Shown here: piece by piece, positions 1-64,000 of the stretch
How the letters are laid out: each line of letters starts with the position of its first letter
Numbering within the stretch: the stretch's first letter is position 1
NCBI GenBank assembly: GCA_947258975.1
Contig: CAMYKK010000003.1
Location: forward strand, 88,503-152,502
DNA: 64,000 nt
Source of the DNA: an uncultured Gammaproteobacteria bacterium
Lineage (GTDB): Bacteria > Pseudomonadota > Gammaproteobacteria > Arenicellales > JAANXG01
Reading direction: 5' to 3'
The notes under the pieces: generated by a model
The model's database searches: none
Seen by the model: the letters and a program-made list of their open reading frames with translations, nothing else
What the model was told of the DNA's origin: nothing
Position numbers and translations under genes: made by a program

Positions 1-1253
1 TTCGTGTTGAGACCGGCTGCAAATCCCTCTTGCTTGGCCTCCAGGGCACTGTCGCTCGCTGTGACCGCTCGATCAAGTGCGCTCACCTGCCCAATGCTGC
101 CGGTGACGTCTAGAAATGCTGCGCGAACGCTACGATCCGCGGCCCGGCGCGCAGTCTCGACCTGGCGCAGTGCGGCGTCATAGCGCAGCCGCGCCTCCTC
201 GGTCCTTGACACAACGGCCCCCCCTTGAACCAAAGGTATGCTCAGCTGCAGCAGCGCATCGGAGAACGTCGTTTCGCGACCTGGACCGGAGATGCTGCCA
301 TTCGAGTCCTGGAATTCATGGGAGACGATGAAGTCTAGAGAAGGGTAGTGTCCAGCCCGTTGCCGGCGTATCTCTTGCTCGGCGACGCCCGCGGACTGTT
401 GACTGACCGCAAGTTCCAGATTTCCCTCGAGTGCCGCGGCGATCCAGTGTTGGACATCGTGAGGTTCGGGGTTTGTCAGCGGGGCGTCGGGTCTGAGGCC
501 ACGCAAACTTTCGGGTCCCTGGTCGATGAGCTCGGCTAATGACTGATGCGCGTCAGCGAGGGCGCTACGGGCGGTGATTTCGGCGGCTTCGGAGATGCGA
601 AACCGTGCTTCCGCATCATACAAGTCGGTGGTTGTTCCGAGACCAACCTGTAGCCGTTCATCGGCAAGTTCCAACTGTCGCGACAGCGCGGTGCGTTCGG
701 CTACGGCGAGTTCCAGGTTGTCTTGTGCCGCGAGCACCAGCAAGTATCGCGTCGTGACGCGCACGATTAAAGACTGTTTGGCGATGTCGAACTGCAATTC
801 GGCGACCTTCGCCTGTGATTGAGCCTGACGATACCCCAGTATTTTGCCGCGATCGTATACCGGCTGCTGTAACGACAAACTGTAGCCATCCGAATTATAG
901 TTGCCGGAGCCATCGACAACGAACGGCTGACCGGGGGCGTCAATTTCGTCACGATTTCGCGTGTACGCCAAATTGCCGCTCAGACTTGGCAGCAACGGCG
1001 CGCGCGCCTGCTTGACCTTCTGCAGGTCCGCTTGATAGGTCAGCGCGTCTGCCTGAAATGTAGGATCGTTGTCGACGGCTAGTAAATAGACGTCCCACAG
1101 CCCCATGCGATTACCAGAATTGTTCGTCTCACTAGTGGCCTGCGCGATCATGGTGTCGTAGTTGAGATTGACGGCCAAGTCAACGGTATGTCCCGTTGTT
1201 GCCAGCGCCGGCAACGTTACGAACAGCATGGTGCGGATGAGCCTTGTTAACAT
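1..1253 (-). CDS. tolC: TolC-family outer membrane efflux protein (3' end cut by window edge)
   Basis: The reverse strand is open from an ATG at 1253 to the window edge, giving about 417 residues of an outer-membrane efflux channel. Its role is the outer-membrane exit duct of type I secretion and RND/MFS pumps. The N-terminus is hydrophobic and signal-like (LIRTMLFVTLPALATTGHTV). The text then follows the TolC pattern: 'LLAVDNDPTFQADALTYQAD', 'LLPSLSGNLAYTRN', 'SLSLQQPVYDRGKI' and later 'LQLSIPLVQGG', the two structurally repeated OEP halves with Ala/Gln-rich helices. The C-terminal part lies outside the window. An internal ATG at about 1229 could also start it. The neighbouring Pcm-family gene in the same orientation is a frequent partner of tolC in gammaproteobacteria. 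The assignment is confident from family pattern. Confidence 0.9.
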   Translation of the reverse strand, partial: MLTRLIRTMLFVTLPALATTGHTVDLAVNLNYDTMIAQATSETNNSGNRMGLWDVYLLAVDNDPTFQADALTYQADLQKVKQARAPLLPSLSGNLAYTRNRDEIDAPGQPFVVDGSGNYNSDGYSLSLQQPVYDRGKILGYRQAQSQAKVAELQFDIAKQSLIVRVTTRYLLVLAAQDNLELAVAERTALSRQLELADERLQVGLGTTTDLYDAEARFRISEAAEITARSALADAHQSLAELIDQGPESLRGLRPDAPLTNPEPHDVQHWIAAALEGNLELAVSQQSAGVAEQEIRRQRAGHYPSLDFIVSHEFQDSNGSISGPGRETTFSDALLQLSIPLVQGGAVVSRTEEARLRYDAALRQVETARRAADRSVRAAFLDVTGSIGQVSALDRAVTASDSALEAKQEGFAAGLNT

Positions 1254-1430
1254 GGTGTAGCGCCTCGCGCAGGGAGTGAGTTGTCAGGTTGGCTGCACAG
1301 GCCGAGTGCTCTAGTTTAGCGATTTAGCGCAGGATTTGTTAGTAAGATTAATAAAGCGTCATGACCGTTTCTATATCAAGTTTGCGACGCACCTGATGGA
1401 TATTGCCGCACGGTGTGTTGTGGTTAGCCT

Positions 1431-1582
1431 AGCCCGGATATTGCGCCAAGGCGTACCGCCTCCGGCTCGGTCGCGAACGCCTGAACTTGCGCTTAACTCA
1501 ATCCATAGCGGCTATGGGTTTCGTTCCAGCACCGCGTTCCCGCCGGATATCTGCGCAGCAACTCTGGGTCTCCGGGCCAATT
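1431..1582 (+). repeat. MITE-like dispersed repeat, copy A (degenerate)
   Basis: This lies in the 396-bp gap between tolC and the Pcm-family gene, where no gene is supported. It begins with 'gcccggatattgcgccaagg' and contains 'cgcgaacgcctgaacttgcg', the palindrome 'ccatagcggctatgg' and 'gtttcgttccagc'. The same blocks recur in the same order near 26.0, 34.7 and 36.1 kb. The right end is eroded. Confidence 0.6.
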
Positions 1583-1649
1583 ACCCGCACGGTAACGTGA
1601 AGCGGCTCAACGAGTCAGTGCCCCGCATGACCGGCGTTGCCGTTACGCA

Positions 1650-2303
1650 CTAAAACACGAAATTCGACGGTGGTTCCGCGTTGATAAGGGGCGGCAAACT
1701 GGTTTCAAATAGCGACACCTCATGCCAACTGTTTTCTTCCAGGCGCTGTATTAGAACTGCCGCCATGACCGGCGCTTGACCGACGATGGCGATCAACCTG
1801 CCGTTCAGTGACAGATTCAATTTATACGACTCCGGCAACGTCGGTAGCGAACCGGTTATGATGATCGCATCGTAAGGCCCTTCCCCATCCCAACCCGGCG
1901 CGGCATCGCCTTCGAAGTAGTTTATGTTGTTCAAATCGTGGGCCTTGAGTTTGCCGCGCGCGGTTTCAATAAAGTCTGCAAAAATGTCAATCGTGTCAAC
2001 GCTATGGGCACAACCCGCCAAGAGCCCGGTGAGGTAGCCGCTACCGGTGCCGATTTCCAACACCTTATCCTGGTTGGTCAAAGAGAGTTCTTGCAGCAGC
2101 CGCGCTTCCATCTTTGGCTGCATCATTGTCTGCCCATGATCCAACGGGATATTCATGTCAACGAAGGCCAACGCCTTGTGTTGATCAGGGACGAATTCCT
2201 CACGTGGAAAATCGCGCAGTAGATTCAGGACCTTGGGATCAAGTACGTCCCACGTACGGATTTGTTGTTCAATCATGTTGAAACGGGCTAGCTCGACGTC
2301 CAT
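1650..2303 (-). CDS. Protein-L-isoaspartate O-methyltransferase family protein
   Basis: This encodes 217 residues of a SAM-dependent methyltransferase of the PCMT fold. Family members methylate isoaspartyl residues in damaged proteins. The SAM-binding motif I is clear (VLEIGTGSGYLTGLLA, about residue 80). The upstream segment 'MIEQQIRTWDVLD...REEFVP' and 'GQTMMQPKMEARLL' match the Pcm pattern in which GQTISQP/Y precedes motif I. Here the usual S of 'TIS' is M (QTMMQP), a hallmark of the divergent Pcm-like proteins found next to tolC, so true repair activity is uncertain. The start at 2303 (MDVELARF) is chosen because homologues begin at this point; an upstream extension to 2384 is not supported. 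It reads toward tolC with a 396-bp gap. Confidence 0.85.
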   Translation of the reverse strand: MDVELARFNMIEQQIRTWDVLDPKVLNLLRDFPREEFVPDQHKALAFVDMNIPLDHGQTMMQPKMEARLLQELSLTNQDKVLEIGTGSGYLTGLLAGCAHSVDTIDIFADFIETARGKLKAHDLNNINYFEGDAAPGWDGEGPYDAIIITGSLPTLPESYKLNLSLNGRLIAIVGQAPVMAAVLIQRLEENSWHEVSLFETSLPPLINAEPPSNFVF

Positions 2304-2509
2304 TGGTAAAGTCTTTGTTTGCCGTTGGTTGAGAATGCGAAGGGTAAGCAGTTTAGCGACAAGTGGCAAGAGACAACCGGCCACTCATCTGCCAACCGAA
2401 TTAGGAGCGGCTGTTGGTGGGGAATGGGGGGGCTGCGTGCACTTAGAGTAGTGCCGGTGATTGATCTTGGGGTTCGATCGCGGTGGCCCTGGTATCCTGA
2501 AGCGTCAAG

Positions 2510-2536
2510 AAAACGCCGGCCTGTGGCCGGCGTTTT
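2510..2536. terminator. Bidirectional hairpin terminator
   Basis: An 11-bp perfect stem (aaaacgccggc / gccggcgtttt) encloses a 5-base loop, with A-run on one side and T-run on the other. It works in either direction and lies between the small 2729-2992 gene and the methyltransferase. Confidence 0.75.
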
Positions 2537-2682
2537 GCATGCCTTGCGAGTCGCGATTTAGGAGGAGATCAAGGCATGATTCCATGCTGTTTGCTGGATC
2601 AACGACAATTATCCATATCTATCACGGGAGCGGTTTGATCTGGATCAAACGGCGGGCGATTAGCTGCTTCACAAGAAAACAA

Positions 2683-2706
2683 GAACGCCGGCTTGCGCCG
2701 GCGTTC
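2683..2706 (-). terminator. Hairpin terminator of the small 2729-2992 gene
   Basis: A perfect 10-bp stem (gaacgccggc / gccggcgttc) with a 4-base loop lies 22 bp past the stop of the minus-strand small gene. On the minus strand it is followed by a T-rich tract (ttcttgttttctt). Its stem core is nearly identical to that of the hairpin at 2510-2536. Confidence 0.75.
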
Positions 2707-2728
2707 GTAGCGGATTGGTGTTCTCGCA

Positions 2729-2992
2729 TCATCCGGGCATGGTGCCCGGTGCTTGCGCGACCGGATCCCACGTCTTGGCCTCGAAGCGATAGTATCCCTG
2801 GGTCTTGATCGCATCCCTGGCAATCATTTCGTTGAACGCTGCGCGATCCCTGCCCATTTCATCGAAGTTACCAACCTGCGTCAGACTCCCACCGCTGGGG
2901 CATGCCGCACCGCTGATATCCGCTTGATGGGCATCGTCGGTGACGACAAAATAATCAGGATCCTCGACGCATCGATATACCGTGAATTTCAC
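2729..2992 (-). CDS. Small conserved-looking hypothetical protein
   Basis: An 87-residue soluble protein of unknown function. It begins MKFTVYRCVEDPDYFVVTDD and is acidic in its first half. I do not recognise a family. The GTG at 2992 is chosen as start because a very strong Shine-Dalgarno (aaaggagg) lies 8 bases upstream; the longer frame from a GTG at 3001 would overlap that site. A dedicated hairpin terminator follows, so it looks like a real, separately transcribed gene. The Cys pair (C7, C34) and lack of a signal peptide suggest a cytoplasmic protein, but no role can be inferred. Confidence 0.6.
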   Translation of the reverse strand: MKFTVYRCVEDPDYFVVTDDAHQADISGAACPSGGSLTQVGNFDEMGRDRAAFNEMIARDAIKTQGYYRFEAKTWDPVAQAPGTMPG

Positions 2993-3001
2993 GCTGCTCA
3001 C

Positions 3002-5452
<2,451 letters not shown>

Positions 5453-5752
5453 TCGAAAATCGCGGCACGCCCGCCCGCATCGGAGAGAGGGAATCGCACG
5501 ATCAGCCCCCCGCATTTGTCATCAGACGGCGCCAAAATTCGACTCCACGCCAACCCGTAAGGCATCGAGCCCCAGAGGGGACGACTCACAGGATGTTCCC
5601 GCACACGTGCGAAACCCGGCCCTGCCGGGTCCGCGCACGTTCGCGCTCGGCCTTTGCGCAAACGAAAACTGGGCCTGAGTGAAAATTCTGTCCCCTTGTT
5701 CTTGGCGCCAGACGCGGCGCCCCGCGACCGTGTGCTGCGTCATCTTCCGGCG
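5453..5752. other. Convergent intergenic region after thiC
   Basis: 300 bp between the convergent thiC and CDF genes. A GC-rich hairpin (acccggccctgccgggt, about 5611-5627) is nested in a region of further short inverted repeats (gcacacgtgcg). It may terminate thiC but has no clear U-run. Short minus-strand frames here show no family. Confidence 0.4.
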
Positions 5753-6409
5753 CTATGCGGGTTTGTGCTTGTCTGCCACCCGCGCCGGAGGATTACGATT
5801 CGCTGTGTAAGTTTCGGATGCATCGCGAATGACGTGAGATGCGGTCCGCAGAAACAGGGCGGCGATACCCAGGCCAACCAGTAAGTCCGGCCATTGTGAC
5901 TGGGAGATCCAAACACTGAACGCCGCAATCAGGACCGACACGTTGGCAATGATGTCATTCCGCGAACACAGCCAAACCGACCGCATATTTACGTCTTCCG
6001 TCCGGTGGTGCCAGAGAAGCGCAAGACAAACCGAGTTCCCCAGCAACGCGAGCACACCGATAACACCGATAGTCTCGTAGTGCGGGATTGATGGGTAAAG
6101 AAACTTATAAAACACGTGAATCAAGACAAAACTGCCGAATATCGCCATGATCCCGCCCTTGATATGGGCCGAGATTGCTTTCCAGGTATTATCGCGGGAA
6201 ACCACGTAGAGACTAAAGCCATACGCTAAGGCATCACCCAGCATGTCCAACGAGTCAGCGAGCAGTGCGGTAGATCCGGCAACAACACCCGCTACGATCT
6301 CCACCACGAACATAACAAGATTGATTGCCAACACCGCCTTTAAAGTCGCCCGCTGACGATTGACGAGCTTTTCGATCTCACACCCGGCTTTGGTGCAACA
6401 ATCCGTCAT
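5753..6409 (-). CDS. CDF-type cation transporter lacking a C-terminal domain
   Basis: A 218-residue membrane protein with the six-helix cation diffusion facilitator core and no cytoplasmic metal-sensing domain; the usual CDF length is about 300. Helix 2 carries the metal site 'LLADSLDMLGDALAYG' (D...D) and helix 5 'CSRNDIIANVSVLI' (D...N). The N-terminus is Cys-rich (DCCTKAGC), typical of short Zn/Co/Cd exporters related to CzcD. It is the last gene of the minus-strand arm, 3 bp after the PHA-like gene and after mamK. By position it could be a magnetosome-associated third CDF, as MamV is in some Magnetospirillum, but it is not obviously a MamB/MamM relative. Function as a metal exporter is likely; substrate unknown. 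Confidence 0.8.
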   Translation of the reverse strand: MTDCCTKAGCEIEKLVNRQRATLKAVLAINLVMFVVEIVAGVVAGSTALLADSLDMLGDALAYGFSLYVVSRDNTWKAISAHIKGGIMAIFGSFVLIHVFYKFLYPSIPHYETIGVIGVLALLGNSVCLALLWHHRTEDVNMRSVWLCSRNDIIANVSVLIAAFSVWISQSQWPDLLVGLGIAALFLRTASHVIRDASETYTANRNPPARVADKHKPA

Positions 6410-6412
6410 GCC

Positions 6413-6730
6413 CTACGTTCTTGGCGCCAACGCCTGTTGCAGATAGTCTTCGATATAACCGCTGGTTCGCTTGCGCAGCGGTTGCGCCGCCCACGGAACC
6501 CGGTACCGTACTTTAACCACCGCGGCTTCGATGACTACGTCTCCAGTTACGGAAATCCCTTGCACCTTGCCGACAAAGCGGTAGCCGGTTGTATCGCGCT
6601 CAAACGAGACGGCTTCGAGATAATCCATGGGTTCCGCGCCAGCGATCAGCCCCTCTAATCGCGCGATCGCCTCCTCTTCGGACAGCCCATGGGGTATTAG
6701 AACCGTGTCAGTCGCCAACGATGTCGCCAA
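6413..6730 (-). CDS. Small polyhydroxyalkanoic-acid-system-like protein
   Basis: A 105-residue protein resembling the PHA granule region family (Pfam PHA_gran_rgn): 'IPHGLSEEEAIARLEGLI', an alternating strand region 'YRFVGKVQGISVTGDVVI' and 'VKVRYRVPWAAQPLRKR'. Family members are small proteins of unknown biochemistry often near PHA granule genes. There is no ATG: the start is a TTG at 6730 or 6718, both inside the end of mamK, so translation is probably coupled to MamK. Its position directly behind mamK suggests a magnetosome-linked role, which is inference only. Confidence 0.6.
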   Translation of the reverse strand: MATSLATDTVLIPHGLSEEEAIARLEGLIAGAEPMDYLEAVSFERDTTGYRFVGKVQGISVTGDVVIEAAVVKVRYRVPWAAQPLRKRTSGYIEDYLQQALAPRT

Positions 6731-7886
6731 CCTGCCCCCAGTACTTCGGTGGAAGTTCCGATACCAGATTCAATCCGCCTTGGCATCCGGCGAAATCGGG
6801 ATCATCGACTCGGATGACCTTTACTGTACCGTAGTCCTTCATCCATTCGCTGATCATGGTATCGAGATTCCTGATGCGGGAGCCCCCGCCGGTGAGAACG
6901 ATATTTTGCAGCACGGCCTCCTGTTGGTCCGGTGAGTAGCTTCGCACCAGCACCTCCAGCTGTTGGACAATATCCGGAACGATAGACTCGCATGCTGCGC
7001 GGATATCGTCTGTCACGTCCAACTTTACGGGTTTTCCATCTTCGCGCAGTTCCGCCAGGACCTCCGCGTCGCTATCCATGACAAACGCGTGTTTCTCCTT
7101 AATGTCACAGGCGATGTTGGTGTTGATCTGCACACCGGGCCAGTGTTCCGCGATCTGCGCGGCAATCCGTTGGTCCAGATAATTACCGGCCTTCAAAAGG
7201 GTAGCCTGATCTTCAGCCTCCGGTAACTTGCCGCGGAGGGCGCAGATGTCGGTAGTCCCCGCACCAATGTCTACGACAATGGAATTGAGCAACTTTCCCT
7301 CGGAATATGCGACCATGAACGGCTCGGACAGAACGATCACCACGTCGAGGAGTTCGTGCGCCATGTTCAGCAGCAGCGCCTTGGAGGATGCCGAGGCACG
7401 CGCAGGCACCCCGATCACCCCGCACACCTGATCATCCTCCCCGGGTTCCGCCAATTCAATGACGTGGGCGAGCAGGCGACGAGCCACGTCGAGATCGCGA
7501 TCGGTGAGTTCACGCAACACCCCATCTGTTAGTGGGTACCTCAAATCCAGATAGGCGCGATTGGCGTACGCCTCTTCACCCACTACGAAGGCCGCACCCA
7601 AGAGTTTCACCCCTATGAGGTCCTTGGGATAACCCACCACCGAGCGCAGCCGGTACTTCGTCCCGCGGCTGGTTATCACCGAGGTCCAGGATGTACCGAG
7701 GTCGATACCCAGTATGAAGCGCTTATCGTCTGCAACGGTGTTGGGCACCGGTTCCGTGGGATTTACATCGGGACTGGAAACCGGTTTGAGTTCAGCGGGA
7801 GTCTTCCTGAATTCGACGGCGCCTTCTTCTTTAGTCATGCGCTCCCAAAAGCCCGCTTTATCTTTATCAAGACTGATGAATGACAT
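6708..7886 (-). CDS. mamK: Magnetosome actin-like protein MamK
   Basis: A 392-residue bacterial actin that polymerises into the filaments along which magnetosomes are aligned. Actin nucleotide-pocket motifs are present: phosphate 1 'GIDLGTSWTSV' (about residue 60), phosphate 2 'VVDIGAGTTD', and adenosine motif 'LTGGGSRI'. The segments 'LRSVVGYPKD' and 'YLDLRYPLTDGVLREL' match alphaproteobacterial MamK closely. Unusually, about 50 residues precede the actin fold (Pro/Glu-rich), whereas Magnetospirillum MamK starts about ten residues before it. A GGAGG lies 11 bases upstream of the ATG. It follows the mamJ-like gene by 23 bp and overlaps the next gene. Confidence 0.95.
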   Translation of the reverse strand: MSFISLDKDKAGFWERMTKEEGAVEFRKTPAELKPVSSPDVNPTEPVPNTVADDKRFILGIDLGTSWTSVITSRGTKYRLRSVVGYPKDLIGVKLLGAAFVVGEEAYANRAYLDLRYPLTDGVLRELTDRDLDVARRLLAHVIELAEPGEDDQVCGVIGVPARASASSKALLLNMAHELLDVVIVLSEPFMVAYSEGKLLNSIVVDIGAGTTDICALRGKLPEAEDQATLLKAGNYLDQRIAAQIAEHWPGVQINTNIACDIKEKHAFVMDSDAEVLAELREDGKPVKLDVTDDIRAACESIVPDIVQQLEVLVRSYSPDQQEAVLQNIVLTGGGSRIRNLDTMISEWMKDYGTVKVIRVDDPDFAGCQGGLNLVSELPPKYWGQVGDIVGD

Positions 7887-7909
7887 AATCCAATAGACCT
7901 CCCGCGCCT

Positions 7910-8869
7910 CTACTCAAGATTACCGGATTTTTTCGGCTTGCCGCCCCGGGCACGCCGGTACAGCCCGCCGACCCAGCCGACGCCCGAACTCACTCCGGAT
8001 AAAACACCGCCAAGGGCGCTTTGGCCCTTATTGATGACTCCGCCGATGGCGTTATGTCCCTTGTCAAGGACGAAGCCAAGGCCCCCGCCAAGCGTATTTG
8101 CCAGCCCCTCGAACAGGCCCTCGACGATAATTGTCTGTGTGGGCGCAGACTTGCTTCGTTCGGCGCCGGGTTGTTTCGGGCCGGGGACTCCGCCCATCGC
8201 AACTTGGTCGTGGGACTTACGGTTGATCTTGCGCGCGGTCGTATCCCGCCCATCACCGACGCGCTTTGTTGCTGTTCGTTTGGCACGGGCGCGCGTTTCC
8301 CCCGCGTTTTTGGCCGTCGTGGACGAGGTTTTTCGCTTTGTGCCGCCGTTTTCTTTTTGCGCTGCGGTTTTCTTGCGCGATGGTTTGGCGCCGTCCCCCG
8401 GGGTGGCCGGCTTGGTTTTCTGGTTTTCCGAAACGGTCGTCTTTTTTGCTGACGGTGGCGTCACCGTCTTGCCGGCTGCCGGACCGTTCTCTGTTGCCGG
8501 CGATGACGTGGCGTTGGCATCCTCCTCCTGTGACTTGTCAGCCGCATTTTTTTCTTCCGCTTCGGAAGCAGGGGAGGACTGCCATGGAGCGCCGTCCTCC
8601 CGCGGTTTCATGGGTGCGGGTCCTCCGATGCCTGCCGCCTGCGCGTCTTTTGCGGATTGCCGCGCCGACTGTTCAACGCGTTCGCCGGCCTTCGCTTTTG
8701 TCCGTTCAATCCAAGGCAGCTCCGTTTCGAGTTCGCTGAGCAGGTTGGACATATCACCGTTGGTGGCCGATCTCTTGCCGGCGCTACCGCTTCCTTTTGT
8801 TCGAGCCTTGGCCCGGGTTGCTGCGTTGCCGCTCCCTGGCCGGGTTTTTGCGTTGTCGTCAATCATCAT
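7910..8869 (-). CDS. MamJ-like low-complexity protein between mamE and mamK
   Basis: A 319-residue protein in the exact slot of mamJ, the acidic linker that tethers magnetosomes to MamK filaments. Most of it is low-complexity: Lys/Ala/Thr/Arg-rich (residues about 5-30 and 130-220), with a Glu/Asp/Ser patch near 90-120. The C-terminal 80 residues are Gly-rich and hydrophobic (GLFEGLANTLGGGLGFVL, then repeated GVINKGQSALGGVLSG), recalling the Gly/Val-rich C-terminus of MamJ. A short motif near residue 40, 'LLSELETELPWIERTK', may bind a partner. Unlike MamJ, it is net basic and has no long Glu-Pro repeats. The start at 8869 has GAGG four bases ahead; a second ATG follows at once. Functional equivalence with MamJ is inferred from position and architecture. 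Confidence 0.7.
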   Translation of the reverse strand: MMIDDNAKTRPGSGNAATRAKARTKGSGSAGKRSATNGDMSNLLSELETELPWIERTKAKAGERVEQSARQSAKDAQAAGIGGPAPMKPREDGAPWQSSPASEAEEKNAADKSQEEDANATSSPATENGPAAGKTVTPPSAKKTTVSENQKTKPATPGDGAKPSRKKTAAQKENGGTKRKTSSTTAKNAGETRARAKRTATKRVGDGRDTTARKINRKSHDQVAMGGVPGPKQPGAERSKSAPTQTIIVEGLFEGLANTLGGGLGFVLDKGHNAIGGVINKGQSALGGVLSGVSSGVGWVGGLYRRARGGKPKKSGNLE

Positions 8870-8899
8870 AGGTCCTCATTTTTATCGTTACGATCTCGG

Positions 8900-10924
8900 C
8901 TAGCCGAGCCTCACAAACAGATCGCGTCCGCCCCGCCTGATCTTGAGCCATACCGGCTGGGCCTGACCTGCGGCCAGAACCGCACGGTTTAGGCGTGCGG
9001 CGGTATCGACGGGCGCCATATCAATCATTAGAATCACGTCGTTATTCCGTATTCCTGCCGCGCTTGCCCTCGAGCCTGGCGTGACCTCTTCCACCAGCGC
9101 CCCCGAGGCTCCCGCCGCGTTGGGATTCGCGGGCGCAATCGTCATCATCTCCATTCCGCGCCAGTTCAGCTCTTTTGGCGCGGCTTGTGGCTGCGGCGCG
9201 GCGGTCATCCCGGGCAGGGACATCGCCAACACCTCGACCTTCAGGTTGCGGCGCCGCCCATCGTGAAGGACACCCAAACGCACTTTGTCACCGTTTACAA
9301 ATTCCCCCATACGCCGCACCAGTTGACGCGGGCTGCGCAGCCGCCGCCCCTCCAGTTTCAGCAACACGTCACCGGCGCGGACGCCGGACTCGTCCATGGG
9401 CGAACCCGGCACAACCGCGCTCACGAACACGCCTTTACCAGCCGGCTGCCCCAGGCGCTCGGACAAGAGCTGGTCAATGGGCAACACAGTAGCGCCCAGC
9501 ACGCGGGGGCCGTCGCTCGCAAAGCGTGCGTCCGTGATCGCGACGTTCATACCCAGCCCCGGCGGCGGACCGGCGTACTGGAAAGCCACCGCGGCATTGG
9601 CATTCTGTATCTGATGGCACTGAGCGCACGCCATTGCCTCGCGCCCGTCCCGATGGGGAGGCGGTGCACCGGCGGCAATGGGTGGTCCCGCTTGAGCGGG
9701 CACGGGGGCCGCAGTGCTGCCTTGCCGACCCGTACCGGGGGTCGCAAAAGCCATGCCCGCTACCGGCCTGCCCGCCGCCTGGCGCGTCCCCAAGATCTGA
9801 TGGCAGGCGGCGCAGTCCATCTGCTCCCTTCCATCTGCGTGCGGTGACGCAGCGCCACGCGCGATGAGCGGCGCCGCCGGCGCTGCCGCGATGCGCCGAT
9901 TTGCCGGTCGTGTTGCCCGCCGCGGACCCGGGGCTCCAGTCGCCGCCCTGAGGTCTATTTCATCGCGCAGGAACTGTATCGCGTCATTGGCGGGAATCGC
10001 AAAACCGATACCGGCAAAGGCGCCCGTTGGGCTGTAGATCGCCGTATTGATGCCGATGACGTAACCGTTGCGGTCTACCAGCGGGCCGCCGGAATTGCCC
10101 TGATTGATCGCCGCATCGGTCTGCAGCAAATTGTTATGCGCCACGCCGTCGATGATCAGCGATTTGCGCGTCCCTGAGATCACCCCCTGACTCACCGTTT
10201 GATCCAGTCCGAAGGGGCTGCCGATCGTCAGTACCGGATCCGCCGCCTGTGCCCGGTTGCTGTCGCCCAGGCGCGCGGAGGTAAGCCGTGATTGCGGATT
10301 GATCTTCAGCAACGCAAGGTCGAGAACCTCATCGAGTTTCACCACTTCGGCCGTGTAGCGCTGTGTGCCGAGGTCGTCGAAGACCGTCACGTAGACTGCG
10401 GCGCCACTTTGCACCACGTGAAAATTGGTGAGGATATAGCCGTCGTCGCGCACCACCACCCCGGACCCGATGCTCTCCACGGTGCGGCCGGTAGAGGGAT
10501 CTGCGAAGCGGACCCCGCCGGGCGGTTTCGGTGGCGCGTTCTGCGCGGTCGCAGGCGCCTGCTTCTCAAGCGTGCCGGCACGGGCTACGTTTACGTTGAC
10601 CACGCTTTTTTTGAGCTGGGCCGCCACGCTCGAGAAGCCGCGCGCGACCGGTAGCGCCGCGGCAACGGGCCGGTTCGTGGCCGGCGCCAGCGAGCTGGAC
10701 CGGTTGGCCGTGACCGGGTTTACCACGGCGCCCGGTGCGGTGCCGCGCCCGCCGGGATAATCGATATGGGCGTTCTTCAGGTCTACGTCGACCCCCAGGG
10801 TGTAGTAATTTATGTACCAGTAGGTGCCGATTAGGACCAGCACTGCTACCGCCGCGACCAGCAGGAAATACTTCTGCAGGTCTTTGCCGCAGAAATCTTC
10901 AGCGTCTGATTCAAGAAAACTCAT
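8900..10924 (-). CDS. mamE: Magnetosome serine protease MamE (HtrA-like, two magnetochromes, two PDZ)
   Basis: A 674-residue protein that in magnetotactic bacteria sorts proteins to the magnetosome and proteolytically switches crystal growth. Order: one TM helix (about 18-42); trypsin-like domain with intact triad H169 (LTNFHVV), D202 (VLDLALLKI) and S278 (GNSGGPL); two CxxCH magnetochrome motifs at 371-375 and 433-437, each preceded by the 'PHADGRE' or 'PHRDGRE' signature; two PDZ domains (about 480-570 and 590-670). Stop is followed closely by the mamJ-like gene (30 bp), and mamI lies 6 bp upstream, so it is cotranscribed. Domain order is identical to alphaproteobacterial MamE. Confidence 0.97.
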   Translation of the reverse strand: MSFLESDAEDFCGKDLQKYFLLVAAVAVLVLIGTYWYINYYTLGVDVDLKNAHIDYPGGRGTAPGAVVNPVTANRSSSLAPATNRPVAAALPVARGFSSVAAQLKKSVVNVNVARAGTLEKQAPATAQNAPPKPPGGVRFADPSTGRTVESIGSGVVVRDDGYILTNFHVVQSGAAVYVTVFDDLGTQRYTAEVVKLDEVLDLALLKINPQSRLTSARLGDSNRAQAADPVLTIGSPFGLDQTVSQGVISGTRKSLIIDGVAHNNLLQTDAAINQGNSGGPLVDRNGYVIGINTAIYSPTGAFAGIGFAIPANDAIQFLRDEIDLRAATGAPGPRRATRPANRRIAAAPAAPLIARGAASPHADGREQMDCAACHQILGTRQAAGRPVAGMAFATPGTGRQGSTAAPVPAQAGPPIAAGAPPPHRDGREAMACAQCHQIQNANAAVAFQYAGPPPGLGMNVAITDARFASDGPRVLGATVLPIDQLLSERLGQPAGKGVFVSAVVPGSPMDESGVRAGDVLLKLEGRRLRSPRQLVRRMGEFVNGDKVRLGVLHDGRRRNLKVEVLAMSLPGMTAAPQPQAAPKELNWRGMEMMTIAPANPNAAGASGALVEEVTPGSRASAAGIRNNDVILMIDMAPVDTAARLNRAVLAAGQAQPVWLKIRRGGRDLFVRLG

Positions 10925-10930
10925 CCAGGG

Positions 10931-11155
10931 CTACTCGGTCTCGTCGATGGGTTCCTCGTCGTCGATCAGATCCTCATCTTTCACCTCTTGCTCCGTGCGC
11001 ACTTTGGATACGCCTGTGGCGAGAGCGAGCATACCGACCAGCAACAGGACGATCGGAACCAGTCCACGAAGCAGTTCGGCGACTGACCACCACCAGACCG
11101 TCAAAGCCCACAATCCGCAGGCAAGCGCCAATAGGCCAATGATGATATTAGGCAT
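10931..11155 (-). CDS. mamI: Magnetosome membrane protein MamI
   Basis: A 74-residue protein with two TM helices and an acidic cytoplasmic tail. MamI is one of the few proteins needed to invaginate the inner membrane into a magnetosome. The start MPNIIIGLLALACGLWALT and 'VWWWSVAELLRG' followed by a second helix ending 'ALATGVSKVR' match MamI of Magnetospirillum. The tail here is longer and strongly acidic (EVKDEDLIDDEEPIDETE). The ATG at 11155 is preceded by GGAG seven bases upstream; the longer open frame to 11257 runs into mamH and is rejected. It lies 43 bp after mamH and 6 bp before mamE. Confidence 0.92.
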   Translation of the reverse strand: MPNIIIGLLALACGLWALTVWWWSVAELLRGLVPIVLLLVGMLALATGVSKVRTEQEVKDEDLIDDEEPIDETE

Positions 11156-11198
11156 ACAGTTACTCCAGGTCACAAAGCAAGAATGGTTGGGCAATGGC

Positions 11199-12485
11199 TC
11201 ACAACAGCGACTCCGCCTCGGCATGCAACGGATGCGTATCCCCGCGACCCGTCCCAATTCGTTGATCTGCCCGCATTACCCATAAGGAATAGCTCAGAAT
11301 CAACAGATTCCCCACCCCGGTGAACACAAACGGGGCGTGCGGACCAACCGCGTCAAACAGAAAACCGCCGATCTGAACGAACAAAACGATACCGATGCTG
11401 CCCACCACGAAGAACATGCCGAGTACGGCGCCGCGCATTTCCGGTGGTGCCAGATCCACCGCCAAAACCTGCGGTGCGACCAGACAACCCGCCTGTCCGG
11501 CTGCCAGCAGGGCTGCGGGAATCAGCACCATCCAGCCGAATGGATTGACGATAAACCCAAACCACACGAGACCGATGCCGGACAGGGCCATACCGGCTGC
11601 AATCGCCGCCACACGGCCGTACCGGTCGATGAATATCCCCCACAAGGGTATCGACACCAGCACGGTAAACCCGATCAGTCCCACCACCATCCCGGCGTGA
11701 CCTGCGGCCTCCCCCTGACCCATACCGACCACATCGGCGAAATACACAAACCAGAGCATGAGGAACAGGCCGATGAACACCATGTCGTTGCGCGCGAAAA
11801 AGGCCGAGGCGAAGGACAATCTCAGGCGCGGCTCGGCGCGCAGCAGCCTCCAGACCTGCTTGAGCGACGCCTTGCCGTTCGTTACTCGGGGGGCCACATC
11901 GATCAAACAACGCCGGCTCAACCACGCGCCCACGAGCGCTACCGCAGCGGTCAGCAGCATGACCGCACCGAGCCCGGCGTGCTGGGGAATCTGCATCAGC
12001 ACCGCGTAGACGATGGTGGCCCCAAACGCCATCATAAATGCCGTTTTCGTCATCAGTTCCGCACGGTTCCGGTAGCTAGTGAAATCCCCCGCCAGGGTGG
12101 AGAGTTGCGGCCAGACCGCGCCGGTACCCAACGACATCACGATGCGCATGGTGAAGTAGAAGAACAACCCACCGATCCCGAACAGCGCTCCCAGCTCCAG
12201 GCTGAAGGTCGCGAGAAACGCCCCCAACGCCGCAACCAGGAAACCGCCCACCACAATCGGCACGCGGCCGTACCGATCAGACAGAAATCCCAGATACCCG
12301 ATCAGCACCAGGTCCAGGATTTCCGTCACCGCTTGGATGCTGGCGTTGATTGCGCCCGCGTTCTCCAGTCCGACGCCGAGGACATTGCGTAGATAAAGAG
12401 GCTGCACGGCGATGGCCAGTGTCATGAAAATCATGCTCAAGGCCGCCAGCAGGTACAGCGAGTTCCAGTGATGGCTCTTGACCAT
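11199..12485 (-). CDS. mamH: Magnetosome MFS transporter MamH
   Basis: A 428-residue major facilitator protein with about 12 TM helices, the same length as Magnetospirillum MamH. MamH contributes to iron supply for magnetite. Recognisable blocks are 'LIGYLGFLSDRYGRVPIVVG' (the MFS loop 2-3 motif) and 'MSLGTGAVWPQLSTLAGDF', and it heads the canonical mamHIEJK order. It starts at an ATG (12485), with a 252-bp gap upstream to mamF in which no gene is seen and a promoter could lie. Identity is supported strongly by position plus family; general MFS similarity alone would be weaker. Confidence 0.92.
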   Translation of the reverse strand: MVKSHHWNSLYLLAALSMIFMTLAIAVQPLYLRNVLGVGLENAGAINASIQAVTEILDLVLIGYLGFLSDRYGRVPIVVGGFLVAALGAFLATFSLELGALFGIGGLFFYFTMRIVMSLGTGAVWPQLSTLAGDFTSYRNRAELMTKTAFMMAFGATIVYAVLMQIPQHAGLGAVMLLTAAVALVGAWLSRRCLIDVAPRVTNGKASLKQVWRLLRAEPRLRLSFASAFFARNDMVFIGLFLMLWFVYFADVVGMGQGEAAGHAGMVVGLIGFTVLVSIPLWGIFIDRYGRVAAIAAGMALSGIGLVWFGFIVNPFGWMVLIPAALLAAGQAGCLVAPQVLAVDLAPPEMRGAVLGMFFVVGSIGIVLFVQIGGFLFDAVGPHAPFVFTGVGNLLILSYSLWVMRADQRIGTGRGDTHPLHAEAESLL

Positions 12486-12737
12486 GGGCCAAACCGATCT
12501 TATTCACGCTCGGACCAGGCGCCTGTTTGCGTCGGCGCTGCCGTGTGCGAGTGTTCGTTTGCCAACACAGATGTTCTCCTTGGTGAAAATGGCCGGGCGA
12601 TCTTGCCCGGTTGCAGACGTTTCAATTTGGCGGACGTTCTGGGTCGACGCGTTGCTATTGTTGCTGTTACCGGCGGCTTCCTATTTCCACGTCCAGCCGC
12701 CGCGCGGCCCCTGTGGGTCCAATCGCGTCAAATCGGA

Positions 12738-13061
12738 TTACAGATGGCGCGCCAGTGGATAAGCCAATGGCAGTTTCCACGCCTTGTGCAGGAGTACCGA
12801 GACCAGACCCACCGCGGAGAGCGTGACGATTACCATGGCGGAGAAGCTGAATACCCATTTACCGACGCCGGGCACGTGCAGCGCAAATACGGCCAGGATA
12901 CCCCACATCCAGATGACCAGCCCCTGTCGCGAATGAAAATACACGAACTCGTCATCGCGGTTCATCAGCAGCGGCACAAAGCACAGAATCCCCATGTAGC
13001 TCATAGCCGCCATAATGCGGGAACGCGTACCGCCCTCGGTGTGAAGCACTGTCGTCGTCAT
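12738..13061 (-). CDS. mamF: Magnetosome size-control membrane protein MamF/MmsF
   Basis: A 107-residue protein with three predicted TM helices of the MamF/MmsF (DUF4870) family, which governs crystal size and shape. Signature segments: '[20 protein letters not shown]' and '[12 protein letters not shown]', then '[13 protein letters not shown]'. The match to MamF is very close over the whole length. An AGGAG lies nine bases before the ATG at 13061; a GTG one codon earlier is also possible. It lies 92 bp downstream of mms6 on the same strand. MamF and MmsF are too similar to separate by eye. Confidence 0.92.
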
Positions 13062-13153
13062 CACGTCATACTCCTAAAACCTTTTGTTTTTACCGCCTGT
13101 CGTTGTTCCAAATATGCGTGCGACCGCACCATCAAGACGCACATTGGCATCGG

Positions 13154-13687
13154 TTAACTTTCCATTGCCTCGTGTAGCTCGATTTCCTCGTCGCTTTGCG
13201 CCTGTTCCGACTCACGGCTTTTTAAATAGCCGTACACCGCGATGGCGCCGAGACCGACCAGGGCCACCGCGCCCCATGCACCCAAACCGAGTCCCAGGCC
13301 GAATCCCTTGCTCACGCCGAAGACACCGCCGATGCCCTTGCCGGTGGCCGCGGTATTGGCGGCCGCGCCGCCGACGCCTTTGCCGGCCGCTGCGGTCTTC
13401 GCCGCTGCCACGCCGACGCCTTTGCCGGCCGCTGCGGTCTTCGCCGCTGCCACGCCGACGCCTTTGCCGGCCGCTGCGGTCTTCGCCGCTGCCGCGCCGG
13501 CGCCCTTGCCGGCGGCCATGGTCTTCGCCGCTGCCGCGCCCGCGCCCTTGCCGGCGGCTACACCCTTGCCGAGCGTCGCCGTCTTCGCGGCGGCAAGCTC
13601 GCGGCCGATCTCGTTTTCTATTTCCTTCACCGCGGCGGCCGCCGCTTTTCCCGCGCCCGCCGCTGTCATCGTCTCACCCGCTGCCAT
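13154..13687 (-). CDS. mms6: Mms6-family magnetite-nucleation protein with expanded repeats
   Basis: A 177-residue protein. Mms6 binds magnetite through an acidic C-terminal tail after a Gly-Leu repeat membrane segment. Both are here: 'GFGLGLGLGAWGAVALVG' then 'GYLKSRESEQAQSDEEIELH', nearly the same tail as Magnetospirillum Mms6. The N-terminal half is Ala/Gly/Lys-rich and carries about six copies of a 14-residue unit (KGVGVAAAKTAAAG). The ATG at 13687 (MAAGETM) is chosen because GGGAG lies eight bases upstream; the frame extends to 13735 without a ribosome site. It follows a strong hairpin terminator, so it probably has its own promoter in the 13688-13840 interval. Confidence 0.93.
   Translation of the reverse strand: MAAGETMTAAGAGKAAAAAVKEIENEIGRELAAAKTATLGKGVAAGKGAGAAAAKTMAAGKGAGAAAAKTAAAGKGVGVAAAKTAAAGKGVGVAAAKTAAAGKGVGGAAANTAATGKGIGGVFGVSKGFGLGLGLGAWGAVALVGLGAIAVYGYLKSRESEQAQSDEEIELHEAMES
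13344..13562 (-). repeat. Tandem 42-bp repeats inside mms6
   Basis: About five units of 42 bp (14 codons). Three central copies (about 13372-13497) are virtually identical at DNA level, and outer copies have diverged (KGAGAAAAKTMAAG). Near-identity at DNA level points to recent expansion by slippage or unequal recombination. Confidence 0.9.
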
Positions 13688-13847
13688 TGTCGTGTCTCCC
13701 AAAAGTCTGTTTTGCCGCGCCGTCTTGCGGCACATAGAAGGAGGTGTACCACTCGCCCTCCTGCCGAAAACATCACTTAAAGCGCTTGCTCACATTTGTA
13801 CTTATGAGCGTAGAAAAGATTGGGGTTTTGTCAATGCCGTAAAAATT

Positions 13848-13882
13848 AGGGGTCGGAGTCACAGACTCCGACCCCTGTTTTT
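13848..13882. terminator. GGGGTC-family palindromic terminator
   Basis: A perfect 13-bp stem (aggggtcggagtc / gactccgacccct) with a 3-base loop, flanked by aaaaatt on the left and gttttttc on the right. It is a bidirectional intrinsic terminator between the 13930-14460 gene and mms6. Related palindromes occur at 51908-51951 and 57649-57687. Confidence 0.85.
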
Positions 13883-13929
13883 CAGGTCGGCATCGCCCGG
13901 CCGCCGTTCAGGGCTTACCGGCGGTCCCT

Positions 13930-14460
13930 TTATCCATTGAGTACGGGTTTGGCGTCGCCGACGGTCTTTTCTTGCTGGCTGCCGGTGCCGAAAAACAGGT
14001 GGCTGAACAGCAGGATCAGACCCACGAGCAAACAGCCCACACCGCCATACACCCAGAGTTCCGTCAGCATCGCGTGGTGCGCGGCTTCGCGGCCGATCTC
14101 CGGCGCCTTGAAAAACATCGATAACCAGGAGAACGGATACAGCCCACCGAGTCCGATGAGCGCGGCGGTCATCGTTTTCATCCGCGCGGCCATCCCGGTC
14201 AAGCCGGTCAATACCACCAGCCCGAGCGTGAACGCGCCGATACCGGCGGCGTGGAAATGCGCGCGCTGCGCATAACGCCAGATCTTTTTGTTGCTTTTTG
14301 CATCATGTACTTGCGGGTTGGCAGCCACTCCCGCCTTCACGTAGCCTTTGAATGCGTCCTCGTTGGTGCTGAAGGCGACGCCCATGCCGATGCCGAAAAT
14401 CAACGTCAACATGCTGAACAGCAGACCGAGGCGAACCGACTTTAACTCTTGGTGTAGCAT
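13930..14460 (-). CDS. Unrecognised multi-TM protein in the magnetosome island
   Basis: A 176-residue integral membrane protein with about four hydrophobic segments (near 10-30, 75-95, 100-125 and 140-162). Histidines cluster at membrane edges: 'QRAHFHAAGIG' and 'EAAHHAMLTELWVYGG', which could bind metal or haem. I do not recognise a family; it is not MamC, MamD or MamG by sequence. The ATG at 14460 is chosen because GGAG lies six bases upstream (the longer frame begins at a GTG, 14472). It lies between feoAB and mms6 on the same strand, with a strong terminator behind it and a 392-bp gap ahead. A role in magnetosome or iron redox biology is inference from place only. Confidence 0.75.
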   Translation of the reverse strand: MLHQELKSVRLGLLFSMLTLIFGIGMGVAFSTNEDAFKGYVKAGVAANPQVHDAKSNKKIWRYAQRAHFHAAGIGAFTLGLVVLTGLTGMAARMKTMTAALIGLGGLYPFSWLSMFFKAPEIGREAAHHAMLTELWVYGGVGCLLVGLILLFSHLFFGTGSQQEKTVGDAKPVLNG

Positions 14461-14853
14461 TGTATTCTCCACAATTTATCGTTAGCGTGTGGCCGAGTAT
14501 TCCCGACTCAGTGGGATCGGTGTTTGGAAATACCCAACGTTCTTTATACTGCCGGCGTGATCGATATTGTGCCGCTCCTTTGTGACACCGGAACGCGAAT
14601 AGCGATGCGCCGTCATGCTTTCAGGTACTAGTAAGCAACCTAGTGTTTGTCAAGGAAATTCCCGGAACGCTAAATATCTGCAAGCTGATTGGACAGGTCA
14701 CGCATCCTCGTACTCAAGACGAGCGCGGGCCCTCACCGATGCGGCTACTGTCATGATGGACTTGAAAGACTGCCGCGATCTTCGGATACGAACTTTATTC
14801 CGAACCGGGAAGCTTTCGATACCCGTCGCAAGGCATGCCTGCTTGCCCTGGCA
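14461..14853. other. Intergenic region between feoAB operon and 13930-14460 gene
   Basis: About 390 bp with no supported gene. On the minus strand it should hold the promoter of the multi-TM gene and the terminator of feoAB. I see no clear hairpin with a U-run. Confidence 0.4.
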
Positions 14854-15102
14854 TTATCCGTCGGCCGCGCTGCGGCGCGGACCGGCGACGATCGACGCCA
14901 CGGGAGCGCCGTCAACACCGGGCCCGGGTGTGGTGTCGTCCGCGGCCGACGGGCAGCTCTGCGCGGCGACCGACGGGCATTCGCTGCACTCGCACCCGCA
15001 GTTGGCGTCGTTGGTGAATGCGCGCTTGACGTGGCGCACGGCCAACAGCAAGCAGAACACGAAAATCGCGATCAGAATCGCACCCTCGAGAAAACCAGTC
15101 AT
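14854..15102 (-). CDS. FeoB-associated Cys-rich membrane protein
   Basis: An 82-residue peptide with one N-terminal TM helix (FLEGAILIAIFVFCLLLAV) followed by a Cys cluster (CGCECSEC) and a further Cys downstream. This is the layout of the small FeoB-associated Cys-rich proteins encoded directly after feoB in many bacteria; a metal or redox role is suspected. Its ATG overlaps the feoB stop (ATGA), so the two are translationally coupled. The C-terminal half (Ala/Pro/Gly-rich) is longer than usual for the family. Confidence 0.8.
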   Translation of the reverse strand: MTGFLEGAILIAIFVFCLLLAVRHVKRAFTNDANCGCECSECPSVAAQSCPSAADDTTPGPGVDGAPVASIVAGPRRSAADG

Positions 15103-17234
15103 GGCAGGAGAAACCCCACTAGTGTAATGGCAAGTGCCAAGGAATAAGCCAGGCCCAGCGAAAAGGCCACAGAAAACCCGGCCCATCGCCAGCCGCCCGC
15201 CTCCGCCTTGATCGCCGCGATGGTGGCGATACATGGTGCGTAGAGCAGCGCGAACACCATGAAGGCAAAGGCGGTCAGCGGCGCCATGCTCCCGGCGATC
15301 GCCGCGCGCAGGCTGTTGGACTCCTCGGTCTCGGACTCGCCCTGATTGTAGAGCACCGCGTAGGTGGCAACGACCACTTCCTTGGCCACGAAACCGGTCA
15401 GGATCGCAACCGTATCCTGCCAGGCGAAGTCCAGCGGCGAAAACACCGGCGACACCGCGATACCGATGCGGCCGAGATAGCTCTTACGCATCTTCTCCTG
15501 GGCACGCTCCCGCTGCAGCGCCGCGATGTGCTCGTCCCGTTGCGATGTCTGCGCCTGCTCCGTCAAAGCCGCGATCTGTCCATCGTAGTCCTGGTCCCAA
15601 TCTACGTTTTGCGGAAACGCCTGCAGAAACCAGATGATGATGGAGCCGATCAGGATAACGCCCGCGACCTTCCGCAGGAAACTCATCGCCTTCTCCCACA
15701 TATGGAACAGCACGCCCCGGAGCGTTGGAATGCGGTAGGGCGGTAACTCCATGACGAAGGGTTCGCTCGCACCGGTGACGACGAACTTGCTCAGAAAAAT
15801 CGAGGCCAGCATGGCGACGGCGATACTCAATACGTACATGGCGAACACCACCGTGCCCGCCGCCTGGGCAAAAAAGGCCCCGGCGAAGAGGATGAAGACC
15901 GGCAAGCGCGCCGAGCAACTCATGAACGGACTGACCAGGATGGTGATGAGGCGCGCCTTGTTGCTCTCGATGGTGCGCGCGGCCATCACCGCCGGGACGT
16001 TGCACCCAAAGCCGATGACCAGGGGGATGAAGGCCTTACCGTGGAGACCAAAGACATGCATCATCCGGTCCATGAGGAAGGCGGCCCGCGCCAGATAGCC
16101 GGTCTCGCTGAAAAACGCCAAGAAGAAAAACAGGATCACGATGTTGGGCAAAAAGACGATGGTGCCGCCCACGCCGGCGATAATGCCGTCGATCAACATA
16201 TCGTGTACCAAGCCCGCCGGAATCAGCGAATCGAGACGGTCCGAGATCCAGCCGACCCCGGTGTCTATCCAATCCATGGGGATCTCACCCACCGTGAAGG
16301 TGGCCTCGAACATCACCCACATGAGGCCCAGGAACAGCGGCAATCCCATCCAGCGGCTGAGAAATACCGCGTCCAGCCTGCGGTTCACGTCTCCGTGCTT
16401 CACCGTCTCCTCGGGCATGCGCCGCGCCTCCGCCAGCATGCCGTGGATGAAGCCGTAGCGGGCCATGGCAAACATGGTGTCGACCTCATCGCCGTGTTGG
16501 CGTGCCAGGGCACGGCGGTCTTCGCGCACCGCCTGGATCAGGCGCGTGTGGTCTCCTTCCTGTTGCGCGATTTCCTCATCCCCTTCCAGCAGTTTGATGG
16601 CCAACCACCGGCTTTGGCGCAGGTTCAGGTTCTCGGGGTGTAACGCGGCAATCTCGTCTTGGGTGCGGGAGATGGCCTGTTCCAGATGGCTGTCGTAGGG
16701 AAGATCGATGCGGGAGGTGTCGATCCGGCCGCAGGCCACCGCTACGATGATGTTCAATAGCTCCCCGATTCCTTTCCCGCGCGCGGAGTCGACCTCGACC
16801 ACCGGCCCGCCGAGCATGGAACGGAGTGCGGGAATATCGAAAGTGATGCCCTGGTCGTGCGCCTCGTCGATCATGTTCAAGGCGACGATTAATGGAGAAC
16901 CCATCTCCAGCAGTTGGGTGGTGAGAAATAGGTTGCGCTCTAAATTCCCCGCGTCGAGGACATTGAGCACGATGTCGGGTTGTTCGTTCTGGATGAACTC
17001 CCGCCCGATGCGCTCGTCCGGGGACTGCGATGTGAGGGAGTAGATACCCGGCAGATCCACCACGCGGATGGTCCATCCCTGGTGTTCGATCACGTGTTCC
17101 TTTTTTGCCACGGTCACCCGCGGATAGTTGGCGACACTGTCGCGGAAGCCGGTCAATTGGTTGGACAGGCTGGTCTTGCCGCTGTTGGGGTTGCCGACCA
17201 GGGCAACGGTGATCGTGCGATGATTTTCATTCAT
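15099..17234 (-). CDS. feoB: Ferrous iron transporter FeoB
   Basis: A 711-residue inner-membrane Fe(II) transporter with an N-terminal G domain: G1 'GNPNSGKTS' (about residue 15), G3 'DLPGIYSL', G4 'NMID'. The core has the FeoB gate repeats, including 'GFGCNVPAVMAARTI' and 'SPFMSCSARLPVFILF'. About 280 residues form the cytosolic GTPase and helical domain, and the rest is membrane. A charged insert (about 575-610) lies before the last helices. It sits inside the magnetosome island between feoA and the Cys-rich peptide. FeoAB within magnetosome islands supply iron for magnetite; the position here suggests the same. Control is likely iron-dependent, but no Fur site was identified with confidence. 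Confidence 0.96.
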   Translation of the reverse strand: MNENHRTITVALVGNPNSGKTSLSNQLTGFRDSVANYPRVTVAKKEHVIEHQGWTIRVVDLPGIYSLTSQSPDERIGREFIQNEQPDIVLNVLDAGNLERNLFLTTQLLEMGSPLIVALNMIDEAHDQGITFDIPALRSMLGGPVVEVDSARGKGIGELLNIIVAVACGRIDTSRIDLPYDSHLEQAISRTQDEIAALHPENLNLRQSRWLAIKLLEGDEEIAQQEGDHTRLIQAVREDRRALARQHGDEVDTMFAMARYGFIHGMLAEARRMPEETVKHGDVNRRLDAVFLSRWMGLPLFLGLMWVMFEATFTVGEIPMDWIDTGVGWISDRLDSLIPAGLVHDMLIDGIIAGVGGTIVFLPNIVILFFFLAFFSETGYLARAAFLMDRMMHVFGLHGKAFIPLVIGFGCNVPAVMAARTIESNKARLITILVSPFMSCSARLPVFILFAGAFFAQAAGTVVFAMYVLSIAVAMLASIFLSKFVVTGASEPFVMELPPYRIPTLRGVLFHMWEKAMSFLRKVAGVILIGSIIIWFLQAFPQNVDWDQDYDGQIAALTEQAQTSQRDEHIAALQRERAQEKMRKSYLGRIGIAVSPVFSPLDFAWQDTVAILTGFVAKEVVVATYAVLYNQGESETEESNSLRAAIAGSMAPLTAFAFMVFALLYAPCIATIAAIKAEAGGWRWAGFSVAFSLGLAYSLALAITLVGFLLP

Positions 17235-17394
17235 GGTTGAGGTCCAATCTAATCTGACGCTAACGGCAGCGTTGCTTAATGGATTACGCCGACCCTACGG
17301 CTGACGCAGCGGAAATTCTGGGTGCGCATGCGATCACCGGTAAGGGACGATCTGAGCCGCAAAAGCGTGTCCACGGGATTACGCAACACCGATG

Positions 17395-17652
17395 TCAAAC
17401 CTCGAGGATGATTTTCTCCGCCTCCGACTTGCGCAGGCTTATCTGGTAACGCATTACGGTATAGCTGCGGGGGTCGCCCATGGGCGCTGTTTGCTCGGCG
17501 GTCATCGATATCCCCCTCACCATGCCCATGGCGTTCAGGCGGCGGCGCAGGGCGTCGTCGCCTTCGATCGAACTGATTACGCCTTGCTGCCCCGGCCGCA
17601 GTGTCACTGCGCTGATACCCCTCACCTCTTTAACGTCGTCAGACTTGGACAT
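17395..17652 (-). CDS. feoA: Ferrous iron transport protein FeoA
   Basis: An 85-residue SH3-like protein that works with FeoB. Typical features: 'GISAVTLRPGQQGVISSI', 'DALRRRLNAMGMVRG' and 'VMRYQISLRKSEAEKI'. It is the first gene of the feoAB unit, 160 bp upstream of feoB, and starts head-to-head with mamL across a 291-bp divergent region. Confidence 0.93.
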   Translation of the reverse strand: MSKSDDVKEVRGISAVTLRPGQQGVISSIEGDDALRRRLNAMGMVRGISMTAEQTAPMGDPRSYTVMRYQISLRKSEAEKIILEV

Positions 17653-17943
17653 CGAGAACTCCTTACTTTTGTCTCTACGAGTGATTTACATGAACTGCTT
17701 CCCGGCGCCCGCTGGCGGAAGCGCTCGCCAGTTGGGATATCCGTAAGCTAAGTGTAGGCCGTTTTACCACCTTGGCCAGTTACGGACTCCGGGTCTGAGG
17801 ATCGTGTATTAAGGCGCGGTTTTCGTGATTGACGGACCCCGAATGTGATCTATGCTCACGTAGTAAGGGCCCGGTAATCCCTCGATTGGCTATCAATGAG
17901 GCTCGGTTTGTATTGTGAATAATAAATGTAAGCGAAACGGTGG
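17653..17943. promoter_or_regulatory. Divergent promoter region between feoA and mamL
   Basis: This 291-bp gap separates the two divergent arms of the magnetosome island and must carry promoters in both directions. An AT-rich stretch at about 17915-17935 (tgtgaataataaatgtaa) could be a promoter or a weak Fur-like site; I cannot decide. No gene is seen. Confidence 0.5.
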
Positions 17944-18219
17944 ATGAGAGTACTGGCTTATCTGCTCTATTTTCTATTCAGCGTTCTGATCGTGATTTTC
18001 GCGACGCAGAACATGCAGCCCGTTGCGATATACCTCGTCCTGGGACCGCCGCTTAATTTGCCGCTGATCGTAGTGATCGGGCTCTCCTTTTTTATCGGAT
18101 TTTCCTCGGCGTTGCTGAACGTGGTGCTGCGCACCGCCAAAGGAAACAGTGCCAGAAAGCGCGTCAGGCAGGAGTCGCAGAGAAAAGAGCTAACGCACCG
18201 AAGAGAGCTATATCGATGA
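17944..18219 (+). CDS. mamL: Magnetosome membrane protein MamL
   Basis: A 91-residue protein with two TM helices (LapA/DUF1049-like: 'LLYFLFSVLIVIFATQNMQP', 'LPLIVVIGLSFFIGFSSAL') and a strongly basic amphipathic C-terminal tail (RKRVRQESQRKELTHRRELYR region). MamL is essential for magnetosome membrane formation, and the basic tail is thought to bend the membrane. It leads the plus-strand arm and overlaps mamM by ATGA. Confidence 0.9.
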   Translation: MRVLAYLLYFLFSVLIVIFATQNMQPVAIYLVLGPPLNLPLIVVIGLSFFIGFSSALLNVVLRTAKGNSARKRVRQESQRKELTHRRELYR

Positions 18220-19145
18220 GATCGGCAAGGTGTGCGGCCTGTTATAACTCGATTGGTTGGATTGGGTTGATCGCCAATGCCGTACTCATGTTGCTGAAGG
18301 GGTTCGTCGGTCTGGTTGCGGGCTCCCAGGCGCTGGTGGCGGATGCGATGTATTCGGCCAAGGATGTCGTCACTTCCTTCCTCGTTATCATCGGTCTGAA
18401 GGTTTCCAGCAAGCCCCTGGATCGGGAACATCCCTACGGTCACGGCAAAGTGGAGTTTATCCTGTCGTTGCTGATCAGCGTTATCTTTCTGGCCGTCACC
18501 GTTTATTTGATGCTGCACGCGGTTGCCACCCTGCTCGATGATTCGCCTCACAGAGCGCCACACCTGATTGCGCTGTGGACCGCGCTGCTGTCGATCGCCG
18601 TCAACGTGAGTCTCTACTTTTTCTCCCGCTGCGTCGTGGTAGAGGTCAATAGTCCGATGGTGCGCACCCTGGCCAAACATCATCACGCGGACGCCAGCGC
18701 TTCGGCGCTGGTTGCCCTGGGCATCATCGGCGCCCACTACCTGAGCATGCCCTGGATCGACACCGTGGTCGCCCTGCTCGAGACCCTGCATCTGATGTAC
18801 CTCGGTACCGATGTATTCATCGACGCCTATCGAGGCCTCATGGACAAGAGCGTCAACGAGCGTAAACGTAGAAGGATTACACGTCTTGTCGACAACGTCG
18901 ACGGGATCGACAGCGTGCAAGATCTGCGCGCGAGGCATATCGGCCAGGAGATCTGGGTGGATATGACGGTGCGGGTGTCTCCTCAAGCCACCGTCGATGA
19001 GGCCTATTCTCTCGCCTCGCGGGTACAAGAGGCACTTGCGAAGAAGGTTGCCCACCTGGGCTCCGCGCAGGTGCGATTTGAGTCCAGTGCAACAGCCCAG
19101 GAACCGACCGATGGGGACGCGACCTTGACCCTGCAACCCGAATAA
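18216..19145 (+). CDS. mamM: Magnetosome CDF iron transporter MamM
   Basis: A 309-residue CDF protein that forms a complex with MamB and brings Fe(II) into the magnetosome. It matches Magnetospirillum MamM throughout: 'ADAMYSAKD' with Y46 and D50 of the transport site, 'SSKPLDREHPYGHGKVEFIL', 'AKHHHADASASALVALGIIG' and 'YRGLMDKSV'. The cytoplasmic domain begins near residue 210; the C-terminus is variable. ATGA overlap with mamL; 52 bp to mamO. Confidence 0.96.
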   Translation: MRSARCAACYNSIGWIGLIANAVLMLLKGFVGLVAGSQALVADAMYSAKDVVTSFLVIIGLKVSSKPLDREHPYGHGKVEFILSLLISVIFLAVTVYLMLHAVATLLDDSPHRAPHLIALWTALLSIAVNVSLYFFSRCVVVEVNSPMVRTLAKHHHADASASALVALGIIGAHYLSMPWIDTVVALLETLHLMYLGTDVFIDAYRGLMDKSVNERKRRRITRLVDNVDGIDSVQDLRARHIGQEIWVDMTVRVSPQATVDEAYSLASRVQEALAKKVAHLGSAQVRFESSATAQEPTDGDATLTLQPE

Positions 19146-19197
19146 CCGTAGTGCTGTGAGATGACATGCCAATGACCGGGAATCAGTAGACTGAGGT

Positions 19198-21108
19198 ATG
19201 AGCGAAGTGCAACACAAGTGCGCGCAGAAGTCCCTGCAGAACAAGATCTTGTTCTGCGAAAAGCCGTGGCAGATCCCCGCGGTGGCGCTCACTGCGCTGG
19301 TGGTATTCACCTTCCTGTGGGCGTTCTATCTGCTGGATGAAACCATGGAGCATGAATTCGACGAATTCTCCGTCAGCGATTTCTTCCATCCGACCGCCGG
19401 CAGCGCCACGCTGCAGGATATCATGAACACCGTCCCGCCAGCGGTGACCGGGATCAGCGGCGGCAACGTCAATTCTCCGGCACTGGGGTCCGGCGTCATC
19501 GTCAGCAGCAGCGGCTACGTTATTACCGCGCTCCACCTGATTGACAATCTCGACACGATTCTCGCCTACGTGGACACACCGTCCGGCCATCGAGCCATAG
19601 AGGCACAGGTCGTGAAGTCGGTCCCCGAGCACGATCTGGTAATGCTGAAGTTGGTAACCACCGATCACTTCATGTATCTCCGTCTCGCGGATACCAACGG
19701 CCTGCAGCCCGGGGAGCCGGTGTACGCCATCGGACAAGGTATCGGTAGCGGGCCGATCGTCAAGGCCGGCGCCGTGCTCGAGACCAACCTGTCTTTGGCG
19801 GTCGGCGTGCAGAACCTGAGCCACGTGATCAGGACCGACGCCGTTTATAACTGGGCGCAAACGGGCGGCGCGCTGGTGAATGCAAACGGGGAGTTGGCGG
19901 GCGTCAATATGGCGATAGTCGGCGTGTCCGGCCTCCTGGAAGGCTACGCGCTGCCCGCCGACGTACTGGCGGCGCATTTTGCGGATGTCATCAATTTCAA
20001 GCCGGCACCCGGGGCGTCACCGAATCCCCGGGGAACACGCAGTCCGGGAACACAGGGCGATCCGCCGCTGCGTGGATCAGCGGCGTGGTGGAACAACGCC
20101 CGCAACCAACTCGCCCCCGCTCCGGCGGTCCCGCCCATGGGGCTCAACACGGTGATGAACAATCCGGGCCCGGCCGGCATCCCGGACACCGGCGCGCGCA
20201 CGGGCGCGGCGCACCCGCTGGGAACGCGCATCGGCGGCTATCGCATCGAAGACATTATTGGCCTGGCGCTGCTCGCGCTAACGGCGGGTGTCGTCGGCGG
20301 CATGATGACCATGGGCGGCGGGGTGCTCCAGGTGGTGGGCATGATGGTCTTGTTTGGATACGGCATGTATTTGATTCGCCCCGTCGCCTACCTCACCAAC
20401 ATAGTCGTCTACGGCGCAGCCGCGCTGCGCAACAAAGAGAGCGGGCTGCTCCATTGGCCGGGTATTCGCGGTGCCTTGCCCTGGGCGGTGGTGGGCGTGG
20501 TGGCTGGGTATTTTCTCGGTAATATGCTCGAAGATCGCAGCATCGGCTATATCCTGGGCGTGTTTGCCCTGGCCATGGGCTTGAAGGTCGGCTACGAGAT
20601 GATGGCGGAAGCCGGCCTTGGGGTGGCGGCTGTGGCCCACGGTGCGACAACGGCCGGCGTAAAACGGGACGAACTCGATGAGTTGCTCGATCCCGAGGAG
20701 AGACCACCTGCGCACTTGATTGCCAGTGATCTAGTGAAACACAGCGCGCTTGGGGTTCCCGTGGGCCTGATCAGCGGGATGCTTGGCATCAGTGGCGGCG
20801 TTGCGGGGGTTCCGATTCAACATTATGTCAACGGTGTCGCGTTGCGCAACGCCATTGCCAATGCCTCGGTGCTGGTCTTCTGTGCCTCCCTGAGCGGCGC
20901 CGTGATCGCATTCTCCCACGGCGTCAGCGCCGGCATTATCGACTGGCAGGCGCCGGTTACCCTGGCCATCGTCATGGCCCCCGGTGCCTATGTCGGCGGT
21001 CTGGCGGGGGCCAAGCTCACCGCCGTGTTGGACCAGCGGGTGCTGCGGATCTTTTATGTCTTGATCATGCTGGGCGTTGCCGGAAGGATGCTGTTGGGGG
21101 CGCCATGA
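19198..21108 (+). CDS. mamO: Magnetosome protein MamO: degenerate trypsin domain fused to TauE/SafE permease
   Basis: A 636-residue protein. Order: TM helix (about 27-46), trypsin-like domain (about 70-265), a proline-rich linker, then a TauE/SafE-type permease with about eight helices (350-636). The protease site is degenerate: H113 (TALHLI) and D146 (EHDLVML) are kept, but the serine is threonine T222 (QTGGAL). This H-D-T arrangement is known in MamO, which lacks protease activity and binds metal through neighbouring histidines (H145 here lies in the equivalent place). MamO is needed to start magnetite crystals and to activate MamE. ATGA overlap with mamP. Confidence 0.96.
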   Translation: MSEVQHKCAQKSLQNKILFCEKPWQIPAVALTALVVFTFLWAFYLLDETMEHEFDEFSVSDFFHPTAGSATLQDIMNTVPPAVTGISGGNVNSPALGSGVIVSSSGYVITALHLIDNLDTILAYVDTPSGHRAIEAQVVKSVPEHDLVMLKLVTTDHFMYLRLADTNGLQPGEPVYAIGQGIGSGPIVKAGAVLETNLSLAVGVQNLSHVIRTDAVYNWAQTGGALVNANGELAGVNMAIVGVSGLLEGYALPADVLAAHFADVINFKPAPGASPNPRGTRSPGTQGDPPLRGSAAWWNNARNQLAPAPAVPPMGLNTVMNNPGPAGIPDTGARTGAAHPLGTRIGGYRIEDIIGLALLALTAGVVGGMMTMGGGVLQVVGMMVLFGYGMYLIRPVAYLTNIVVYGAAALRNKESGLLHWPGIRGALPWAVVGVVAGYFLGNMLEDRSIGYILGVFALAMGLKVGYEMMAEAGLGVAAVAHGATTAGVKRDELDELLDPEERPPAHLIASDLVKHSALGVPVGLISGMLGISGGVAGVPIQHYVNGVALRNAIANASVLVFCASLSGAVIAFSHGVSAGIIDWQAPVTLAIVMAPGAYVGGLAGAKLTAVLDQRVLRIFYVLIMLGVAGRMLLGAP

Positions 21109-21941
21109 GCGGGGGACCACAAAATATTGTCGGCATCGTGGTGCTGGCGGGGGCCGCGCTGGCGGTGCTCTATGGTTTGTACATCCGCACCCCCAATCCA
21201 GCGAACGCCGTTGCCGGCGTCACACCGACAGCGGGCGGCGGTGTACCGTGGAGTCCATCCGGATTGCCGCCTGGTGCAGGCAACACACAGAACGAATTCG
21301 CTCCCGCCGTTCTGCTGCCGGTAGCGGCAAACGCGGGTGTGGCAGATGTGGCGCCGAACTACGTCGGACCCGGGATTCAGATTTACGAAGCCCATTGGCA
21401 GGGCATGGATACCAAGCAGTTCAACGAGGAGATCCGCAGAAAATTGAAGTATCCGCGCGGGTTCAACGGAGTGTTGATCGGCGAGGTCACCATGGCCGCG
21501 GCGGATTCAGGCCTGCGCGCCGGCGACGTGATTGTCTTGCTGGAAGGGGTACCGGTAACAACGCTGGAGGACTTTCAGCGCCAGACGAAGACATTGCGGG
21601 CCCGCCGTCAGGCGGCGGTTTCGGTCATGCGCAAGGGCAAACAAACACAGGATGGACGTTTCATCATGAGCCGCCGCACCTTTGTATTGCGAGCGAACGA
21701 CCAGCTGGGATTTGCGCAGGTGGAGACCGCGCCGATGATTGTTGCGGGTGATCCGCCGCCGCATCCGTACCGCGGGCCCTGCACCCGCTGTCATGCCATT
21801 GGCGAGGGGTTTGAACTGGTGCCGGATCCAGATTTGATCAACCTGCCGCCGCCCACGATCGCGGCGGCGGTCGCGGCACAAGGACAGCCTCCGCATCGCG
21901 ATTTCGGTCCCTGTGAAGCGTGTCATGTGATCGTGCAATAA
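21105..21941 (+). CDS. mamP: Magnetosome PDZ-magnetochrome protein MamP
   Basis: A 278-residue protein with an N-terminal membrane anchor (about 7-27), one PDZ domain (about 90-185) and two magnetochrome motifs, CTRCH (226-230) and CEACH (270-274), each preceded by the 'PPHPYRGP' or 'PPHRDFGP' signature. Known MamP is an iron oxidase that makes the Fe(II)/Fe(III) mix needed for magnetite, using c-type haems. The layout is identical. Overlaps mamO by ATGA; 68 bp to mamA. Confidence 0.96.
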   Translation: MSGGPQNIVGIVVLAGAALAVLYGLYIRTPNPANAVAGVTPTAGGGVPWSPSGLPPGAGNTQNEFAPAVLLPVAANAGVADVAPNYVGPGIQIYEAHWQGMDTKQFNEEIRRKLKYPRGFNGVLIGEVTMAAADSGLRAGDVIVLLEGVPVTTLEDFQRQTKTLRARRQAAVSVMRKGKQTQDGRFIMSRRTFVLRANDQLGFAQVETAPMIVAGDPPPHPYRGPCTRCHAIGEGFELVPDPDLINLPPPTIAAAVAAQGQPPHRDFGPCEACHVIVQ

Positions 21942-22009
21942 GGATCCCGACAATGCGTTCAGTGGATATATAAAATTTTCGTAACCCTGGTTATGAGGGA
22001 GATCTGACA

Positions 22010-22660
22010 ATGAGTGACAAACTGGCTTTTGAAGATGCCCTGGGGCTATACGCCCGGCATGGCCTTAATCTGATTAAACGGGCGTCAGAAACCATGATCA
22101 ACGGCTTTAACGCATTGACGACGATCGATGTGAATGCGCAAAAATCCTTTTACCGTGACAAAGGCATACGTCATGCGAAACGCGGCCATTACAAGAAGGC
22201 AGCGGCGTTGCTCGCCCCCTTGTACGAGCGAGAGCCGGAAGACAAGGAAGTCATTCTTTACCTCGGGTTGTCATGGCTCAAAAACGGCCATCGCGATGAG
22301 GGCCTGAAGTTGTTGGAGGAGGCGCATGCCGCCAAGCCGGATAATCTCAGGGTTTCTTCGGTCTTGTCCATTGCCTACATGCAGGCGGAGAGATACAAAG
22401 AAGCGATTCCGCATCTCGAAAAAGTGCTGCAGGCCGATGCCGACAATTATCGTGCGAAATACCGCTTGGGCGTGGCTCAGGACAATTTGGGAAAGCACAA
22501 GCTTGCGATCAAGCATTTTCTCGAAGCCCTGGAGCTGAAACCGGACGATGCCAAGATTCATCGCTCGATCGGTTACACGTATGAGCAGTTGGATGATAGA
22601 GAGAACGCCCTGAGCCATTTGAAGCGCGCCAACGAATTGGATGAGATGCAGGGGAAGTAG
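22010..22660 (+). CDS. mamA: Magnetosome TPR scaffold protein MamA
   Basis: A 216-residue soluble protein of about five TPR units (residues 45-210; for example 'HAKRGHYKKAAALLAPLYER' and 'YRAKYRLGVAQDNLGKHKLA'). MamA self-assembles on the cytoplasmic face of the magnetosome and recruits proteins. The N-terminus 'ALGLYARHGLNLIKR' resembles the MamA start. A good GAGGGAGA ribosome site lies upstream. It sits in the canonical P-A-Q order. Confidence 0.93.
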   Translation: MSDKLAFEDALGLYARHGLNLIKRASETMINGFNALTTIDVNAQKSFYRDKGIRHAKRGHYKKAAALLAPLYEREPEDKEVILYLGLSWLKNGHRDEGLKLLEEAHAAKPDNLRVSSVLSIAYMQAERYKEAIPHLEKVLQADADNYRAKYRLGVAQDNLGKHKLAIKHFLEALELKPDDAKIHRSIGYTYEQLDDRENALSHLKRANELDEMQGK

Positions 22661-22696
22661 CCTTCCGCCGCCTCCGTAATCGCCTGCTTATAGCAC

Positions 22697-23584
22697 ATGG
22701 TATTTCGAAGAACCGAAAATTCAGAGACCGCCGGGTATTCGGACACGCGCAGCACTCCCCGTGCGCAGCGATCGGAAGCCTTGTTGCGTGAGCTGTATCA
22801 CGAGGAGGTTAACCCGCGTTTCCGCGCGCCGCGCATGCGCGGTATAAAGCTGCTGTTTATTGCATCCATTCTGTCAATTTCCGTGTTTGCCGGAACCTCC
22901 CTGTTCAAGTACAACAATTTTATCGCCTTGCGAGAGGCTGTCTACGCCTCCAAGGGTAATCTCCAGGGGGCGATACAAAGGCGCACAAACCTGTTCTCCA
23001 ACATGGTGAAGCTGACACTGAGCCACGCGCAGTTGGAGCACGCGGTGTACTCCTACGCCGCGCGCATGCGCACGCAGATGTCGAACGGCCAGGTACAGGG
23101 TGGCGGGGGCAAGGGCAAAGACGCTGACGCGCTGTTGGCTGCAGGCACGGCGGCCGCGATTTTAAATGAAAAGGGATTGCCGCTAACGGCCGAGCAGCTT
23201 TCCACGGATGCGTCGCAGGGCGGTGCGCTCGCGGCGCTCGCGGGCGCGGCCACTACCGAGTCGTCGTTGAGCCGGTTGATGGCGGTGGCGGAACGCTACC
23301 CGGAGATCCGCTCATCCGAGACTTATCATAAGATGATGGATTCCCTCATGAACATGGAGGATCTGATTGCGAACCGGCGCATGGAGTGGCACCACAATAC
23401 GCGTGACTACAACAGCGCCATTACGGGTTGGCCGTGGACGGTCCTGGCGCGGGTTACCGGCTTTGACCGCATGGATTACTTTGAAACCTTGGACGGGTAC
23501 GAGGTCGCCCCGGTGTTTACCTCAGAGATCTACGGTGACCTCATGCCGGTCGCGAAAGTATCAGAGAAGCGGGGCGAGCCATGA
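22697..23584 (+). CDS. mamQ: Magnetosome LemA-like protein MamQ
   Basis: A 295-residue membrane protein with one TM helix (about 51-70) and a LemA-type helical domain ('FKYNNFIALREAVYASKGN', 'AIQRRTNLFSNMVKLTLSHA', and C-terminal 'MNMEDLIANRRMEWHHNTRDYNSAI'). MamQ is essential for magnetosome membrane formation. An Ala/Gly-rich insert (about 130-190) interrupts the domain. ATGA overlap with mamR. Confidence 0.95.
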   Translation: MVFRRTENSETAGYSDTRSTPRAQRSEALLRELYHEEVNPRFRAPRMRGIKLLFIASILSISVFAGTSLFKYNNFIALREAVYASKGNLQGAIQRRTNLFSNMVKLTLSHAQLEHAVYSYAARMRTQMSNGQVQGGGGKGKDADALLAAGTAAAILNEKGLPLTAEQLSTDASQGGALAALAGAATTESSLSRLMAVAERYPEIRSSETYHKMMDSLMNMEDLIANRRMEWHHNTRDYNSAITGWPWTVLARVTGFDRMDYFETLDGYEVAPVFTSEIYGDLMPVAKVSEKRGEP

Positions 23585-23838
23585 TCTGGACCGCACTCAC
23601 GCGGGTAGGCGCGCTGCTCTCTGTGGTCCTTCTCTTCAAGGATCTTCACGATCTCGCCACGCGGGACATCAAGCCAAACCGAATCTATACAACGAGCGAG
23701 GCGGCGCGCTACTTGGGCATTGAACGCGTTGAGGTGATTGCGCTGTTACGCACCAATTCACTGCATGGAAAGATGGTAGACGGCAACTATCGAATCCCGG
23801 GGCAGAGCATTCTGAGTTATTTAGACAATGAAGTATGA
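23581..23838 (+). CDS. mamR: Magnetosome protein MamR
   Basis: An 85-residue protein: a short hydrophobic N-terminus (MIWTALTRVGALLSVVLLF) followed by an excisionase/MerR-like helix-turn-helix (IYTTSEAARYLGIERVEVIA, then NYRIPGQSILSYL). It matches MamR along its length. MamR affects crystal size and number; despite the HTH fold, no DNA target is known. It overlaps mamQ by 4 bp and mamB by 11 bp. Confidence 0.93.
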   Translation: MIWTALTRVGALLSVVLLFKDLHDLATRDIKPNRIYTTSEAARYLGIERVEVIALLRTNSLHGKMVDGNYRIPGQSILSYLDNEV

Positions 23839-24760
23839 GCATTGCAGGGCGTGTCGTAATGTCGTGATCGTATGGGCGTTCTGGGTCAATGTCGCCCAGA
23901 CGATGTTCAAGGGATCACTGGGAGTCATGAGCGGCAGTGCCGCGTTGGTTGCGGATGCCATCCATTCCGGGGCAGACGTGATCGCAAGTTCCGTTACCAT
24001 GGCGAGCGTGAAATTGTCGTCGCGGCGGGCCGATAAAAACTATCCCTATGGCTACGGCAACATCCAGTACATCTCGTCCTCGATCGTGGGCATGATTCTG
24101 ATTTTCGGCGCCCTCTATCTCATGTATGAATCGACTGCGAAGATCGTGGCGGGCGAATATAGCGCGCCGAGCATGCTTGCCCTATTCGGTGCACTGGTTT
24201 CTATCTCTACCAATGAATTGATGTATCGCTATCAAAGCTGTGTAGGTAGAGAGAATAACAGCCCGGCGATCCTGGCGAATGCCTGGGATAATCGATCAGA
24301 CGCTATTTCTTCTATTGGGGTGCTGATAGGCATTGGCTTCGCGGTGGCCGGATTTCCCATAGCGGACCGGTTGGCGGCAATTGGCGTCGGCATATTAGTG
24401 GCGCGCATAGGCATAGAATTGAATATCGATGCCATTCAGGGGTTAATGGATTCTTCCGTCGATGTGGACAACGTACTCAAGCCCGTCTATGAGATCACCA
24501 AGTCGACGCCCGCAGTGGTAGGTGTGCGTTACCTGCGTGGGCGCGAGGTCGGTGAAGAGATACATCTCGAAATCGGCGTCTATGTGGACGGCGGTCTTAC
24601 CGTGCGTGAGGGCGACGACATCGCCAGCGCGGTGCGGAATCGCATATTCGACAAGATTGACCACGTCAAGCATATTGCCGTGTCGGTCGTGCCGGTGAAG
24701 ATGAAAAAGCGCCACGTTTGGAGTGGCAAAAAGAACGTTATCGTCGCGCTCCCTGACTGA
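23828..24760 (+). CDS. mamB: Magnetosome CDF iron transporter MamB
   Basis: A 310-residue CDF protein, partner of MamM, required both for vesicle formation and iron import. It has the MamB signature: N-terminal 'MKYEHCRACRN', 'SGSAALVADAIHSGADVIAS', 'YPYGYGNIQYISSSIVG', 'NELMYRYQSCVGRENNSPAI' and 'NAWDNRSDAISS'. The C-terminal domain begins near 215. The last 20 residues are basic. The start is fixed by the tight overlap with mamR. Confidence 0.97.
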   Translation: MKYEHCRACRNVVIVWAFWVNVAQTMFKGSLGVMSGSAALVADAIHSGADVIASSVTMASVKLSSRRADKNYPYGYGNIQYISSSIVGMILIFGALYLMYESTAKIVAGEYSAPSMLALFGALVSISTNELMYRYQSCVGRENNSPAILANAWDNRSDAISSIGVLIGIGFAVAGFPIADRLAAIGVGILVARIGIELNIDAIQGLMDSSVDVDNVLKPVYEITKSTPAVVGVRYLRGREVGEEIHLEIGVYVDGGLTVREGDDIASAVRNRIFDKIDHVKHIAVSVVPVKMKKRHVWSGKKNVIVALPD

Positions 24761-24782
24761 GGCCCCCGGGCCGGATGAAGGC

Positions 24783-25385
24783 ATGAAAACAGAAAACTGG
24801 ATTGTCGCTTTTGGCGCGGGCATTCTTTTTGCGGTGCTCTTGGTGGCCCTGTTGCCGGATGATCTCTGGGACGACGAGGCGCACCACGCTGCACAGGCAG
24901 TCGGCAACGCGGTAGGCGTAATGCCCGGCGATGCGCGCGGCGGGCGGCGCATCACAGAACTGCCGGCAGCGGCACCTGGTTTTTCCCGCCAGCCCAACTA
25001 CCCCCCGCAGCTTCGCGGTCGAGCGGTGGCGATGCCCGCCGGCCGGGGTCTGGTGCCGTTTTCGGCTGCACGGACCGAGGCGTTCAACGGTACGGTGGCG
25101 CAGGTTCAAGGCAGCGGAGTCGATCAGGGATGGGGACAGATCCATGTCTGGATTGCGGACCGCAACGGCGACGCAATGGAACTCTCCATGGCGCCCGATT
25201 GGTATCTTGAATATATGGGTTGCGGTGTGACGCGAAACATGTACGTAAAGGGCACGGGTTTCATTTTCGACACAGACGGAATGGCACAACCGTTGCTGTA
25301 TGCCAAGGACGTGACCGTCAACGGCGTTAAATGCAAGTTGCGAAACGACGAAGGATTTGCGCTTTGGTCAAATCGGCTGCGTTGA
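24783..25385 (+). CDS. mamS: Magnetosome protein MamS
   Basis: A 200-residue protein with an N-terminal TM anchor (NWIVAFGAGILFAVLLVALL) and a periplasmic/lumenal C-terminal domain of mostly beta character (about 105-200: 'FNGTVAQVQGSGVDQGWGQI'). In the canonical order it lies between mamB and mamT and affects crystal size; biochemical function unknown. The ATG at 24783 (MKTENWIV) is preferred over an upstream frame that overlaps mamB. Confidence 0.88.
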   Translation: MKTENWIVAFGAGILFAVLLVALLPDDLWDDEAHHAAQAVGNAVGVMPGDARGGRRITELPAAAPGFSRQPNYPPQLRGRAVAMPAGRGLVPFSAARTEAFNGTVAQVQGSGVDQGWGQIHVWIADRNGDAMELSMAPDWYLEYMGCGVTRNMYVKGTGFIFDTDGMAQPLLYAKDVTVNGVKCKLRNDEGFALWSNRLR

Positions 25386-25395
25386 CGGCTGCGCC

Positions 25396-25932
25396 ATGCA
25401 ACTCCCGGACAGGCTCAAGCGGGCATTTGCCAAGTTTCCGGCCGCTTCGGTACTGCTTGTGGTGCTGGTCGCTGGCCTGGCTTGGGAAATGCTGGGGGGG
25501 CAGGAAACCAAAGCCATGCGCGCCATATCCGGCCGCGACGCCGCAGGCGTCTATCTCGGCAGATTGCCGGCACCGGTAGAGCCGTCTCTGATCGATCCTA
25601 TCGTAGACATCCTCAATCCGAGGCCTCGCTACCGACTCATGACCATTCGCCATATCGCGCCGATCAAGCGTGACGGCCCCATGCCGCATGCGTACGTCGG
25701 AGAGTGCAAGCAATGTCACCTCATCATCGGCGGGCCACCTGCGGGCAGCCAGCCCAAGACACCTATGGGCGCCATGCTCGAGAATATCTCCATCAGTTAC
25801 GGGAAGGTGGGTCCGCCACTGCTGCCGACGTCCAATCGCGCGCATCCGGCTGCGGGCCGCTGCATCAAGTGCCACGATATCGTGGTCAAGGTACCGGTAA
25901 AAAAGAAACGTGGATTGAGCTGGTTGAATTAG
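25396..25932 (+). CDS. mamT: Magnetosome magnetochrome protein MamT
   Basis: A 178-residue protein with an N-terminal TM helix (about 16-33) and two magnetochrome CxxCH motifs, CKQCH (104-108) and CIKCH (156-160), preceded by 'PMPHAYVGE' and 'AHPAAGR'. MamT is thought to relay electrons with MamE, MamP and MamX during magnetite formation. The start at 25396 lies 11 bp after mamS. It is the last gene of the plus-strand arm; repeat copy B begins right after. Confidence 0.94.
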   Translation: MQLPDRLKRAFAKFPAASVLLVVLVAGLAWEMLGGQETKAMRAISGRDAAGVYLGRLPAPVEPSLIDPIVDILNPRPRYRLMTIRHIAPIKRDGPMPHAYVGECKQCHLIIGGPPAGSQPKTPMGAMLENISISYGKVGPPLLPTSNRAHPAAGRCIKCHDIVVKVPVKKKRGLSWLN

Positions 25933-25944
25933 TGTAGATCTTTT

Positions 25945-26158
25945 CATCGCTCCAGGCGTGGCGCGCAGCTGCACGAGCCCGTCGCCAGCATCCGGGATGC
26001 TGGTGAGCAATGCGGGCGGCTAGACTTGCGCTCCAAACAACCCACAGCCAGCTATGGGTTTCGTTCCAGCGCGGCGTTCTTACCAATCGACACTGAGACT
26101 ACGCGCAGCACAAGCGTCTTCGCCAGGCCCCGGATTCTTGGTGCAATTTCCGGGCTAG
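25945..26158 (+). repeat. MITE-like dispersed repeat, copy B
   Basis: This fills the gap between the convergent mamT and mamN. It shares 'acagccagctatgggtttcg', 'gcggcgttcttaccaa', 'gactacgcgcagcacaag' and the terminal block 'ccggattcttggtgcaat' with copies D and E. Its left part (ctgcacgagcccgtcgccag) matches copy C. Its right end abuts the mamN stop codon. Confidence 0.8.
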
Positions 26159-26159
26159 G

Positions 26160-27479
26160 TTAGCGTGCGATCAAGAGGATATAGACGGTTGAGAGGCCGA
26201 GAAAGATGCCCATGATCGGCACACCCCAGGAGAGGTACCCGCGAAAGTCGAGTCCGCGGCCAGGCGGTATTAACGTCCGCATGTCGCGATGCTGTTGCAG
26301 GAAGTTTTCCAGCTGGGTGGCGGCCACGGTGCCGGCGGTGGCCCCCGTCAATGCGGCGGATGAACCGGCCAATACCCCGAGGGATAGCGCCCACCACACG
26401 GCGGGATCTTGCGAACCACCATATAACGTCACAGCGACGGGCATGAAGAACGCGGTCGCGGCGCCGGCATTGAGGAAGATCGTGGCGGCGCCCGCCAGCC
26501 ACATGAGGGCCACCAGCTCTGCAGTCGCGTTCCCCCCGCTGATGGCGCCGATCAGCCACGTCACCCCGTCGAGCGCATCGGCGTTGACCAGAGCGCCGAC
26601 CATGACGAAAAGCGCGCCAAAGAATACGATGTCGTTACCTCCGCAGGATCGGAATAGTTGTTCGGAGTCAAAGCGGCCCAATAGCAGTCCCACCGCGCCC
26701 GCGCCCAGGGCGATCCACCCGGGACGTACATCGAGGGCGTCGACGAGCAGAAATCCGAGCAGTGTTATCAATAGAAGGCTTATTCCCAACCGTTGCAGGT
26801 GTGTCTGCAGCGGCAGCGCCACATCGGCCAGTTGCCCGAGTTCAACCGTAGTTGTCGGAGCTTGGGAGGCGCGGTCCCGAGGAATTGACTGACGCGCCTG
26901 AAAGTAGAGGAACATGACTGCCAGCAGGATCAGGCACGGGACCATCATGCCGCCGATGAAGTCGAGGAATTGGAGGTCGCCGGCGGACGAGATGATCATG
27001 TTGGGGAAGTCGCCCACCATTGTCGAGGCCCCGCCAAGATTGGAGGCGATGATCTCCGCGACCAGGATCGGGACCGGGTTGATGCGAATTAGGCGGCAGA
27101 TCGTTAACGTGATCGGTAACACCACGATCATCGTAGACAGGTTGTTGATCAACAGTGAGAGTCCGTAGGTCACCAGGGATAGCAACACCAGGATCCACCA
27201 CCCGTTGCCGAGGGAGTTGACGGCGACGTGGGTGGCAATGCGCGCGAACACCCCGGACCTCGCGAGGATTGCAGATATGACGGACATCCCGAAGATCAAC
27301 GCCAGGGTCTCAAAGTAGATCGCCTCGAGCGCCATACGCGGTGAGTAAAAGCCGGTGACGATGCCGAATAGAAGCAGGCACCCAGCCCCCGTCAAAACGG
27401 CCAGTCGACGCTCGATGAGATCGAAAAAGATGGCGCCAAAAACCGCAACGAACAAACAGATGGTTATCGCCGTAACCAT
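26160..27479 (-). CDS. mamN: Magnetosome Na+/H+-antiporter-like protein MamN
   Basis: A 439-residue membrane protein with about 12 helices of the ArsB/NhaD/CitT ion-transporter superfamily. It is thought to export protons released by magnetite precipitation. Matches to MamN are extensive: 'YFETLALIFGMSVISAILAR', 'VAEIIASNLGGASTMVGDFP', 'FIGGMMVPCLILLAVMFLYF' and 'WGVPIMGIFLGLSTVYI'. The ATG at 27479 (MVTAITICLF) aligns with the MamN start; a GTG at 27491 is the alternative. In the canonical order mamN lies between mamM and mamO; here it is after mamT on the other strand. Confidence 0.94.
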   Translation of the reverse strand: MVTAITICLFVAVFGAIFFDLIERRLAVLTGAGCLLLFGIVTGFYSPRMALEAIYFETLALIFGMSVISAILARSGVFARIATHVAVNSLGNGWWILVLLSLVTYGLSLLINNLSTMIVVLPITLTICRLIRINPVPILVAEIIASNLGGASTMVGDFPNMIISSAGDLQFLDFIGGMMVPCLILLAVMFLYFQARQSIPRDRASQAPTTTVELGQLADVALPLQTHLQRLGISLLLITLLGFLLVDALDVRPGWIALGAGAVGLLLGRFDSEQLFRSCGGNDIVFFGALFVMVGALVNADALDGVTWLIGAISGGNATAELVALMWLAGAATIFLNAGAATAFFMPVAVTLYGGSQDPAVWWALSLGVLAGSSAALTGATAGTVAATQLENFLQQHRDMRTLIPPGRGLDFRGYLSWGVPIMGIFLGLSTVYILLIAR

Positions 27480-27510
27480 TACTATCGTCACGCAGGGGAA
27501 TCAGGCCGCT

Positions 27511-27972
27511 TCACTCGTTGGCCATAATCCACAGTTGACACCCAGAACGGCTGGTGACCGCCCAATGTGGCATCGTCTTACCCTTGGTTTCGGCCAGGTC
27601 CTGCGCGTAGCGCAACATCACGTCCGGGGGTGCCCGCTCATCCTTGCTGAGACGGCTCAAGGCCGAACGAATGGTATCGTGCATCTCGTCGGGCGGGGTT
27701 TCACAGTGCAGGTAAAGCGTGTAGAGGGACCACAGCACGGCTGGAAACCAGCCGATCAAGCTCCCCTGCAAGATCATGCACACGACTCCCGAAACCGGTC
27801 TCCCGAGGGTGAAAAACTGCAGCCAGGGTACCAAAACCGCGAGCAGTACGCGTCCATACAGGGGCATGTCGACATAGCCCTTTGACGCTACGATCTGATT
27901 GATATCGAGGTTCCGGAGCCAGCTTTGGAAGGTGTGTGACAGGGCGCGCATCGGTGCAATCGACAATGGCAT
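27511..27972 (-). CDS. Pmp3/YqaE-like membrane protein
   Basis: A 153-residue protein whose middle (residues about 38-85, 'GRVLLAVLVPWLQFFTLGRP' and 'LIGWFPAVLWSLYTLYLH') resembles the two-helix proteolipid YqaE/Pmp3 (UPF0057) family, members of which modulate membrane potential. The C-terminal 65 residues are soluble (DEMHDTIRSALSRLSKDE). It is 31 bp upstream of mamN on the same strand, so cotranscribed. Link to magnetosomes is inferred from this operon. Start uncertain: ATG at 27972 or 27951, neither with a strong ribosome site. Confidence 0.65.
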   Translation of the reverse strand: MPLSIAPMRALSHTFQSWLRNLDINQIVASKGYVDMPLYGRVLLAVLVPWLQFFTLGRPVSGVVCMILQGSLIGWFPAVLWSLYTLYLHCETPPDEMHDTIRSALSRLSKDERAPPDVMLRYAQDLAETKGKTMPHWAVTSRSGCQLWIMANE

Positions 27973-28106
27973 TGAACTACGTTGGCAGAATTAAAATGGT
28001 CATGGTGCGGCAAGTTTAGGTTGAATCGGGCGATACATGGTGAAAATGACAAAAGGCCTCTATTCTTTAAGATTAAATATAGCACCCATCATCGCGGGAG
28101 GGTGGT

Positions 28107-29291
28107 ATGCGTGTCATTTTGTATCTTGGAAAAGGAGGTGTGGGCAAGACTACCGTCGCGGCGTCGACGGCGTTGCGCAGTGCCGAATTAGGATACAAGA
28201 CCTTAGTTGCCAGCACCGACATAGCGCACAGTCTCGCCGATTCACTGGATGTTCCGCTGAGCGCGGAACCTACTCAGGTTACTTCCAGACTGTGGGCGCA
28301 GGAGATCAATGTGGTTGCCGATATACACAACCACTGGGGGACCCTGCAAAGTTATATTTCCGGAATCATCCGCAATAGCGGCGCGATCAATAACGTCGTT
28401 GCGGACGAATTATCGTCATTTCCGGGGATTGAAGAGATCGTCAGCCTGCTGCATATCAATAAACAGGCCAGGGAGTGCAACTTTGACCGGGTCGTCATCG
28501 ATGCCGCCCCCACCGGGGAAACGATTCGTTTGTTGACCATGCCGGATACGTTCCGCTGGTATACCGGACACCTGATGCGATTTCGCGGCGGTTTCGCTAA
28601 GGTGTTGCAACCCTTTGCGCGTAGATTGCTGCAGAGTCCGGCGCATTTAATGGAAAACCTGGATAGATTGGATAAAGCCACTGCCGAGTTGAGGAGTACA
28701 TTGAGTGATCCGGAGATCAGCAGTTATCGCCTGGTCTTACAGCCGGAGAAGATGGTGATTCGAGAAGCGGAACGGGCCGTTAGTTATCTGGGCCTGTTCA
28801 ATTATCCGGTGGACCTCATTGTCGTTAATCGCGTGCTGTCAGAGGCGGACGAAGAGGGGGAGTTTTACCGGCGTCGGCGTTTTCTGCAAGCTGGTAATCT
28901 GGAAATGATCGAGAACAACTTCTCCCCACTGCCAATATGGCGCGCACCATATTATCCTGACGAAGTCGTAGGGCTTGCAGCGCTCTCCCGCCTTGCCGAG
29001 GACTGTTTTGGCGACGAGGACCCGGGGCAGATTTTCTATCGGGGTACTTTGCAGGAGATCAAAGATATGGAGAACGGGTGTTACCAGCTGCGCCTGCCGT
29101 TGCCCTTTATCTCCAGGGAAAACGTGAATTTGCGAAAACGTGGAGACGAACTATTCATTACCATCGGCAATTTCAAGCGTGAGATGATCCTGCCAAACGT
29201 GCTGGCAAAGCGAAAAGCGGCCGGTGGGTGTATCAGAGACTCGATATTGGAGATCGATTTCGTGCCGCCGGATAAGGCGGGCACCGCTTAG
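28107..29291 (+). CDS. ArsA/Get3-like ATPase with C-terminal HSP20-like domain
   Basis: A 394-residue P-loop ATPase of the ArsA/TRC40 family. Walker A deviant 'GKGGVGKTTVAAS' (residues 8-20), switch I 'STDIAHSLADSLDVPL' (canonical D-P-A-H is D-I-A-H), and switch II 'VVIDAAPTGETIRLL'. The last 70 residues (YQLRLPLPFISRENVNLRKR...LFITIGNFKRE) are the ArsA_HSP20 domain. Family roles are oxyanion efflux or, for Get3/TRC40, delivery of tail-anchored membrane proteins. No arsB or arsR is nearby, so arsenite export is unlikely. A strong GGGAGGG site precedes the ATG. It diverges from the YqaE-like/mamN operon and is followed by a GTPase 131 bp on. Confidence 0.85.
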   Translation: MRVILYLGKGGVGKTTVAASTALRSAELGYKTLVASTDIAHSLADSLDVPLSAEPTQVTSRLWAQEINVVADIHNHWGTLQSYISGIIRNSGAINNVVADELSSFPGIEEIVSLLHINKQARECNFDRVVIDAAPTGETIRLLTMPDTFRWYTGHLMRFRGGFAKVLQPFARRLLQSPAHLMENLDRLDKATAELRSTLSDPEISSYRLVLQPEKMVIREAERAVSYLGLFNYPVDLIVVNRVLSEADEEGEFYRRRRFLQAGNLEMIENNFSPLPIWRAPYYPDEVVGLAALSRLAEDCFGDEDPGQIFYRGTLQEIKDMENGCYQLRLPLPFISRENVNLRKRGDELFITIGNFKREMILPNVLAKRKAAGGCIRDSILEIDFVPPDKAGTA

Positions 29292-29422
29292 TTTTTTTCG
29301 TTTCACGCCGCTCGGGATCGTTTTCATATGCGCTAGAAACCAACGGACTTATCCGCCACCCTGGATGAAAGAGTACCCACGGAATTGAACGGCTTGAGTG
29401 TGTGCAAATAGGTCACGGTGTG

Positions 29423-31051
29423 ATGCCAAATTCCCATACAGAGATCATCGCACAGATAGTGGGCTGGTTCGCCAGGTTGCAGGCCGCCGGATGGTCAATC
29501 CCCGGGGTTCATAAAAATTCAGATTTCTGCGCGCAGGTCACACCGTCAGACTGGTTTGCGCAAACGCAATCACGGCCACTTGTAGTCGCGTTTATCGGCG
29601 GCACCGGGGTCGGGAAAAGCAGTCTGCTCAATCGCCTCGCGGGAGAGAATATCGCCGTGGTGGGTGAGCAGCGTCCAACCTCGCGTGAGGTTACGTTATT
29701 CGTACACGAGTCCGTTGCTTTGGCCAGTTTACCGCCAAAACTGCAGTCCAAGGATATCCGCGTTGATCGTCACCATAATTCGGACTGGCGCAATGTGGTT
29801 TGGATCGATACCGCAGATATAGACAGCACCGAGACCGGGAATCGTGCGGTCACGACCGCTTGTTTGCACTACGTAGACTTGGTCATTTATGTCGTGAGTC
29901 CAGAGCGATACGGAGACGCCGCAGGACTCGAGTATTTGTTCGAGCATCGGCACCGGCATGGCTGGCTGTTTGTCATGAATCACTGGGATGATGGCGCCGA
30001 GTGTCAGTACGAAGGCTTTGTACGTGCATTAAACATGGCCGGTTTTGAGCAACCAGTGGTGTTACGTACCTGCACATCGCAATCCGTGGCTCCGGCACAA
30101 GCAGCTGATTTTGAGCGGATTCTGTTATTGATTCGCAAGCTGGCCGATGCCAACGCTCAAAGTACGCTTGAAGACTTAGGTGTTGTGGTGAGATTGCGTG
30201 AATTACACGCTGTGTTGGAAAAGGCGATGACACGGTTGGGCCGCGATGAGCTGTGGGAAGAACTGCTCGAACAATGGGGCTCGGACTGGCGACAAGCATG
30301 TCGCGATATTGCAAAGGCCCGGGAATTTTCGGCGCGTGAACTAGCGGGCAGAATAGCCGTGCAGTTTGACGACGCGCGCCGAGGAAGGCTCGCCCGCATG
30401 TCGCCGCATGGCTTGTTCGGGCCGCAGTGGAATAGTGACGGAGCGGAAACCGGTGTGTTCGGGGAACTCACGGATATGAGCCAGGATTTATGGGACGGCG
30501 GTTCTCAGCAGCGGCTGATAAGTACCCTGGATCAGTTGACGGTGAACGGGAACGAAAATGGGGCATGTACTAAACGGTTGCGATCCGCGTTGCAGGTGGT
30601 GATCGATCGCGCGCCGGAGGTGGTGGTGAGTCACTTAGAGGCATCCTTGCGCCAGGCGCTCCTGCGCCCCGAGAGGCGGTTTCAAGATGATGGAACAGGA
30701 CAGACCAATGTTCCGGGCGGCTTATTACGAAGTGTCGCCCGGGTCATTCCGTTGCTGGCCCACCGCCCGTTGAGCAGCGCGGTGAGAGCCTCGACCCTGG
30801 CTGGCGCGCGGTCAGGAATGCAGCGCGGACTGGCGGCGCTCGAGGCGGAACTAAAGACCGCTGCCGCGACGATATTGGACGAGCGGCAAGAGTTATATGC
30901 ACAGGCGCAGGCACTGAGCAAACGGATTAAACCAAGAATTGCTGCACAGTCCCCTGCCGGTCGTGCAGAAATCGCACAGCTGGTGTGCGCTGACGGGCAA
31001 ACTCGCCTGCGTAGCGGACCATCAGGAATAAAGGCGGCGCCAGAAAAGTGA
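29423..31051 (+). CDS. Large GTPase, paralogue of the 59686-61242 gene
   Basis: A 542-residue TRAFAC-type GTPase. G1 'GGTGVGKSSLLN' (59-70), 'RPTSREVTLFVHES', G3 'DTADID', and G4 'NHWD'. The G domain is closely alike to that of the gene at 59686-61242, with G1 at the same residue number, but here the C-terminal two-helix membrane anchor of that protein is absent; only a helical tail with a 'LLRSVARVIPLLAHRPL' amphipathic stretch remains. Function unknown; relatives belong to the YfjP/dynamin-like group of membrane-associated GTPases. The ATG at 29423 is preferred to a GTG at 29402. It follows the ArsA-like ATPase in the same direction. Confidence 0.8.
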   Translation: MPNSHTEIIAQIVGWFARLQAAGWSIPGVHKNSDFCAQVTPSDWFAQTQSRPLVVAFIGGTGVGKSSLLNRLAGENIAVVGEQRPTSREVTLFVHESVALASLPPKLQSKDIRVDRHHNSDWRNVVWIDTADIDSTETGNRAVTTACLHYVDLVIYVVSPERYGDAAGLEYLFEHRHRHGWLFVMNHWDDGAECQYEGFVRALNMAGFEQPVVLRTCTSQSVAPAQAADFERILLLIRKLADANAQSTLEDLGVVVRLRELHAVLEKAMTRLGRDELWEELLEQWGSDWRQACRDIAKAREFSARELAGRIAVQFDDARRGRLARMSPHGLFGPQWNSDGAETGVFGELTDMSQDLWDGGSQQRLISTLDQLTVNGNENGACTKRLRSALQVVIDRAPEVVVSHLEASLRQALLRPERRFQDDGTGQTNVPGGLLRSVARVIPLLAHRPLSSAVRASTLAGARSGMQRGLAALEAELKTAAATILDERQELYAQAQALSKRIKPRIAAQSPAGRAEIAQLVCADGQTRLRSGPSGIKAAPEK

Positions 31052-31251
31052 CGCCAGAGCCGTGAGTCTGCCCGTCCGCTTCCGATGCCCGCAAGATAGA
31101 TGGCGGGGGATCGAGTGGATTAGCCCGCTGCTATCTTGCTACCCTGGGGAATAGCCCACATTTCTCACCAGGTGGCGCCAAACTCCGAGTACACGGTGAT
31201 ACTTGAGGCATTGTGCCGAAATGGCGAATAACAAGGTGTTACGACAGTTAC

Positions 31252-31440
31252 GCCTATCCCGGCCCTGGCTGGTTCTCGCTCCAGGCGCGACGCTTGTCCC
31301 CGCACTGCGACTACGCGCAGCACAAGCACAGCAGGGGACTCAGCTGCACGAGCCCCTTGTGCCGCGCGTAGTCGCAGTATGCGCCAGCATCCGGGAACCT
31401 AGTGAGATATGCGGGCCAGTTTCGCAACATCCTTGGTCAC
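31252..31440 (+). repeat. MITE-like dispersed repeat, copy C (long hairpin form)
   Basis: This lies in the roughly 400-bp gap between the GTPase and the P-loop gene. It contains 'actgcgactacgcgcagcac' and, inverted about 60 bp later, 'gccgcgcgtagtcgcagt', a long hairpin. It also carries 'tatcccggccctggctgg' and 'gcatccgggaacctagtgag', shared with copies B and H. No gene is supported in 31052-31450. Confidence 0.7.
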
Positions 31441-31450
31441 GAGCGGTTCT

Positions 31451-32404
31451 ATGGCGAAGTTTGACGACATCTTAGACCTGGCAAGGAAATCACTCCCGGT
31501 TGTCTGGCCCCTCCTCCAGCGGCAGATTCTGGGCACGGGCCATGGCCTTCATCGTGCGCTGCCAGGCAAAAGCTTGATCCGCCGAAACGGTCTGCTGTCC
31601 GCTAATGCAGCTCTCGGTATTCTTCTTGCCGCCGGGATGGAAATAGGCCACATCATGTACCGTAAACCCGGACTGCAGGCGTCAATGGAGGCCACGCTAA
31701 GAAAGATGCTGCAGGGGAAGGCCGAGGACGATCTCATACCAAAACAAGCGATGCAGCGAGCCGATGACATCGCGCGCCTGTTCCGTTCCATCAATTGCAA
31801 TCCCGAACGGCTGGCAGTCGACGGCGTCCCGGGCAGCGGCAAGACTTCTCTGGCGAGGGCGTTGGCGGCGCGTCTGGGAATGAAGTGGCAAAGCCTGGAC
31901 CACATGAACGTCGATGTAGAAATGGCGCTGGACGGCGAAAACACCATCTACGAACATCACCGTCTACTCAGGACCCAGCCGCTGGATAAGTTTGACGCGA
32001 TCATTTACATCGACGAACCGGTGACGCGATCAAAACAAAAAGTGTTACAGCGAAAGCGGGGCGGCTACCTGGTCGAGGTCATGGATTACGACCGCATGAA
32101 GCGCATCGGCAAAAAGGCCTTCGAGGTGGCCGATGGGAGAGAGTATGAACTGGCGGGCACTTTCATCAGGGTCAAAATTCGTCCATCTCAGGGATTCAGG
32201 GCGCGGGAGAACGTTTCCCAACAGGTCGCGGCGGACGCTATTGATGGCGGCAAGCTGACGATGGAACAACTCTTGTTCCTGGCCACCGAGAAGAAAGTAC
32301 GCAGTGGATTCAAGGCCTATGTCAACGCCAGCGCATATAACCGGGATGCCCTCTATGGCGTGGCGTCTGCCGCGTATCACTGGTATCGACGTGTGCACAA
32401 GTAA
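31451..32404 (+). CDS. P-loop NTPase / kinase-like protein of unknown role
   Basis: A 317-residue protein with a Walker A 'AVDGVPGSGKTSLARALAAR' (about residues 120-139) in the style of nucleoside/shikimate-type kinases, followed by 'YIDEPVTRSKQKVLQRKRGG'. The N-terminal 100 residues are helical with a hydrophobic stretch (LLSANAALGILLAAGMEIGH). The C-terminal part (LFLATEKKVRSGFKAYVNAS) is unfamiliar. Substrate cannot be predicted. The ATG at 31451 is used; the longer frame from 31409 starts inside repeat C. The next gene begins 16 bp after. Confidence 0.7.
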   Translation: MAKFDDILDLARKSLPVVWPLLQRQILGTGHGLHRALPGKSLIRRNGLLSANAALGILLAAGMEIGHIMYRKPGLQASMEATLRKMLQGKAEDDLIPKQAMQRADDIARLFRSINCNPERLAVDGVPGSGKTSLARALAARLGMKWQSLDHMNVDVEMALDGENTIYEHHRLLRTQPLDKFDAIIYIDEPVTRSKQKVLQRKRGGYLVEVMDYDRMKRIGKKAFEVADGREYELAGTFIRVKIRPSQGFRARENVSQQVAADAIDGGKLTMEQLLFLATEKKVRSGFKAYVNASAYNRDALYGVASAAYHWYRRVHK

Positions 32405-32419
32405 TTACGCCACATCCAC

Positions 32420-32977
32420 GTGGTCTTGAAATCATCCGCAGGGTCGGCACCAAAGAAACCCGGTGTTGTCGATTTCTTGATGCGCCTGGATGCCCGGGTG
32501 TTGGGTTTTGTGGCTTCCCGGCAGTCTTCTGGACTCGAGGCGGTCTGTGGTTGGATCACTCTGTTTGGGGGTGCGCCGGTTTGTTTCCTTGCTTACGCCT
32601 TTGCTTTAACGGTGTTTTGGACCGACTCGGCGCGCGTAATCGTTGCCATTCTCAGCGCAGAACTCATTGCCCTCGCGGTGCTGGTACCGGTGCGTTACGT
32701 GACTCGTCGTCAACGCCCGGATCCCTCCTACCACCCGCCGCGCTTCGTGCCGTGGCATCGGTTTTCGTTTCCCTCCCAGCATGCCGTGCGCGTGTTCTTT
32801 TTGGCGGTGATCTTGGGTGCGTATTGGCCCCGCGCCTTCCCCGGGCTCATTGCCGGGGCCGCGCTCATTGCGTGTACGCGGGTTTGTCTGCGCAGGCACT
32901 ACCTGTCGGACGTCCTTGCAGGATCGCTGCTCGGCGCGCTCCTCGGCGCCGCCGTGGTGTGGGTCCTAAAAATCTAG
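32420..32977 (+). CDS. PAP2-family phosphatase
   Basis: A 185-residue membrane protein of the PAP2 (lipid phosphate phosphatase) superfamily. The three catalytic motifs are visible: 'RYVTRRQRP' (K/RxxxxxxRP), 'PSQHA' (PSGH with Q in place of G) and 'RVCLRRHYLSDVLAG' (RxxxxxHxxxD). Likely acts on isoprenyl or phosphatidyl phosphates at the inner membrane. The start is a GTG at 32420 without a clear ribosome site; ATG at 32480 is the alternative. It ends in a 12-bp convergent overlap with the porin gene. Confidence 0.8.
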   Translation: MVLKSSAGSAPKKPGVVDFLMRLDARVLGFVASRQSSGLEAVCGWITLFGGAPVCFLAYAFALTVFWTDSARVIVAILSAELIALAVLVPVRYVTRRQRPDPSYHPPRFVPWHRFSFPSQHAVRVFFLAVILGAYWPRAFPGLIAGAALIACTRVCLRRHYLSDVLAGSLLGALLGAAVVWVLKI

Positions 32978-34354
32978 CTGACCGCGCACGCCCACTACGG
33001 TGATCGTGGAATCGCCGTTTTCGGCGTCACCGCCATAAGGGTTCCAGATGAACTGGAGGTCCGGACTGATGGTGAGGTGGTCACTGAGCCGCAGGCTATA
33101 ATAGGCCTCGAAGTGCCCTTCCTTTTTTGCCCTCAGACCTTCATTGGCATTCGCGTATTCATCCGATGGAGATACCTGGCCTACAGCCGCCGCGAAGACG
33201 TCGTCCGCTCTGCCCCAGAGGTCCCCAGACAATTGCACCCCGCCGCTCCATGCGTGCTCCAGGGAAAAATCTTCGTCCAGGTCTAGCAGACGCTGATCTG
33301 GATTTGCCCAAGCGTAACGCCCGAAGATCGCAACGTGGTCTGCGAGCTCCTGGTCAAAGCTCAGCCCCCATCCGTAGGTGTCCTCGTCATCCGCCGATGC
33401 GTCCAGCCATTTCCTGTGCGCACGCTTGTCCACCCAGCCGAGGACGCGGTAGTTGCCCGCACGGTCGAGAAGATTTGGTTTTACGTTGACCTGTGCGGAT
33501 AGGAACAAATCGTCGAAGACATCTTCACTATCGGGGTTCGCATCCATGATGAGCAACTGGGCGTCGACGAGCTCGGCCGGTGCCATGCCGAGGTTCACGC
33601 CGAGCGCGTTATCGGGAAACGGCACGGTGGGTGAATTACGGAATATATGCCCCAGGAACTGCGTGGTCTCGTCGTTTGCGTATTCATTCGTGTCCACATA
33701 AACCGTCGCATCGATCTGTCCGATGGTAAGCGTCACGGGCACGCCGGCGTATTGGTGTTCATACCACAGCTCCGTGAGCTCCACGGTGTTGTCGGCGTCG
33801 GCGGCATCCCGGTTGACATTGCTGAACACTTTCAGTCTGTCTTCCACCCCGGCACCGTCGCCGGTTTCAAGATGCAGGAACGCCAGGCCATTGGGCCCGA
33901 GTTTCTTTTCAAATTCCAAGTCTGCCGAATAAGACGCGTCGGTGACGTCGCTCCCAGGGTTTTCAAGCTCGTCTCCATTCGCGTTTTGCGCCGATTGCAA
34001 AACCCCGGTAGCGCCGATACCGATTCTCAGGCCCCCGGTCAGCTCGTGACCCGGAACCCTGTGGAGTAAGTGGGCATCGACATGGCGCTCGACCTCTTTC
34101 TTGGAAAGCGCGTATTCTTCCGCCGTCGCCTCTTGCGCTGGTTCACCCATGAGCCTTTTTTCAAGCTCGGAGATCCTCTCTGCCTGTCGCTGGATGATTT
34201 GTTTCATCTCATTGATTTCCCGCATCAGCTCCTCACGTAGCCCTGAGGCATCGCCCAATGCGTCCGACCAAGGGCCGTTGACCGAAAACGAAAGGGGGGT
34301 AAACGTAAAAACAAACATCGACAATACGGTAGACCAACGCGCGAGTGATGTCAT
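32966..34354 (-). CDS. OprB-like outer membrane porin with N-terminal coiled coil
   Basis: A 462-residue outer-membrane protein: signal peptide (about 1-25), a coiled coil (about 40-70, REINEMKQIIQRQAERISEL), then a beta-barrel with Asp/Asn-rich turns and the C-terminal aromatic residue typical of barrels (RGQLDF). Segments such as 'TLTIGQIDATVYVDTNEYAN' and 'WGLSFDQELADHVAIFGRYA' fit the carbohydrate-selective porin OprB family. The coiled coil may bind peptidoglycan or trimerise. Transported solute unknown. AGGA lies just upstream of the ATG. It stands alone between convergent PAP2 and repeat D. Confidence 0.8.
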   Translation of the reverse strand: MTSLARWSTVLSMFVFTFTPLSFSVNGPWSDALGDASGLREELMREINEMKQIIQRQAERISELEKRLMGEPAQEATAEEYALSKKEVERHVDAHLLHRVPGHELTGGLRIGIGATGVLQSAQNANGDELENPGSDVTDASYSADLEFEKKLGPNGLAFLHLETGDGAGVEDRLKVFSNVNRDAADADNTVELTELWYEHQYAGVPVTLTIGQIDATVYVDTNEYANDETTQFLGHIFRNSPTVPFPDNALGVNLGMAPAELVDAQLLIMDANPDSEDVFDDLFLSAQVNVKPNLLDRAGNYRVLGWVDKRAHRKWLDASADDEDTYGWGLSFDQELADHVAIFGRYAWANPDQRLLDLDEDFSLEHAWSGGVQLSGDLWGRADDVFAAAVGQVSPSDEYANANEGLRAKKEGHFEAYYSLRLSDHLTISPDLQFIWNPYGGDAENGDSTITVVGVRGQLDF

Positions 34355-34632
34355 AATCCTAATTACTTTTTTTCGATTGTCGTTCTTCTCTAGAAAGATA
34401 GACCAGATTCGGGTTTCGGCAATGCGAACAGCAGGCCTGCGCGCCCGCGACCCTAATTTCCACCGTCGCGTGCATTAGTCCGCATTGTCCCCGCGTGCCG
34501 CTGCCAGCTCCGCTAGCCGTCATCCGGGAGAGACCCGCCACTGTCCTTGCCAAGCAACCTGGAGCATGGAATGTCGCCAATTCATGGATGACACGCTGCG
34601 GGCCTTTGCGGCGCGGAGCGTGAATAGGGGCG
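34355..34632. other. Gap upstream of the porin gene
   Basis: About 280 bp before repeat D; it should hold the porin promoter. Minus-strand frames here are Arg-rich shadows. No gene is supported. Confidence 0.4.
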
Positions 34633-34804
34633 GGAATATCCCGGCTTCGGCTCGACTGTGAACGCCTGCCCGTGCGCTTCACGCAACCCATAGCCGGCTA
34701 TGGGTTGGGTTTCAGCGTGGCGTTCTTACCAACCGACACTGCGACTACGCGCGGCACAAGTCTGTGCACCGACTTGCGGAATCCTTGGTGCAAAATCCGG
34801 GTTA
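34633..34804 (+). repeat. MITE-like dispersed repeat, copy D
   Basis: About 170 bp. It has the perfect 18-bp palindrome cccatagccggctatggg (34687-34704), 'gtggcgttcttaccaaccga', 'gactacgcgcggcacaagtc' and the right terminal block 'cggaatccttggtgcaaaat'. It lies just past the 3' end of dmeF, in opposite orientation to copy E at the 5' side of that gene. Confidence 0.85.
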
Positions 34805-34875
34805 GCGGTAGCCCTGGGCGGAGCGTGGGCAGGCCAATGTGCTTGCGGCCCTGCGCTTGTAGCGTCCTTTGAGGC

Positions 34876-35802
34876 TCATGTCAGGCACGGATCGCCCTTG
34901 GCATGATTGACCTCGATGGAGATATGCTCGAGTTGTTGAAAATCCTTTAGCAGTTCCTTGTAGTGTTCGGGCGGTTTGGGGAAATGGGTGACAACGGAAA
35001 TGATCGTGGCGTAGCGGTTGGAGCCCACCTGCCACATATGCAGATCCGTAATGCGATTATCCGCGTCCGCTTCAATGGTTTTCTTTATCGCCGCGATGTC
35101 GTCATCGTCGGCGCTATCGAGCAGTATTCCTGCGGTGTCCTTGATTAGGCCGTAAGACCAGCGGGTAATTAGAATCGCCCCGACGATGCCCATCATCGGG
35201 TCCATCCACACCCATCCAGCCCATTTGCCCAGGGTGAGCGCAATAATCGCCAACAGTGAGGTCAGCGCGTCTGCCACTACGTGTAAATAGGCGGCGCGCA
35301 GATTATGGTCTTCATGATGATGGTCGTGTCCGGGATGATGATGCCCGCGTCCCCCGTGCAGCATGTACGCGCTGACGAGATTTACGATCAGGCCCACTAC
35401 TGCCACGCCGATGGCCTCATTGAATTGAATTTCTACCGGTGCGAAAAAGCGCTGGATTGACTCCAGTGCCATAATGAGGGCGACAATCGCCAACGCTATT
35501 GCACTGGCGAAACCACCCAACACACCGACTTTGCCGGTGCCGAAACTATAACGGGGATTATCTTTGTGACGCCGCGCGTACCAGTATGCGAAAACGGTGA
35601 TGCTCAACGCGGCGGCGTGCGTCCCCATATGCCAGCCGTCAGCCAACAGTGCCATCGAACCGAATACCCACCCGGCGGTAATTTCAAACACCATCATCGT
35701 CACCGTCAGCGCAATCACGTAACGTGTGTTGCGTTCGCCGTGAGTGTCTTCAACATGAAAATGGTGGCTGTGTTGCCACTCCCCCAGATTATGAATATGC
35801 AT
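34876..35802 (-). CDS. dmeF: CDF Co/Ni exporter, DmeF type
   Basis: A 308-residue CDF transporter. The N-terminus has the His motif of DmeF (HIHNLGEWQHSHHFH), and a His-rich loop (HHHPGHDHHHEDH, about 175-187) lies between helices 4 and 5. Transport-site helices: 'LLADGWHMGTHAAALS' (HxxxH) and 'HVVADALTSLLAII' (HxxxD). DmeF exports cobalt and nickel, possibly iron or zinc. It is not a magnetosome CDF: the His-rich loop and N-terminus are absent from MamB/MamM. It stands alone, bracketed by inverted copies of the MITE-like repeat. Confidence 0.88.
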   Translation of the reverse strand: MHIHNLGEWQHSHHFHVEDTHGERNTRYVIALTVTMMVFEITAGWVFGSMALLADGWHMGTHAAALSITVFAYWYARRHKDNPRYSFGTGKVGVLGGFASAIALAIVALIMALESIQRFFAPVEIQFNEAIGVAVVGLIVNLVSAYMLHGGRGHHHPGHDHHHEDHNLRAAYLHVVADALTSLLAIIALTLGKWAGWVWMDPMMGIVGAILITRWSYGLIKDTAGILLDSADDDDIAAIKKTIEADADNRITDLHMWQVGSNRYATIISVVTHFPKPPEHYKELLKDFQQLEHISIEVNHAKGDPCLT

Positions 35803-36005
35803 GGGAACGTTCTGCTTTACGATTGCTTGAGCTATGTGTTTCCTCGCCAGTTTAGCCTACCCGAACTAGATTTGTGTTCACCGTTGGCCGGAAATGCGTA
35901 ATTTTTATGATTGGAAATATAATGAATAACATATTCTGAGAACTTGGTCTGGACTCGCACGGCATTCATTTGCGCGGGCGAGGAACGAGGATCGAAAACT
36001 CATTA

Positions 36006-36175
36006 TATTGCACCACGGAGCCCGGAAGTCGGCGCACAGACTTGTGCTGCGCGTAGTCGCAGTGTCGGGTGGTAAGAACGCCATGCTGGAACGACACTCA
36101 TAGCCAGTGAGGGTTGTGTGAAACGTCACTACTGGCGCTCGAGATCGCGCCGAAGCCGGACTTCTTGGTGCAATA
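36006..36175 (-). repeat. MITE-like dispersed repeat, copy E (complete, with terminal inverted repeats)
   Basis: The best-preserved copy: 170 bp, left end TATTGCACCACGGAGCCCGG (36006-36025), right end the inverse of TATTGCACCAAGAAGTCCGG (36156-36175), 17 of 20 positions matching. Inside, reversed relative to copy D, are 'gtgctgcgcgtagtcgcagt' and 'ggtaagaacgccatgctgga'. No coding capacity. A target-site duplication is not evident. Confidence 0.88.
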
Positions 36176-36202
36176 CCGGGCTCAGGCTGTCTCTTGCATT
36201 GT

Positions 36203-38002
36203 CTACATCGTCGGCCTTTCACCCGTCGACTTTGCTGCTTCGTCCGCGGCGTCTTCTTCGAATATTTGCTCCAATTCCGCGGCAGCCTTCTGCGCCAGAT
36301 AAATCATTTTCTGTTCGTCGTTGTGCATTGCATGGTGCTCTGCCAGCCGTTTCTCATCGTGTGCCTGAAAGGTCTCGATCGCACGTTCGCTCTCTGTTTT
36401 CGACATCCCCAGCGACAGTAGCACGCCCTTTGTTATGTCCAAGCTGGAGAGTAGAGTTTCGCGCCAAATCAGGGTGATCCCCAGATCCATGAGCTGGTAG
36501 GCGTGTTTCCGATTACGCGCCCGGGCGAAGATTTTCAGATGCGGGAAATATTGCGTTGCGATCTTTGCGGTACGCAGTGACGCGTCGACGTCATCGATCG
36601 CCAACACAAGGATCTTCGCTTGATCCGCCTTCGCCGCGCGCAGCAATTCGATGCGCGATGCATCGCCGTAGTAGATCTTATTTCCAAATCGTTTGACAAA
36701 ATCCACTTGCTCCGAGCTTGCCTCCAGGGCGGTGAAGCCGATCTTCTTGGCGCGCAGGATACGTGCAACGATCTGACCGAAACGTCCAAAACCGGCAATG
36801 ATAACGTCGTTCTCCTGCGCCGCTGGTTCTTCGTATTCTCTGGTTGGGGATGATTTGAGTGCGGTTTGCACGCCCTCGTTGAGCGCAAAGATCAGTGGTG
36901 TCGCTGCCATAGACAGCGTCACAACAAGAATTAACAGCTCGGACAGCCCGGCAGTCATCAGGCCGGTGCCGACGGCGACAGTGAATATCACAAATGCGAA
37001 CTCGCCTCCCTGGGGGATGATCGATGCCAGAGAGAAGGCGGATTGGATCTTCAGGCTGCTCAATTTTCCCAACGCAAGCAGAATCGTGAACTTCGCGAGC
37101 AGTAACCCCGCAACGAGCGCGATGACCAAGGCAAACTCAGTAGCGATTAATCCGATATTGACGGACATGCCCACCGCGATGAAAAACAAACCCAGCATCA
37201 AACCCTTTAGGGGCTCGATGTCCGCCTCCAGGGCATGCCGGTATTCCGAGTCCGCAACCAATACACCGGCCAAAAACGCGCCTAGACCCATTGATAGGCC
37301 CACCGTTTCCATGATCAGCGCGGTGCCCACAACGATGAGCAAGGCGACGGCGGTAAATACCTCGGGCACACCGGTGGCGGCAATTACCCTCAGCACGTGG
37401 TGCAACAGAAAATGTCCGCCGACAATCACCGCGGTGATCGCCAGGAGCGCCTTCGCCGTCGCCCACAGGGTGGACGCTCCGGATGCCTCGGCTCCGGCTC
37501 CCATCAGTGGCATCAGCGCCAGCAGCGGGATTACCGCCATGTCCTGGAATAACAAGATCGAAAATGCCGCGCGGCCGTGGCGCGTGTTGAGCTGATGCTT
37601 TTCCGCAAGCATCTGCAGCGCGAACGCCGTTGAGGACAACGACAGTGCGAACGCGACGATGACCGCCGTGAGCACCGGCACCCCCATTGCGTGAGCGGCC
37701 GTAGCCAGTATCAGCGTGGACACAGCAACCTGCAGTGTTCCCAGGCCAAATACGGATTTTCGCATGACCCAAAGGCGTGCAGGTTGGAGTTCGAGGCCGA
37801 TGATGAACAGCAACAACACCACGCCAAATTCGGCGAAATGAAGGATATTGTCGACTTCGATCACCAGTTGTAGTCCCCACGGCCCGATGACGATACCGGC
37901 AATCAGATATCCCAATACCGATCCCAGCCCCAAGCGTCGGAACAAGGGGACGGCAATGACCGCAGCGGCAAGGAAAATCGCGGCTTCGGCAAAAACGGAC
38001 AT
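36203..38002 (-). CDS. Kef-type monovalent cation:proton antiporter (CPA2)
   Basis: A 599-residue protein: N-terminal Na+/H+ exchanger domain with about 12-13 helices (1-385), TrkA-N/RCK domain beginning at about 403 (DVIIAGFGRFGQIVARIL, a Rossmann NAD-binding motif), then a charged tail. This is the KefB/KefC architecture of glutathione-gated K+ efflux. 'QGGEFAFVIFTVAVG' and 'LGAFLAGVLVADSEYRH' are typical. No kefG/kefF-like ancillary gene is adjacent. AGGA lies nine bases before the ATG. Confidence 0.9.
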   Translation of the reverse strand: MSVFAEAAIFLAAAVIAVPLFRRLGLGSVLGYLIAGIVIGPWGLQLVIEVDNILHFAEFGVVLLLFIIGLELQPARLWVMRKSVFGLGTLQVAVSTLILATAAHAMGVPVLTAVIVAFALSLSSTAFALQMLAEKHQLNTRHGRAAFSILLFQDMAVIPLLALMPLMGAGAEASGASTLWATAKALLAITAVIVGGHFLLHHVLRVIAATGVPEVFTAVALLIVVGTALIMETVGLSMGLGAFLAGVLVADSEYRHALEADIEPLKGLMLGLFFIAVGMSVNIGLIATEFALVIALVAGLLLAKFTILLALGKLSSLKIQSAFSLASIIPQGGEFAFVIFTVAVGTGLMTAGLSELLILVVTLSMAATPLIFALNEGVQTALKSSPTREYEEPAAQENDVIIAGFGRFGQIVARILRAKKIGFTALEASSEQVDFVKRFGNKIYYGDASRIELLRAAKADQAKILVLAIDDVDASLRTAKIATQYFPHLKIFARARNRKHAYQLMDLGITLIWRETLLSSLDITKGVLLSLGMSKTESERAIETFQAHDEKRLAEHHAMHNDEQKMIYLAQKAAAELEQIFEEDAADEAAKSTGERPTM

Positions 38003-38574
38003 AAGGACAGATCCTACCGTAAGTTGGCAAACAAGGCTTCACGAATTTGTTTCACATCGCTTACCGATGACAGATCGGCGACAACACGCGCACACAACGG
38101 AAAGCGCAGATTCAGTCGATGTGGTGATCACGATTATCGAATAGATACGTACGCTCTAACCTGGATATTGCACCAAGCATCCCGGTAAACAAAATTCTTT
38201 TGCGCGGCTGAGCGCGCATACAAAGTTGATGCGCGGGGTACCCCATCGGAGAGCAACTATTCGGTTAGAGCCGATCCAAATCACGTCATAACCGGCTGCG
38301 AGCCAGGAAAAGAAGTCCCGGTTCCAAACAAGTTCCGGTATGATCACTGCGACAGCCATGGTGTTGACGAGGAGTCGGATTTCACGCCACAGAGACATCA
38401 ACGTCGCCAACAGGACGATATCGCAGCGCGGCAGAAAATATTGTGGACACAGTTCGATTCAATAGATCCGTACCAGTATGCAGACATTGAGCGTATAAGA
38501 ACCGCATGTCTGCGTGTGGCGGCCGGATAACTATCTCTACTTTGCAAGTTTCCCGTTGTTGTGAGGTATGTATC
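38003..38574. other. Long intergenic region with half of a MITE end
   Basis: About 570 bp without a supported gene. It contains 'ggatattgcaccaagcatcccgg' (about 38164-38186), a single terminal repeat like those of the MITE-like family, with no matching partner. Small frames here lack family features. Promoter of the next gene should lie at the right end. Confidence 0.5.
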
Positions 38575-39189
38575 GTGAGTGTATCTTGTGTTTGGCGGGG
38601 GCTTCTACGGTCGGTGCTGTTGTTAGCCTGTTTACTGCCTACGTACGCTGCCGCTGACAGCTGGTTCGTTGACGAACTGAATAAAGACAGGAAAAGTGTG
38701 CTGTTTGGATTCGTCGGCGGCTTGTTCGCACATGAGCTGGGGCACATGTCAGTGGCGACGATGAGGGGAATAGATTTCGAGTTCGACGGTGTATCCATCG
38801 TTTATCCGGAACCCGCGCTGTCGGATAAAAATAGGCTGCTGGTTGCATCGGCCGGATTTCAAGTACAGTGGCTCGCTTCCGAGATCGCTTTTCATTACCT
38901 CGAGAAGAGGAAGGACGATGCGACGTCAGTGAATGCCGCTGCCGGGGTGGTTCTGAGTCATCTGGGAATTACCGCCGCTTACCTCACTTTTTTGAGGAAT
39001 CACGCAAAGGGCGACATTGAGGGGATGTCGGAGGCGACGGGCATCTCCAATGATCGGCTCGCGCTGGCAGTGGCCATACCGGCCCTGTTGGACGGTTGGC
39101 GGTTGTTCGGAACGGCTACGCCTGCATGGGTGCCGACGGTATCGGCGCTGACCAAAGGCGCCGGGGTGGCATGGGCGTGGACCTATTGA
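38575..39189 (+). CDS. HELGH zinc-metalloprotease-like exported/membrane protein
   Basis: A 204-residue protein with a signal peptide (VWRGLLRSVLLLACLLPTYA) and a zinc motif HELGH at residues 53-57 in 'GFVGGLFAHELGHMSVATM', the pattern of M50-like or related membrane metallopeptidases. Hydrophobic segments follow ('LLVASAGFQVQWLASEIAF', 'VNAAAGVVLSHLGITAAYLT'). It is shorter than typical site-2 proteases and shows no clear third ligand (NPDG), so activity is uncertain. The GTG at 38575 is chosen because GAGG lies eight bases upstream; the frame is open to 38506. Converges on the LRAT-like gene. Confidence 0.65.
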   Translation: MSVSCVWRGLLRSVLLLACLLPTYAAADSWFVDELNKDRKSVLFGFVGGLFAHELGHMSVATMRGIDFEFDGVSIVYPEPALSDKNRLLVASAGFQVQWLASEIAFHYLEKRKDDATSVNAAAGVVLSHLGITAAYLTFLRNHAKGDIEGMSEATGISNDRLALAVAIPALLDGWRLFGTATPAWVPTVSALTKGAGVAWAWTY

Positions 39190-39223
39190 ATGCTGACAGA
39201 CCCTTCTCTGCGAGGCCTTTATG

Positions 39224-39694
39224 TCAATGTCGTTGTGTGTGATGGCGCAAACCGGAAACGATCCCGGTACCGGCGAACAGCGCCATTCTGGTTAAGGTAA
39301 CCTGCGGCAGCAATAACGTGCCCAAGGCGCCGACGACTGCCCCCTTCACGGCGCTTTGAACCATGACGCTTTCGACTGGGAGGCCATGGACTAAACGCAC
39401 GAAATGCTCGCAATTGAATGTCAGCAGGTTCCAGCGTAAATCCTTGGCCTCCACGCAGGCTCGTGCGTTTGCGACCACGATGTGTCCAGGCAATTGACCG
39501 TGTATCGGACTGATATTGATGCGCCGTCCTCGCGTCACTTGTAGCCAAGGCTCTTCGGTCACGGCGTTGGTTCGTCTAGAAACCGATATCAACATCGGGT
39601 GTTCGCCATAAAATCGATCAGAGACGATGGCGTAATGCTTAAAGATCGGGTAACAAACCTCGATTATCGTACCTAGATTGAATGAGTGATGCAT
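39224..39694 (-). CDS. LRAT-domain (NlpC/P60 superfamily) protein
   Basis: A 156-residue protein with the lecithin-retinol acyltransferase core: 'FKHYAIVSDRFYG' (catalytic His of the H-Y motif) and 'LLTFNCEHFVRLVHG' (NCEHF with catalytic Cys). A hydrophobic C-terminal segment (VKGAVVGALGTLLLPQ) could anchor it in a membrane. LRAT-like enzymes are acyltransferases or phospholipases via a thioester; the bacterial substrate is unknown. It converges with the HELGH gene at a 34-bp gap. Confidence 0.8.
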   Translation of the reverse strand: MHHSFNLGTIIEVCYPIFKHYAIVSDRFYGEHPMLISVSRRTNAVTEEPWLQVTRGRRINISPIHGQLPGHIVVANARACVEAKDLRWNLLTFNCEHFVRLVHGLPVESVMVQSAVKGAVVGALGTLLLPQVTLTRMALFAGTGIVSGLRHHTQRH

Positions 39695-40016
39695 AGGATT
39701 GACGGAGTGACATGTAAATTCATGAAAGACTACTCGTTTTCAGTGAGTTCGTTGATCCTCACACCGTAGCATATATGGGTTGCTTTTTGCTTATGCAAAT
39801 TAACATGGAGCCGTTTGGACCGGCGTTAGAGAACTTAGTTGCAGCTACGGTAGATGGTGGGTGAGAATGGCGGGCCAGGCAAACCCAGGGGCTCATTCCA
39901 ATCGGTCACACCGGCACCTTAGCTTTGCGCCCTCGCTACAATGGCCTACGGAACTTTCGCAAATTGCAGGCCCCTAAATAATTAATTTTTCGAAACTCAT
40001 CTCGGGGAGAGCACCT
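39695..40016. other. Intergenic region, divergent promoters
   Basis: About 320 bp between the LRAT-like gene and the HtrA-like gene, which diverge. AT-rich patches occur (cctaaataattaatttttcg near 39972), suitable for a promoter. No gene or repeat is seen. Confidence 0.4.
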
Positions 40017-41015
40017 GTGACCATGGTCAAATGGTTTCACGCAAGCGTGATCTTGTTGCCGCTGTGGCTGCCAGCCACTGTGGCCGCGGAGGAGCCTCTG
40101 TTTGGCGAAGTCATAGCGGCGGTCGTGGGGTTACGCGCCGATGTGCCGCCTGATGCCCGCACCGCGAAGTCGTTGGGCACGGAACGCGAGGGCTCGGGAG
40201 TCGTCATTGGTAGCGATGGTCTTATCGTGACCATCGGGTACTTAATCCTCGAAGCTCGTGCAGTCAGTGTTGTGCTCGCCGGCGGTGATGTCGTTCCCGC
40301 GAAGATCGTGGCCTACGATCATTACAGCGGTTTCGGATTGATACGCGCTGATAAACCGATCGGCGTCGCCCCCATGCCGCTGGGGAACTCGAAAGGCGTT
40401 GACGTTCTGGCACAAGGGTTGGTCGCAAGTTATGGAGGACTGGCTCACGTGCGACCGGTGCGGATAGTGTCGCGACGGGTGTTTGCGGGTTATTGGGAGT
40501 ATCTGCTGGAAAATGCGATATTTACGGCTCCCCCACATCCATTGTTTGGTGGTGCTGCGCTCATAAATTCCGCCGGGGAACTGATTGGCGTGGGCTCGTT
40601 GGTAGTTCCGGACGCGGTGGCGGAGACCCAACTCCCGGGCAATATGTTTGTGCCGATTGAGGCGTTGACACCCATTATCGATGAACTTCTATCCACAGGG
40701 CGCACGTCTATGCCGTCGCGACCTTGGCTCGGCATCTACAGTGAGGAAATAGCAGATCGATTGCGAGTTGTCCGTGTCGCCGAGGAGGGTCCGGCGTCAC
40801 AAGCCGGAGTCGAGCGCGGTGACGTTATATTAGCCGTCGCGGATCAGAAAATCGCCTCGTTGGAAGCTTTCTACCGCCGGGTTTGGGCGCTGGGTAATGC
40901 AGGCGAGCCGATATCCATGACCGTCCTGAGGGGGACAACAACGCGTAACATCGTCGTGCGCAGTAAGGACCGATACGATTGGCTGCGCATCCCTCGTCGG
41001 CATCGACGGCAATAA
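40017..41015 (+). CDS. HtrA-like protein with degenerate protease site
   Basis: A 332-residue exported protein: signal peptide (WFHASVILLPLWLPATVAA), trypsin-fold domain (about 25-225) and a C-terminal PDZ domain (about 235-325: 'GPASQAGVERGDVILAVADQ'). Each catalytic position is replaced. The His in 'G-Y-x-x-T-x-x-H-V' becomes 'IVTIGYLILE', the Asp site becomes 'YDHYSGFGLI', and GNSGGPL becomes 'LFGGAALIN'. It is therefore a pseudoprotease that probably binds peptides or acts as a chaperone. The GTG at 40017 has GGGGAGA upstream; ATG at 40023 is the alternative. Confidence 0.8.
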   Translation: MTMVKWFHASVILLPLWLPATVAAEEPLFGEVIAAVVGLRADVPPDARTAKSLGTEREGSGVVIGSDGLIVTIGYLILEARAVSVVLAGGDVVPAKIVAYDHYSGFGLIRADKPIGVAPMPLGNSKGVDVLAQGLVASYGGLAHVRPVRIVSRRVFAGYWEYLLENAIFTAPPHPLFGGAALINSAGELIGVGSLVVPDAVAETQLPGNMFVPIEALTPIIDELLSTGRTSMPSRPWLGIYSEEIADRLRVVRVAEEGPASQAGVERGDVILAVADQKIASLEAFYRRVWALGNAGEPISMTVLRGTTTRNIVVRSKDRYDWLRIPRRHRRQ

Positions 41016-41223
41016 TTGCCGGATGTGGCCAACGGTGTCAACGACCGCCACTCCCTGTGGGATGTGCCGCAGCTTCCACGTGCGTGTCCGATGCGAATAC
41101 GCAGAGTCGCTGTCGGCCGCGCACCCAAGAGGTTCCGATTATTATCAACAGTGAACATCTTGACAGGATCAAGTAAAATTCCTAGCGAGAATAGATGTTG
41201 TACAACCGAGGAGACTTAAAAAC

Positions 41224-41424
41224 ATGCGGACCGCATTGATTGTATTGGTCCTGCTCGCACTTGCTTTAACGGTTGGTTCCCTGGCGTGGGGACTGATCTC
41301 GATGAGCAAAGGCGGTGAATCCGATCGTAAGCATAGCCACGAATTCATGTTCGCACGAGTCGCTTTTCATGCCGTGGCCGTGGGGATGGCACTACTGGCT
41401 TTGTACCTGTTCGTCGGACCGTGA
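41224..41424 (+). CDS. Small two-TM protein (HIG1-like)
   Basis: A 66-residue protein with two hydrophobic helices (about 4-28 and 47-64) joined by a short charged loop, resembling HIG1-domain or twin-transmembrane proteins linked to respiratory complex assembly. A GGAGA ribosome site lies ten bases upstream of the ATG. It stands alone. The family match is by layout and the MAR-x-x-x-Q-like end of loop (FMFARVAFHAVAVGMALL). Confidence 0.65.
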   Translation: MRTALIVLVLLALALTVGSLAWGLISMSKGGESDRKHSHEFMFARVAFHAVAVGMALLALYLFVGP

Positions 41425-41522
41425 CTTAGCCAGACATCGGAACGCGTACTCAAGCACCAATACGGCAGCAGTCGGCATCCCGGTCGTGACGGTGGCTGCA
41501 ATCAGGAATTCGGCTGTTTCTG

Positions 41523-41792
41523 TTACCGTTTGCCGGACGTGCTGCCGACGCCCGCCGCTGTCAGAAATTCCCGCAAGTGCCGTATATCTTGTTTACTTGC
41601 GGCGCTGCTGCGATGTGGGCGGTGCAGCGTGCCTTCTACACCATTCAAGGTGACGCGGAAACGCGCCCCGTGCCCGGGTTGAACATCAGCTCCCAGCCAA
41701 CTCATTAATGATTCGACGTCCCGCCAACGTATGTTGCCGCTGACGGGCTCAGTAAAGACGGAGGCAAGAATACGTTCGTGTTTGCTGCTCAT
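41523..41792 (-). CDS. HicA-like toxin-family protein (orphan)
   Basis: An 89-residue protein of the HicA-like group: 'KHERILASVFTEPVSGNIRW', 'VESLMSWLGADVQPGHGARF', 'LNGVEGTLHRPHR' and 'LREFLTAAGV'. The catalytic His of HicA corresponds to the H in 'LHRPH'. HicA toxins are mRNA interferases with a double-stranded-RNA-binding fold. No hicB-like antitoxin is adjacent, as is common for this subgroup. Confidence 0.75.
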   Translation of the reverse strand: MSSKHERILASVFTEPVSGNIRWRDVESLMSWLGADVQPGHGARFRVTLNGVEGTLHRPHRSSAASKQDIRHLREFLTAAGVGSTSGKR

Positions 41793-42042
41793 TTGACGAT
41801 CAAGTCTGCCCGCATAGCGGTGTTATGCCGCTAGGTTACTACGGCGATCTCCTGGGTTATCGCTTATACCGCATGCCAGCCGAACAATCTTCGGTATAAG
41901 TGAAGTAAGGATACGTAACTATGGTGGCAAGTCATATATTGTGTGCGCGCGAAGAGCGGCAGCGTCAAGATACCCGATAGTCTCGTCATTAGATACAATT
42001 TTTGACTGGCCTTGATCGTCTCGTAATGAAGCGGTGTTTATT

Positions 42043-42690
42043 TCACCGGTCATCGCCAGGGCTGGACTGGTAACGGGGATCATTTCCGTGCTCTTCGATC
42101 CAATTCAATGCAAGTTGCCGGGCTTCACTGATCTGGCCTGCAGACATACGTTGCGCCAACAGTTGGCGATTTCGGGAGGCGTGTACATTACCCCGCGCCG
42201 CCGCAAGATAAAACCATTTGTATGCTTGAAGATATTCTCTGGGGACGCCGTGTCCGTTGGTGTAGTGAACACCAAGATTGTTCTGCGCTTCAACAACGCC
42301 CTGTTCCGCTGCTTTTCGATACCAAGTAACCGCCTTGACGTGATCTTGGGGGACGCCATGTCCGCGGTCATATATCACACCCACATAGAGCTGTGCGATG
42401 CCGTCGTCGCCATCCGCTAATCGTTGCAGCCCTTGTAAAGCGATCTCGTGGTCTCCGCGGCCAAATGCAATGATCATCCGCTCGCGCTCGGCAATATATT
42501 TTATCTGCCGCGCCAACAAATCCATTACCCGTATTACGGGTAATGGGAAAGGAGCGGATGCCATGTCTTCCAATAGCCCCGGTTGATTATTTTTGGGCGC
42601 ATTGTCATCTGATTTCGGGCTGCCACCCGGCGTCAGTATCAGCGGCACGAGGCTCGCAAGGACGATAATACCCAGTTTGTAATTCTGCAT
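42043..42690 (-). CDS. Sel1-repeat (SEL1/TPR) exported protein
   Basis: A 215-residue protein with an N-terminal signal/anchor (LGIIVLASLVPLILTPGG) and at least three Sel1 repeats: 'AQLYVGVIYDRGHGVPQDHV', 'AVTWYRKAAEQGVVEAQNNL' and 'YTNGHGVPREYLQAYKWFYL'. Such proteins mediate protein contacts in envelope signalling. The C-terminus contains 'QISEARQLALNWIEEHG', a common ending. Monocistronic; upstream gene diverges at 86 bp. Confidence 0.85.
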   Translation of the reverse strand: MQNYKLGIIVLASLVPLILTPGGSPKSDDNAPKNNQPGLLEDMASAPFPLPVIRVMDLLARQIKYIAERERMIIAFGRGDHEIALQGLQRLADGDDGIAQLYVGVIYDRGHGVPQDHVKAVTWYRKAAEQGVVEAQNNLGVHYTNGHGVPREYLQAYKWFYLAAARGNVHASRNRQLLAQRMSAGQISEARQLALNWIEEHGNDPRYQSSPGDDR

Positions 42691-42776
42691 TTGGATAACG
42701 ATTTGAATCAGCGCTCGTATTATAATCCAACTACGGCTGGCTGATAATATTCAGCGTAGATAACCAGGAATTCGAT

Positions 42777-43574
42777 ATGCATTTAACCGTCAACGATATC
42801 GAGACGAACTATGAGATCTCCGGCAAGCATGCGGCTCCGGTAGTGGTCCTGAGTCACTCCTTAGGTTCCAGCGCCGTGATGTGGACACCGCAGATTGAAG
42901 AATTGAACTCGGAGTATCGAGTGCTGCGTTACGATACGAGAGGACATGGTGATTCCTCGGCGCCGGACGATGCCTATGACCTTGATCTACTCGGTGATGA
43001 TGCCGTGGCGTTGCTCGATGCGCTCGATATAGAGCGGGCGCACTGGGTGGGATTGTCCATGGGCGGCATGATCGGCCAGAGTATCGCGTTGCGTTATCCC
43101 GAGCGTCTGTTGAGTTTGGCTTTATGTGACACCATGGCGGTAGTGCCGGATGAAATGCAAGGCGTGTGGTTGGAGCGCATCGACACCGCACGGGAATCCG
43201 GTATGGATGCATTGGCGGACGCCACCATGGAGCGTTGGTTTACGGCGGCATTTCGCAGTGCCCATGCGCAGGCGGTGGCGCCCATACGGCGGCAGTTTGT
43301 TGCCACCGCTGTCGCCGGTTTTGTCGGCTGTTGCGAGGCGATTAGGCGCCTTAATTTTCTGCCTAGATTGGACGGTATCGAGATCCCTACTCTGGTGGTG
43401 GTTGGCGAATACGATCAGGCGACACCGGTCGCCGCCGCCGATGCCATGCACGAACAGATCGCCACATCGAAACGGGTGGTGATCCCGAATGCAGCCCATC
43501 TATCCAACATCGAACAGCGCGAAGTATTTAACACAACAGTGCTTGATTTTCTTCGACAGCATACAATGGTCTAA
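42777..43574 (+). CDS. pcaD: Alpha/beta hydrolase, 3-oxoadipate enol-lactonase type
   Basis: A 265-residue alpha/beta hydrolase. Nucleophile elbow 'GLSMGGMIGQ' (Ser about residue 97), acid 'VVGEYDQATP' and His 'IPNAAHLSNIEQ' complete the triad. The overall pattern ('YDTRGHGDSSAPDDAYDLDL', 'MERWFTAAFR') fits PcaD, which opens the enol-lactone in protocatechuate degradation. No other pca genes are nearby, so the true substrate may differ. An AGGA lies seven bases before the ATG. Confidence 0.82.
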   Translation: MHLTVNDIETNYEISGKHAAPVVVLSHSLGSSAVMWTPQIEELNSEYRVLRYDTRGHGDSSAPDDAYDLDLLGDDAVALLDALDIERAHWVGLSMGGMIGQSIALRYPERLLSLALCDTMAVVPDEMQGVWLERIDTARESGMDALADATMERWFTAAFRSAHAQAVAPIRRQFVATAVAGFVGCCEAIRRLNFLPRLDGIEIPTLVVVGEYDQATPVAAADAMHEQIATSKRVVIPNAAHLSNIEQREVFNTTVLDFLRQHTMV

Positions 43575-43768
43575 CGGTCCGCACGGCATCCGGGACACGC
43601 ATGATGGCGCCGCGGGATCGGAGTCAGTGTTTCCGTCCCCTGTTTTTCTGTTGTGTTAACAACCTGGAGAGCCGCATTTCGTGCCTTGGTGCAATAGGCG
43701 AGGCGTGCAAATCGCGAGAAATAGCGCTGCTTCCTTTGGCAGGTCATCTCTGCGGCACAATTATATTC

Positions 43769-44980
43769 TTAACCAAATTTCGTCTCGGGAAAACGCTTCT
43801 TGATGGTCAGTGCCTTATTGAGCGTCTTGATCAATGCATTGACGCAATCGTGGTCGAGTTTTCTATTTTCCGCTAGATTCCGCAGCTTTTGAATCGACTT
43901 ATCCACAGACCAGGCGGGTTTATAAGGCCGTTGACTCGTGAGTGCGTCGAAAATGTCGGCAACGGTGACGATGCGGGCCTCCAACGGGATTTCTTCCCCC
44001 TCCAGACCCTTTGGGTAACCGCTGCCATCCATCGCCTCGTGGTGGGCGATGATGATATTGCGCAGCACGTCGATGAACGGCATATGAAACAGGCCGAGCT
44101 CGCTCAACATACTATCCACCATCTCCAAACCCTTGGTGGTGTGGGTCTTCATGATATCGAACTCTTCCCCCGTCAATGGCTCGGACTTCAGCAAAATATG
44201 ATCCGGTACCACGATCTTCCCCACGTCGTGGAGTGGAGCGAAAAGGAAAACGTGCTGTGCGTATTCGTCACTCAAAAAACGCGATTCAGAAAGCTCACTG
44301 GTGATGAGCCAGGCATAGCGCGACATTCTATCCAAGTGTGCACCGGTTTCGGAGTAGCGCCGGCTCACGATCTGCTGCGTGGTACGCGTCATTCCAATAA
44401 GGTTGCGAACCATGCGTAGTTCGAACACTACGATCATTCCTATGAGGCGGGCGACCGGTTCCAGTTGGGCGCATACATGTGGGTAAAAGGCGTGCAATCG
44501 TAATGAGTTGAAAAACACGAAGCCGAAGAATTCGTCATTCAAGACGATCGGATACGTGAAACTTGATCGATAGCCGGCCGTGATGAGGCGTTTCGTGTGG
44601 GTTTTTAGAGTGCTGTACGCCTGCAGATCATGGATGACCCGCGATTGACGGGTTCGTCGTAATCGATCTAGAGAACCACTTTCGGACAGCTTGGCATGAT
44701 ACGCATGCAGTGCCGCGTGGTTCGCACTGGTGTCGAGGAAAGTCCGGAGATCATCGGTCTGTGGATCGTAAACCGCCACCGATATGTGATCGATAATACT
44801 GAGGCGCTCGCGTAACGTCTGATGGAGCGAATGAAGCTTATGCGATAACGTTCCTCCGTCCTCCATCGCCACCCATTTCGGATCCGCGAAGACGGTCGTC
44901 ACGCTGTCATTACCCACGGTCGGTGGCATTTTCGTCGGCGACTCCCCCGGTTTCATCGGGCTTGACGTGCCTGGCGCCAC
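43769..44980 (-). CDS. HD-GYP cyclic-di-GMP phosphodiesterase with GAF domain
   Basis: A 403-residue protein: N-terminal low-complexity region, GAF-like sensor domain (about 50-190) and HD-GYP domain (about 215-390) with 'APLHDVGKIVVPDHIL' (HD) and 'IIAHHEAMDGSGYPKGL' (GYP motif). HD-GYP enzymes hydrolyse c-di-GMP. The metal-ligand residues appear intact (HD, K, H-H). The start is uncertain: GTG 44980, ATG 44956 or ATG 44929. It works opposite the GGDEF-EAL protein at 52897-57360 in the same signalling space. Confidence 0.85.
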   Translation of the reverse strand: MAPGTSSPMKPGESPTKMPPTVGNDSVTTVFADPKWVAMEDGGTLSHKLHSLHQTLRERLSIIDHISVAVYDPQTDDLRTFLDTSANHAALHAYHAKLSESGSLDRLRRTRQSRVIHDLQAYSTLKTHTKRLITAGYRSSFTYPIVLNDEFFGFVFFNSLRLHAFYPHVCAQLEPVARLIGMIVVFELRMVRNLIGMTRTTQQIVSRRYSETGAHLDRMSRYAWLITSELSESRFLSDEYAQHVFLFAPLHDVGKIVVPDHILLKSEPLTGEEFDIMKTHTTKGLEMVDSMLSELGLFHMPFIDVLRNIIIAHHEAMDGSGYPKGLEGEEIPLEARIVTVADIFDALTSQRPYKPAWSVDKSIQKLRNLAENRKLDHDCVNALIKTLNKALTIKKRFPETKFG

Positions 44981-45256
44981 GCCTGAGATTGCTGATTCGC
45001 AACAGCGCCCTAAAAACAGACTAAAACAGTGGGTATTGTACTCCCATCCTGCAAGTCATCATACCGTGTGCTGGATGCTGATCACGATCAAATCACCAAG
45101 CACCATCCCAAATTATAGACGCTTGACGACTGGTGAGCGGCAATAATCGCTTGAGTTTCGATCTGTGGGGGCACGATTGGCGGCACAATAGCTATAAAAG
45201 GAGGTTTTGTGACCTGCGTCAAATTTACGCGTCTTCCGACATCTACGATCACCGGC
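44981..45256. other. Intergenic region
   Basis: About 276 bp. No gene, repeat or hairpin terminator is evident. Confidence 0.4.
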
Positions 45257-45769
45257 CTACCGCCGGCTACTGCCGTCTGTGGCGGGCAAAGCGGGCCGAT
45301 GATAGCCGGGACCGACGACGGGTGGGGTTTTGGGTAAGATGTCCTGGCCGACATCCGAGCGGTAGGTGTTGGCGTAACGGGCGATTACGCCGGAGGTGGC
45401 GGGATTCACCAGTCTCAGCGTCACGCGATAGTCGCGGTTGACTTTGATTCCTTGTAACGGCGGGGTGCGAAACATAAACGAGGTACGCCCCCATTTGGCG
45501 ATCTGCCGCACGATGATTGCGTCGCCCCCTGCGGGATTTTCGAACTCGGCCTCGAGGATCGTCCCTATCGGGATGGGCCGCTTTACCCCGACGACAAATC
45601 CGTAATCCGCCTCGGCGAGCCGGTAATTGAAAATGAATCCACCACCGATGAATTCGATATACGGCCGGTCTCCGCCTTCCGGTGCGGAGCAGGCGGTGAA
45701 TCCTATACACGCTACCACCACCGGTATCTTCAGCAGTTGTCTGGTACTCTCGGCGCGTGAGTCACGCAA
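45257..45769 (-). CDS. Putative lipoprotein
   Basis: A 170-residue protein with a lipobox-like signal (VVVACIGFTAC, cleavage before the second Cys), followed by a beta-rich region (IEFIGGGFIFNYRLAEADYG, VNRDYRVTLRLVNPATSGVI). No family recognised. There is no ATG; the frame opens with a TTG at 45769, so the true start is unsure. It follows the ankyrin gene by 31 bp on the same strand and may be part of that operon. Confidence 0.6.
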   Translation of the reverse strand: MRDSRAESTRQLLKIPVVVACIGFTACSAPEGGDRPYIEFIGGGFIFNYRLAEADYGFVVGVKRPIPIGTILEAEFENPAGGDAIIVRQIAKWGRTSFMFRTPPLQGIKVNRDYRVTLRLVNPATSGVIARYANTYRSDVGQDILPKTPPVVGPGYHRPALPATDGSSRR

Positions 45770-45800
45770 AGGCCTTGTGGATCCATGTCGAATTTCATTG

Positions 45801-46607
45801 CTACCGCTGTAATAATTTCACTAATTGGGTTTTACCCTTGAGCTTCGCGATGGCCAGAGGCGTGTTTCCATCACTGTCCGCAACGTTTACTTCGATACCC
45901 CGATCGAGAAGCGCAGTCACGATGCTGGTTGTGCCGATAATTGTCGCGATGTGCAGGGCATTTTGGCCGTGTTGGTTGCGAGAATTCAGATCAATGTCCG
46001 GCCGATTGACCAGTATGTTGACTATCGTTTGGTGACCGGCGTCGGCGGCGCGCATCAGTGGCGTCCACCCCAGCACATCCCGTACATTCGGATCGGCGCC
46101 ATTCTCCAACAGGAAGTCGGCCATTGTGGAATGCCCTTTCAGGACTGCGATCATCAACGCACTCCATCCTTTGCCGGCGCGGTGATTGATATCCGCGCCG
46201 TGTTGAATGAGGACCTCGGCGGCTTGGCGCTGCCCGTACTGGGCCGCGTACATCATTGCGTTGCCGCTCGAACGATTGACCTGATTGACGTCGGCACCCA
46301 GCGCAATAATCCGGTGCATCAGCTGAATATCACCTTTAGATGCCGCCAGCATCAACGCCGTCTTGCCGTACCGTGCACCGGTGTTGACATCAACGCCGGT
46401 ACCGGCCAATTGGTGCAACGCGGCGACGTCAGATTTGTTTATCGCCTCCCGCCAGGAAGCGGTACTTTGATCAGCGACGGCCAGGCCACCGATCAGCATC
46501 AGCGCCGTTAATCCGCACATGCAAGCAAGGCGGCGAAGAAACGAGCCACAAGCACATTGGGAACGAGGGATTCGATTAACACCTGGTATAACGACAAGGG
46601 TCGTCAT
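45801..46607 (-). CDS. Exported ankyrin-repeat protein
   Basis: A 268-residue protein with a signal peptide (about 25-46: LACMCGLTALMLIGGLAVA) and six ankyrin repeats, for example 'YGKTALMLAASKGDIQLMHR', 'SGNAMMYAAQYGQRQAAEVL' and 'LGWTPLMRAADAGHQTIVNI'. Ankyrin repeats bind protein partners. The start ATG overlaps the stop of the sulfotransferase gene by 4 bp, so the two are coupled. Confidence 0.88.
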   Translation of the reverse strand: MTTLVVIPGVNRIPRSQCACGSFLRRLACMCGLTALMLIGGLAVADQSTASWREAINKSDVAALHQLAGTGVDVNTGARYGKTALMLAASKGDIQLMHRIIALGADVNQVNRSSGNAMMYAAQYGQRQAAEVLIQHGADINHRAGKGWSALMIAVLKGHSTMADFLLENGADPNVRDVLGWTPLMRAADAGHQTIVNILVNRPDIDLNSRNQHGQNALHIATIIGTTSIVTALLDRGIEVNVADSDGNTPLAIAKLKGKTQLVKLLQR

Positions 46608-47338
46608 GACGACAGGTTCGCGACCCAGGGACGAATCTTTGCGCCGAATCTCTGGTGCAGGACCTCGATCTCCGGCGCATAGGTCTCTCGGAGATAGTCG
46701 CGATATGGCGGTTGCAGCGGAATCTGCATCCCTCTATTGACGACCTCGTGTAATCCGAGCTCTTGGTATTCCAATTGCGTGTCCGCGCCGATATGCCGAA
46801 ATACGTTTCTCAATAATGACTCCGGATCGTTTTTTATGTCGTCGAAGAAGCAAATATGTAATTGATTTTCGTCGAAAAATTTCAGCCAGTTGTCAATTAG
46901 CATACTATAGTTCATTTGCACCTTATTCAGCATGCCGGTTAGCTCGGTTTCGGTTAACTGTTCGAACCGCCTGCCCTTATCTCGCAATAACGCGACCAGC
47001 GCTTCCGACCAGGCCCGCTCGATAGGGTCGCGTAAAATGAGTATCAACCGGACCGCCGGCAACAGGTTGCGGATGAACTGGATCCGGCTCCGGGACAAGG
47101 AACAGTAGTGGGGGGATTTCTCCCCCTTGAGTCGGTCTCCGGCGTGTTCGAACAAGCCTGAATAGTAAGACAACGGTTTGTGAAAATACTTCGTAAAGTA
47201 TTTGACCTCCCCGGAGTGTTCGCCGCGCGCTAGAAACACCTGGGGATGTTTCTTCATCCGGCTGGCAAGCCACCAAGTCCCGGATTTAGGGGCGCCGATT
47301 ATCAAAAAGTCCGGTAACGGGTACGCAGCTTCAGGCAT
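46604..47338 (-). CDS. Sulfotransferase
   Basis: A 244-residue PAPS-dependent sulfotransferase. The 5'-phosphosulfate loop 'IIGAPKSGTWWLA' (residues about 11-23) and 3'-phosphate motif 'LILRDPIERAWSEALV' are present, as in the heparan-sulfate N-sulfotransferase-like Sulfotransfer_1 family. Substrate unknown (polysaccharide or lipid). It precedes the ankyrin gene with an ATGA overlap. A cupin gene stops 17 bp before its start. Confidence 0.88.
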   Translation of the reverse strand: MPEAAYPLPDFLIIGAPKSGTWWLASRMKKHPQVFLARGEHSGEVKYFTKYFHKPLSYYSGLFEHAGDRLKGEKSPHYCSLSRSRIQFIRNLLPAVRLILILRDPIERAWSEALVALLRDKGRRFEQLTETELTGMLNKVQMNYSMLIDNWLKFFDENQLHICFFDDIKNDPESLLRNVFRHIGADTQLEYQELGLHEVVNRGMQIPLQPPYRDYLRETYAPEIEVLHQRFGAKIRPWVANLSS

Positions 47339-47355
47339 ATGTGCATGGTCCCGCG

Positions 47356-47697
47356 TTAGACCACATTTTGCACCAAGGATGCCGGTTTATGAATATGAAC
47401 CGCCAACCATAAACACGGCGGTGTACCCGAGGTCCAAACAACTCGATGTGGTGAGTGAGCCGGTATAAACAGGCTGTCTCCTGCCGACAACGAAATCAGT
47501 TCGCCGTCTAGTTCCATGCGTGCGTCGCCTTGCATGAGTATCACCCACTCATCCTGTTCTTGATTGTAGGCGACAGGCTCCCGAAGTGCCGAGCTGACAA
47601 TTCTCTCGATGATTACATTGCGGCATTTGAGTAACTGATCGAAGCGCTCACCTTGGTGCGGTAGCCCGCCGATGAGGAAAAAATTGAGTGGTTTCAT
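47356..47697 (-). CDS. Small cupin-domain protein
   Basis: A 113-residue single-domain cupin: 'EQDEWVILMQGDARMELDGE' (cupin motif 1 with E and H-like ligands) and 'GDSLFIPAHSPHRV' (motif 2). The ATG at 47697 (MKPLNFFLIGG) is used; the longer frame overlaps the thioesterase gene. The last codons (HKPASLVQNVV) are encoded by a sequence matching one end of the MITE-like repeat (gcaccaaggatgccgg inverted), so its C-terminus may be repeat-derived. Confidence 0.8.
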   Translation of the reverse strand: MKPLNFFLIGGLPHQGERFDQLLKCRNVIIERIVSSALREPVAYNQEQDEWVILMQGDARMELDGELISLSAGDSLFIPAHSPHRVVWTSGTPPCLWLAVHIHKPASLVQNVV

Positions 47698-47723
47698 ATT
47701 AACGGCCTTGGTGAATCTGTAGG

Positions 47724-48230
47724 CTAGAATTCCATAAATTCCGGGTCCTCTGAGGTCGACGCGACCCGCCATTCCTGTTCTACGGGATCGAACGCCGCGA
47801 TTTGCTCTAGGGGCTGCTTGAGATATCTTCCGCGACCCTGCACGGCGATGCTCCCGTCTTCCAGCAACAACTCGCCCGTGCCGTCAAAGAAACGTCTATT
47901 TTCCGATACGATACGGGCGATCACTCGTAGTTCTTGCGTCAAGGGTATGGGTTGTTTAAAGCGAATCGATAATTCGACTGTCACGCCCCAAACCTCTGTT
48001 TCTTTGCCGACCATGATGGCGCGTCCGATGGTCTCATCGAGAATCGTTGATGCAATACCACCGTGAAGCCTCCCTGGGTAGCTCTGGTGCTGCGCCGTTG
48101 GTTTGAAAACGGCGACAAGTTCGTTGTTATCGAGTTCGTAAAAGACGCCCTTGAGACCGGAATCGTTTTTGCGTCCACATACCAGACACATTTTCGAATT
48201 CGGTTGTTTGCGTTGTATCTTGTGCCGCAC
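47724..48230 (-). CDS. PaaI-type thioesterase
   Basis: A 168-residue hotdog-fold protein: 'YPGRLHGGIASTILDETIGR' is the PaaI active-site motif (HGG followed by D/E). The 'MCLVCGRKNDSG' start is shared with other PaaI-like thioesterases. Acyl-CoA hydrolysis is likely; substrate unknown. The frame opens with GTG at 48230; ATG at 48191 (MCLVCG) is an alternative. It lies 26 bp ahead of the cupin gene. Confidence 0.82.
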   Translation of the reverse strand: MRHKIQRKQPNSKMCLVCGRKNDSGLKGVFYELDNNELVAVFKPTAQHQSYPGRLHGGIASTILDETIGRAIMVGKETEVWGVTVELSIRFKQPIPLTQELRVIARIVSENRRFFDGTGELLLEDGSIAVQGRGRYLKQPLEQIAAFDPVEQEWRVASTSEDPEFMEF

Positions 48231-48353
48231 AGTGTAAATCCCCTGCCTTGAGGTTCTCTACTGTAACCCAAATCGCGAATCCGTATGATGCACCAGGGAT
48301 TCTGCGGATATCCCCTCCCCAGGTTGCTAATACAGCGATGATGTCGCCAGCTT

Positions 48354-49481
48354 TTATTGGCGGGTACCTTCGAGGTCCATTTCCAGCTCAGCGATCAAAT
48401 GCCGGATGATGGCTTTGAACGAGCCGGTCTTCTCGTAGATGCGTCTTTGTTGCACATAACTCGGACCATTTTGAACGTGGTCCTGGAGTCTTTCAAAGTA
48501 TCTTCCCTGTTCCAGTTTGTCGGCCATGGGTTCGCTCGCCCGGATAATATGTAGACAAAGCTCGCGCAGCGGCACCAGCGTTCCCTGTACATCATGGATG
48601 TATTTCGCGTCTAAGCCCTGCTTCGACGCTTGAAAGTGGTTGTGTTTCTCGATCCACCAGTGTAATCCGCCCGGGAACGACGGTGGGCGATGTGTTTGCG
48701 GGGTGGTGCGCAGATAGGTCACCACGGCGCGCAGGAATCCCGCGAGAGTCAGCGCCAGGGTGATCGTGGGCTGAGCATCCATGACTCGAATCTCGAGTGT
48801 GCCCAGCTGCGGCCGCGGTCGGATGTCCCAGTGAATATCATTGATGGTCTTGAACACCCCGGCCCGGGACGTGGTCTCGAGAAACTTGGAAAAAACCTCC
48901 CAAGTCTCGAAAGAAGGCGGGATGCCGTAGCTTCGTGTCGCTGCCAGAATGCGATGGCGATAGGCGGCAAAGCCGGTGTCATAGCCGCGCCAGAACGGCG
49001 AGCTTGCCGACATCGCGATCATCAGCGGCAACAACGCTTTTAGCTCGTGCATCAGCGAAACGGCCTCGTCACCGGATGTCATGCCGAGATGCACGTGGGT
49101 GGCGAAGGTGATCTGGTTATGCCCGGTAAATCCCGCCGATTTCCCCAATTGTCGATAACGAGGCATCGGCGTGATGAGCGCGAGCCGCTCCCCAAAGGGG
49201 TGGGTGCCCGCGCTGCAGAGCAGCATATCCAATTGCTGACACGTATCGCGCAGCTTTCTCACCAATATCCGCATATGGGCGCCGAGCTCGTCCATGTGGC
49301 TGCAGATCTTTGAGCACACCTCAACCGTATTCTGATTGAATTCCGGCTTGATGTGAGGATCGTCGGGATAAAAATCCATCAGTGGGAGAATACCGTCCAC
49401 GAGGTCGAGCGTTTCAACGTCCAGCAGTTGGAATTCCATCTCCATGCCTATCCACGAAGGATTTGAGGGCCTAAAGTCCAT
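48354..49481 (-). CDS. Carboxylate-amine ligase (GCS2/YbdK-like)
   Basis: A 375-residue member of the glutamate-cysteine ligase 2 family (YbdK). Signature segments: 'WIGMEMEFQLLDVETLDLVD', 'CSAGTHPFG', 'FATHVHLGM' and 'LGTLEIRVMDAQPTI'. YbdK has weak gamma-glutamylcysteine ligase activity. Six bp downstream of the M20 peptidase gene, suggesting a shared operon. Confidence 0.88.
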   Translation of the reverse strand: MDFRPSNPSWIGMEMEFQLLDVETLDLVDGILPLMDFYPDDPHIKPEFNQNTVEVCSKICSHMDELGAHMRILVRKLRDTCQQLDMLLCSAGTHPFGERLALITPMPRYRQLGKSAGFTGHNQITFATHVHLGMTSGDEAVSLMHELKALLPLMIAMSASSPFWRGYDTGFAAYRHRILAATRSYGIPPSFETWEVFSKFLETTSRAGVFKTINDIHWDIRPRPQLGTLEIRVMDAQPTITLALTLAGFLRAVVTYLRTTPQTHRPPSFPGGLHWWIEKHNHFQASKQGLDAKYIHDVQGTLVPLRELCLHIIRASEPMADKLEQGRYFERLQDHVQNGPSYVQQRRIYEKTGSFKAIIRHLIAELEMDLEGTRQ

Positions 49482-49487
49482 CGATCG

Positions 49488-50660
49488 TCAGACCTGGTGT
49501 TGAAGCGTCGCCTCACGAACAACTTCGTCGAAGAAAGCGGCGCCCACTTTCAAGACTTGCTCGTCAATGTCAAACGCCGGGCTGTGAAGCGGGATATATT
49601 CCTGTTGATCCGTGCGCGCTCCGAAGCGTACATAACAACCCGGAGTCTCATGTAGAAAATAAGAAAAGTCCTCCGAGCCCATGCTGGGGTGGTCCATGGC
49701 CATGAGACCCTTTTCTCCCACCACATTGCGTGCCGCTCGATACGCGATGCGCGTCTCACGATGGGTGTTCACGACTGGTGGGTAGCCTTCGCTGATGCCG
49801 ACATCAACGTCGGCGTTATGCAGTTCTCCCAGCGCCCGCGCCATGCGCTTGAGTCCATTGTGCAGGTGCGCGCGCACCGCGGGCAGCGTGCTGCGGATCG
49901 AGCCCTCGAGGATAGCCTCCTCAGCGATGACATTGGGCGCGCTGCCGGCATGAACGGTTCCGATCGTCACTACCGACGGATACACGGGGTTGATTTCCCG
50001 AGAGACGAGGGTCTGTATCGCGGTGATGAGTAGGCCGGTGACCACTACCGCGTCGGTGGCCTCGTGGGGTCGCGCACCGTGACCGCCCTTGCCTTTGACA
50101 TGAATCCGAAAGCGGTCCGACTGCGCCGTGATCACCCCTTCGGCCACCATGATCTCCCCGACCTGGTAGTGATGGGTGACATGCCCGCCGAAAATCGCGT
50201 CGACGCCTGACATCACACCCGAATCGATGACTACCCGCGATCCACCGCCGCGCTCTTCGGCGGGTTGAAACACGAACAACACATTACATTCCGGAGGTGA
50301 TTGCGTTAGCAGGGCGGCGGCGCCGAGCACCATCGCCATGTGAGCGTCGTGGCCGCACGCATGCATCTTGCCCGCGAAGCTGGAGGCAAACGGCAGATCG
50401 GTATTTTCCGCCCCCGGCAGCGCGTCCATTTCCGCGCGCAAAGCAAACGTGGGTGCGGGCTTACGGTGGGTCGTGAGACGACCGATGACACCGCCGCCGG
50501 TGCCGCCGTATTCATAGCCAATTCCGAGGCGTTCGAGCTCCGCAATGACCGACTTTGCCGTGCTCGCCTCTTCGAACGCAAGCTCCGGGTGGCGGTGGAA
50601 ATTACGTCTGAGTTTGACCGCCTGCGGGTAAATGGTCTCGGCTTGTTGGATCGTCGCCAT
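49488..50660 (-). CDS. M20-family amidohydrolase (hippurate hydrolase-like)
   Basis: A 390-residue zinc amidohydrolase: 'RNFHRHPELAFEE', 'HACGHDAHMAMVLGAAALL' (zinc ligands H, D), 'FQPAEERGGG' (E-E) and 'GSEDFSYFLHETPGCYVRFG'. The family cleaves N-acyl amino acids, indole-acetyl amino acids or peptides. ATG 50660 chosen (GGGAA upstream); the frame extends to an ATG at 50681. It pairs with the ligase gene. Confidence 0.9.
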   Translation of the reverse strand: MATIQQAETIYPQAVKLRRNFHRHPELAFEEASTAKSVIAELERLGIGYEYGGTGGGVIGRLTTHRKPAPTFALRAEMDALPGAENTDLPFASSFAGKMHACGHDAHMAMVLGAAALLTQSPPECNVLFVFQPAEERGGGSRVVIDSGVMSGVDAIFGGHVTHHYQVGEIMVAEGVITAQSDRFRIHVKGKGGHGARPHEATDAVVVTGLLITAIQTLVSREINPVYPSVVTIGTVHAGSAPNVIAEEAILEGSIRSTLPAVRAHLHNGLKRMARALGELHNADVDVGISEGYPPVVNTHRETRIAYRAARNVVGEKGLMAMDHPSMGSEDFSYFLHETPGCYVRFGARTDQQEYIPLHSPAFDIDEQVLKVGAAFFDEVVREATLQHQV

Positions 50661-50846
50661 CGCGGGTTCCCAAACAAGCATCTCATAGATCCCGGAGTTG
50701 CGAATTGACCGGCGTCAAGCCACCGGTAAAACGTCGGCGCCCATTCTCGTCGACAAAAGCACGCGTGACAGCAAGTGTTGTCGTTACCGGCGGTGCGCGG
50801 CTTGTGAGCAATCGCCGACACGGACCCACCTTGTCCGCGAGGACAT

Positions 50847-51695
50847 TCAGGATTGGCCACTGTTGATCAGATTCAACATCGCTTTGGTCAGAGGGTGATC
50901 GGCCTGCGCAAGCCGCTCGGTAATTGAGAAATGATGTTCGTCCGGTAGTTCGAGATAGCGTGTGACCAGTCCTGCCCGCGCGAGACGTTGTACGTAATCC
51001 AACGACTGCTGCAACCAAAGTCGTGGTTCTTCCGCGCCTGCCGTGACCAGCGCGTGACAATGCACCCGAGGGGTCGCTGACATCACACTGTTGCGGCGCG
51101 CCTGGTCTGCGGTGAGCCGGATCTCCTCATTTACCGACAGACGAGGCACCAACCCGAGATCGTAGATGCCGCTGATGAGAATGACCGCCTTGATCAGGTT
51201 CATCGGCAATCCTTCCCGATCCCAGTCGTGACACAAGGTCATTGCCGCCAGGTGGGCGCCGGCGGAGTGTCCAGAGAGGCTGATTCGATCGGGATCGCCG
51301 CCGTAACGTGGTGCCTGACGGTAGACCCAGGCGACGCAGGCCAGAATCTGGTCAACGATATCGTCCAAAGTGACTGCCGGGCACAAATCATAGTTGACGA
51401 GGATGGCGATTGCCCCGGACGCGACGATCGGTTGCGCTATTTCGCTATAGATACGCTTGTCGAGGCCGCGCCAGAACCCGCCATGTATGAAGACATGCAC
51501 GGGCAGGTCCGCACCGTGTACCGGAAACACATCCAGGGTCTGTAATGGACCGTCTCCGTAGCGGACATCGAGAATACACGGGAGGCTACGCCGTACCGCG
51601 AGGCTGCGGGCGGCAGCATTATCGAGATAGGCTTGAAAGTCCGGCACGGCGGCCCGTGGATTCATCTGCGTTTCTAGGTGCGGCGCATCAGGCAT
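50847..51695 (-). CDS. Alpha/beta hydrolase, esterase/kynurenine-formamidase-like
   Basis: A 282-residue alpha/beta hydrolase with the oxyanion motif 'VFIHGGFWRG' (HGGxW) and nucleophile 'LSGHSAGAHLAAM' (Ser about 137), the His in 'ELPDEHHFSI'. This matches the formamidase/esterase-lipase group. GGAG lies eight bases upstream of the ATG. Substrate unknown. It is followed 186 bp on by the M20 gene. Confidence 0.85.
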   Translation of the reverse strand: MPDAPHLETQMNPRAAVPDFQAYLDNAAARSLAVRRSLPCILDVRYGDGPLQTLDVFPVHGADLPVHVFIHGGFWRGLDKRIYSEIAQPIVASGAIAILVNYDLCPAVTLDDIVDQILACVAWVYRQAPRYGGDPDRISLSGHSAGAHLAAMTLCHDWDREGLPMNLIKAVILISGIYDLGLVPRLSVNEEIRLTADQARRNSVMSATPRVHCHALVTAGAEEPRLWLQQSLDYVQRLARAGLVTRYLELPDEHHFSITERLAQADHPLTKAMLNLINSGQS

Positions 51696-51907
51696 CGGCT
51701 TTTCTCCACAAAACTTTAAGTGCGATTAACGGGTAAGATTCAATTATCGTTGTTGTTGGACGTAGCGCGCATATTGCACCAAGGCAGCGTAAAGAGGGGC
51801 TAAACGCTTGCTTGGGATAACGAATTCGATAAATGTTCGGTGCGATGTTTTATCCCCGAAGTTTCACTTATCCCGGCGCTGGCTCGGTCTCGAATGCCTG
51901 AACTTGG
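51696..51907. repeat. Two fragments of the MITE-like repeat (copy H)
   Basis: The gap between the GST and hydrolase genes. It contains one terminal block 'atattgcaccaaggcagcg' (51771-51789) and, about 80 bp on, 'tatcccggcgctggctcggt' (51870-51889) plus 'tcgaatgcctgaacttgg', the left body of the family. The middle is missing, so it looks like a deleted copy. Confidence 0.55.
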
Positions 51908-51951
51908 AAAAAAGGGGTCAGACCCCCGCCTGGGGGTCTGACCCCTTTTTT
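51908..51951. terminator. GGGGTC-family long palindromic terminator
   Basis: A perfect 20-bp stem with a 4-base loop; left arm aaaaaaggggtcagaccccc, right arm its inverse, ending in a T-run. Strong bidirectional terminator just past the 3' end of the GST gene, related to the hairpins at 13848 and 57649. Confidence 0.85.
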
Positions 51952-51995
51952 TTCCTATTTTTCAGAATGCGCGGCGCCTGGGTGCTCTATGTGGG

Positions 51996-52625
51996 TTAAG
52001 GCATGGGGATTTCCTGCACCTTGCCGGGGACGTGAAATCCACGTTGTACCGCAGGGCGTTGTGCGATCCCGACATACCAGCGACGCAGATTGGGATACGC
52101 AGCCAGATCCATCGTTTGCCACTCGAATCGGGATATCCACGGCCAGGTTGCAACGTCGGCAATCGAATAACTGTTCACCAGGTATTGGCGCTCCGCGAGC
52201 CGCCGATCCAACACCTCGTAGATGCGCGTGTTTTCGGCGAGAAAGCGCTGCTCGGCATACTTGCTCTTACCCGGGTTGAATTTTACGAAATGGTGGGTCT
52301 GTCCGAGCATCGGCCCGACGCCGCCCATTTGGAACATCAACCACTCGATCACCCGCCAGTAAGTTTCGCCACCTTCAGGCATCAAGTGGCCCGTTTTGTT
52401 TGCGAGATACATCAAGATCGCCCCGGATTCCATCAATGTCATGCCGTTGTCGTGATCCACGATCGCCGGAATCTTGTTGTTAGGGCATATTTTTGTAAAT
52501 TCCGGATCGAACTGATCACCCTTGGTGATGTCGATGGGGACGACCCGATAGGGCAGCTCGACCTCTTCCAGCATGATCGAGGCCTTACGGCCGTTCGGGG
52601 TATTCCATGTGTAGAGATCGATCAT
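51996..52625 (-). CDS. Glutathione S-transferase
   Basis: A 209-residue GST: thioredoxin-fold N-terminus (DLYTWNTPNGRKASIMLEEV), 'NNKIPAIVDHDNGMTLMESG' (cis-Pro and glutathione-binding E-S) and a helical C-terminus (SIADVATWPWI). This resembles the YfcG/YghU disulfide-reductase-like GSTs, which also start 'IDLYTWxTPNGxK'. Monocistronic with the 51908 terminator behind. Confidence 0.9.
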   Translation of the reverse strand: MIDLYTWNTPNGRKASIMLEEVELPYRVVPIDITKGDQFDPEFTKICPNNKIPAIVDHDNGMTLMESGAILMYLANKTGHLMPEGGETYWRVIEWLMFQMGGVGPMLGQTHHFVKFNPGKSKYAEQRFLAENTRIYEVLDRRLAERQYLVNSYSIADVATWPWISRFEWQTMDLAAYPNLRRWYVGIAQRPAVQRGFHVPGKVQEIPMP

Positions 52626-52896
52626 CGCTATGTATTTTTTTGATACAGGTTCTGTGGCGCGAAGTGAGGCTATTCATCGTTCATGTTAGAAGCGGCACGC
52701 AGCATCGCTCTCCAGCAATGGCAATATTCTATGTTCCAGGTCACGTCGCAAGCATACGGGGCGGAGAATTCCGCTGGTGAAAGCAGGGTGAAGCGCCACC
52801 TCGGGTGTAATCATTGCGAACGATGGTAGCATTGTAAGCACCGCCCGCCCACACCAGACTGTCGCGCGATGCAAGTACACCGGTACGGTTTATCCG
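52626..52896. other. Intergenic region
   Basis: About 270 bp. A 64-codon minus frame has no family features. No hairpin or repeat is seen. Confidence 0.4.
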
Positions 52897-55800
52897 CTAG
52901 CCTGCGATGCTGAGCTTGGCTCGCGTTATCATATCCGCGAGTGGACGTGGCCGGCCAACACCGAACCCCTGTGCATAGTCAACTGAAATTTCCCGCAGTC
53001 TTTCCAGTATCGCGTCATTTTCAACAAACTCGGCGATCGTTTTTTTACCCATTACCCGGCCGATTTCGTTGATCGATTTCACCATCGCCAACGCGATGGG
53101 ATCGTCAACAATGTCTTTTACGAACATGCCGTCGATCTTGAGAAAGTCGACGGGTAAGTTTTTGAGATAAGCGAACGAAGATAATCCGCTGCCGAAATCA
53201 TCCAGCGCGAAGCGACAGCCGCGCGCTCTTAGCGTGTTGATGAGGTGAGTGGCGCTGTCAAAGTTGGCAATGGCTGCAGTCTCTGTGATTTCAAAGCACA
53301 CGTTTTCAGGAGGAATAGCTTTGTTAGTGAATTGTCCCATGACGAATTTTAAGAATTCGCTATCACCCAGGGATAGTCCCGACAGGTTTATTGAGCACAG
53401 ATATCTGCTATCCAAATGTTGAGATTGGTCCGTGAGCCACGCAAACGCGGTGGAAATCACCCAGCGGTCGAGGGTGACCGAGAGGTTGTAACGCTCGGCA
53501 GCCGCCAGAAATACGGCTGGTGATATCGTGCCCCCAGTTTCGTCTTGCATACGAATCAGCAATTCGAAGTGCTGGCATGTATCATCCACACTCGCGAGTG
53601 GCACAATGGGTTGATAGACCAAGTGAAATCGATGGTCATCGAGGGCGCTGTTGATGCGCGAAACCAACTGCATCTCCCCATGTCGTCGTGCAAGTACATT
53701 ATCGGACTCGCGGTACACGTGGATACGGTTACGCCCCGCGTCCTTGGCGGCATAACAGGCGGTGTCTGCCATGCTCAGAGCGCTGGTTACCGTCTCGTCA
53801 GGTTTGCCGATGGGAACCAGGCCGATACTAACGCCAACGGCGAAAACTTTTCCATCCCAAACAAACCGAAAATCACGAATCGTGGTTTGCAGATCACCGG
53901 CAATCCGCTCAGCCTGATTTAAAGAGCATTGTTCCAGCAATACGCCGAATTCATCACCCCCTAAACGCGCCAGGGTGTCCTGCTTCCGGACTTTTTCTCT
54001 GAGTACCCTACCCAGCCGACGCAGCAATTCGTCCCCCGCGATATGGCCGCAGATATCATTGATGACCTTGAACTGGTCCAGATCGAGATAGCAAAGGGCG
54101 TGTTCTGAGTTGTCGTAACTCGCACCCTGTAAAATGCGTGTCAGGCGTTTTTCGAACTCGCGTCGATTGACCAAGCCAGTCAATGAGTCATGGGTTGCCT
54201 GATAGGAAATCTCTTCCGCGAGTTTATGGGCTTCAGTAATGTCCTCGCACACCATCAAGATCACCGGTTTGCCGTCCACATCGTCGGTCACGCGCGCGGA
54301 TTCTCGCGCCCATAGTATGCTCCCATCCTGGCGGGTCTTGCGCACTTCCCAACGATGCAGGCGATCCGGAGCCTGGGTTACCTCGTTCAGGAGTCGTGTT
54401 ACTTTCTGCCGGTCGTGACTATGGACCAGCGCCAGCAACGACGTGCCGGTCAGCTGCTGCTCCGTGTAACCCAACTGCTGAGCGCCGAATGGATTGACCG
54501 ATAATATCGTGCCGTCGGAAGCGACGGTTAAGTACATGGACGGATTGTCGTCGTATAGTATCCGATAGCGCCTTTCGCTCGCCCCCAACGCGGCCTCGGC
54601 CCGTTTCTGTGCGGTGATGTCGGTTCCAGTGCCGCGGTAGCCCTGAAACACACCATTGTCGTCAAAGATCGGTTTGCCGCTGATCTTGAAATGCCGTGTG
54701 TCCTTTTCCAGTTTCGCTTGGTACACGAAATCGCGGAACGCCCGTCGCTGCTCGAGATCTTTCAGGTGCTGTCGCCCGGCCCGCGAACGCGTCGTCTCAA
54801 ACATCACTTCCCCGCGGGTTTTCCCGACGAGAAAAGCGGGCGATGTGCCGGCCACCTGCTCTATGCGGCCGGAGACATAGGTGAAGCGCAGATCGGGTCC
54901 CATCTCCCAGATCCAGTCCGAGGCCGCATCGGCGACATCGCGAAAACGCGCCTCGCTCTGCCGCAAAGCATCCGCCACCTGCTCACGTTCGGTGATATCC
55001 TGCAGCGTACCGAGCATACGTGTGGGTCTTCCCGTTATATCGAAGGTGAGCACCGCTCGTTGGTGCACGACGCGCACCTCCTCGGTCGGCAGCGTGATAC
55101 GATGTTTCAGGTCGTACGGTTGTTGCTGATACAAGGCCTTGTTTAGCGACTCCGTTACCATTTTCCGGTCATCGGGATGGACAAGACCGAGAAACGCCTC
55201 GTAGGTGCCGTCAAACTGTTCGGGTTGGATGGCAAAGATGCGGTAGACCACGTCCGACCATTCCAGTTTGTTGGTCGCCACGTTCCAATGCCAACTGCCT
55301 AGAAGTGCGATACGCTGGGCCTCGGCGAGACTGGCTTCGCTGCGGCGCAGTTGTGCCTCTGCTTTTTTGCGGTCGGTAATGTTGATGACCGTGCTTTGGA
55401 TGGCGGGCTCGCCCCGCCAATGAATCGTCCGCGCAAGATTTTGCAGGATTACCGTCGATCCGTCTTTGCGCAGCGCTTCATACTCATACTGCTTTGGTGC
55501 CGAATCTCCCTTCATCCGGGTTTCGGTGTAGCGTTTGAGGCGTTCACGCTCATGGGGCGCAACACAGGCGTCCATGGAATCCATCGCCACGATCTCATCC
55601 CCTGATTCGTAGCCGAGCATGTCAACGAAGCTCTGATTCACGAACAACGGTTTCCGCCATCGATCGATGAGAATGCCTTCGATGGATCCTTCGATCAAAT
55701 TGCGGAAGTGCTCCTCACTTTCACGCAACGCCTCCTCTGTCTGCTTACGTTGGGTGATGTCGGTAAAACTCACGAGCGCCTTGACAAACTCGTCGTCCCG

Positions 55801-57360
55801 CCTCGGAATGACCAATGTCATTAACATATTCATACGCCGTCCCTGCAGCGTCAGCAAACTTACTTCGTTCTCGTAAAATCGCTTGCCGTTCGCCATGGCG
55901 ATCAGTGCTTCTTTGAACACGGCTAGTGATTCTGGGAGGAATAGCGCTTCCAGAGAGCCCAGCAATCGCTGCTTATCCGTGGCCCCGAACAGTCTCAGGC
56001 TGGCATCGTTGACATCGAGTATCGTGATACGCCTTATCGCGTCGCGAACAAATGCCGGATGGTCATCCAGATACGCACGTAGATCCTCTACACCCTGGGA
56101 TTTCAAGTCATCGAGCGCTGTCTGGACCCGCGAAAAATCTTCTTCCCACAGGGATACGCCTGCGGACTGAAAAATGGTTTGATATCGCGTTTTACTGCCC
56201 TGCAGGCTTGCTTCAGCCCGTTTACGCGCGCGAATCTGCCACATGAGGTAAGTACTAAAAACCAGCAGGAGAACGATGACCCCGATCACGATTGTGATGA
56301 GGCCGGCGTACTGTTTCGCAAAGCTGGCCGGTGTATTGATCACGATACTGCCGGCCGGAAGCGAAGTCTGCGAAATACCAAAGCGTTGCAAGGCCGCGTA
56401 ATCGAACATCGGCCGATTGGGACTTTGACGCATGACCTTGATTGAGGACACCGGCACGCCCTGCAGCACCCTTACAGCCATTAGAGCCGCCTGCCGACCC
56501 TGTTCGCGGTGACTCAGCACGACGCCGCCCAAAGCGCCGGTAAGCAGAGCGTTCTCGCGGAGCACGTAGACCGGAGCTGGGGAATTTTCCGTCATCAGGG
56601 CCAGCGCTTGGTGCTTTGTCAACACCTCTCCTTCTTGGTCACGAAACGCGGACAGGCGGAGTACCGCGGTGTTGGGTTCAAGCTGCGCCAGCCGCTGCCC
56701 GAGCCGCTCCCAACTCATGGTTCCCAAAGACAGCGCCTGAAAGTGTATTTCCGGATAGCGATCAGCCAGCCGGTCGAAGGTGGACCGGTCGGCTTGGCCC
56801 GTCGGCGTGGCATCGACAACGGCTATGATTTTCGTCAACGGCCGCTGCAAAGACTTCATGAGGTCGATGGTGCGCTGATAGGATGGCGCTTCGATGACCC
56901 CCGTGATCAATGGGTGATCATCCATCTGAATGGCTGTTTGCACATCGTTGACGCCCAGAAACACGATCGGAATTTGCGGAAACAGCTGCGCCTGATAGTC
57001 CAAGGCAAAGCGCAACGCATTGTCGTCCGATAGCATCACCAGATCGTAAGGCGGGCGTTTTTCGAGCTTGTAGGAAAGTAAGTGCAGAAAGTTGTTCGTG
57101 CTCACATCGTCCAGGACACGCTTGCTGTCCATATACTCGATATCGAGGGCTATCCCACGTTTATCGAGCACCGACCGCACGCCCTGCACGATCGAGGGCG
57201 AGCTGACGAAAGTCGGGTGGTAGGAGAACAGCAACAAGACTTTCTTGTGGCTGACATCGTGGGTGGACACCTCGGCGGCATGCAGCAAAGTCCACGCAGT
57301 GAACATTAACAGGCCGACGGCGACGACCAGTCGCCACCGCACGCTATCAGTTGCACCCAT
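52897..57360 (-). CDS. Multi-PAS GGDEF-EAL protein with periplasmic ABC-substrate-binding-like sensor
   Basis: A 1487-residue inner-membrane signalling protein. Order: signal/TM (about 10-28), periplasmic ABC_sub_bind-like domain (about 40-330; 'KKVLLLFSYHPTFVSSPSIV'), TM helix (about 355-375), five PAS domains with PAC segments (about 385-1045), GGDEF (about 1060-1220; 'LYLDLDQFKVIND', 'RLGGDEFGVLLE' intact) and EAL (about 1240-1480). The EAL signature is 'FELLIRM' (E kept, A-L changed to L-L) with 'FEITET' and 'LDDFGSGLSSFAYL' present, so phosphodiesterase activity is likely. GGDEF makes c-di-GMP. ATG 57360 has AGGGA eight bases upstream; the longer 57408 frame lacks a site. Confidence 0.93.
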   Translation of the reverse strand: MGATDSVRWRLVVAVGLLMFTAWTLLHAAEVSTHDVSHKKVLLLFSYHPTFVSSPSIVQGVRSVLDKRGIALDIEYMDSKRVLDDVSTNNFLHLLSYKLEKRPPYDLVMLSDDNALRFALDYQAQLFPQIPIVFLGVNDVQTAIQMDDHPLITGVIEAPSYQRTIDLMKSLQRPLTKIIAVVDATPTGQADRSTFDRLADRYPEIHFQALSLGTMSWERLGQRLAQLEPNTAVLRLSAFRDQEGEVLTKHQALALMTENSPAPVYVLRENALLTGALGGVVLSHREQGRQAALMAVRVLQGVPVSSIKVMRQSPNRPMFDYAALQRFGISQTSLPAGSIVINTPASFAKQYAGLITIVIGVIVLLLVFSTYLMWQIRARKRAEASLQGSKTRYQTIFQSAGVSLWEEDFSRVQTALDDLKSQGVEDLRAYLDDHPAFVRDAIRRITILDVNDASLRLFGATDKQRLLGSLEALFLPESLAVFKEALIAMANGKRFYENEVSLLTLQGRRMNMLMTLVIPRRDDEFVKALVSFTDITQRKQTEEALRESEEHFRNLIEGSIEGILIDRWRKPLFVNQSFVDMLGYESGDEIVAMDSMDACVAPHERERLKRYTETRMKGDSAPKQYEYEALRKDGSTVILQNLARTIHWRGEPAIQSTVINITDRKKAEAQLRRSEASLAEAQRIALLGSWHWNVATNKLEWSDVVYRIFAIQPEQFDGTYEAFLGLVHPDDRKMVTESLNKALYQQQPYDLKHRITLPTEEVRVVHQRAVLTFDITGRPTRMLGTLQDITEREQVADALRQSEARFRDVADAASDWIWEMGPDLRFTYVSGRIEQVAGTSPAFLVGKTRGEVMFETTRSRAGRQHLKDLEQRRAFRDFVYQAKLEKDTRHFKISGKPIFDDNGVFQGYRGTGTDITAQKRAEAALGASERRYRILYDDNPSMYLTVASDGTILSVNPFGAQQLGYTEQQLTGTSLLALVHSHDRQKVTRLLNEVTQAPDRLHRWEVRKTRQDGSILWARESARVTDDVDGKPVILMVCEDITEAHKLAEEISYQATHDSLTGLVNRREFEKRLTRILQGASYDNSEHALCYLDLDQFKVINDICGHIAGDELLRRLGRVLREKVRKQDTLARLGGDEFGVLLEQCSLNQAERIAGDLQTTIRDFRFVWDGKVFAVGVSIGLVPIGKPDETVTSALSMADTACYAAKDAGRNRIHVYRESDNVLARRHGEMQLVSRINSALDDHRFHLVYQPIVPLASVDDTCQHFELLIRMQDETGGTISPAVFLAAAERYNLSVTLDRWVISTAFAWLTDQSQHLDSRYLCSINLSGLSLGDSEFLKFVMGQFTNKAIPPENVCFEITETAAIANFDSATHLINTLRARGCRFALDDFGSGLSSFAYLKNLPVDFLKIDGMFVKDIVDDPIALAMVKSINEIGRVMGKKTIAEFVENDAILERLREISVDYAQGFGVGRPRPLADMITRAKLSIAG

Positions 57361-57408
57361 GGTTGCGATCCCTTTCTCTCCAGGCCTCGAAGTGGTCCAA
57401 CCGGTCAT

Positions 57409-57705
57409 CTACACGCTTATCCGCAGTAGCGGTTTATTCAATATTTTGAAAACTATACGCGTAGGTGGGTTAATAATCTAAGGAAAGTATAGATTATACT
57501 AAGAGTTTTGATACCCGCTGCGGCGTCAAATTCTGCCCTGATCGAGACTAACTTATTGATAAGTGACCCGTATTCGGCACCCGGGACATGCCCCTTGGGA
57601 ATCGCGGGTCAACGTAAGTAGCCGTCCATTGAATCTTTTATACCCTGGAAAATAGGGGTCGGAGTCTGTGACCCCGACCCCTATTTTGACGGTCCGCGCC
57701 GCGGA
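57409..57705. other. Intergenic region with palindrome
   Basis: About 300 bp upstream of the PAS-GGDEF-EAL gene. The left end holds the palindrome described at 57649-57687; the AT-rich stretch near 57475-57500 (taaggaaagtatagattatact) is a plausible promoter for the long signalling gene. No gene is seen. Confidence 0.45.
57649..57687. terminator. GGGGTC-family palindromic terminator
   Basis: A perfect 14-bp stem (aaaataggggtcgg / ccgacccctatttt) with an 11-base loop, ending 18 bp past the stop of the DsrE-like gene on the minus strand. Bidirectional terminator of the same family as that at 13848. Confidence 0.85.
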
Positions 57706-58227
57706 CTAGCGAATTTCATCCACGGCGTAGATCTTCTCCATGATCTGCGGGCGGACCAGAGCGTGGCCCTTGTTCTGCCAATGGACGAGCTCGGTGATCG
57801 CCGACGGCACCACCTCGACGAACTCATACAGATCCGCGGGCGCATATTGATACTCCGGCAATGCCAGTCCGCATACCTTGAACGCGACACCGAGTTCGGC
57901 GTAGTAGCGCATGCGTTCCACCGCCTGCTGATAAGTTTGGTAATTGCTTTTCGCCAGGGTCACAATCTCCATGCCGTGCAGCACAATCACCACGCTGTGT
58001 TGTTCCGGGGCGTAGTCATAGGGATGCTCCGACAACGGATTCAATAACCCGCGCACCCAATACAATGCGGAATTGATCGCCTGGGGTTCGTTGAAATAGA
58101 AATCAAAAACCACCTTTTGTGGTGTATAGGGCGTCTGCGTGAACTGCCCCGCGATGGCGGTGCTGGATATTAGCGCGACGATACCGGCCAGGACGCCGGC
58201 TACGGAACGGGCATGGAATGCGGCCAT
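57706..58227 (-). CDS. Exported DsrE-family protein
   Basis: A 173-residue protein with a signal peptide (AGVLAGIVALISSTAIAG) and a DsrE/DsrF-like domain (KVVFDFYFNEPQAINSALYW, VIVLHGMEIVTLAKSNYQTY, FKVCGLALPEYQYAPADLYE). The single Cys in 'VCGLAL' matches the position of the sulfur-carrying Cys in some DsrE/TusD proteins. Exported relatives are common in sulfur oxidisers; role unknown. Excellent GGAGGG site six bases before the ATG. Confidence 0.8.
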   Translation of the reverse strand: MAAFHARSVAGVLAGIVALISSTAIAGQFTQTPYTPQKVVFDFYFNEPQAINSALYWVRGLLNPLSEHPYDYAPEQHSVVIVLHGMEIVTLAKSNYQTYQQAVERMRYYAELGVAFKVCGLALPEYQYAPADLYEFVEVVPSAITELVHWQNKGHALVRPQIMEKIYAVDEIR

Positions 58228-58293
58228 GAGTGACCCTCCGTGTGTGAGGGTTTCAATGTAGGCCTTCTTCGGTATGGAATCTAGATGCGACTA

Positions 58294-59607
58294 TCATTTA
58301 TTTTTCTTGTCCAACTCGCGCAGTCGGGCTAGCTTTTCGGAGATCTTTTGCTCCAGGCCTCTGTCGACCGGACGGTAGTACGTGCGCCGCGGTATGGCGT
58401 CCGGAAAATAGTTCACGCCGGCCGCGTACCCCTGGGGTTCGTCGTGGGCGTAGCGATAGCGTCGGCCATGCCCGAGCTGTTTCATCAGCAGGGTCGGGGC
58501 GTTGCGCAGATGCATGGGTACCTCCAAGGATCCATATGTCGTCACGTCATCGGCGGCGGCGTTAAATGCGGCGTAAACGGCATTACTCTTGGCCGCGCAA
58601 GCGAGATAAACTATGGCCTGCGCGATGGCGAGTTCGCCCTCGGGACTGCCGAGCCGCTCGTAGGCGTCCCAGGCATCCAGACATAAACTCAAGGCGCGCG
58701 GGTCGGCGTTGCCGACATCCTCCGCTGCCATGCGTACGACACGGCGCGCGATATAGACCGGATCACAGCCGCCATCGAGCATGCGCGCGTACCAATACAA
58801 GGCCGCGTCCGGCGCTGACCCGCGCACCGATTTGTGCAACGCGGATATCTGGTCATAGAACACCTCGCCAGCTTTGTCGAAGCGCCGCATACCGCCGGTA
58901 ATCACCTCGCGCACGATCTCGGCGGTAATCAGCAATTCGTTCTGTGTGTCGTCGGCGAGATCGGCGGCAATCTCGAGAAAGTTCAGCGCCCGGCGAGCAT
59001 CCCCGTCCGCCGCCAGCGCAATCTGGTCACGCAGGGATTCGTCAATGGATATCTCTAGGTCTCCCAATCCCCGCGCCGGCTCGGCCAGCGCCGCGTCGAT
59101 CACCTTTCGTATCGCGCCTCCGTCCAGGGCCTTGAGCACATACACCCGCACCCGTGACAACAGGGCGGGGATTAGCTCGAACGAGGGATTTTCCGTGGTC
59201 GCGGCGACAAAGGTTACGGTGCCATCCTCGATATGGGGCAGAAACGCGTCCTGCTGCGCCTTGTTGAAGCGATGAACTTCATCGACGAACAACACTGTGG
59301 GCCGATGTTGATTGCAACGCGCCTGCTTTGCGCTTTGCACCGCCGCGCGAATATCCTTGATTCCGGACAGCACAGCCGAGACGCGCAGGAACTGGGCGTC
59401 CGTACGCTGAGCGAGCAGATGAGCGAGCGTGGTCTTACCAGTGCCCGGCGGACCCCAAAACACCATCGAGTGCAATAGGCCGCTCTCGAGCGCCCCCCGG
59501 AGCGGTTTGTTTGCGGCCAGCAGGTGATCCTGTCCCACGAACTCGCCTATCCTGCGCGGACGCATCCGATCCGCGAGGGGCCGTATCGCTTTTTTGTCCG
59601 TTAACAT
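58294..59607 (-). CDS. rarA: Replication-associated recombination protein A (RarA/MgsA)
   Basis: A 437-residue AAA+ ATPase that acts at stalled replication forks. Walker A 'FWGPPGTGKTTLAHLLA' (about 50-66), Walker B 'LFVDEVHRFNKAQQD', sensor 1 'AATTENPSFE' and the C-terminal MgsA tetramerisation domain ('KSVRGSAPDAALYWYARML', 'VYLACAAKSNAVY', 'LRNAPTLLMK'). Good AAGG upstream of the ATG. Close to complete; ordinary length. Confidence 0.97.
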   Translation of the reverse strand: MLTDKKAIRPLADRMRPRRIGEFVGQDHLLAANKPLRGALESGLLHSMVFWGPPGTGKTTLAHLLAQRTDAQFLRVSAVLSGIKDIRAAVQSAKQARCNQHRPTVLFVDEVHRFNKAQQDAFLPHIEDGTVTFVAATTENPSFELIPALLSRVRVYVLKALDGGAIRKVIDAALAEPARGLGDLEISIDESLRDQIALAADGDARRALNFLEIAADLADDTQNELLITAEIVREVITGGMRRFDKAGEVFYDQISALHKSVRGSAPDAALYWYARMLDGGCDPVYIARRVVRMAAEDVGNADPRALSLCLDAWDAYERLGSPEGELAIAQAIVYLACAAKSNAVYAAFNAAADDVTTYGSLEVPMHLRNAPTLLMKQLGHGRRYRYAHDEPQGYAAGVNYFPDAIPRRTYYRPVDRGLEQKISEKLARLRELDKKNK

Positions 59608-59685
59608 AAATCAACCTTGATCAGAGCCGGCGATCCGCTGCGTAAAAGAAACCTGGGTGCCGGACCAGCCAGACTGCAGCGGCAT

Positions 59686-61242
59686 TCATGATCCAAGTGC
59701 ACCGCGTGAGTCTAGCAACTCTGTTCTTTCCCGCTCGAGTTGTTTATACGCTTGTTCGAGATTCGCCATGAGCGCCCCTATCGCCTTCCCGGTCCCTGAT
59801 TCCAGGCCACGCCGGACGCTGGCCCGCAATGACGGCTTCAGCAGTCGATAGGTGACAAACGGCGCCAACCAGGCAAGGAATATCAAAAGGAGGCTGTGGA
59901 TCGCGAAATCGATGCCCAGAAAATCGCCGCCACCTGTCAGCGCGAGCTGGTAACGGGTCACGACGCTAAACGCGGCCCAGGTGGTGGCGGTGAGCGGCAG
60001 CAAGTACATGGACCAACGGGCGAACGCGTGCGCACCCCGCGTAAGTGACGTGCCTGGTTTGGAAAGCGCCCGCTCCAGCCCCACCGCTGCAGCGCCGATC
60101 ATCGTGTCGCCAGCCGGCGCCAGGCTCGACTGTATCGATCGTTGCACCGCGTCGGTGGCGATACCGTGCACGTCGGAATCGATCACCGCCTGGCTGACGA
60201 TGTCCTCCACATACCGTTGTGCCTGCGCCGACCACAGTTGCGCGCCAAGATCGGGCATTTCCATCGCTTCTGGCGCCACCAATCTGTGCGTGTTGAACCA
60301 TCCGCGTTCCCGATCGCGAAAACGGTTGGCGATGGTCGCGATGGGCCAGTGCATACTCTCCCGGAGTTTGTTCAAGATCCGCTGCGCATGGACACGATGG
60401 GTTTGCACGAAACGCCGCCAGGTATTGTCGTCCCCAAATCGCGCCTCGAAAGCGGCTCGCAGCTGCTCGAGGTCGCGCAGCCGCGCCCACACTCCCAGTC
60501 GCTTGAGTTCGGCCAGTCCGTGGGCATCGATAGCTTCGCGGATAGTATGTTCGATGCGGGCAAACTCATCTGCCGCTGCATTACCTGCGCAACTGCTCGT
60601 TAGAACCATCGGCTCATCGAAGCCGGCGTGCTCGAGATCGCCGATAAACTCGTCAATCTGTGCGGCGTTACCCATATCCCACTGATTCATCACAAACATC
60701 CACCGGTGGCGATGTCCGCGTTTTTGAACTATTTGCCACCCTGCGTCGTCGCGATAGCGCTCCGGGCTGACTACGTAGATCACCCAATCAATATAGGGTA
60801 ACCACGCGAACACCAATTTCCGGTTGTCGGTTTCGGTACTGTCGATGTCCGGCATATCGATCCACACCACATCGCGCCTTGAATCGTCCCGGTGGTGGGC
60901 GATGCGGGTCTTGTTGACTGGGAACTCCTTGGGTAGCGAGGACAGCGCATGGGACTCGTGCAAGTACAGCGTAACCTCCCGGGAGGTCGGGCGCTCCACA
61001 CCGACCTTGGCGACAGCTTCTCCGGCGAGCCGGTTCAAAAGGCTGCTCTTGCCAACGCCGGTCCCGCCGAACAGGCCGACCACTAACGGCCTTTTATCTG
61101 CGGCCACGAATAGGTCGTCTGCGTTGGCTCGTTCTATTCTTTGCAGCGACTTACGGTCTGTTTCCGTGAGCCAGCCCTGGTCCACCGCATGGTCCACCCA
61201 CCGCGCTAGCGCCGCGTAGGCGCGTTGAAATTCGTCACTCAC
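59686..61242 (-). CDS. Membrane-anchored large GTPase
   Basis: A 518-residue GTPase with G1 'GGTGVGKSSLLN' (59-70), 'RPTSREVTLYLHES', G3 'DMPDID', G4 'NQWD' and two TM helices near the C-terminus (about 395-418 and 435-460: 'YLLPLTATTWAAFSVV', 'LLLIFLAWLAPFV'), then a helical tail. Domain pattern fits dynamin-like or YfjP-type membrane GTPases. It overlaps the upstream dynamin-like gene by ATGA, so the two are coupled. Its G domain and N-terminal length match those of the gene at 29423-31051, which lacks the TM pair. Confidence 0.85.
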   Translation of the reverse strand: MSDEFQRAYAALARWVDHAVDQGWLTETDRKSLQRIERANADDLFVAADKRPLVVGLFGGTGVGKSSLLNRLAGEAVAKVGVERPTSREVTLYLHESHALSSLPKEFPVNKTRIAHHRDDSRRDVVWIDMPDIDSTETDNRKLVFAWLPYIDWVIYVVSPERYRDDAGWQIVQKRGHRHRWMFVMNQWDMGNAAQIDEFIGDLEHAGFDEPMVLTSSCAGNAAADEFARIEHTIREAIDAHGLAELKRLGVWARLRDLEQLRAAFEARFGDDNTWRRFVQTHRVHAQRILNKLRESMHWPIATIANRFRDRERGWFNTHRLVAPEAMEMPDLGAQLWSAQAQRYVEDIVSQAVIDSDVHGIATDAVQRSIQSSLAPAGDTMIGAAAVGLERALSKPGTSLTRGAHAFARWSMYLLPLTATTWAAFSVVTRYQLALTGGGDFLGIDFAIHSLLLIFLAWLAPFVTYRLLKPSLRASVRRGLESGTGKAIGALMANLEQAYKQLERERTELLDSRGALGS

Positions 61243-62948
61243 AATGTCTGCCTGAGCTGTTCTGCGCGCTCTAATTCTTCCCGCTCAACCAAGAATAAAC
61301 GCTCATCTCGTAGCTGTCCGGGTAGACCAGAAAACGCATGCTTACAGTATCGTGAAATGACCGAGTTGACCTGATGTTGTTGACGCGTTTTGAGTTCGCC
61401 CTTGACGGAACTCATGAATGTTCCGACTGCGCTTTCGGTTAACAAAGAGGTCAACGACAACATCGCTGGTGTCAGCACCAGCTCGTTGACCCCGATCGCT
61501 CCGGTCTTGAAGGCCAACGCTACGCCGGCGGCATCCGCTGTAATGCGGGCTGCGCGCAAGCTATTCAGGGTGGCGGGACTCTGCGCTAGCTTGTCGTAAA
61601 GGGCGCGGGCCGCCTGGTCGATTTCCGTTTCGAAGTCGCGCTGATAATCGCCGACCGCGTCGGCGAACCCTTTTCGCACCGCGCTTGAGTTTTCATCGAA
61701 CGCCTTGGCCATGGCGCGCCACCAGTTTATGTGGTGTCCCTTGGATGCCGCGTTATCCCCGATCTTACGGCGCAGCAATAACAACAAGTGCGCGAAAATC
61801 TCTTCCAGAACGGCGCGTTCCACATCGGTGTGCGAGGCCCCTGATTCGATCTTGCCTGCGAACAACTTACGAAGCGGCCAAGTCAAAATCTGTCTGGTGG
61901 TTGCCAGGGGCCTGGCAAGGGCTGGGATCTCGAGCAGTTCCAGGAGCTGCACCATGGCCCTGTTGAAGGTGCCGTCATGGCGTGAGTGTTCGAGATATTG
62001 TGTTTGATAGGAGTCAACCGCGTCGTTGACCGCAGCGTCAACAGTCTCTTGCCACCGTACCGCTGCATCGTGTTCCAGCCGGACCGGCCGCAGCCATTCC
62101 TCCCAGTGCTCATTGAGCAGGGCGCGGGCCCCCGTATCACGCAGCGTCGCGGTGACCGGCTGCAATGTCTTGTTTACCGTGCGCAGAAAATCGTCCGAAG
62201 CCGGGTTCGCCAGCAATGTATGGAGGTTTCCGTCTTCAACGTAGGGTAAGCTGCAGATCGGGATTTCCTGAGCGTGATAACGCGACTCCTCAATCCGACC
62301 TTGCAAGGCGGATCGCAGTCTTGGTAGGTCCTGGCTTGCTTTATTGAGACAAATGAGCAGCGGCCGACGCAGGGGAAACAGCAAGTCCAACAATTTCCAC
62401 ACGGATAAATCGGAGTACTTCTCCCTGCTGACCACGAGGATGATCAGATCGGACAGCGTGGCGGCCTGGGTGACCAAGGTGCGATATTCCCGCGACGAGT
62501 GTGAGTCAAAATCAGGGGTGTCCCACACGGTGTAGGCACTATTTGCTAGTGCCCTTTTCGGATCATCGATAGCAGACAAGGACACCAATTCTTTGCGTGT
62601 CTGGGAGAAAAACGCACCAACTTTACCATGCTGTGTATCACTGGTATTCACGGTGAATCCTTGTAAGGTGCGCGTAAAACCGGCGAGTGGACTGGTCCTT
62701 GCCGCCTCCATTCCCAGCAGCAGGTTGACGATCGTGCTCTTGCCTGACTGTGTTGGCCCCAATACGGTGATATGCAACGGCACGGGACTATGTTCCATGA
62801 GGTCCTTGAGTGCACCGATCGCCAGGTCCAAACTAAACACCGGTCCGCTGATCTCGCTGCCGGAGTCGTTGTGGATGCGTTGGTACGCTGAGCGCAGGCG
62901 TCGCAGAAAGCCGTGTAGCAGTTCTACGGCGTCCTTCGAGGGTGACAT
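61239..62948 (-). CDS. Dynamin-like GTPase
   Basis: A 569-residue GTPase: G1 'LGPTQSGKSTIVNLLLG' (about 60-76), G3 'VWDTPDFDSHSS', G4 'CLNKAS', followed by a long helical region and a hydrophobic C-terminal segment (about 480-520: 'AALAFKTGAIGVNELVLTPA', 'MLSLTSLLTESAVG'), probably a membrane paddle. It shares no close similarity with the adjacent GTPase but is cotranscribed and coupled to it (ATGA). A paired pattern is known in bacterial dynamin-like systems, where two non-identical GTPases act together. Confidence 0.8.
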   Translation of the reverse strand: MSPSKDAVELLHGFLRRLRSAYQRIHNDSGSEISGPVFSLDLAIGALKDLMEHSPVPLHITVLGPTQSGKSTIVNLLLGMEAARTSPLAGFTRTLQGFTVNTSDTQHGKVGAFFSQTRKELVSLSAIDDPKRALANSAYTVWDTPDFDSHSSREYRTLVTQAATLSDLIILVVSREKYSDLSVWKLLDLLFPLRRPLLICLNKASQDLPRLRSALQGRIEESRYHAQEIPICSLPYVEDGNLHTLLANPASDDFLRTVNKTLQPVTATLRDTGARALLNEHWEEWLRPVRLEHDAAVRWQETVDAAVNDAVDSYQTQYLEHSRHDGTFNRAMVQLLELLEIPALARPLATTRQILTWPLRKLFAGKIESGASHTDVERAVLEEIFAHLLLLLRRKIGDNAASKGHHINWWRAMAKAFDENSSAVRKGFADAVGDYQRDFETEIDQAARALYDKLAQSPATLNSLRAARITADAAGVALAFKTGAIGVNELVLTPAMLSLTSLLTESAVGTFMSSVKGELKTRQQHQVNSVISRYCKHAFSGLPGQLRDERLFLVEREELERAEQLRQTL

Positions 62949-63108
62949 GATTAATCGACGGTGCGGAGGGTTGTCTGTTCTACGGGGCCGGGTCCCGTAG
63001 GGACGGGCGCGGTAATTCTTGACGCCGCCGCCACAAGTCGGGCTTGATTCTCGAGATCAAACCGCTATGCGTGTTTTCCACCGAATTGGCGAATATCCAT
63101 GCGCCCGG

Positions 63109-63396
63109 TCAAATCGCTTTATGATGCGTGGGGGGATGAAATTTTCGTACCGCCAGCAGATACTCCGATTTGGCCACTACGCCATCTCCATCAAGGTCGA
63201 GCAACTGATAATCAACCGGGAATCCGCCGCCCTCGGTGTGTGCGTATTCCTCGGAAGTCAAAACTCCATCGCGGTCTAGATCCATCTGTTCAAATAATCC
63301 GGTTGCGAACGACTCCATGGTTTTTGTGTCGAACTCTTGTGCGCGTGCTCCACTCACAACCAGTAACAGGATTAGAAAAACTATTGAATGTTTCAT
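63109..63396 (-). CDS. Exported EF-hand protein
   Basis: A 95-residue protein with a signal peptide (about 1-19: HSIVFLILLLVVSGARA) and two EF-hand loops: 'DLDRDGVLTSEEY' (about 38-50) and 'DLDGDGVVAKSEY' (about 67-79), each with the D-x-D-x-D/G pattern. It likely binds calcium in the periplasm. The ATG at 63396 starts the signal peptide; the open frame beyond is shadow. Confidence 0.85.
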   Translation of the reverse strand: MKHSIVFLILLLVVSGARAQEFDTKTMESFATGLFEQMDLDRDGVLTSEEYAHTEGGGFPVDYQLLDLDGDGVVAKSEYLLAVRKFHPPTHHKAI

Positions 63397-63470
63397 GACG
63401 ATTCCGGTTCGGTCCTGGATGATCGCATTATATGCCAGAAACGGTCGCAGCATATCCAACTCGGGCGGTG

Positions 63471-64000
63471 TTACACATTATCCGCGTCGTGGGTGTAGGT
63501 CTCCAATTCCACAGCGGCATTCGACACTGTGCGTTTGGGCTGGATGAGAGGTTGTGGTTCACGATACGCGGTTAATTCCCTAGCGGGGATTCGCCAAAAA
63601 CAAATTGGGTCGGAAAATCCCGTCAGTGCAATCGTTTCCCGTACTGGAGAATAACCATCGAGTATCAGCGCAATCTGTGGATCATCGGCAAGTGCGGCCG
63701 ACATGACGATGTCGCCACCGTCACTTCGCGCTTGAAGCCTGGCGGCCAAATTGACTGCCGAACCATAATAATCGAGTCGGTCATTCAGGTTCACCGATAG
63801 GCACCGGCCGGTATGCAGTCCGAGTTTGACAATGATCGGGTCTCGATCGGATGTCCGATTAAACCAATTAATGTCATGCTGAATGCGTATCGCGCAATTG
63901 AGTGCGTCGACAGGATTAAAGAATACTGCCATAACTGCGTCCCCGATCTTTTTTACGATGCTCCCATCATGCTCATGGACCGCATCGCCGAGTATCTCGA
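63471..64000 (-). CDS. Class III adenylate/guanylate cyclase domain protein (5' part outside window)
   Basis: The reverse strand is open from the window edge to a stop at 63471 (about 176 residues). It holds the cyclase catalytic-domain motifs 'DGSIVKKIGDAVMAVF' (Asp of the second metal site) and 'GLHTGRCLSVNLNDRLDYYG', 'AVNLAARLQ', 'DIVMSAAL'. The first-metal Asp and N-terminal domains are outside. C-terminal Arg/Pro-rich tail. The frame is clear, the domain confident; cAMP versus cGMP cannot be told from this part. Confidence 0.9.
   Translation of the reverse strand, partial: EILGDAVHEHDGSIVKKIGDAVMAVFFNPVDALNCAIRIQHDINWFNRTSDRDPIIVKLGLHTGRCLSVNLNDRLDYYGSAVNLAARLQARSDGGDIVMSAALADDPQIALILDGYSPVRETIALTGFSDPICFWRIPARELTAYREPQPLIQPKRTVSNAAVELETYTHDADNV

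Follow-up and report, generated by a model that had tools for sequence, protein, structure and literature searches.

The locus studied here raises the question of how a gammaproteobacterium came to carry a set of magnetosome genes in two divergent arms, with feoAB at their junction and mamN set apart, when the mamAB operon of Magnetospirillum reads H-I-E-J-K-L-M-N-O-P-A-Q-R-B-S-T, an order that we also read directly in Telmatospirillum (L020). The window (the whole stretch of 64,000 nucleotides that was analyzed) lies inside a contig of 318,632 bases (C3) from a draft genome of 5.49 Mb in 214 contigs. On the strength of the sequence comparisons presented below, we consider it probable that the window holds a complete, apparently intact magnetite-type cluster that was gained horizontally as part of an insertion between thiC and kef, and whose order was rearranged from that of a collinear ancestor.

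ORF calling and profile searches confirm the genes, order and strands proposed for both arms in an earlier note on this DNA, namely a minus arm mms6-mamF-mamH-mamI-mamE-(mamJ-like)-mamK and a plus arm mamL-M-O-P-A-Q-R-B-S-T, as well as the position of feoAB at the junction (291 bp from the feoA start to mamL) and of mamN beyond mamT on the minus strand. In full, the minus arm runs leftward from 17.65 kb as feoA-feoB-orf180-mms6-mamF-H-I-E-(mamJ-like)-K-orf105-CDF, while the plus-arm genes run rightward from 17.94 kb and mostly overlap or abut, with mamN and orf153 next after them on the minus strand. The features are as follows:

about 5453-36202, entire insertion separating thiC from kef, 30.7 kb; the two genes are neighbors in congeners
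5753-6409, minus strand, short CDF cation transporter of 218 aa that closes the minus arm, 3 bp after orf105 (TIGR01297, 87.5 bits against a cut-off of 82.35; PF01545)
6413-6730, minus strand, orf105, PHA_gran_rgn (PF09650; 30% identity, E = 7e-11, to the mamK-mamL ORF of L018)
6708-7886, minus strand, mamK, actin-like filament (NF040964, 487.7 bits)
7910-8869, minus strand, mamJ-like ORF between E and K, with a low-complexity body and a conserved C-terminal motif
8900-10924, minus strand, mamE, HtrA-type protease with two CXXCH motifs (NF040960, 590 bits)
10931-11257, minus strand, mamI, likely start near 11155 (NF040963, 90.5 bits, residues 35-100)
11199-12485, minus strand, mamH, MFS transporter (NF040986, 650 bits)
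12738-13064, minus strand, mamF/mmsF-like gene
13154-13735, minus strand, mms6-like gene (NF040917, 48 bits, under cut-off)
13930-14472, minus strand, orf180, membrane protein without assigned family
15099-17234, minus strand, feoB, ferrous iron transporter (TIGR00437, 635 bits)
17395-17652, minus strand, feoA (profile under cut-off; 42% identical to the feoB-adjacent feoA of L103)
17653-17943, between the arms, divergent intergenic region of 291 bp, presumed site of both promoters
17944-18219, plus strand, mamL (NF040988, 20 bits; 46% identity to the MamL of G022)
18216-19145, plus strand, mamM (NF033615, 441.5 bits)
19198-21108, plus strand, mamO (NF040961, 714.6 bits)
21105-21941, plus strand, mamP, two CXXCH motifs (NF040965, 301 bits)
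22010-22660, plus strand, mamA (NF040959, 210 bits)
22697-23584, plus strand, mamQ (NF040966, 232 bits)
23581-23838, plus strand, mamR (NF040990, 73 bits)
23828-24760, plus strand, mamB (NF033616, 443 bits)
24723-25385, plus strand, mamS (NF040991, 183 bits)
25357-25932, plus strand, mamT, two CXXCH motifs (NF040992, 192 bits)
25983-26160, host-genus repeat copy filling most of the mamT/mamN gap
26160-27491, minus strand, mamN, displaced and inverted (NF040989, 587.5 bits)
27511-27972, minus strand, orf153, weakly matching Pmp3 and sharing an operon with mamN
28107-29291, plus strand, GET3/ArsA-type ATPase (TIGR00345, 241 bits; 36% identity to an ATPase encoded right behind mamB in L023)
29402-31051, plus strand, GTPase (34% identity over 536 aa to the chromosomal paralogue at 59686-61242)
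31409-35802, accessory genes for an AAA protein, PAP2, an OprB porin and a CDF transporter, missing between thiC and kef in congeners
36005-36175, host repeat copy on the right border of the insertion, with 20-bp terminal inverted repeats
36203-38002, kef gene, right flank of the insertion

At the scores listed, MamH, MamK, MamI, MamM, MamB, MamP, MamA, MamN and FeoB exceed their NCBIfam cut-offs, and MamE and MamO (each against 800 bits), MamQ, MamR, MamS, MamT, Mms6 (against 200) and MamL (against 100) have the expected family as their best match while falling under the curated cut-off. For MamL, Mms6, MamF and the mamJ-like ORF, where profiles are weak or absent, the assignment follows position and identity to the genes in the same place elsewhere. 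MamF had no NCBIfam match and is 41-63% identical to MamF-like proteins from 14 other magnetosome clusters. The mamJ-like ORF, which matched no NCBIfam or Pfam family, owes its label to its position between E and K, and shares its C-terminal motif with the E-K ORFs of G022/G170, G369 and L018 and with contig C77, which bears a second, small mamK/mms6/mamJ-like patch. Paired CXXCH heme motifs are found in MamE (CAACH/CAQCH), MamP (CTRCH/CEACH) and MamT (CKQCH/CIKCH), and the mms6-like gene holds five 42-bp (14-residue) repeats. The listed mamI ORF (11257-10931) overlaps mamH, with its conserved part starting near 11155. We note that two genes lying within the earlier note's coordinates had been left unnamed there, orf105 and the 218-aa CDF transporter; these overlap or adjoin mamK, with which they appear to be co-transcribed.

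No mam gene in the island is broken, and mamI, E, L, M, O, Q and B, the genes held essential in a list quoted in PMC9938234, are all present and intact, the weak profile match of MamL notwithstanding. Based on the roles established for the Magnetospirillum homologues, FeoAB would import ferrous iron, MamI/L/Q/B/Y-type proteins would shape the vesicle, and MamB and MamM, with FeoAB and MamH also in the set, would load it with iron. MamE/O/P/T/S and Mms6/MamF, with MamN counted in the redox and nucleation set, would control redox state and crystal growth, and MamK and the MamJ-like linker would align the chain.

Both arms would be read outward from the 291-bp feoA/mamL region, which must presumably carry the promoters of both unless internal promoters serve, and in which we found one sigma-70-like match. 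A candidate Fur box in the same region was discarded, as its best match (11 of 19 positions) was equaled by 257 of 500 shuffles. These observations bear on whether the cluster is used, and it is possible, although on the doubtful side, that it was gained but is silent, as an intact unexpressed cluster like that of Rhodovastum atsumiense G2-11. This is the nearest published parallel, a compact and intact cluster that stands isolated in a family without magnetotaxis and turned out to be silent (PMC9938234), and the single promoter-like site and lack of a recognizable iron box at the junction point in the same direction. On the other hand, no mam gene has decayed and feoAB is tied into the unit, and silence would in any case be compatible with the reading that we prefer rather than opposed to it.

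Turning to the origin of the cluster, the host genome has ZipA and lacks GcrA, matching named gammaproteobacterial controls, and the host is thus a gammaproteobacterium. Among 109 genomes of its order (31 genera), only the host (G000) has a MamM match at E<=1e-80, and likewise only the host has a MamK match at E<=1e-60. Moreover, thiC is followed directly by kef in three congeners (G400, G402 and G399) and in a member of another genus (G403), with outer flanks that match on both sides and gaps of about 200, 155, 580 and <100 bp, respectively, compared to 30.7 kb in the host; the contigs of two further congeners stop at thiC. The GC content of the cluster is 0.596, as against 0.558 (sd 0.009) in 8-kb host chunks, and its tetranucleotide composition is marginally unlike that of the host in a leave-one-out comparison. 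A strongly foreign tetranucleotide signature was rejected, since the first controls sat inside their own reference and the effect became marginal once they were left out.

An occupied versus an empty site and a patchy distribution, as in horizontal islands, are thus both seen here. Against this reading, the island edges showed no integrase, no tRNA site and no direct repeats, nor was any target duplication longer than 9 bp found at its ends, and the tetranucleotide difference is only marginal. An Rfam search of 5.0-36.5 kb gave no matches, and no MamO was found on plasmids. The insertion is wider than the 5753-27972 segment considered in the earlier note, which overlooked that all of this DNA was inserted in a lineage otherwise devoid of magnetosome genes. 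Vertical inheritance, with a cluster in the ancestor of the order that was lost from all sampled relatives, would accord with the view that magnetosome clusters are very old and were lost many times (PMC7602337), and with the MamM homologues present in other orders of the class. We nevertheless consider it unlikely, as about 108 of the sampled genomes, including five congeners, would have had to lose the cluster, with clean removal at the same thiC/kef point in at least four, and as the GC of the cluster departs from that of the host. Horizontal gain is the best reading because loss elsewhere would need identical clean excision many times, and the island was thus very probably gained in this way by the host lineage. 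No donor nearer than about 60-66% protein identity is present among the matches listed, which may reflect an old transfer or a donor that has yet to be sampled; nearer relatives may exist beyond those matches.

The layout of the island departs from the canonical mamAB arrangement, in which H to T share one strand, K and L are adjacent and N lies between M and O. Nearly all comparison islands keep K-L, directly or with mamF or orf105 between them, including those of G022, G170, G330 and G116 and islands from Zetaproteobacteria, Rhodospirillales, Nitrospinota, Nitrospirae and Magnetococcales. Ten keep M-N-O, and mamF precedes mamH in eight. The tree relatives of the window and the outgroups preserve F-H-I-E-(J)-K-L and M-N-O, and the nearest islands (those of G022/G170, the Zetaproteobacteria and the Rhodospirillales) have K beside L and N flanked by M and O, so that the order of the window is derived. 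The comparison therefore agrees with the proposal that a canonical ancestral operon was broken at K|L and that mamN is out of place. Neither a K|L break nor a displaced N is unique to the window, given that G369 shows the former and that M and O stand without an intervening N in several other clusters.

We built one concatenated tree per arm, from F, H, I, E and K for the minus arm (1592 columns) and from M, O, P, A, Q, B and T for the plus arm (2146 columns). In both, the window belongs to a set of six rows, together with G022/G170, the Zetaproteobacterium PCbin4 and Rhodospirillales (support 100/99 in each). The nearest rows in both trees are G022/G170, from another gammaproteobacterial order (54% and 50% concatenate identity), and among the matches listed these two genomes are the only ones from that order, with no nearer relative within it. 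A grouping of the window with Saanich-type gammaproteobacteria (G369, G480 and nTSbin2) was rejected for both arms (AU p = 0.00015 for the plus arm and 0.00034 for the minus arm). The description of the island as gammaproteobacterial in type is right as to the class of the host but is not supported for the island, which does not group with the Saanich-type islands. The positions of the two arms are compatible, which argues that the island is not two fused islands of very different donors, and rearrangement fits better than fusion. That the arms were gained separately from different donors and joined at feoAB is accordingly very unlikely, even though the divergent layout has an extra feoAB and orf180 module between its halves and the arm trees differ slightly in the nearness of G022/G170, because this difference amounts to one weakly supported branch, while both trees recover the same six-row set and reject the Saanich type.

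Returning to rearrangement of a single island, an ancestor with the usual collinear order could have given the present one most simply if the block feoA-feoB-orf180-mms6-F-H-I-E-J-K-orf105-CDF, lying immediately upstream of mamL, inverted without changing its position. Such an inversion would produce two divergent arms in exactly the layout of the window, with feoA facing mamL and feoAB at the junction. An orf105 homologue follows mamK in the Zetaproteobacterial island, and so the break would lie between orf105/CDF and mamL. The path to this order need not be unique, as G369 parts K and L differently, and since the trees separate the window from the Saanich lineage, two or more breaks at K|L, of different kinds, are probable.

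In a second event, mamN together with orf153 would have been relocated beyond mamT. MamN is full-length and groups weakly (81/83, not starred, in the MamN tree) with that of G480, in which mamN likewise lies outside the main operon. M-O without N is also found in G369, G480, nTSbin2, one Nitrospirae cluster and two Magnetococcales, and has been described for Magnetofaba and Magnetococcus (PMC3934378). The repeat family that occupies the mamT/mamN gap recurs in the host flanks (window 1426-1539, L014 and L016), in the congener G402 and in G403, but is absent from the other magnetosome loci compared; four host repeat copies lie in 25.98-36.18 kb and none in 5.45-25.95 kb. Two routes would account for this: insertion of the repeats once the island had arrived, to which their presence points, or, more tentatively, recombination between copies that remodeled the right third along with the mamN joint. 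A host-genus repeat at this joint suggests, without proving, that mamN moved in the present host. A tentative extension, to which we give limited credence, is that the cluster was caught after its transfer to a lineage that never had it, with feoAB and almost all the organelle genes forming a bidirectional unit that starts at the 291-bp region, host repeats driving the remodeling (the move of mamN and the right edge), and the C77 patch as a second piece. An assembly artifact, be it a foreign magnetosome contig joined in or two misjoined arms, has the draft state of the genome (214 contigs) in its favor but is highly improbable, given host-type gene order on both outer sides of the island within its 318-kb contig, the adjacency of the flanking thiC and kef in congeners, the host-genus repeat copies inside the right third of the insertion, and the fact that no long repeat able to cause a false join was found at feoA/mamL.

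Compared to the Magnetospirillum mamAB operon, the rearranged island has the same core set and keeps the internal order of each half except for N, but it is split divergently at K|L, with N moved and inverted, and joins feoAB and mms6/mamF to the H-K half, with orf105, CDF and orf153 as extra genes. The G022/G170 islands share all core genes with the window, but in these I-E-J-K-L-M-N-O-P-A-Q-R-B-S-T stand on a single strand, followed by a mamB-like gene and mms6-F-H-I, and there is no feoAB in the stretch read. The Saanich Inlet gammaproteobacterium MAG_00172_gam_018 (L017/G369) resembles the window in having the blocks mms6-F-H-I-E-J-K and L-M-O-A-Q-R-B-S-T, with K not adjoining L and no N between M and O, but its blocks lie in tandem on one strand with the L block first (L-M-O-A-Q-R-B-S-T-mms6-F-H-I-E-J-K), without feoAB at the joint, and on a separate tree branch.

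The R. atsumiense G2-11 cluster was likewise gained horizontally, and shares with the window the order mms6-mmsF-mamH-I-E-K, a feoAmBm within a broken mamAB and the lack of N after M (PMC9938234). In contrast to the window, its host is an alphaproteobacterium, feoAmBm precedes mamP and does not separate K from L, and its arms are not described as divergent in the sections of PMC9938234 drawn on here. Host class, divergent layout, the place of feoAB and the documented empty site set the window apart from that cluster. More broadly, variation among Pseudomonadota clusters is documented, in that modules such as feoABm and mms6 may interrupt mamAB or lie dispersed about it (PMC9840458), and gene order is less conserved in this group than in Nitrospirae (PMC5955933). 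Complete clusters have been published for the gammaproteobacterial SS-5, BW-2, SHHR-1, CCP3 and CCP4 (PMC11773610, PMC9840458); our island comparison covered draft genomes from the collections scanned, in which sequences of SS-5, BW-2 and the other cultured or sorted gammaproteobacterial magnetotactic strains were not found.

It is still disputed whether magnetotaxis has spread chiefly through horizontal transfer or through vertical descent accompanied by many losses. When a cluster occurs in a single species and four relatives have the site empty and undisturbed, sequence data can hardly make a more direct case for transfer, and this one lies outside the Alphaproteobacteria. The divergent layout indicates that the H-K and L-T halves can be separated and turned without loss of core genes, such that co-transcription of the whole of mamAB would be dispensable as a rule. 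The island thus offers a defined candidate for asking whether a newly gained cluster is expressed.

The gene next after mamK in the window (orf105, 6413-6730) belongs to the PHA_gran_rgn family, as does the gene next after mamK in the Zetaproteobacterial magnetosome island L018 (9423-9731), and it is possible that this gene is a magnetosome gene that has so far gone unrecognised. The mms6-like gene of the window contains five 42-bp repeats (13285-13559), each translating into a 14-residue alanine/glycine-rich unit, N-terminal to the Gly-Leu segment.

In the Saanich-type locus of nTSbin2 (L103, 5397-19724), which is a duplicated and rearranged gammaproteobacterial cluster, mamL-mamM-mamO occurs twice in tandem, with mamT-feoA-feoB separating the copies, and mamP-mamO lies on the opposite strand.

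We also observed a second patch of magnetosome genes in the same draft genome, on contig C77 (locus L121, 3068-6471):

Within 3068-6471, divergent mamK, 39% identical to the window mamK
Within 3068-6471, 150-aa ORF
Within 3068-6471, mms6-like gene with an apparent frameshift
Within 3068-6471, mamJ-like gene, C-terminus 63% identical to that of the window mamJ-like gene
11378-11764, outside the patch, fragment resembling a phage integrase

A dispersed repeat of the host genus (~170 bp, ends TTGGTGCAA) resembles a MITE, and one of its copies is bounded by terminal inverted repeats of 20 bp. It is clustered in the island's right third and recurs at loci L014 and L016 (host flank), L109 and L113. 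Its copies in the window are:

1426-1539
25983-26160
31298-31416
34640-34805
36005-36175

The island GTPase (29402-31051) has a 34% identical chromosomal paralogue at 59686-61242, with another large GTPase at 61239-62948. The island further encodes a GET3/ArsA-type ATPase (28107-29291), and a 36% identical ATPase stands immediately 3' of mamB in the Nitrospirae magnetosome cluster L023 (10269-11555). If the ATPase serves as a targeting factor for tail-anchored proteins, its link with magnetosome clusters would be new.

Follow-up and report, generated by a model that had tools for sequence, protein, structure and literature searches.

Within the analyzed stretch of DNA (the window, 64,000 nucleotides), a cluster of magnetosome genes is encoded on the negative strand. 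An ORF at 7910..8869(-), here named JL1, lies between mamE (8900..10924) and mamK (6708..7886), the position of mamJ, and encodes a 319-aa MamJ-like protein with a basic linker. The spacing is operon-like, with 30 nt between the mamE stop and the JL1 start and 23 nt between the JL1 end and the mamK start. Ribosome-binding-like sequences precede the starts of both JL1 and mamK, the one before JL1 being a plausible Shine-Dalgarno sequence (GAGGACCT-ATG). The flanking genes and this spacing bore out the earlier assignment of JL1 to the mamJ slot, made from the sequence alone. GC content by codon position did not discriminate JL1 from the antisense ORF at 7938-8903(+), a usual high-GC mirror ORF, which was ruled out by homology.

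The mamK product scored 487.7 bits against the NCBIfam MamK model (cut-off, 400) and was nearest to MamK of two gammaproteobacterial MAGs, nzgw581 (locus L074) and X1_MaxBin.010 (L078). It carries an unusual N-terminal extension of 56 aa (7715-7886); among 145 MamK-type matches, the median extension was 10, and 10 exceeded 40. The mamE product has two magnetochrome motifs, and MamE was by far its best family, although the score of 590 bits falls under that model's own cut-off of 800. Further upstream, NCBIfam models identified mamI (10931..11257(-)) and mamH (11199..12485(-)). The product of 12738..13064(-) shares 60 to 63% identity with proteins encoded in the magnetosome clusters of Magnetospirillum and is named here, after PMC11628618, as a MamF/MmsF-like protein of the Tic20-related class. 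In Magnetospirillum, this class inserts MamJ into the magnetosome membrane (PMC11628618). On the 3' side of mamK are a PF09650 (putative PHA-system) gene at 6413-6730(-) and a cation-diffusion-facilitator gene at 5753-6409(-).

JL1 has a pI of 10.2 and a net charge of about +21 at pH 7.4, with 33 K, 21 R, 43 A, 27 T, and 44 G. Its single acidic patch (charge -5) spans residues 101-120, with residues 101-118 at 8516..8569; a Lys/Arg/Thr/Ala-rich basic linker follows at residues 141-241 (8147..8449), the most basic stretch being residues 161-220. Residues 247-303 form a Gly/Val-rich end. The composition thus agrees with the sequence-only reading, which had described a Lys/Ala/Thr-rich middle, one acidic patch, a Gly/Val-rich end, and a charge inverted relative to MamJ. 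That reading had also called the protein repeat-poor, which is true of the linker but not of the tail, made of 11-residue repeats.

Well over 100 mamK loci came from searching 398 Pseudomonadota genomes for MamK and from a named scan of contigs in GTDB. The genes upstream of mamK were highly unlike in length, composition, and charge. Near the ends of their products, a motif recurred, [VI]xVExLxxGxxNxLGxxVxxV, with examples in a bona fide MamJ (L065, 507 bits against NF040987; VPVEDLLGGIFGIGGSAVRSVL), a Mariprofundus-labelled MAG (L124; IEVEGLFDGVINTLGGGLGKVF), nzgw581 (ILIEGLGRGVFNALGNGVGRIV), and JL1 (IIVEGLFEGLANTLGGGLGFVL). In JL1, the motif occupies residues 247-270 (IIVEGLFEGLANTLGGGLGFVLDK; 8060..8131(-)), and its score was reached by none of 20,000 shuffles of either the whole protein or the local 80 residues.

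From 17 mamJ-slot tails of other genomes, with JL1 and its paralogue JL2 left out, we built a profile, A3. Searched against the whole 5.5-Mb genome, A3 matched only JL2 (E, 1.2e-10) and JL1 (7.5e-8), the next match being at 0.21, and hhalign of JL1 plus JL2 against A3 gave a probability of 97.7% (E, 2.5e-12). JL1 thus falls in the wider MamJ-tail family defined by A3, its match lying far above the genome background; the homologous part comprises only some 40 to 60 residues. An HMM made from Magnetospirillum-type MamJ tails only gave E values of 3e-5 for JL2, 3.4e-5 for L078, 0.0056 for L074, and 0.61 for JL1. The NCBIfam MamJ equivalog model (NF040987) matched JL2 over its C-terminus (0.0016; 18.1 bits, below the curated cut-off of 100 bits) and did not match JL1. 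JL1 alone is missed by, or scores weakly with, these MamJ models; what connects it to Magnetospirillum MamJ is JL2, together with the family at large.

Other searches of JL1 returned no Pfam, NCBIfam, or PHROG family; no Mad family (the coiled-coil chain proteins of Desulfobacterota) appeared in the Pfam and NCBIfam scans, and no relative was found in the viral contigs searched. The strict MamJ motifs are an N-terminal DxWx2LLExSPWS and a C-terminal VPVEx4GxFx2AxSA (PMC2818848). At the C-terminal site, JL1 (IIVEGLFEGLANTLGGG) keeps VEx4G, without GxF and AxSA. The strict N-terminal motif was not found in JL1, and a wider profile of the MamJ/SPW motif was matched equally well by 1,479 of 5,000 shuffles; residues 44-60 (LSELETELPWIERTKAK; 8690..8740(-)) may be a relic of LLxxSPW. 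The JL1 site ELPWIERTK resembles APWLQRTR (L058) and QPWLQRMR (L069 and L070), again without significance. A second, weak PW site lies at residues 87-103 (8561..8611(-)); placing the two linker tryptophans of JL1 in two PW sites, a pattern chosen after looking, is mildly unusual (254 of 50,000 shuffles). Central acidic repeats are absent from JL1, and its C-terminus is Gly-rich and moderately hydrophobic, as in MamJ, with a predicted anchor function. JL1 is, by its tail sequence, MamJ-like and a strongly diverged member of the family; we do not call it a MamJ equivalog because it lacks the curated score, both strict motifs, and the acidic repeats.

PW dipeptides are enriched in the family's linkers before the tail motif (43 versus 21 expected), mostly as LLxxSPW, of which L074 and L078 have three copies each; on sequence grounds, PW/LLxxSPW is a candidate short motif for MamK binding. 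Two variants of the architecture were also seen. In several Magnetococcales, a protein of about 100 aa with the MamJ tail motif and nearly no linker is encoded directly downstream of mamK (L013:2668-3000, L101:6843-7175, L030:2594-2920, and L097:11319-11639). In two alphaproteobacteria, a second MamJ-family protein with two linker PW motifs is encoded away from mamK (L070:3742-5058 and L069:3432-4928).

Of the 398 sampled Pseudomonadota genomes, 51 have MamK, and 48 of these carried the tail (E ≤ 1e-4); the 347 lacking MamK yielded no tail match. At least 5 of the 17 A3 training tails came from this same sample, so the sensitivity is slightly optimistic, whereas the specificity is unaffected. 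The three MamK genomes with no tail match (G133, G165, and G195) are 75 to 81% complete. Neither MamK nor the tail was found in 12 sampled members of the window organism's family, nor in five other sampled genomes of its genus (G398 to G402). This absence from the genus suggests that the cluster in the window's genome was gained horizontally or lost repeatedly in relatives.

The tail of JL1 contains four 11-residue amphipathic repeats at residues 258-301 (7967..8098(-)): NTLGGGLGFVL, DKGHNAIGGVI, NKGQSALGGVL, and SGVSSGVGWVG. A lag of 11 gave the strongest self-similarity in both JL1 and JL2 (z, 3.5 and 4.7, respectively), as it did when 24 tails of the family were averaged (mean z, 2.1), although the signal was absent in some, including those of the gammaproteobacteria L074 and L078 and several Magnetococcales. 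At 98.2 degrees, which corresponds to 11 residues per three turns, the hydrophobic moment was significant in JL1 (p, 0.0002), JL2 (0.0004), and one true MamJ (0.004). The JL1 tail consists of 29% Gly with five GxxxG; its best 21-residue hydropathy, 1.26, is low for a transmembrane helix. AlphaFold predicted two helices in this tail with low confidence (pLDDT, 56), too weak for a fold search. We infer that the tail forms an amphipathic helix located within the magnetosome membrane or on its surface. MamJ of M. gryphiswaldense is anchored in this membrane by its Gly-rich C-terminus, for which MamF-like proteins are needed (PMC11628618).

The paralogue JL2 (contig C77:5779-6471, 230 aa) is encoded in the same genome and is 41% identical to JL1 residues 115-316; relative to JL1, its tail has an insertion of exactly 11 residues, that is, one extra repeat unit. 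Its neighbors are a second divergent mamK, a 150-aa membrane-plus-coiled-coil protein, and an Mms6-like gene. Together, they form a second islet (locus L035, positions 3068-6471), the mamK of which, at 391 bits, narrowly misses the NCBIfam cut-off. The Mms6-like frame (L035:5281-5790) is broken, with its Leu-Gly-rich C-terminus in another frame, reflecting a frameshift or an assembly error. The coiled-coil proteins encoded upstream of the second mamK in this islet (L035:4227-4679(-)) and in genome G100 (L037:7675-8013(-)) are 37% identical (E, 1.9e-6) and end in a similar AMLKxIxDDN segment; judging from these sequences, the protein is a candidate partner of the second MamK. The magnetotaxis islet of AMB-1 likewise holds MamK-like and MamJ-like genes and resembles C77 with JL2 (PMC2818848).

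With Magnetospirillum MamJ (NF040987), JL1 shares the slot between mamE and mamK, the VE-x4-G tail motif, a low-complexity middle, and a Gly-rich amphipathic C-terminus with an 11-residue repeat. It differs in that its linker is basic, Glu-Pro repeats and a C-terminal Cys motif are missing, DxWx2LLExSPWS is not clearly present, and the score stays below the MamJ cut-off. The AMB-1 islet MamJ-like protein also lacks acidic repeats but, unlike JL1, keeps both strict motifs (PMC2818848). By its published description, rather than by sequence, JL1 can be likened to Mg-1g50 of Magnetovibrio blakemorei MV-1, a protein of about 300 aa encoded directly upstream of mamK and devoid of the CAR domain, which substitutes for MamJ in M. 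gryphiswaldense (PMC10653835). The MamJ-like protein of G2-11 occupies the syntenic slot, as JL1 does, with only N- and C-terminal residues conserved, but is longer (563 aa) and very acidic (pI, ~3.3); with it, a mamJ mutant of MSR-1 regains chain-like order (PMC9938234). The slot proteins of L074 and L078 are strongly basic (pI, 11.4) and have the same tail motif as JL1, but they comprise about 530 aa with three clear SPW motifs.

JL1 is very probably a divergent MamJ-family adaptor that tethers magnetosomes as MamJ does, with its tail in the membrane, its N-terminal part on MamK, and a variable spacer between them. This reading draws on the slot, the operon-like spacing, the tail homology, the MamK-limited distribution, the periodicity, and the presence of a MamF-like gene. 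By analogy with published work on MamJ, the tail (residues 247-303, the VE-x4-G motif followed by the amphipathic Gly-rich repeats) would insert into the magnetosome membrane, probably assisted by the MamF-like protein of the same cluster. The N-terminal part presumably contacts MamK, and the Lys/Arg/Ala/Thr-rich middle would serve as a flexible, hypervariable spacer. Together, these parts would tether magnetosomes to the MamK filament and support chain assembly.

Net-positive linkers were found in 17 of 69 tail-bearing proteins encoded next to mamK, including those of two other gammaproteobacteria (+48 and +50), several Magnetococcales, and a Nitrospinota MAG; the Rhodospirillaceae slot proteins L056 and L059 are also basic. 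Linker charge density correlated inversely with the charge of the adjacent MamK (Spearman, -0.69, n = 69; -0.61, n = 68 after deduplication). The linkers carry +10 charges per 100 aa next to a MamK of about -22 in L074 and L078 and +7.4 next to about -19 in JL1, whereas Magnetospirillum shows the opposite pairing, -12 to -18 next to about -5 to -9. Such pairing would be expected if the basic linker itself bound the acidic surface of MamK, the inversion being functional and co-evolving with the filament. However, the correlation vanished under phylogenetic independent contrasts on the MamK tree (r, -0.05; p, 0.68) and rests on few deep splits; it is, therefore, not evidence of co-evolution. L036 (linker, -38; MamK, -20) and L117 (-9 and -18) are exceptions to the trend, and MamJ can do without its acidic repeat in chain assembly (PMC10653835, PMC12748827). 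We consider charge-matched binding unlikely. We would likewise give little credence to the extended proposal that MamJ proteins of gammaproteobacteria and some Magnetococcales grip acidic MamK electrostatically in charge-matched pairs, non-interchangeable between lineages, with the repeat tail as a length-tunable anchor, the last element being suggested by the one additional repeat in JL2. Given the loss of the trend after contrasts and the dispensable acidic repeat, the simplest reading is that the linker of JL1 is an unconstrained, unconserved spacer. The earlier suggestion that inverted charge implies a different mode of attachment to MamK gained no positive support, in view of these same two results, the working CAR-less Mg-1g50, and the scattered occurrence of basic linkers (17 of the 69 proteins).

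The sequence-only reading had alternatively proposed an independently evolved linker, which would have replaced MamJ in the window's lineage. The opposite charge, the lack of a family assignment, and the nonsignificant N-terminal motif favor such a replacement, but it is contradicted by the tail homology and the near-perfect association of the tail with MamK genomes and is already refuted for the tail; we regard it as very unlikely. The Gly-rich end had been recognized there as common to MamJ, in keeping with the match to A3. Two findings named in advance as arguing against that reading, profile homology to MamJ and acidic repeats in relatives, were both made: the former by A3 and hhalign, the latter in proteins such as that of L036 in G100, where an EAEAEA repeat is joined to the family tail TPVEGLFDGVINAFGNGLGHVI. 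The N-terminal two-thirds of JL1 may be of fusion origin. A histone H1- or phasin-like tether, linking magnetosomes to the nucleoid via the Lys/Ala/Thr-rich part, would fit the composition of JL1, the PF09650 gene beside mamK, and a weak similarity of the L124 slot protein to Pfam HC2 (1.6e-5, under the cut-off). Yet JL1 itself matches no such family, the L124 protein is net acidic, and basic composition is not kept across the family, which makes this tether highly improbable.

The MamJ motifs, the dispensability of the repeat, and single distant relatives (in MV-1 and G2-11) are already known. One survey states that mamJ is found only in Magnetospirillum (PMC9840458); another failed to find it in Ca. 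Etaproteobacteria and remarked on maq1 there by position only (PMC6783814), and both ask what joins magnetosomes to MamK outside Magnetospirillum. In the open-access literature, we found no account of a tail motif marking the mamJ slot across magnetotactic Pseudomonadota, though an earlier report is possible. In 48 of the 51 sampled Pseudomonadota genomes that bear MamK, and in no other genome of the sample, one short tail profile picks out a MamJ-like protein, which in most cases occupies the mamJ slot. For gammaproteobacteria, zetaproteobacteria-like bacteria, and magnetotactic cocci, this provides a named candidate for the tether, and it shows that MamJ is not defined by its acidity.
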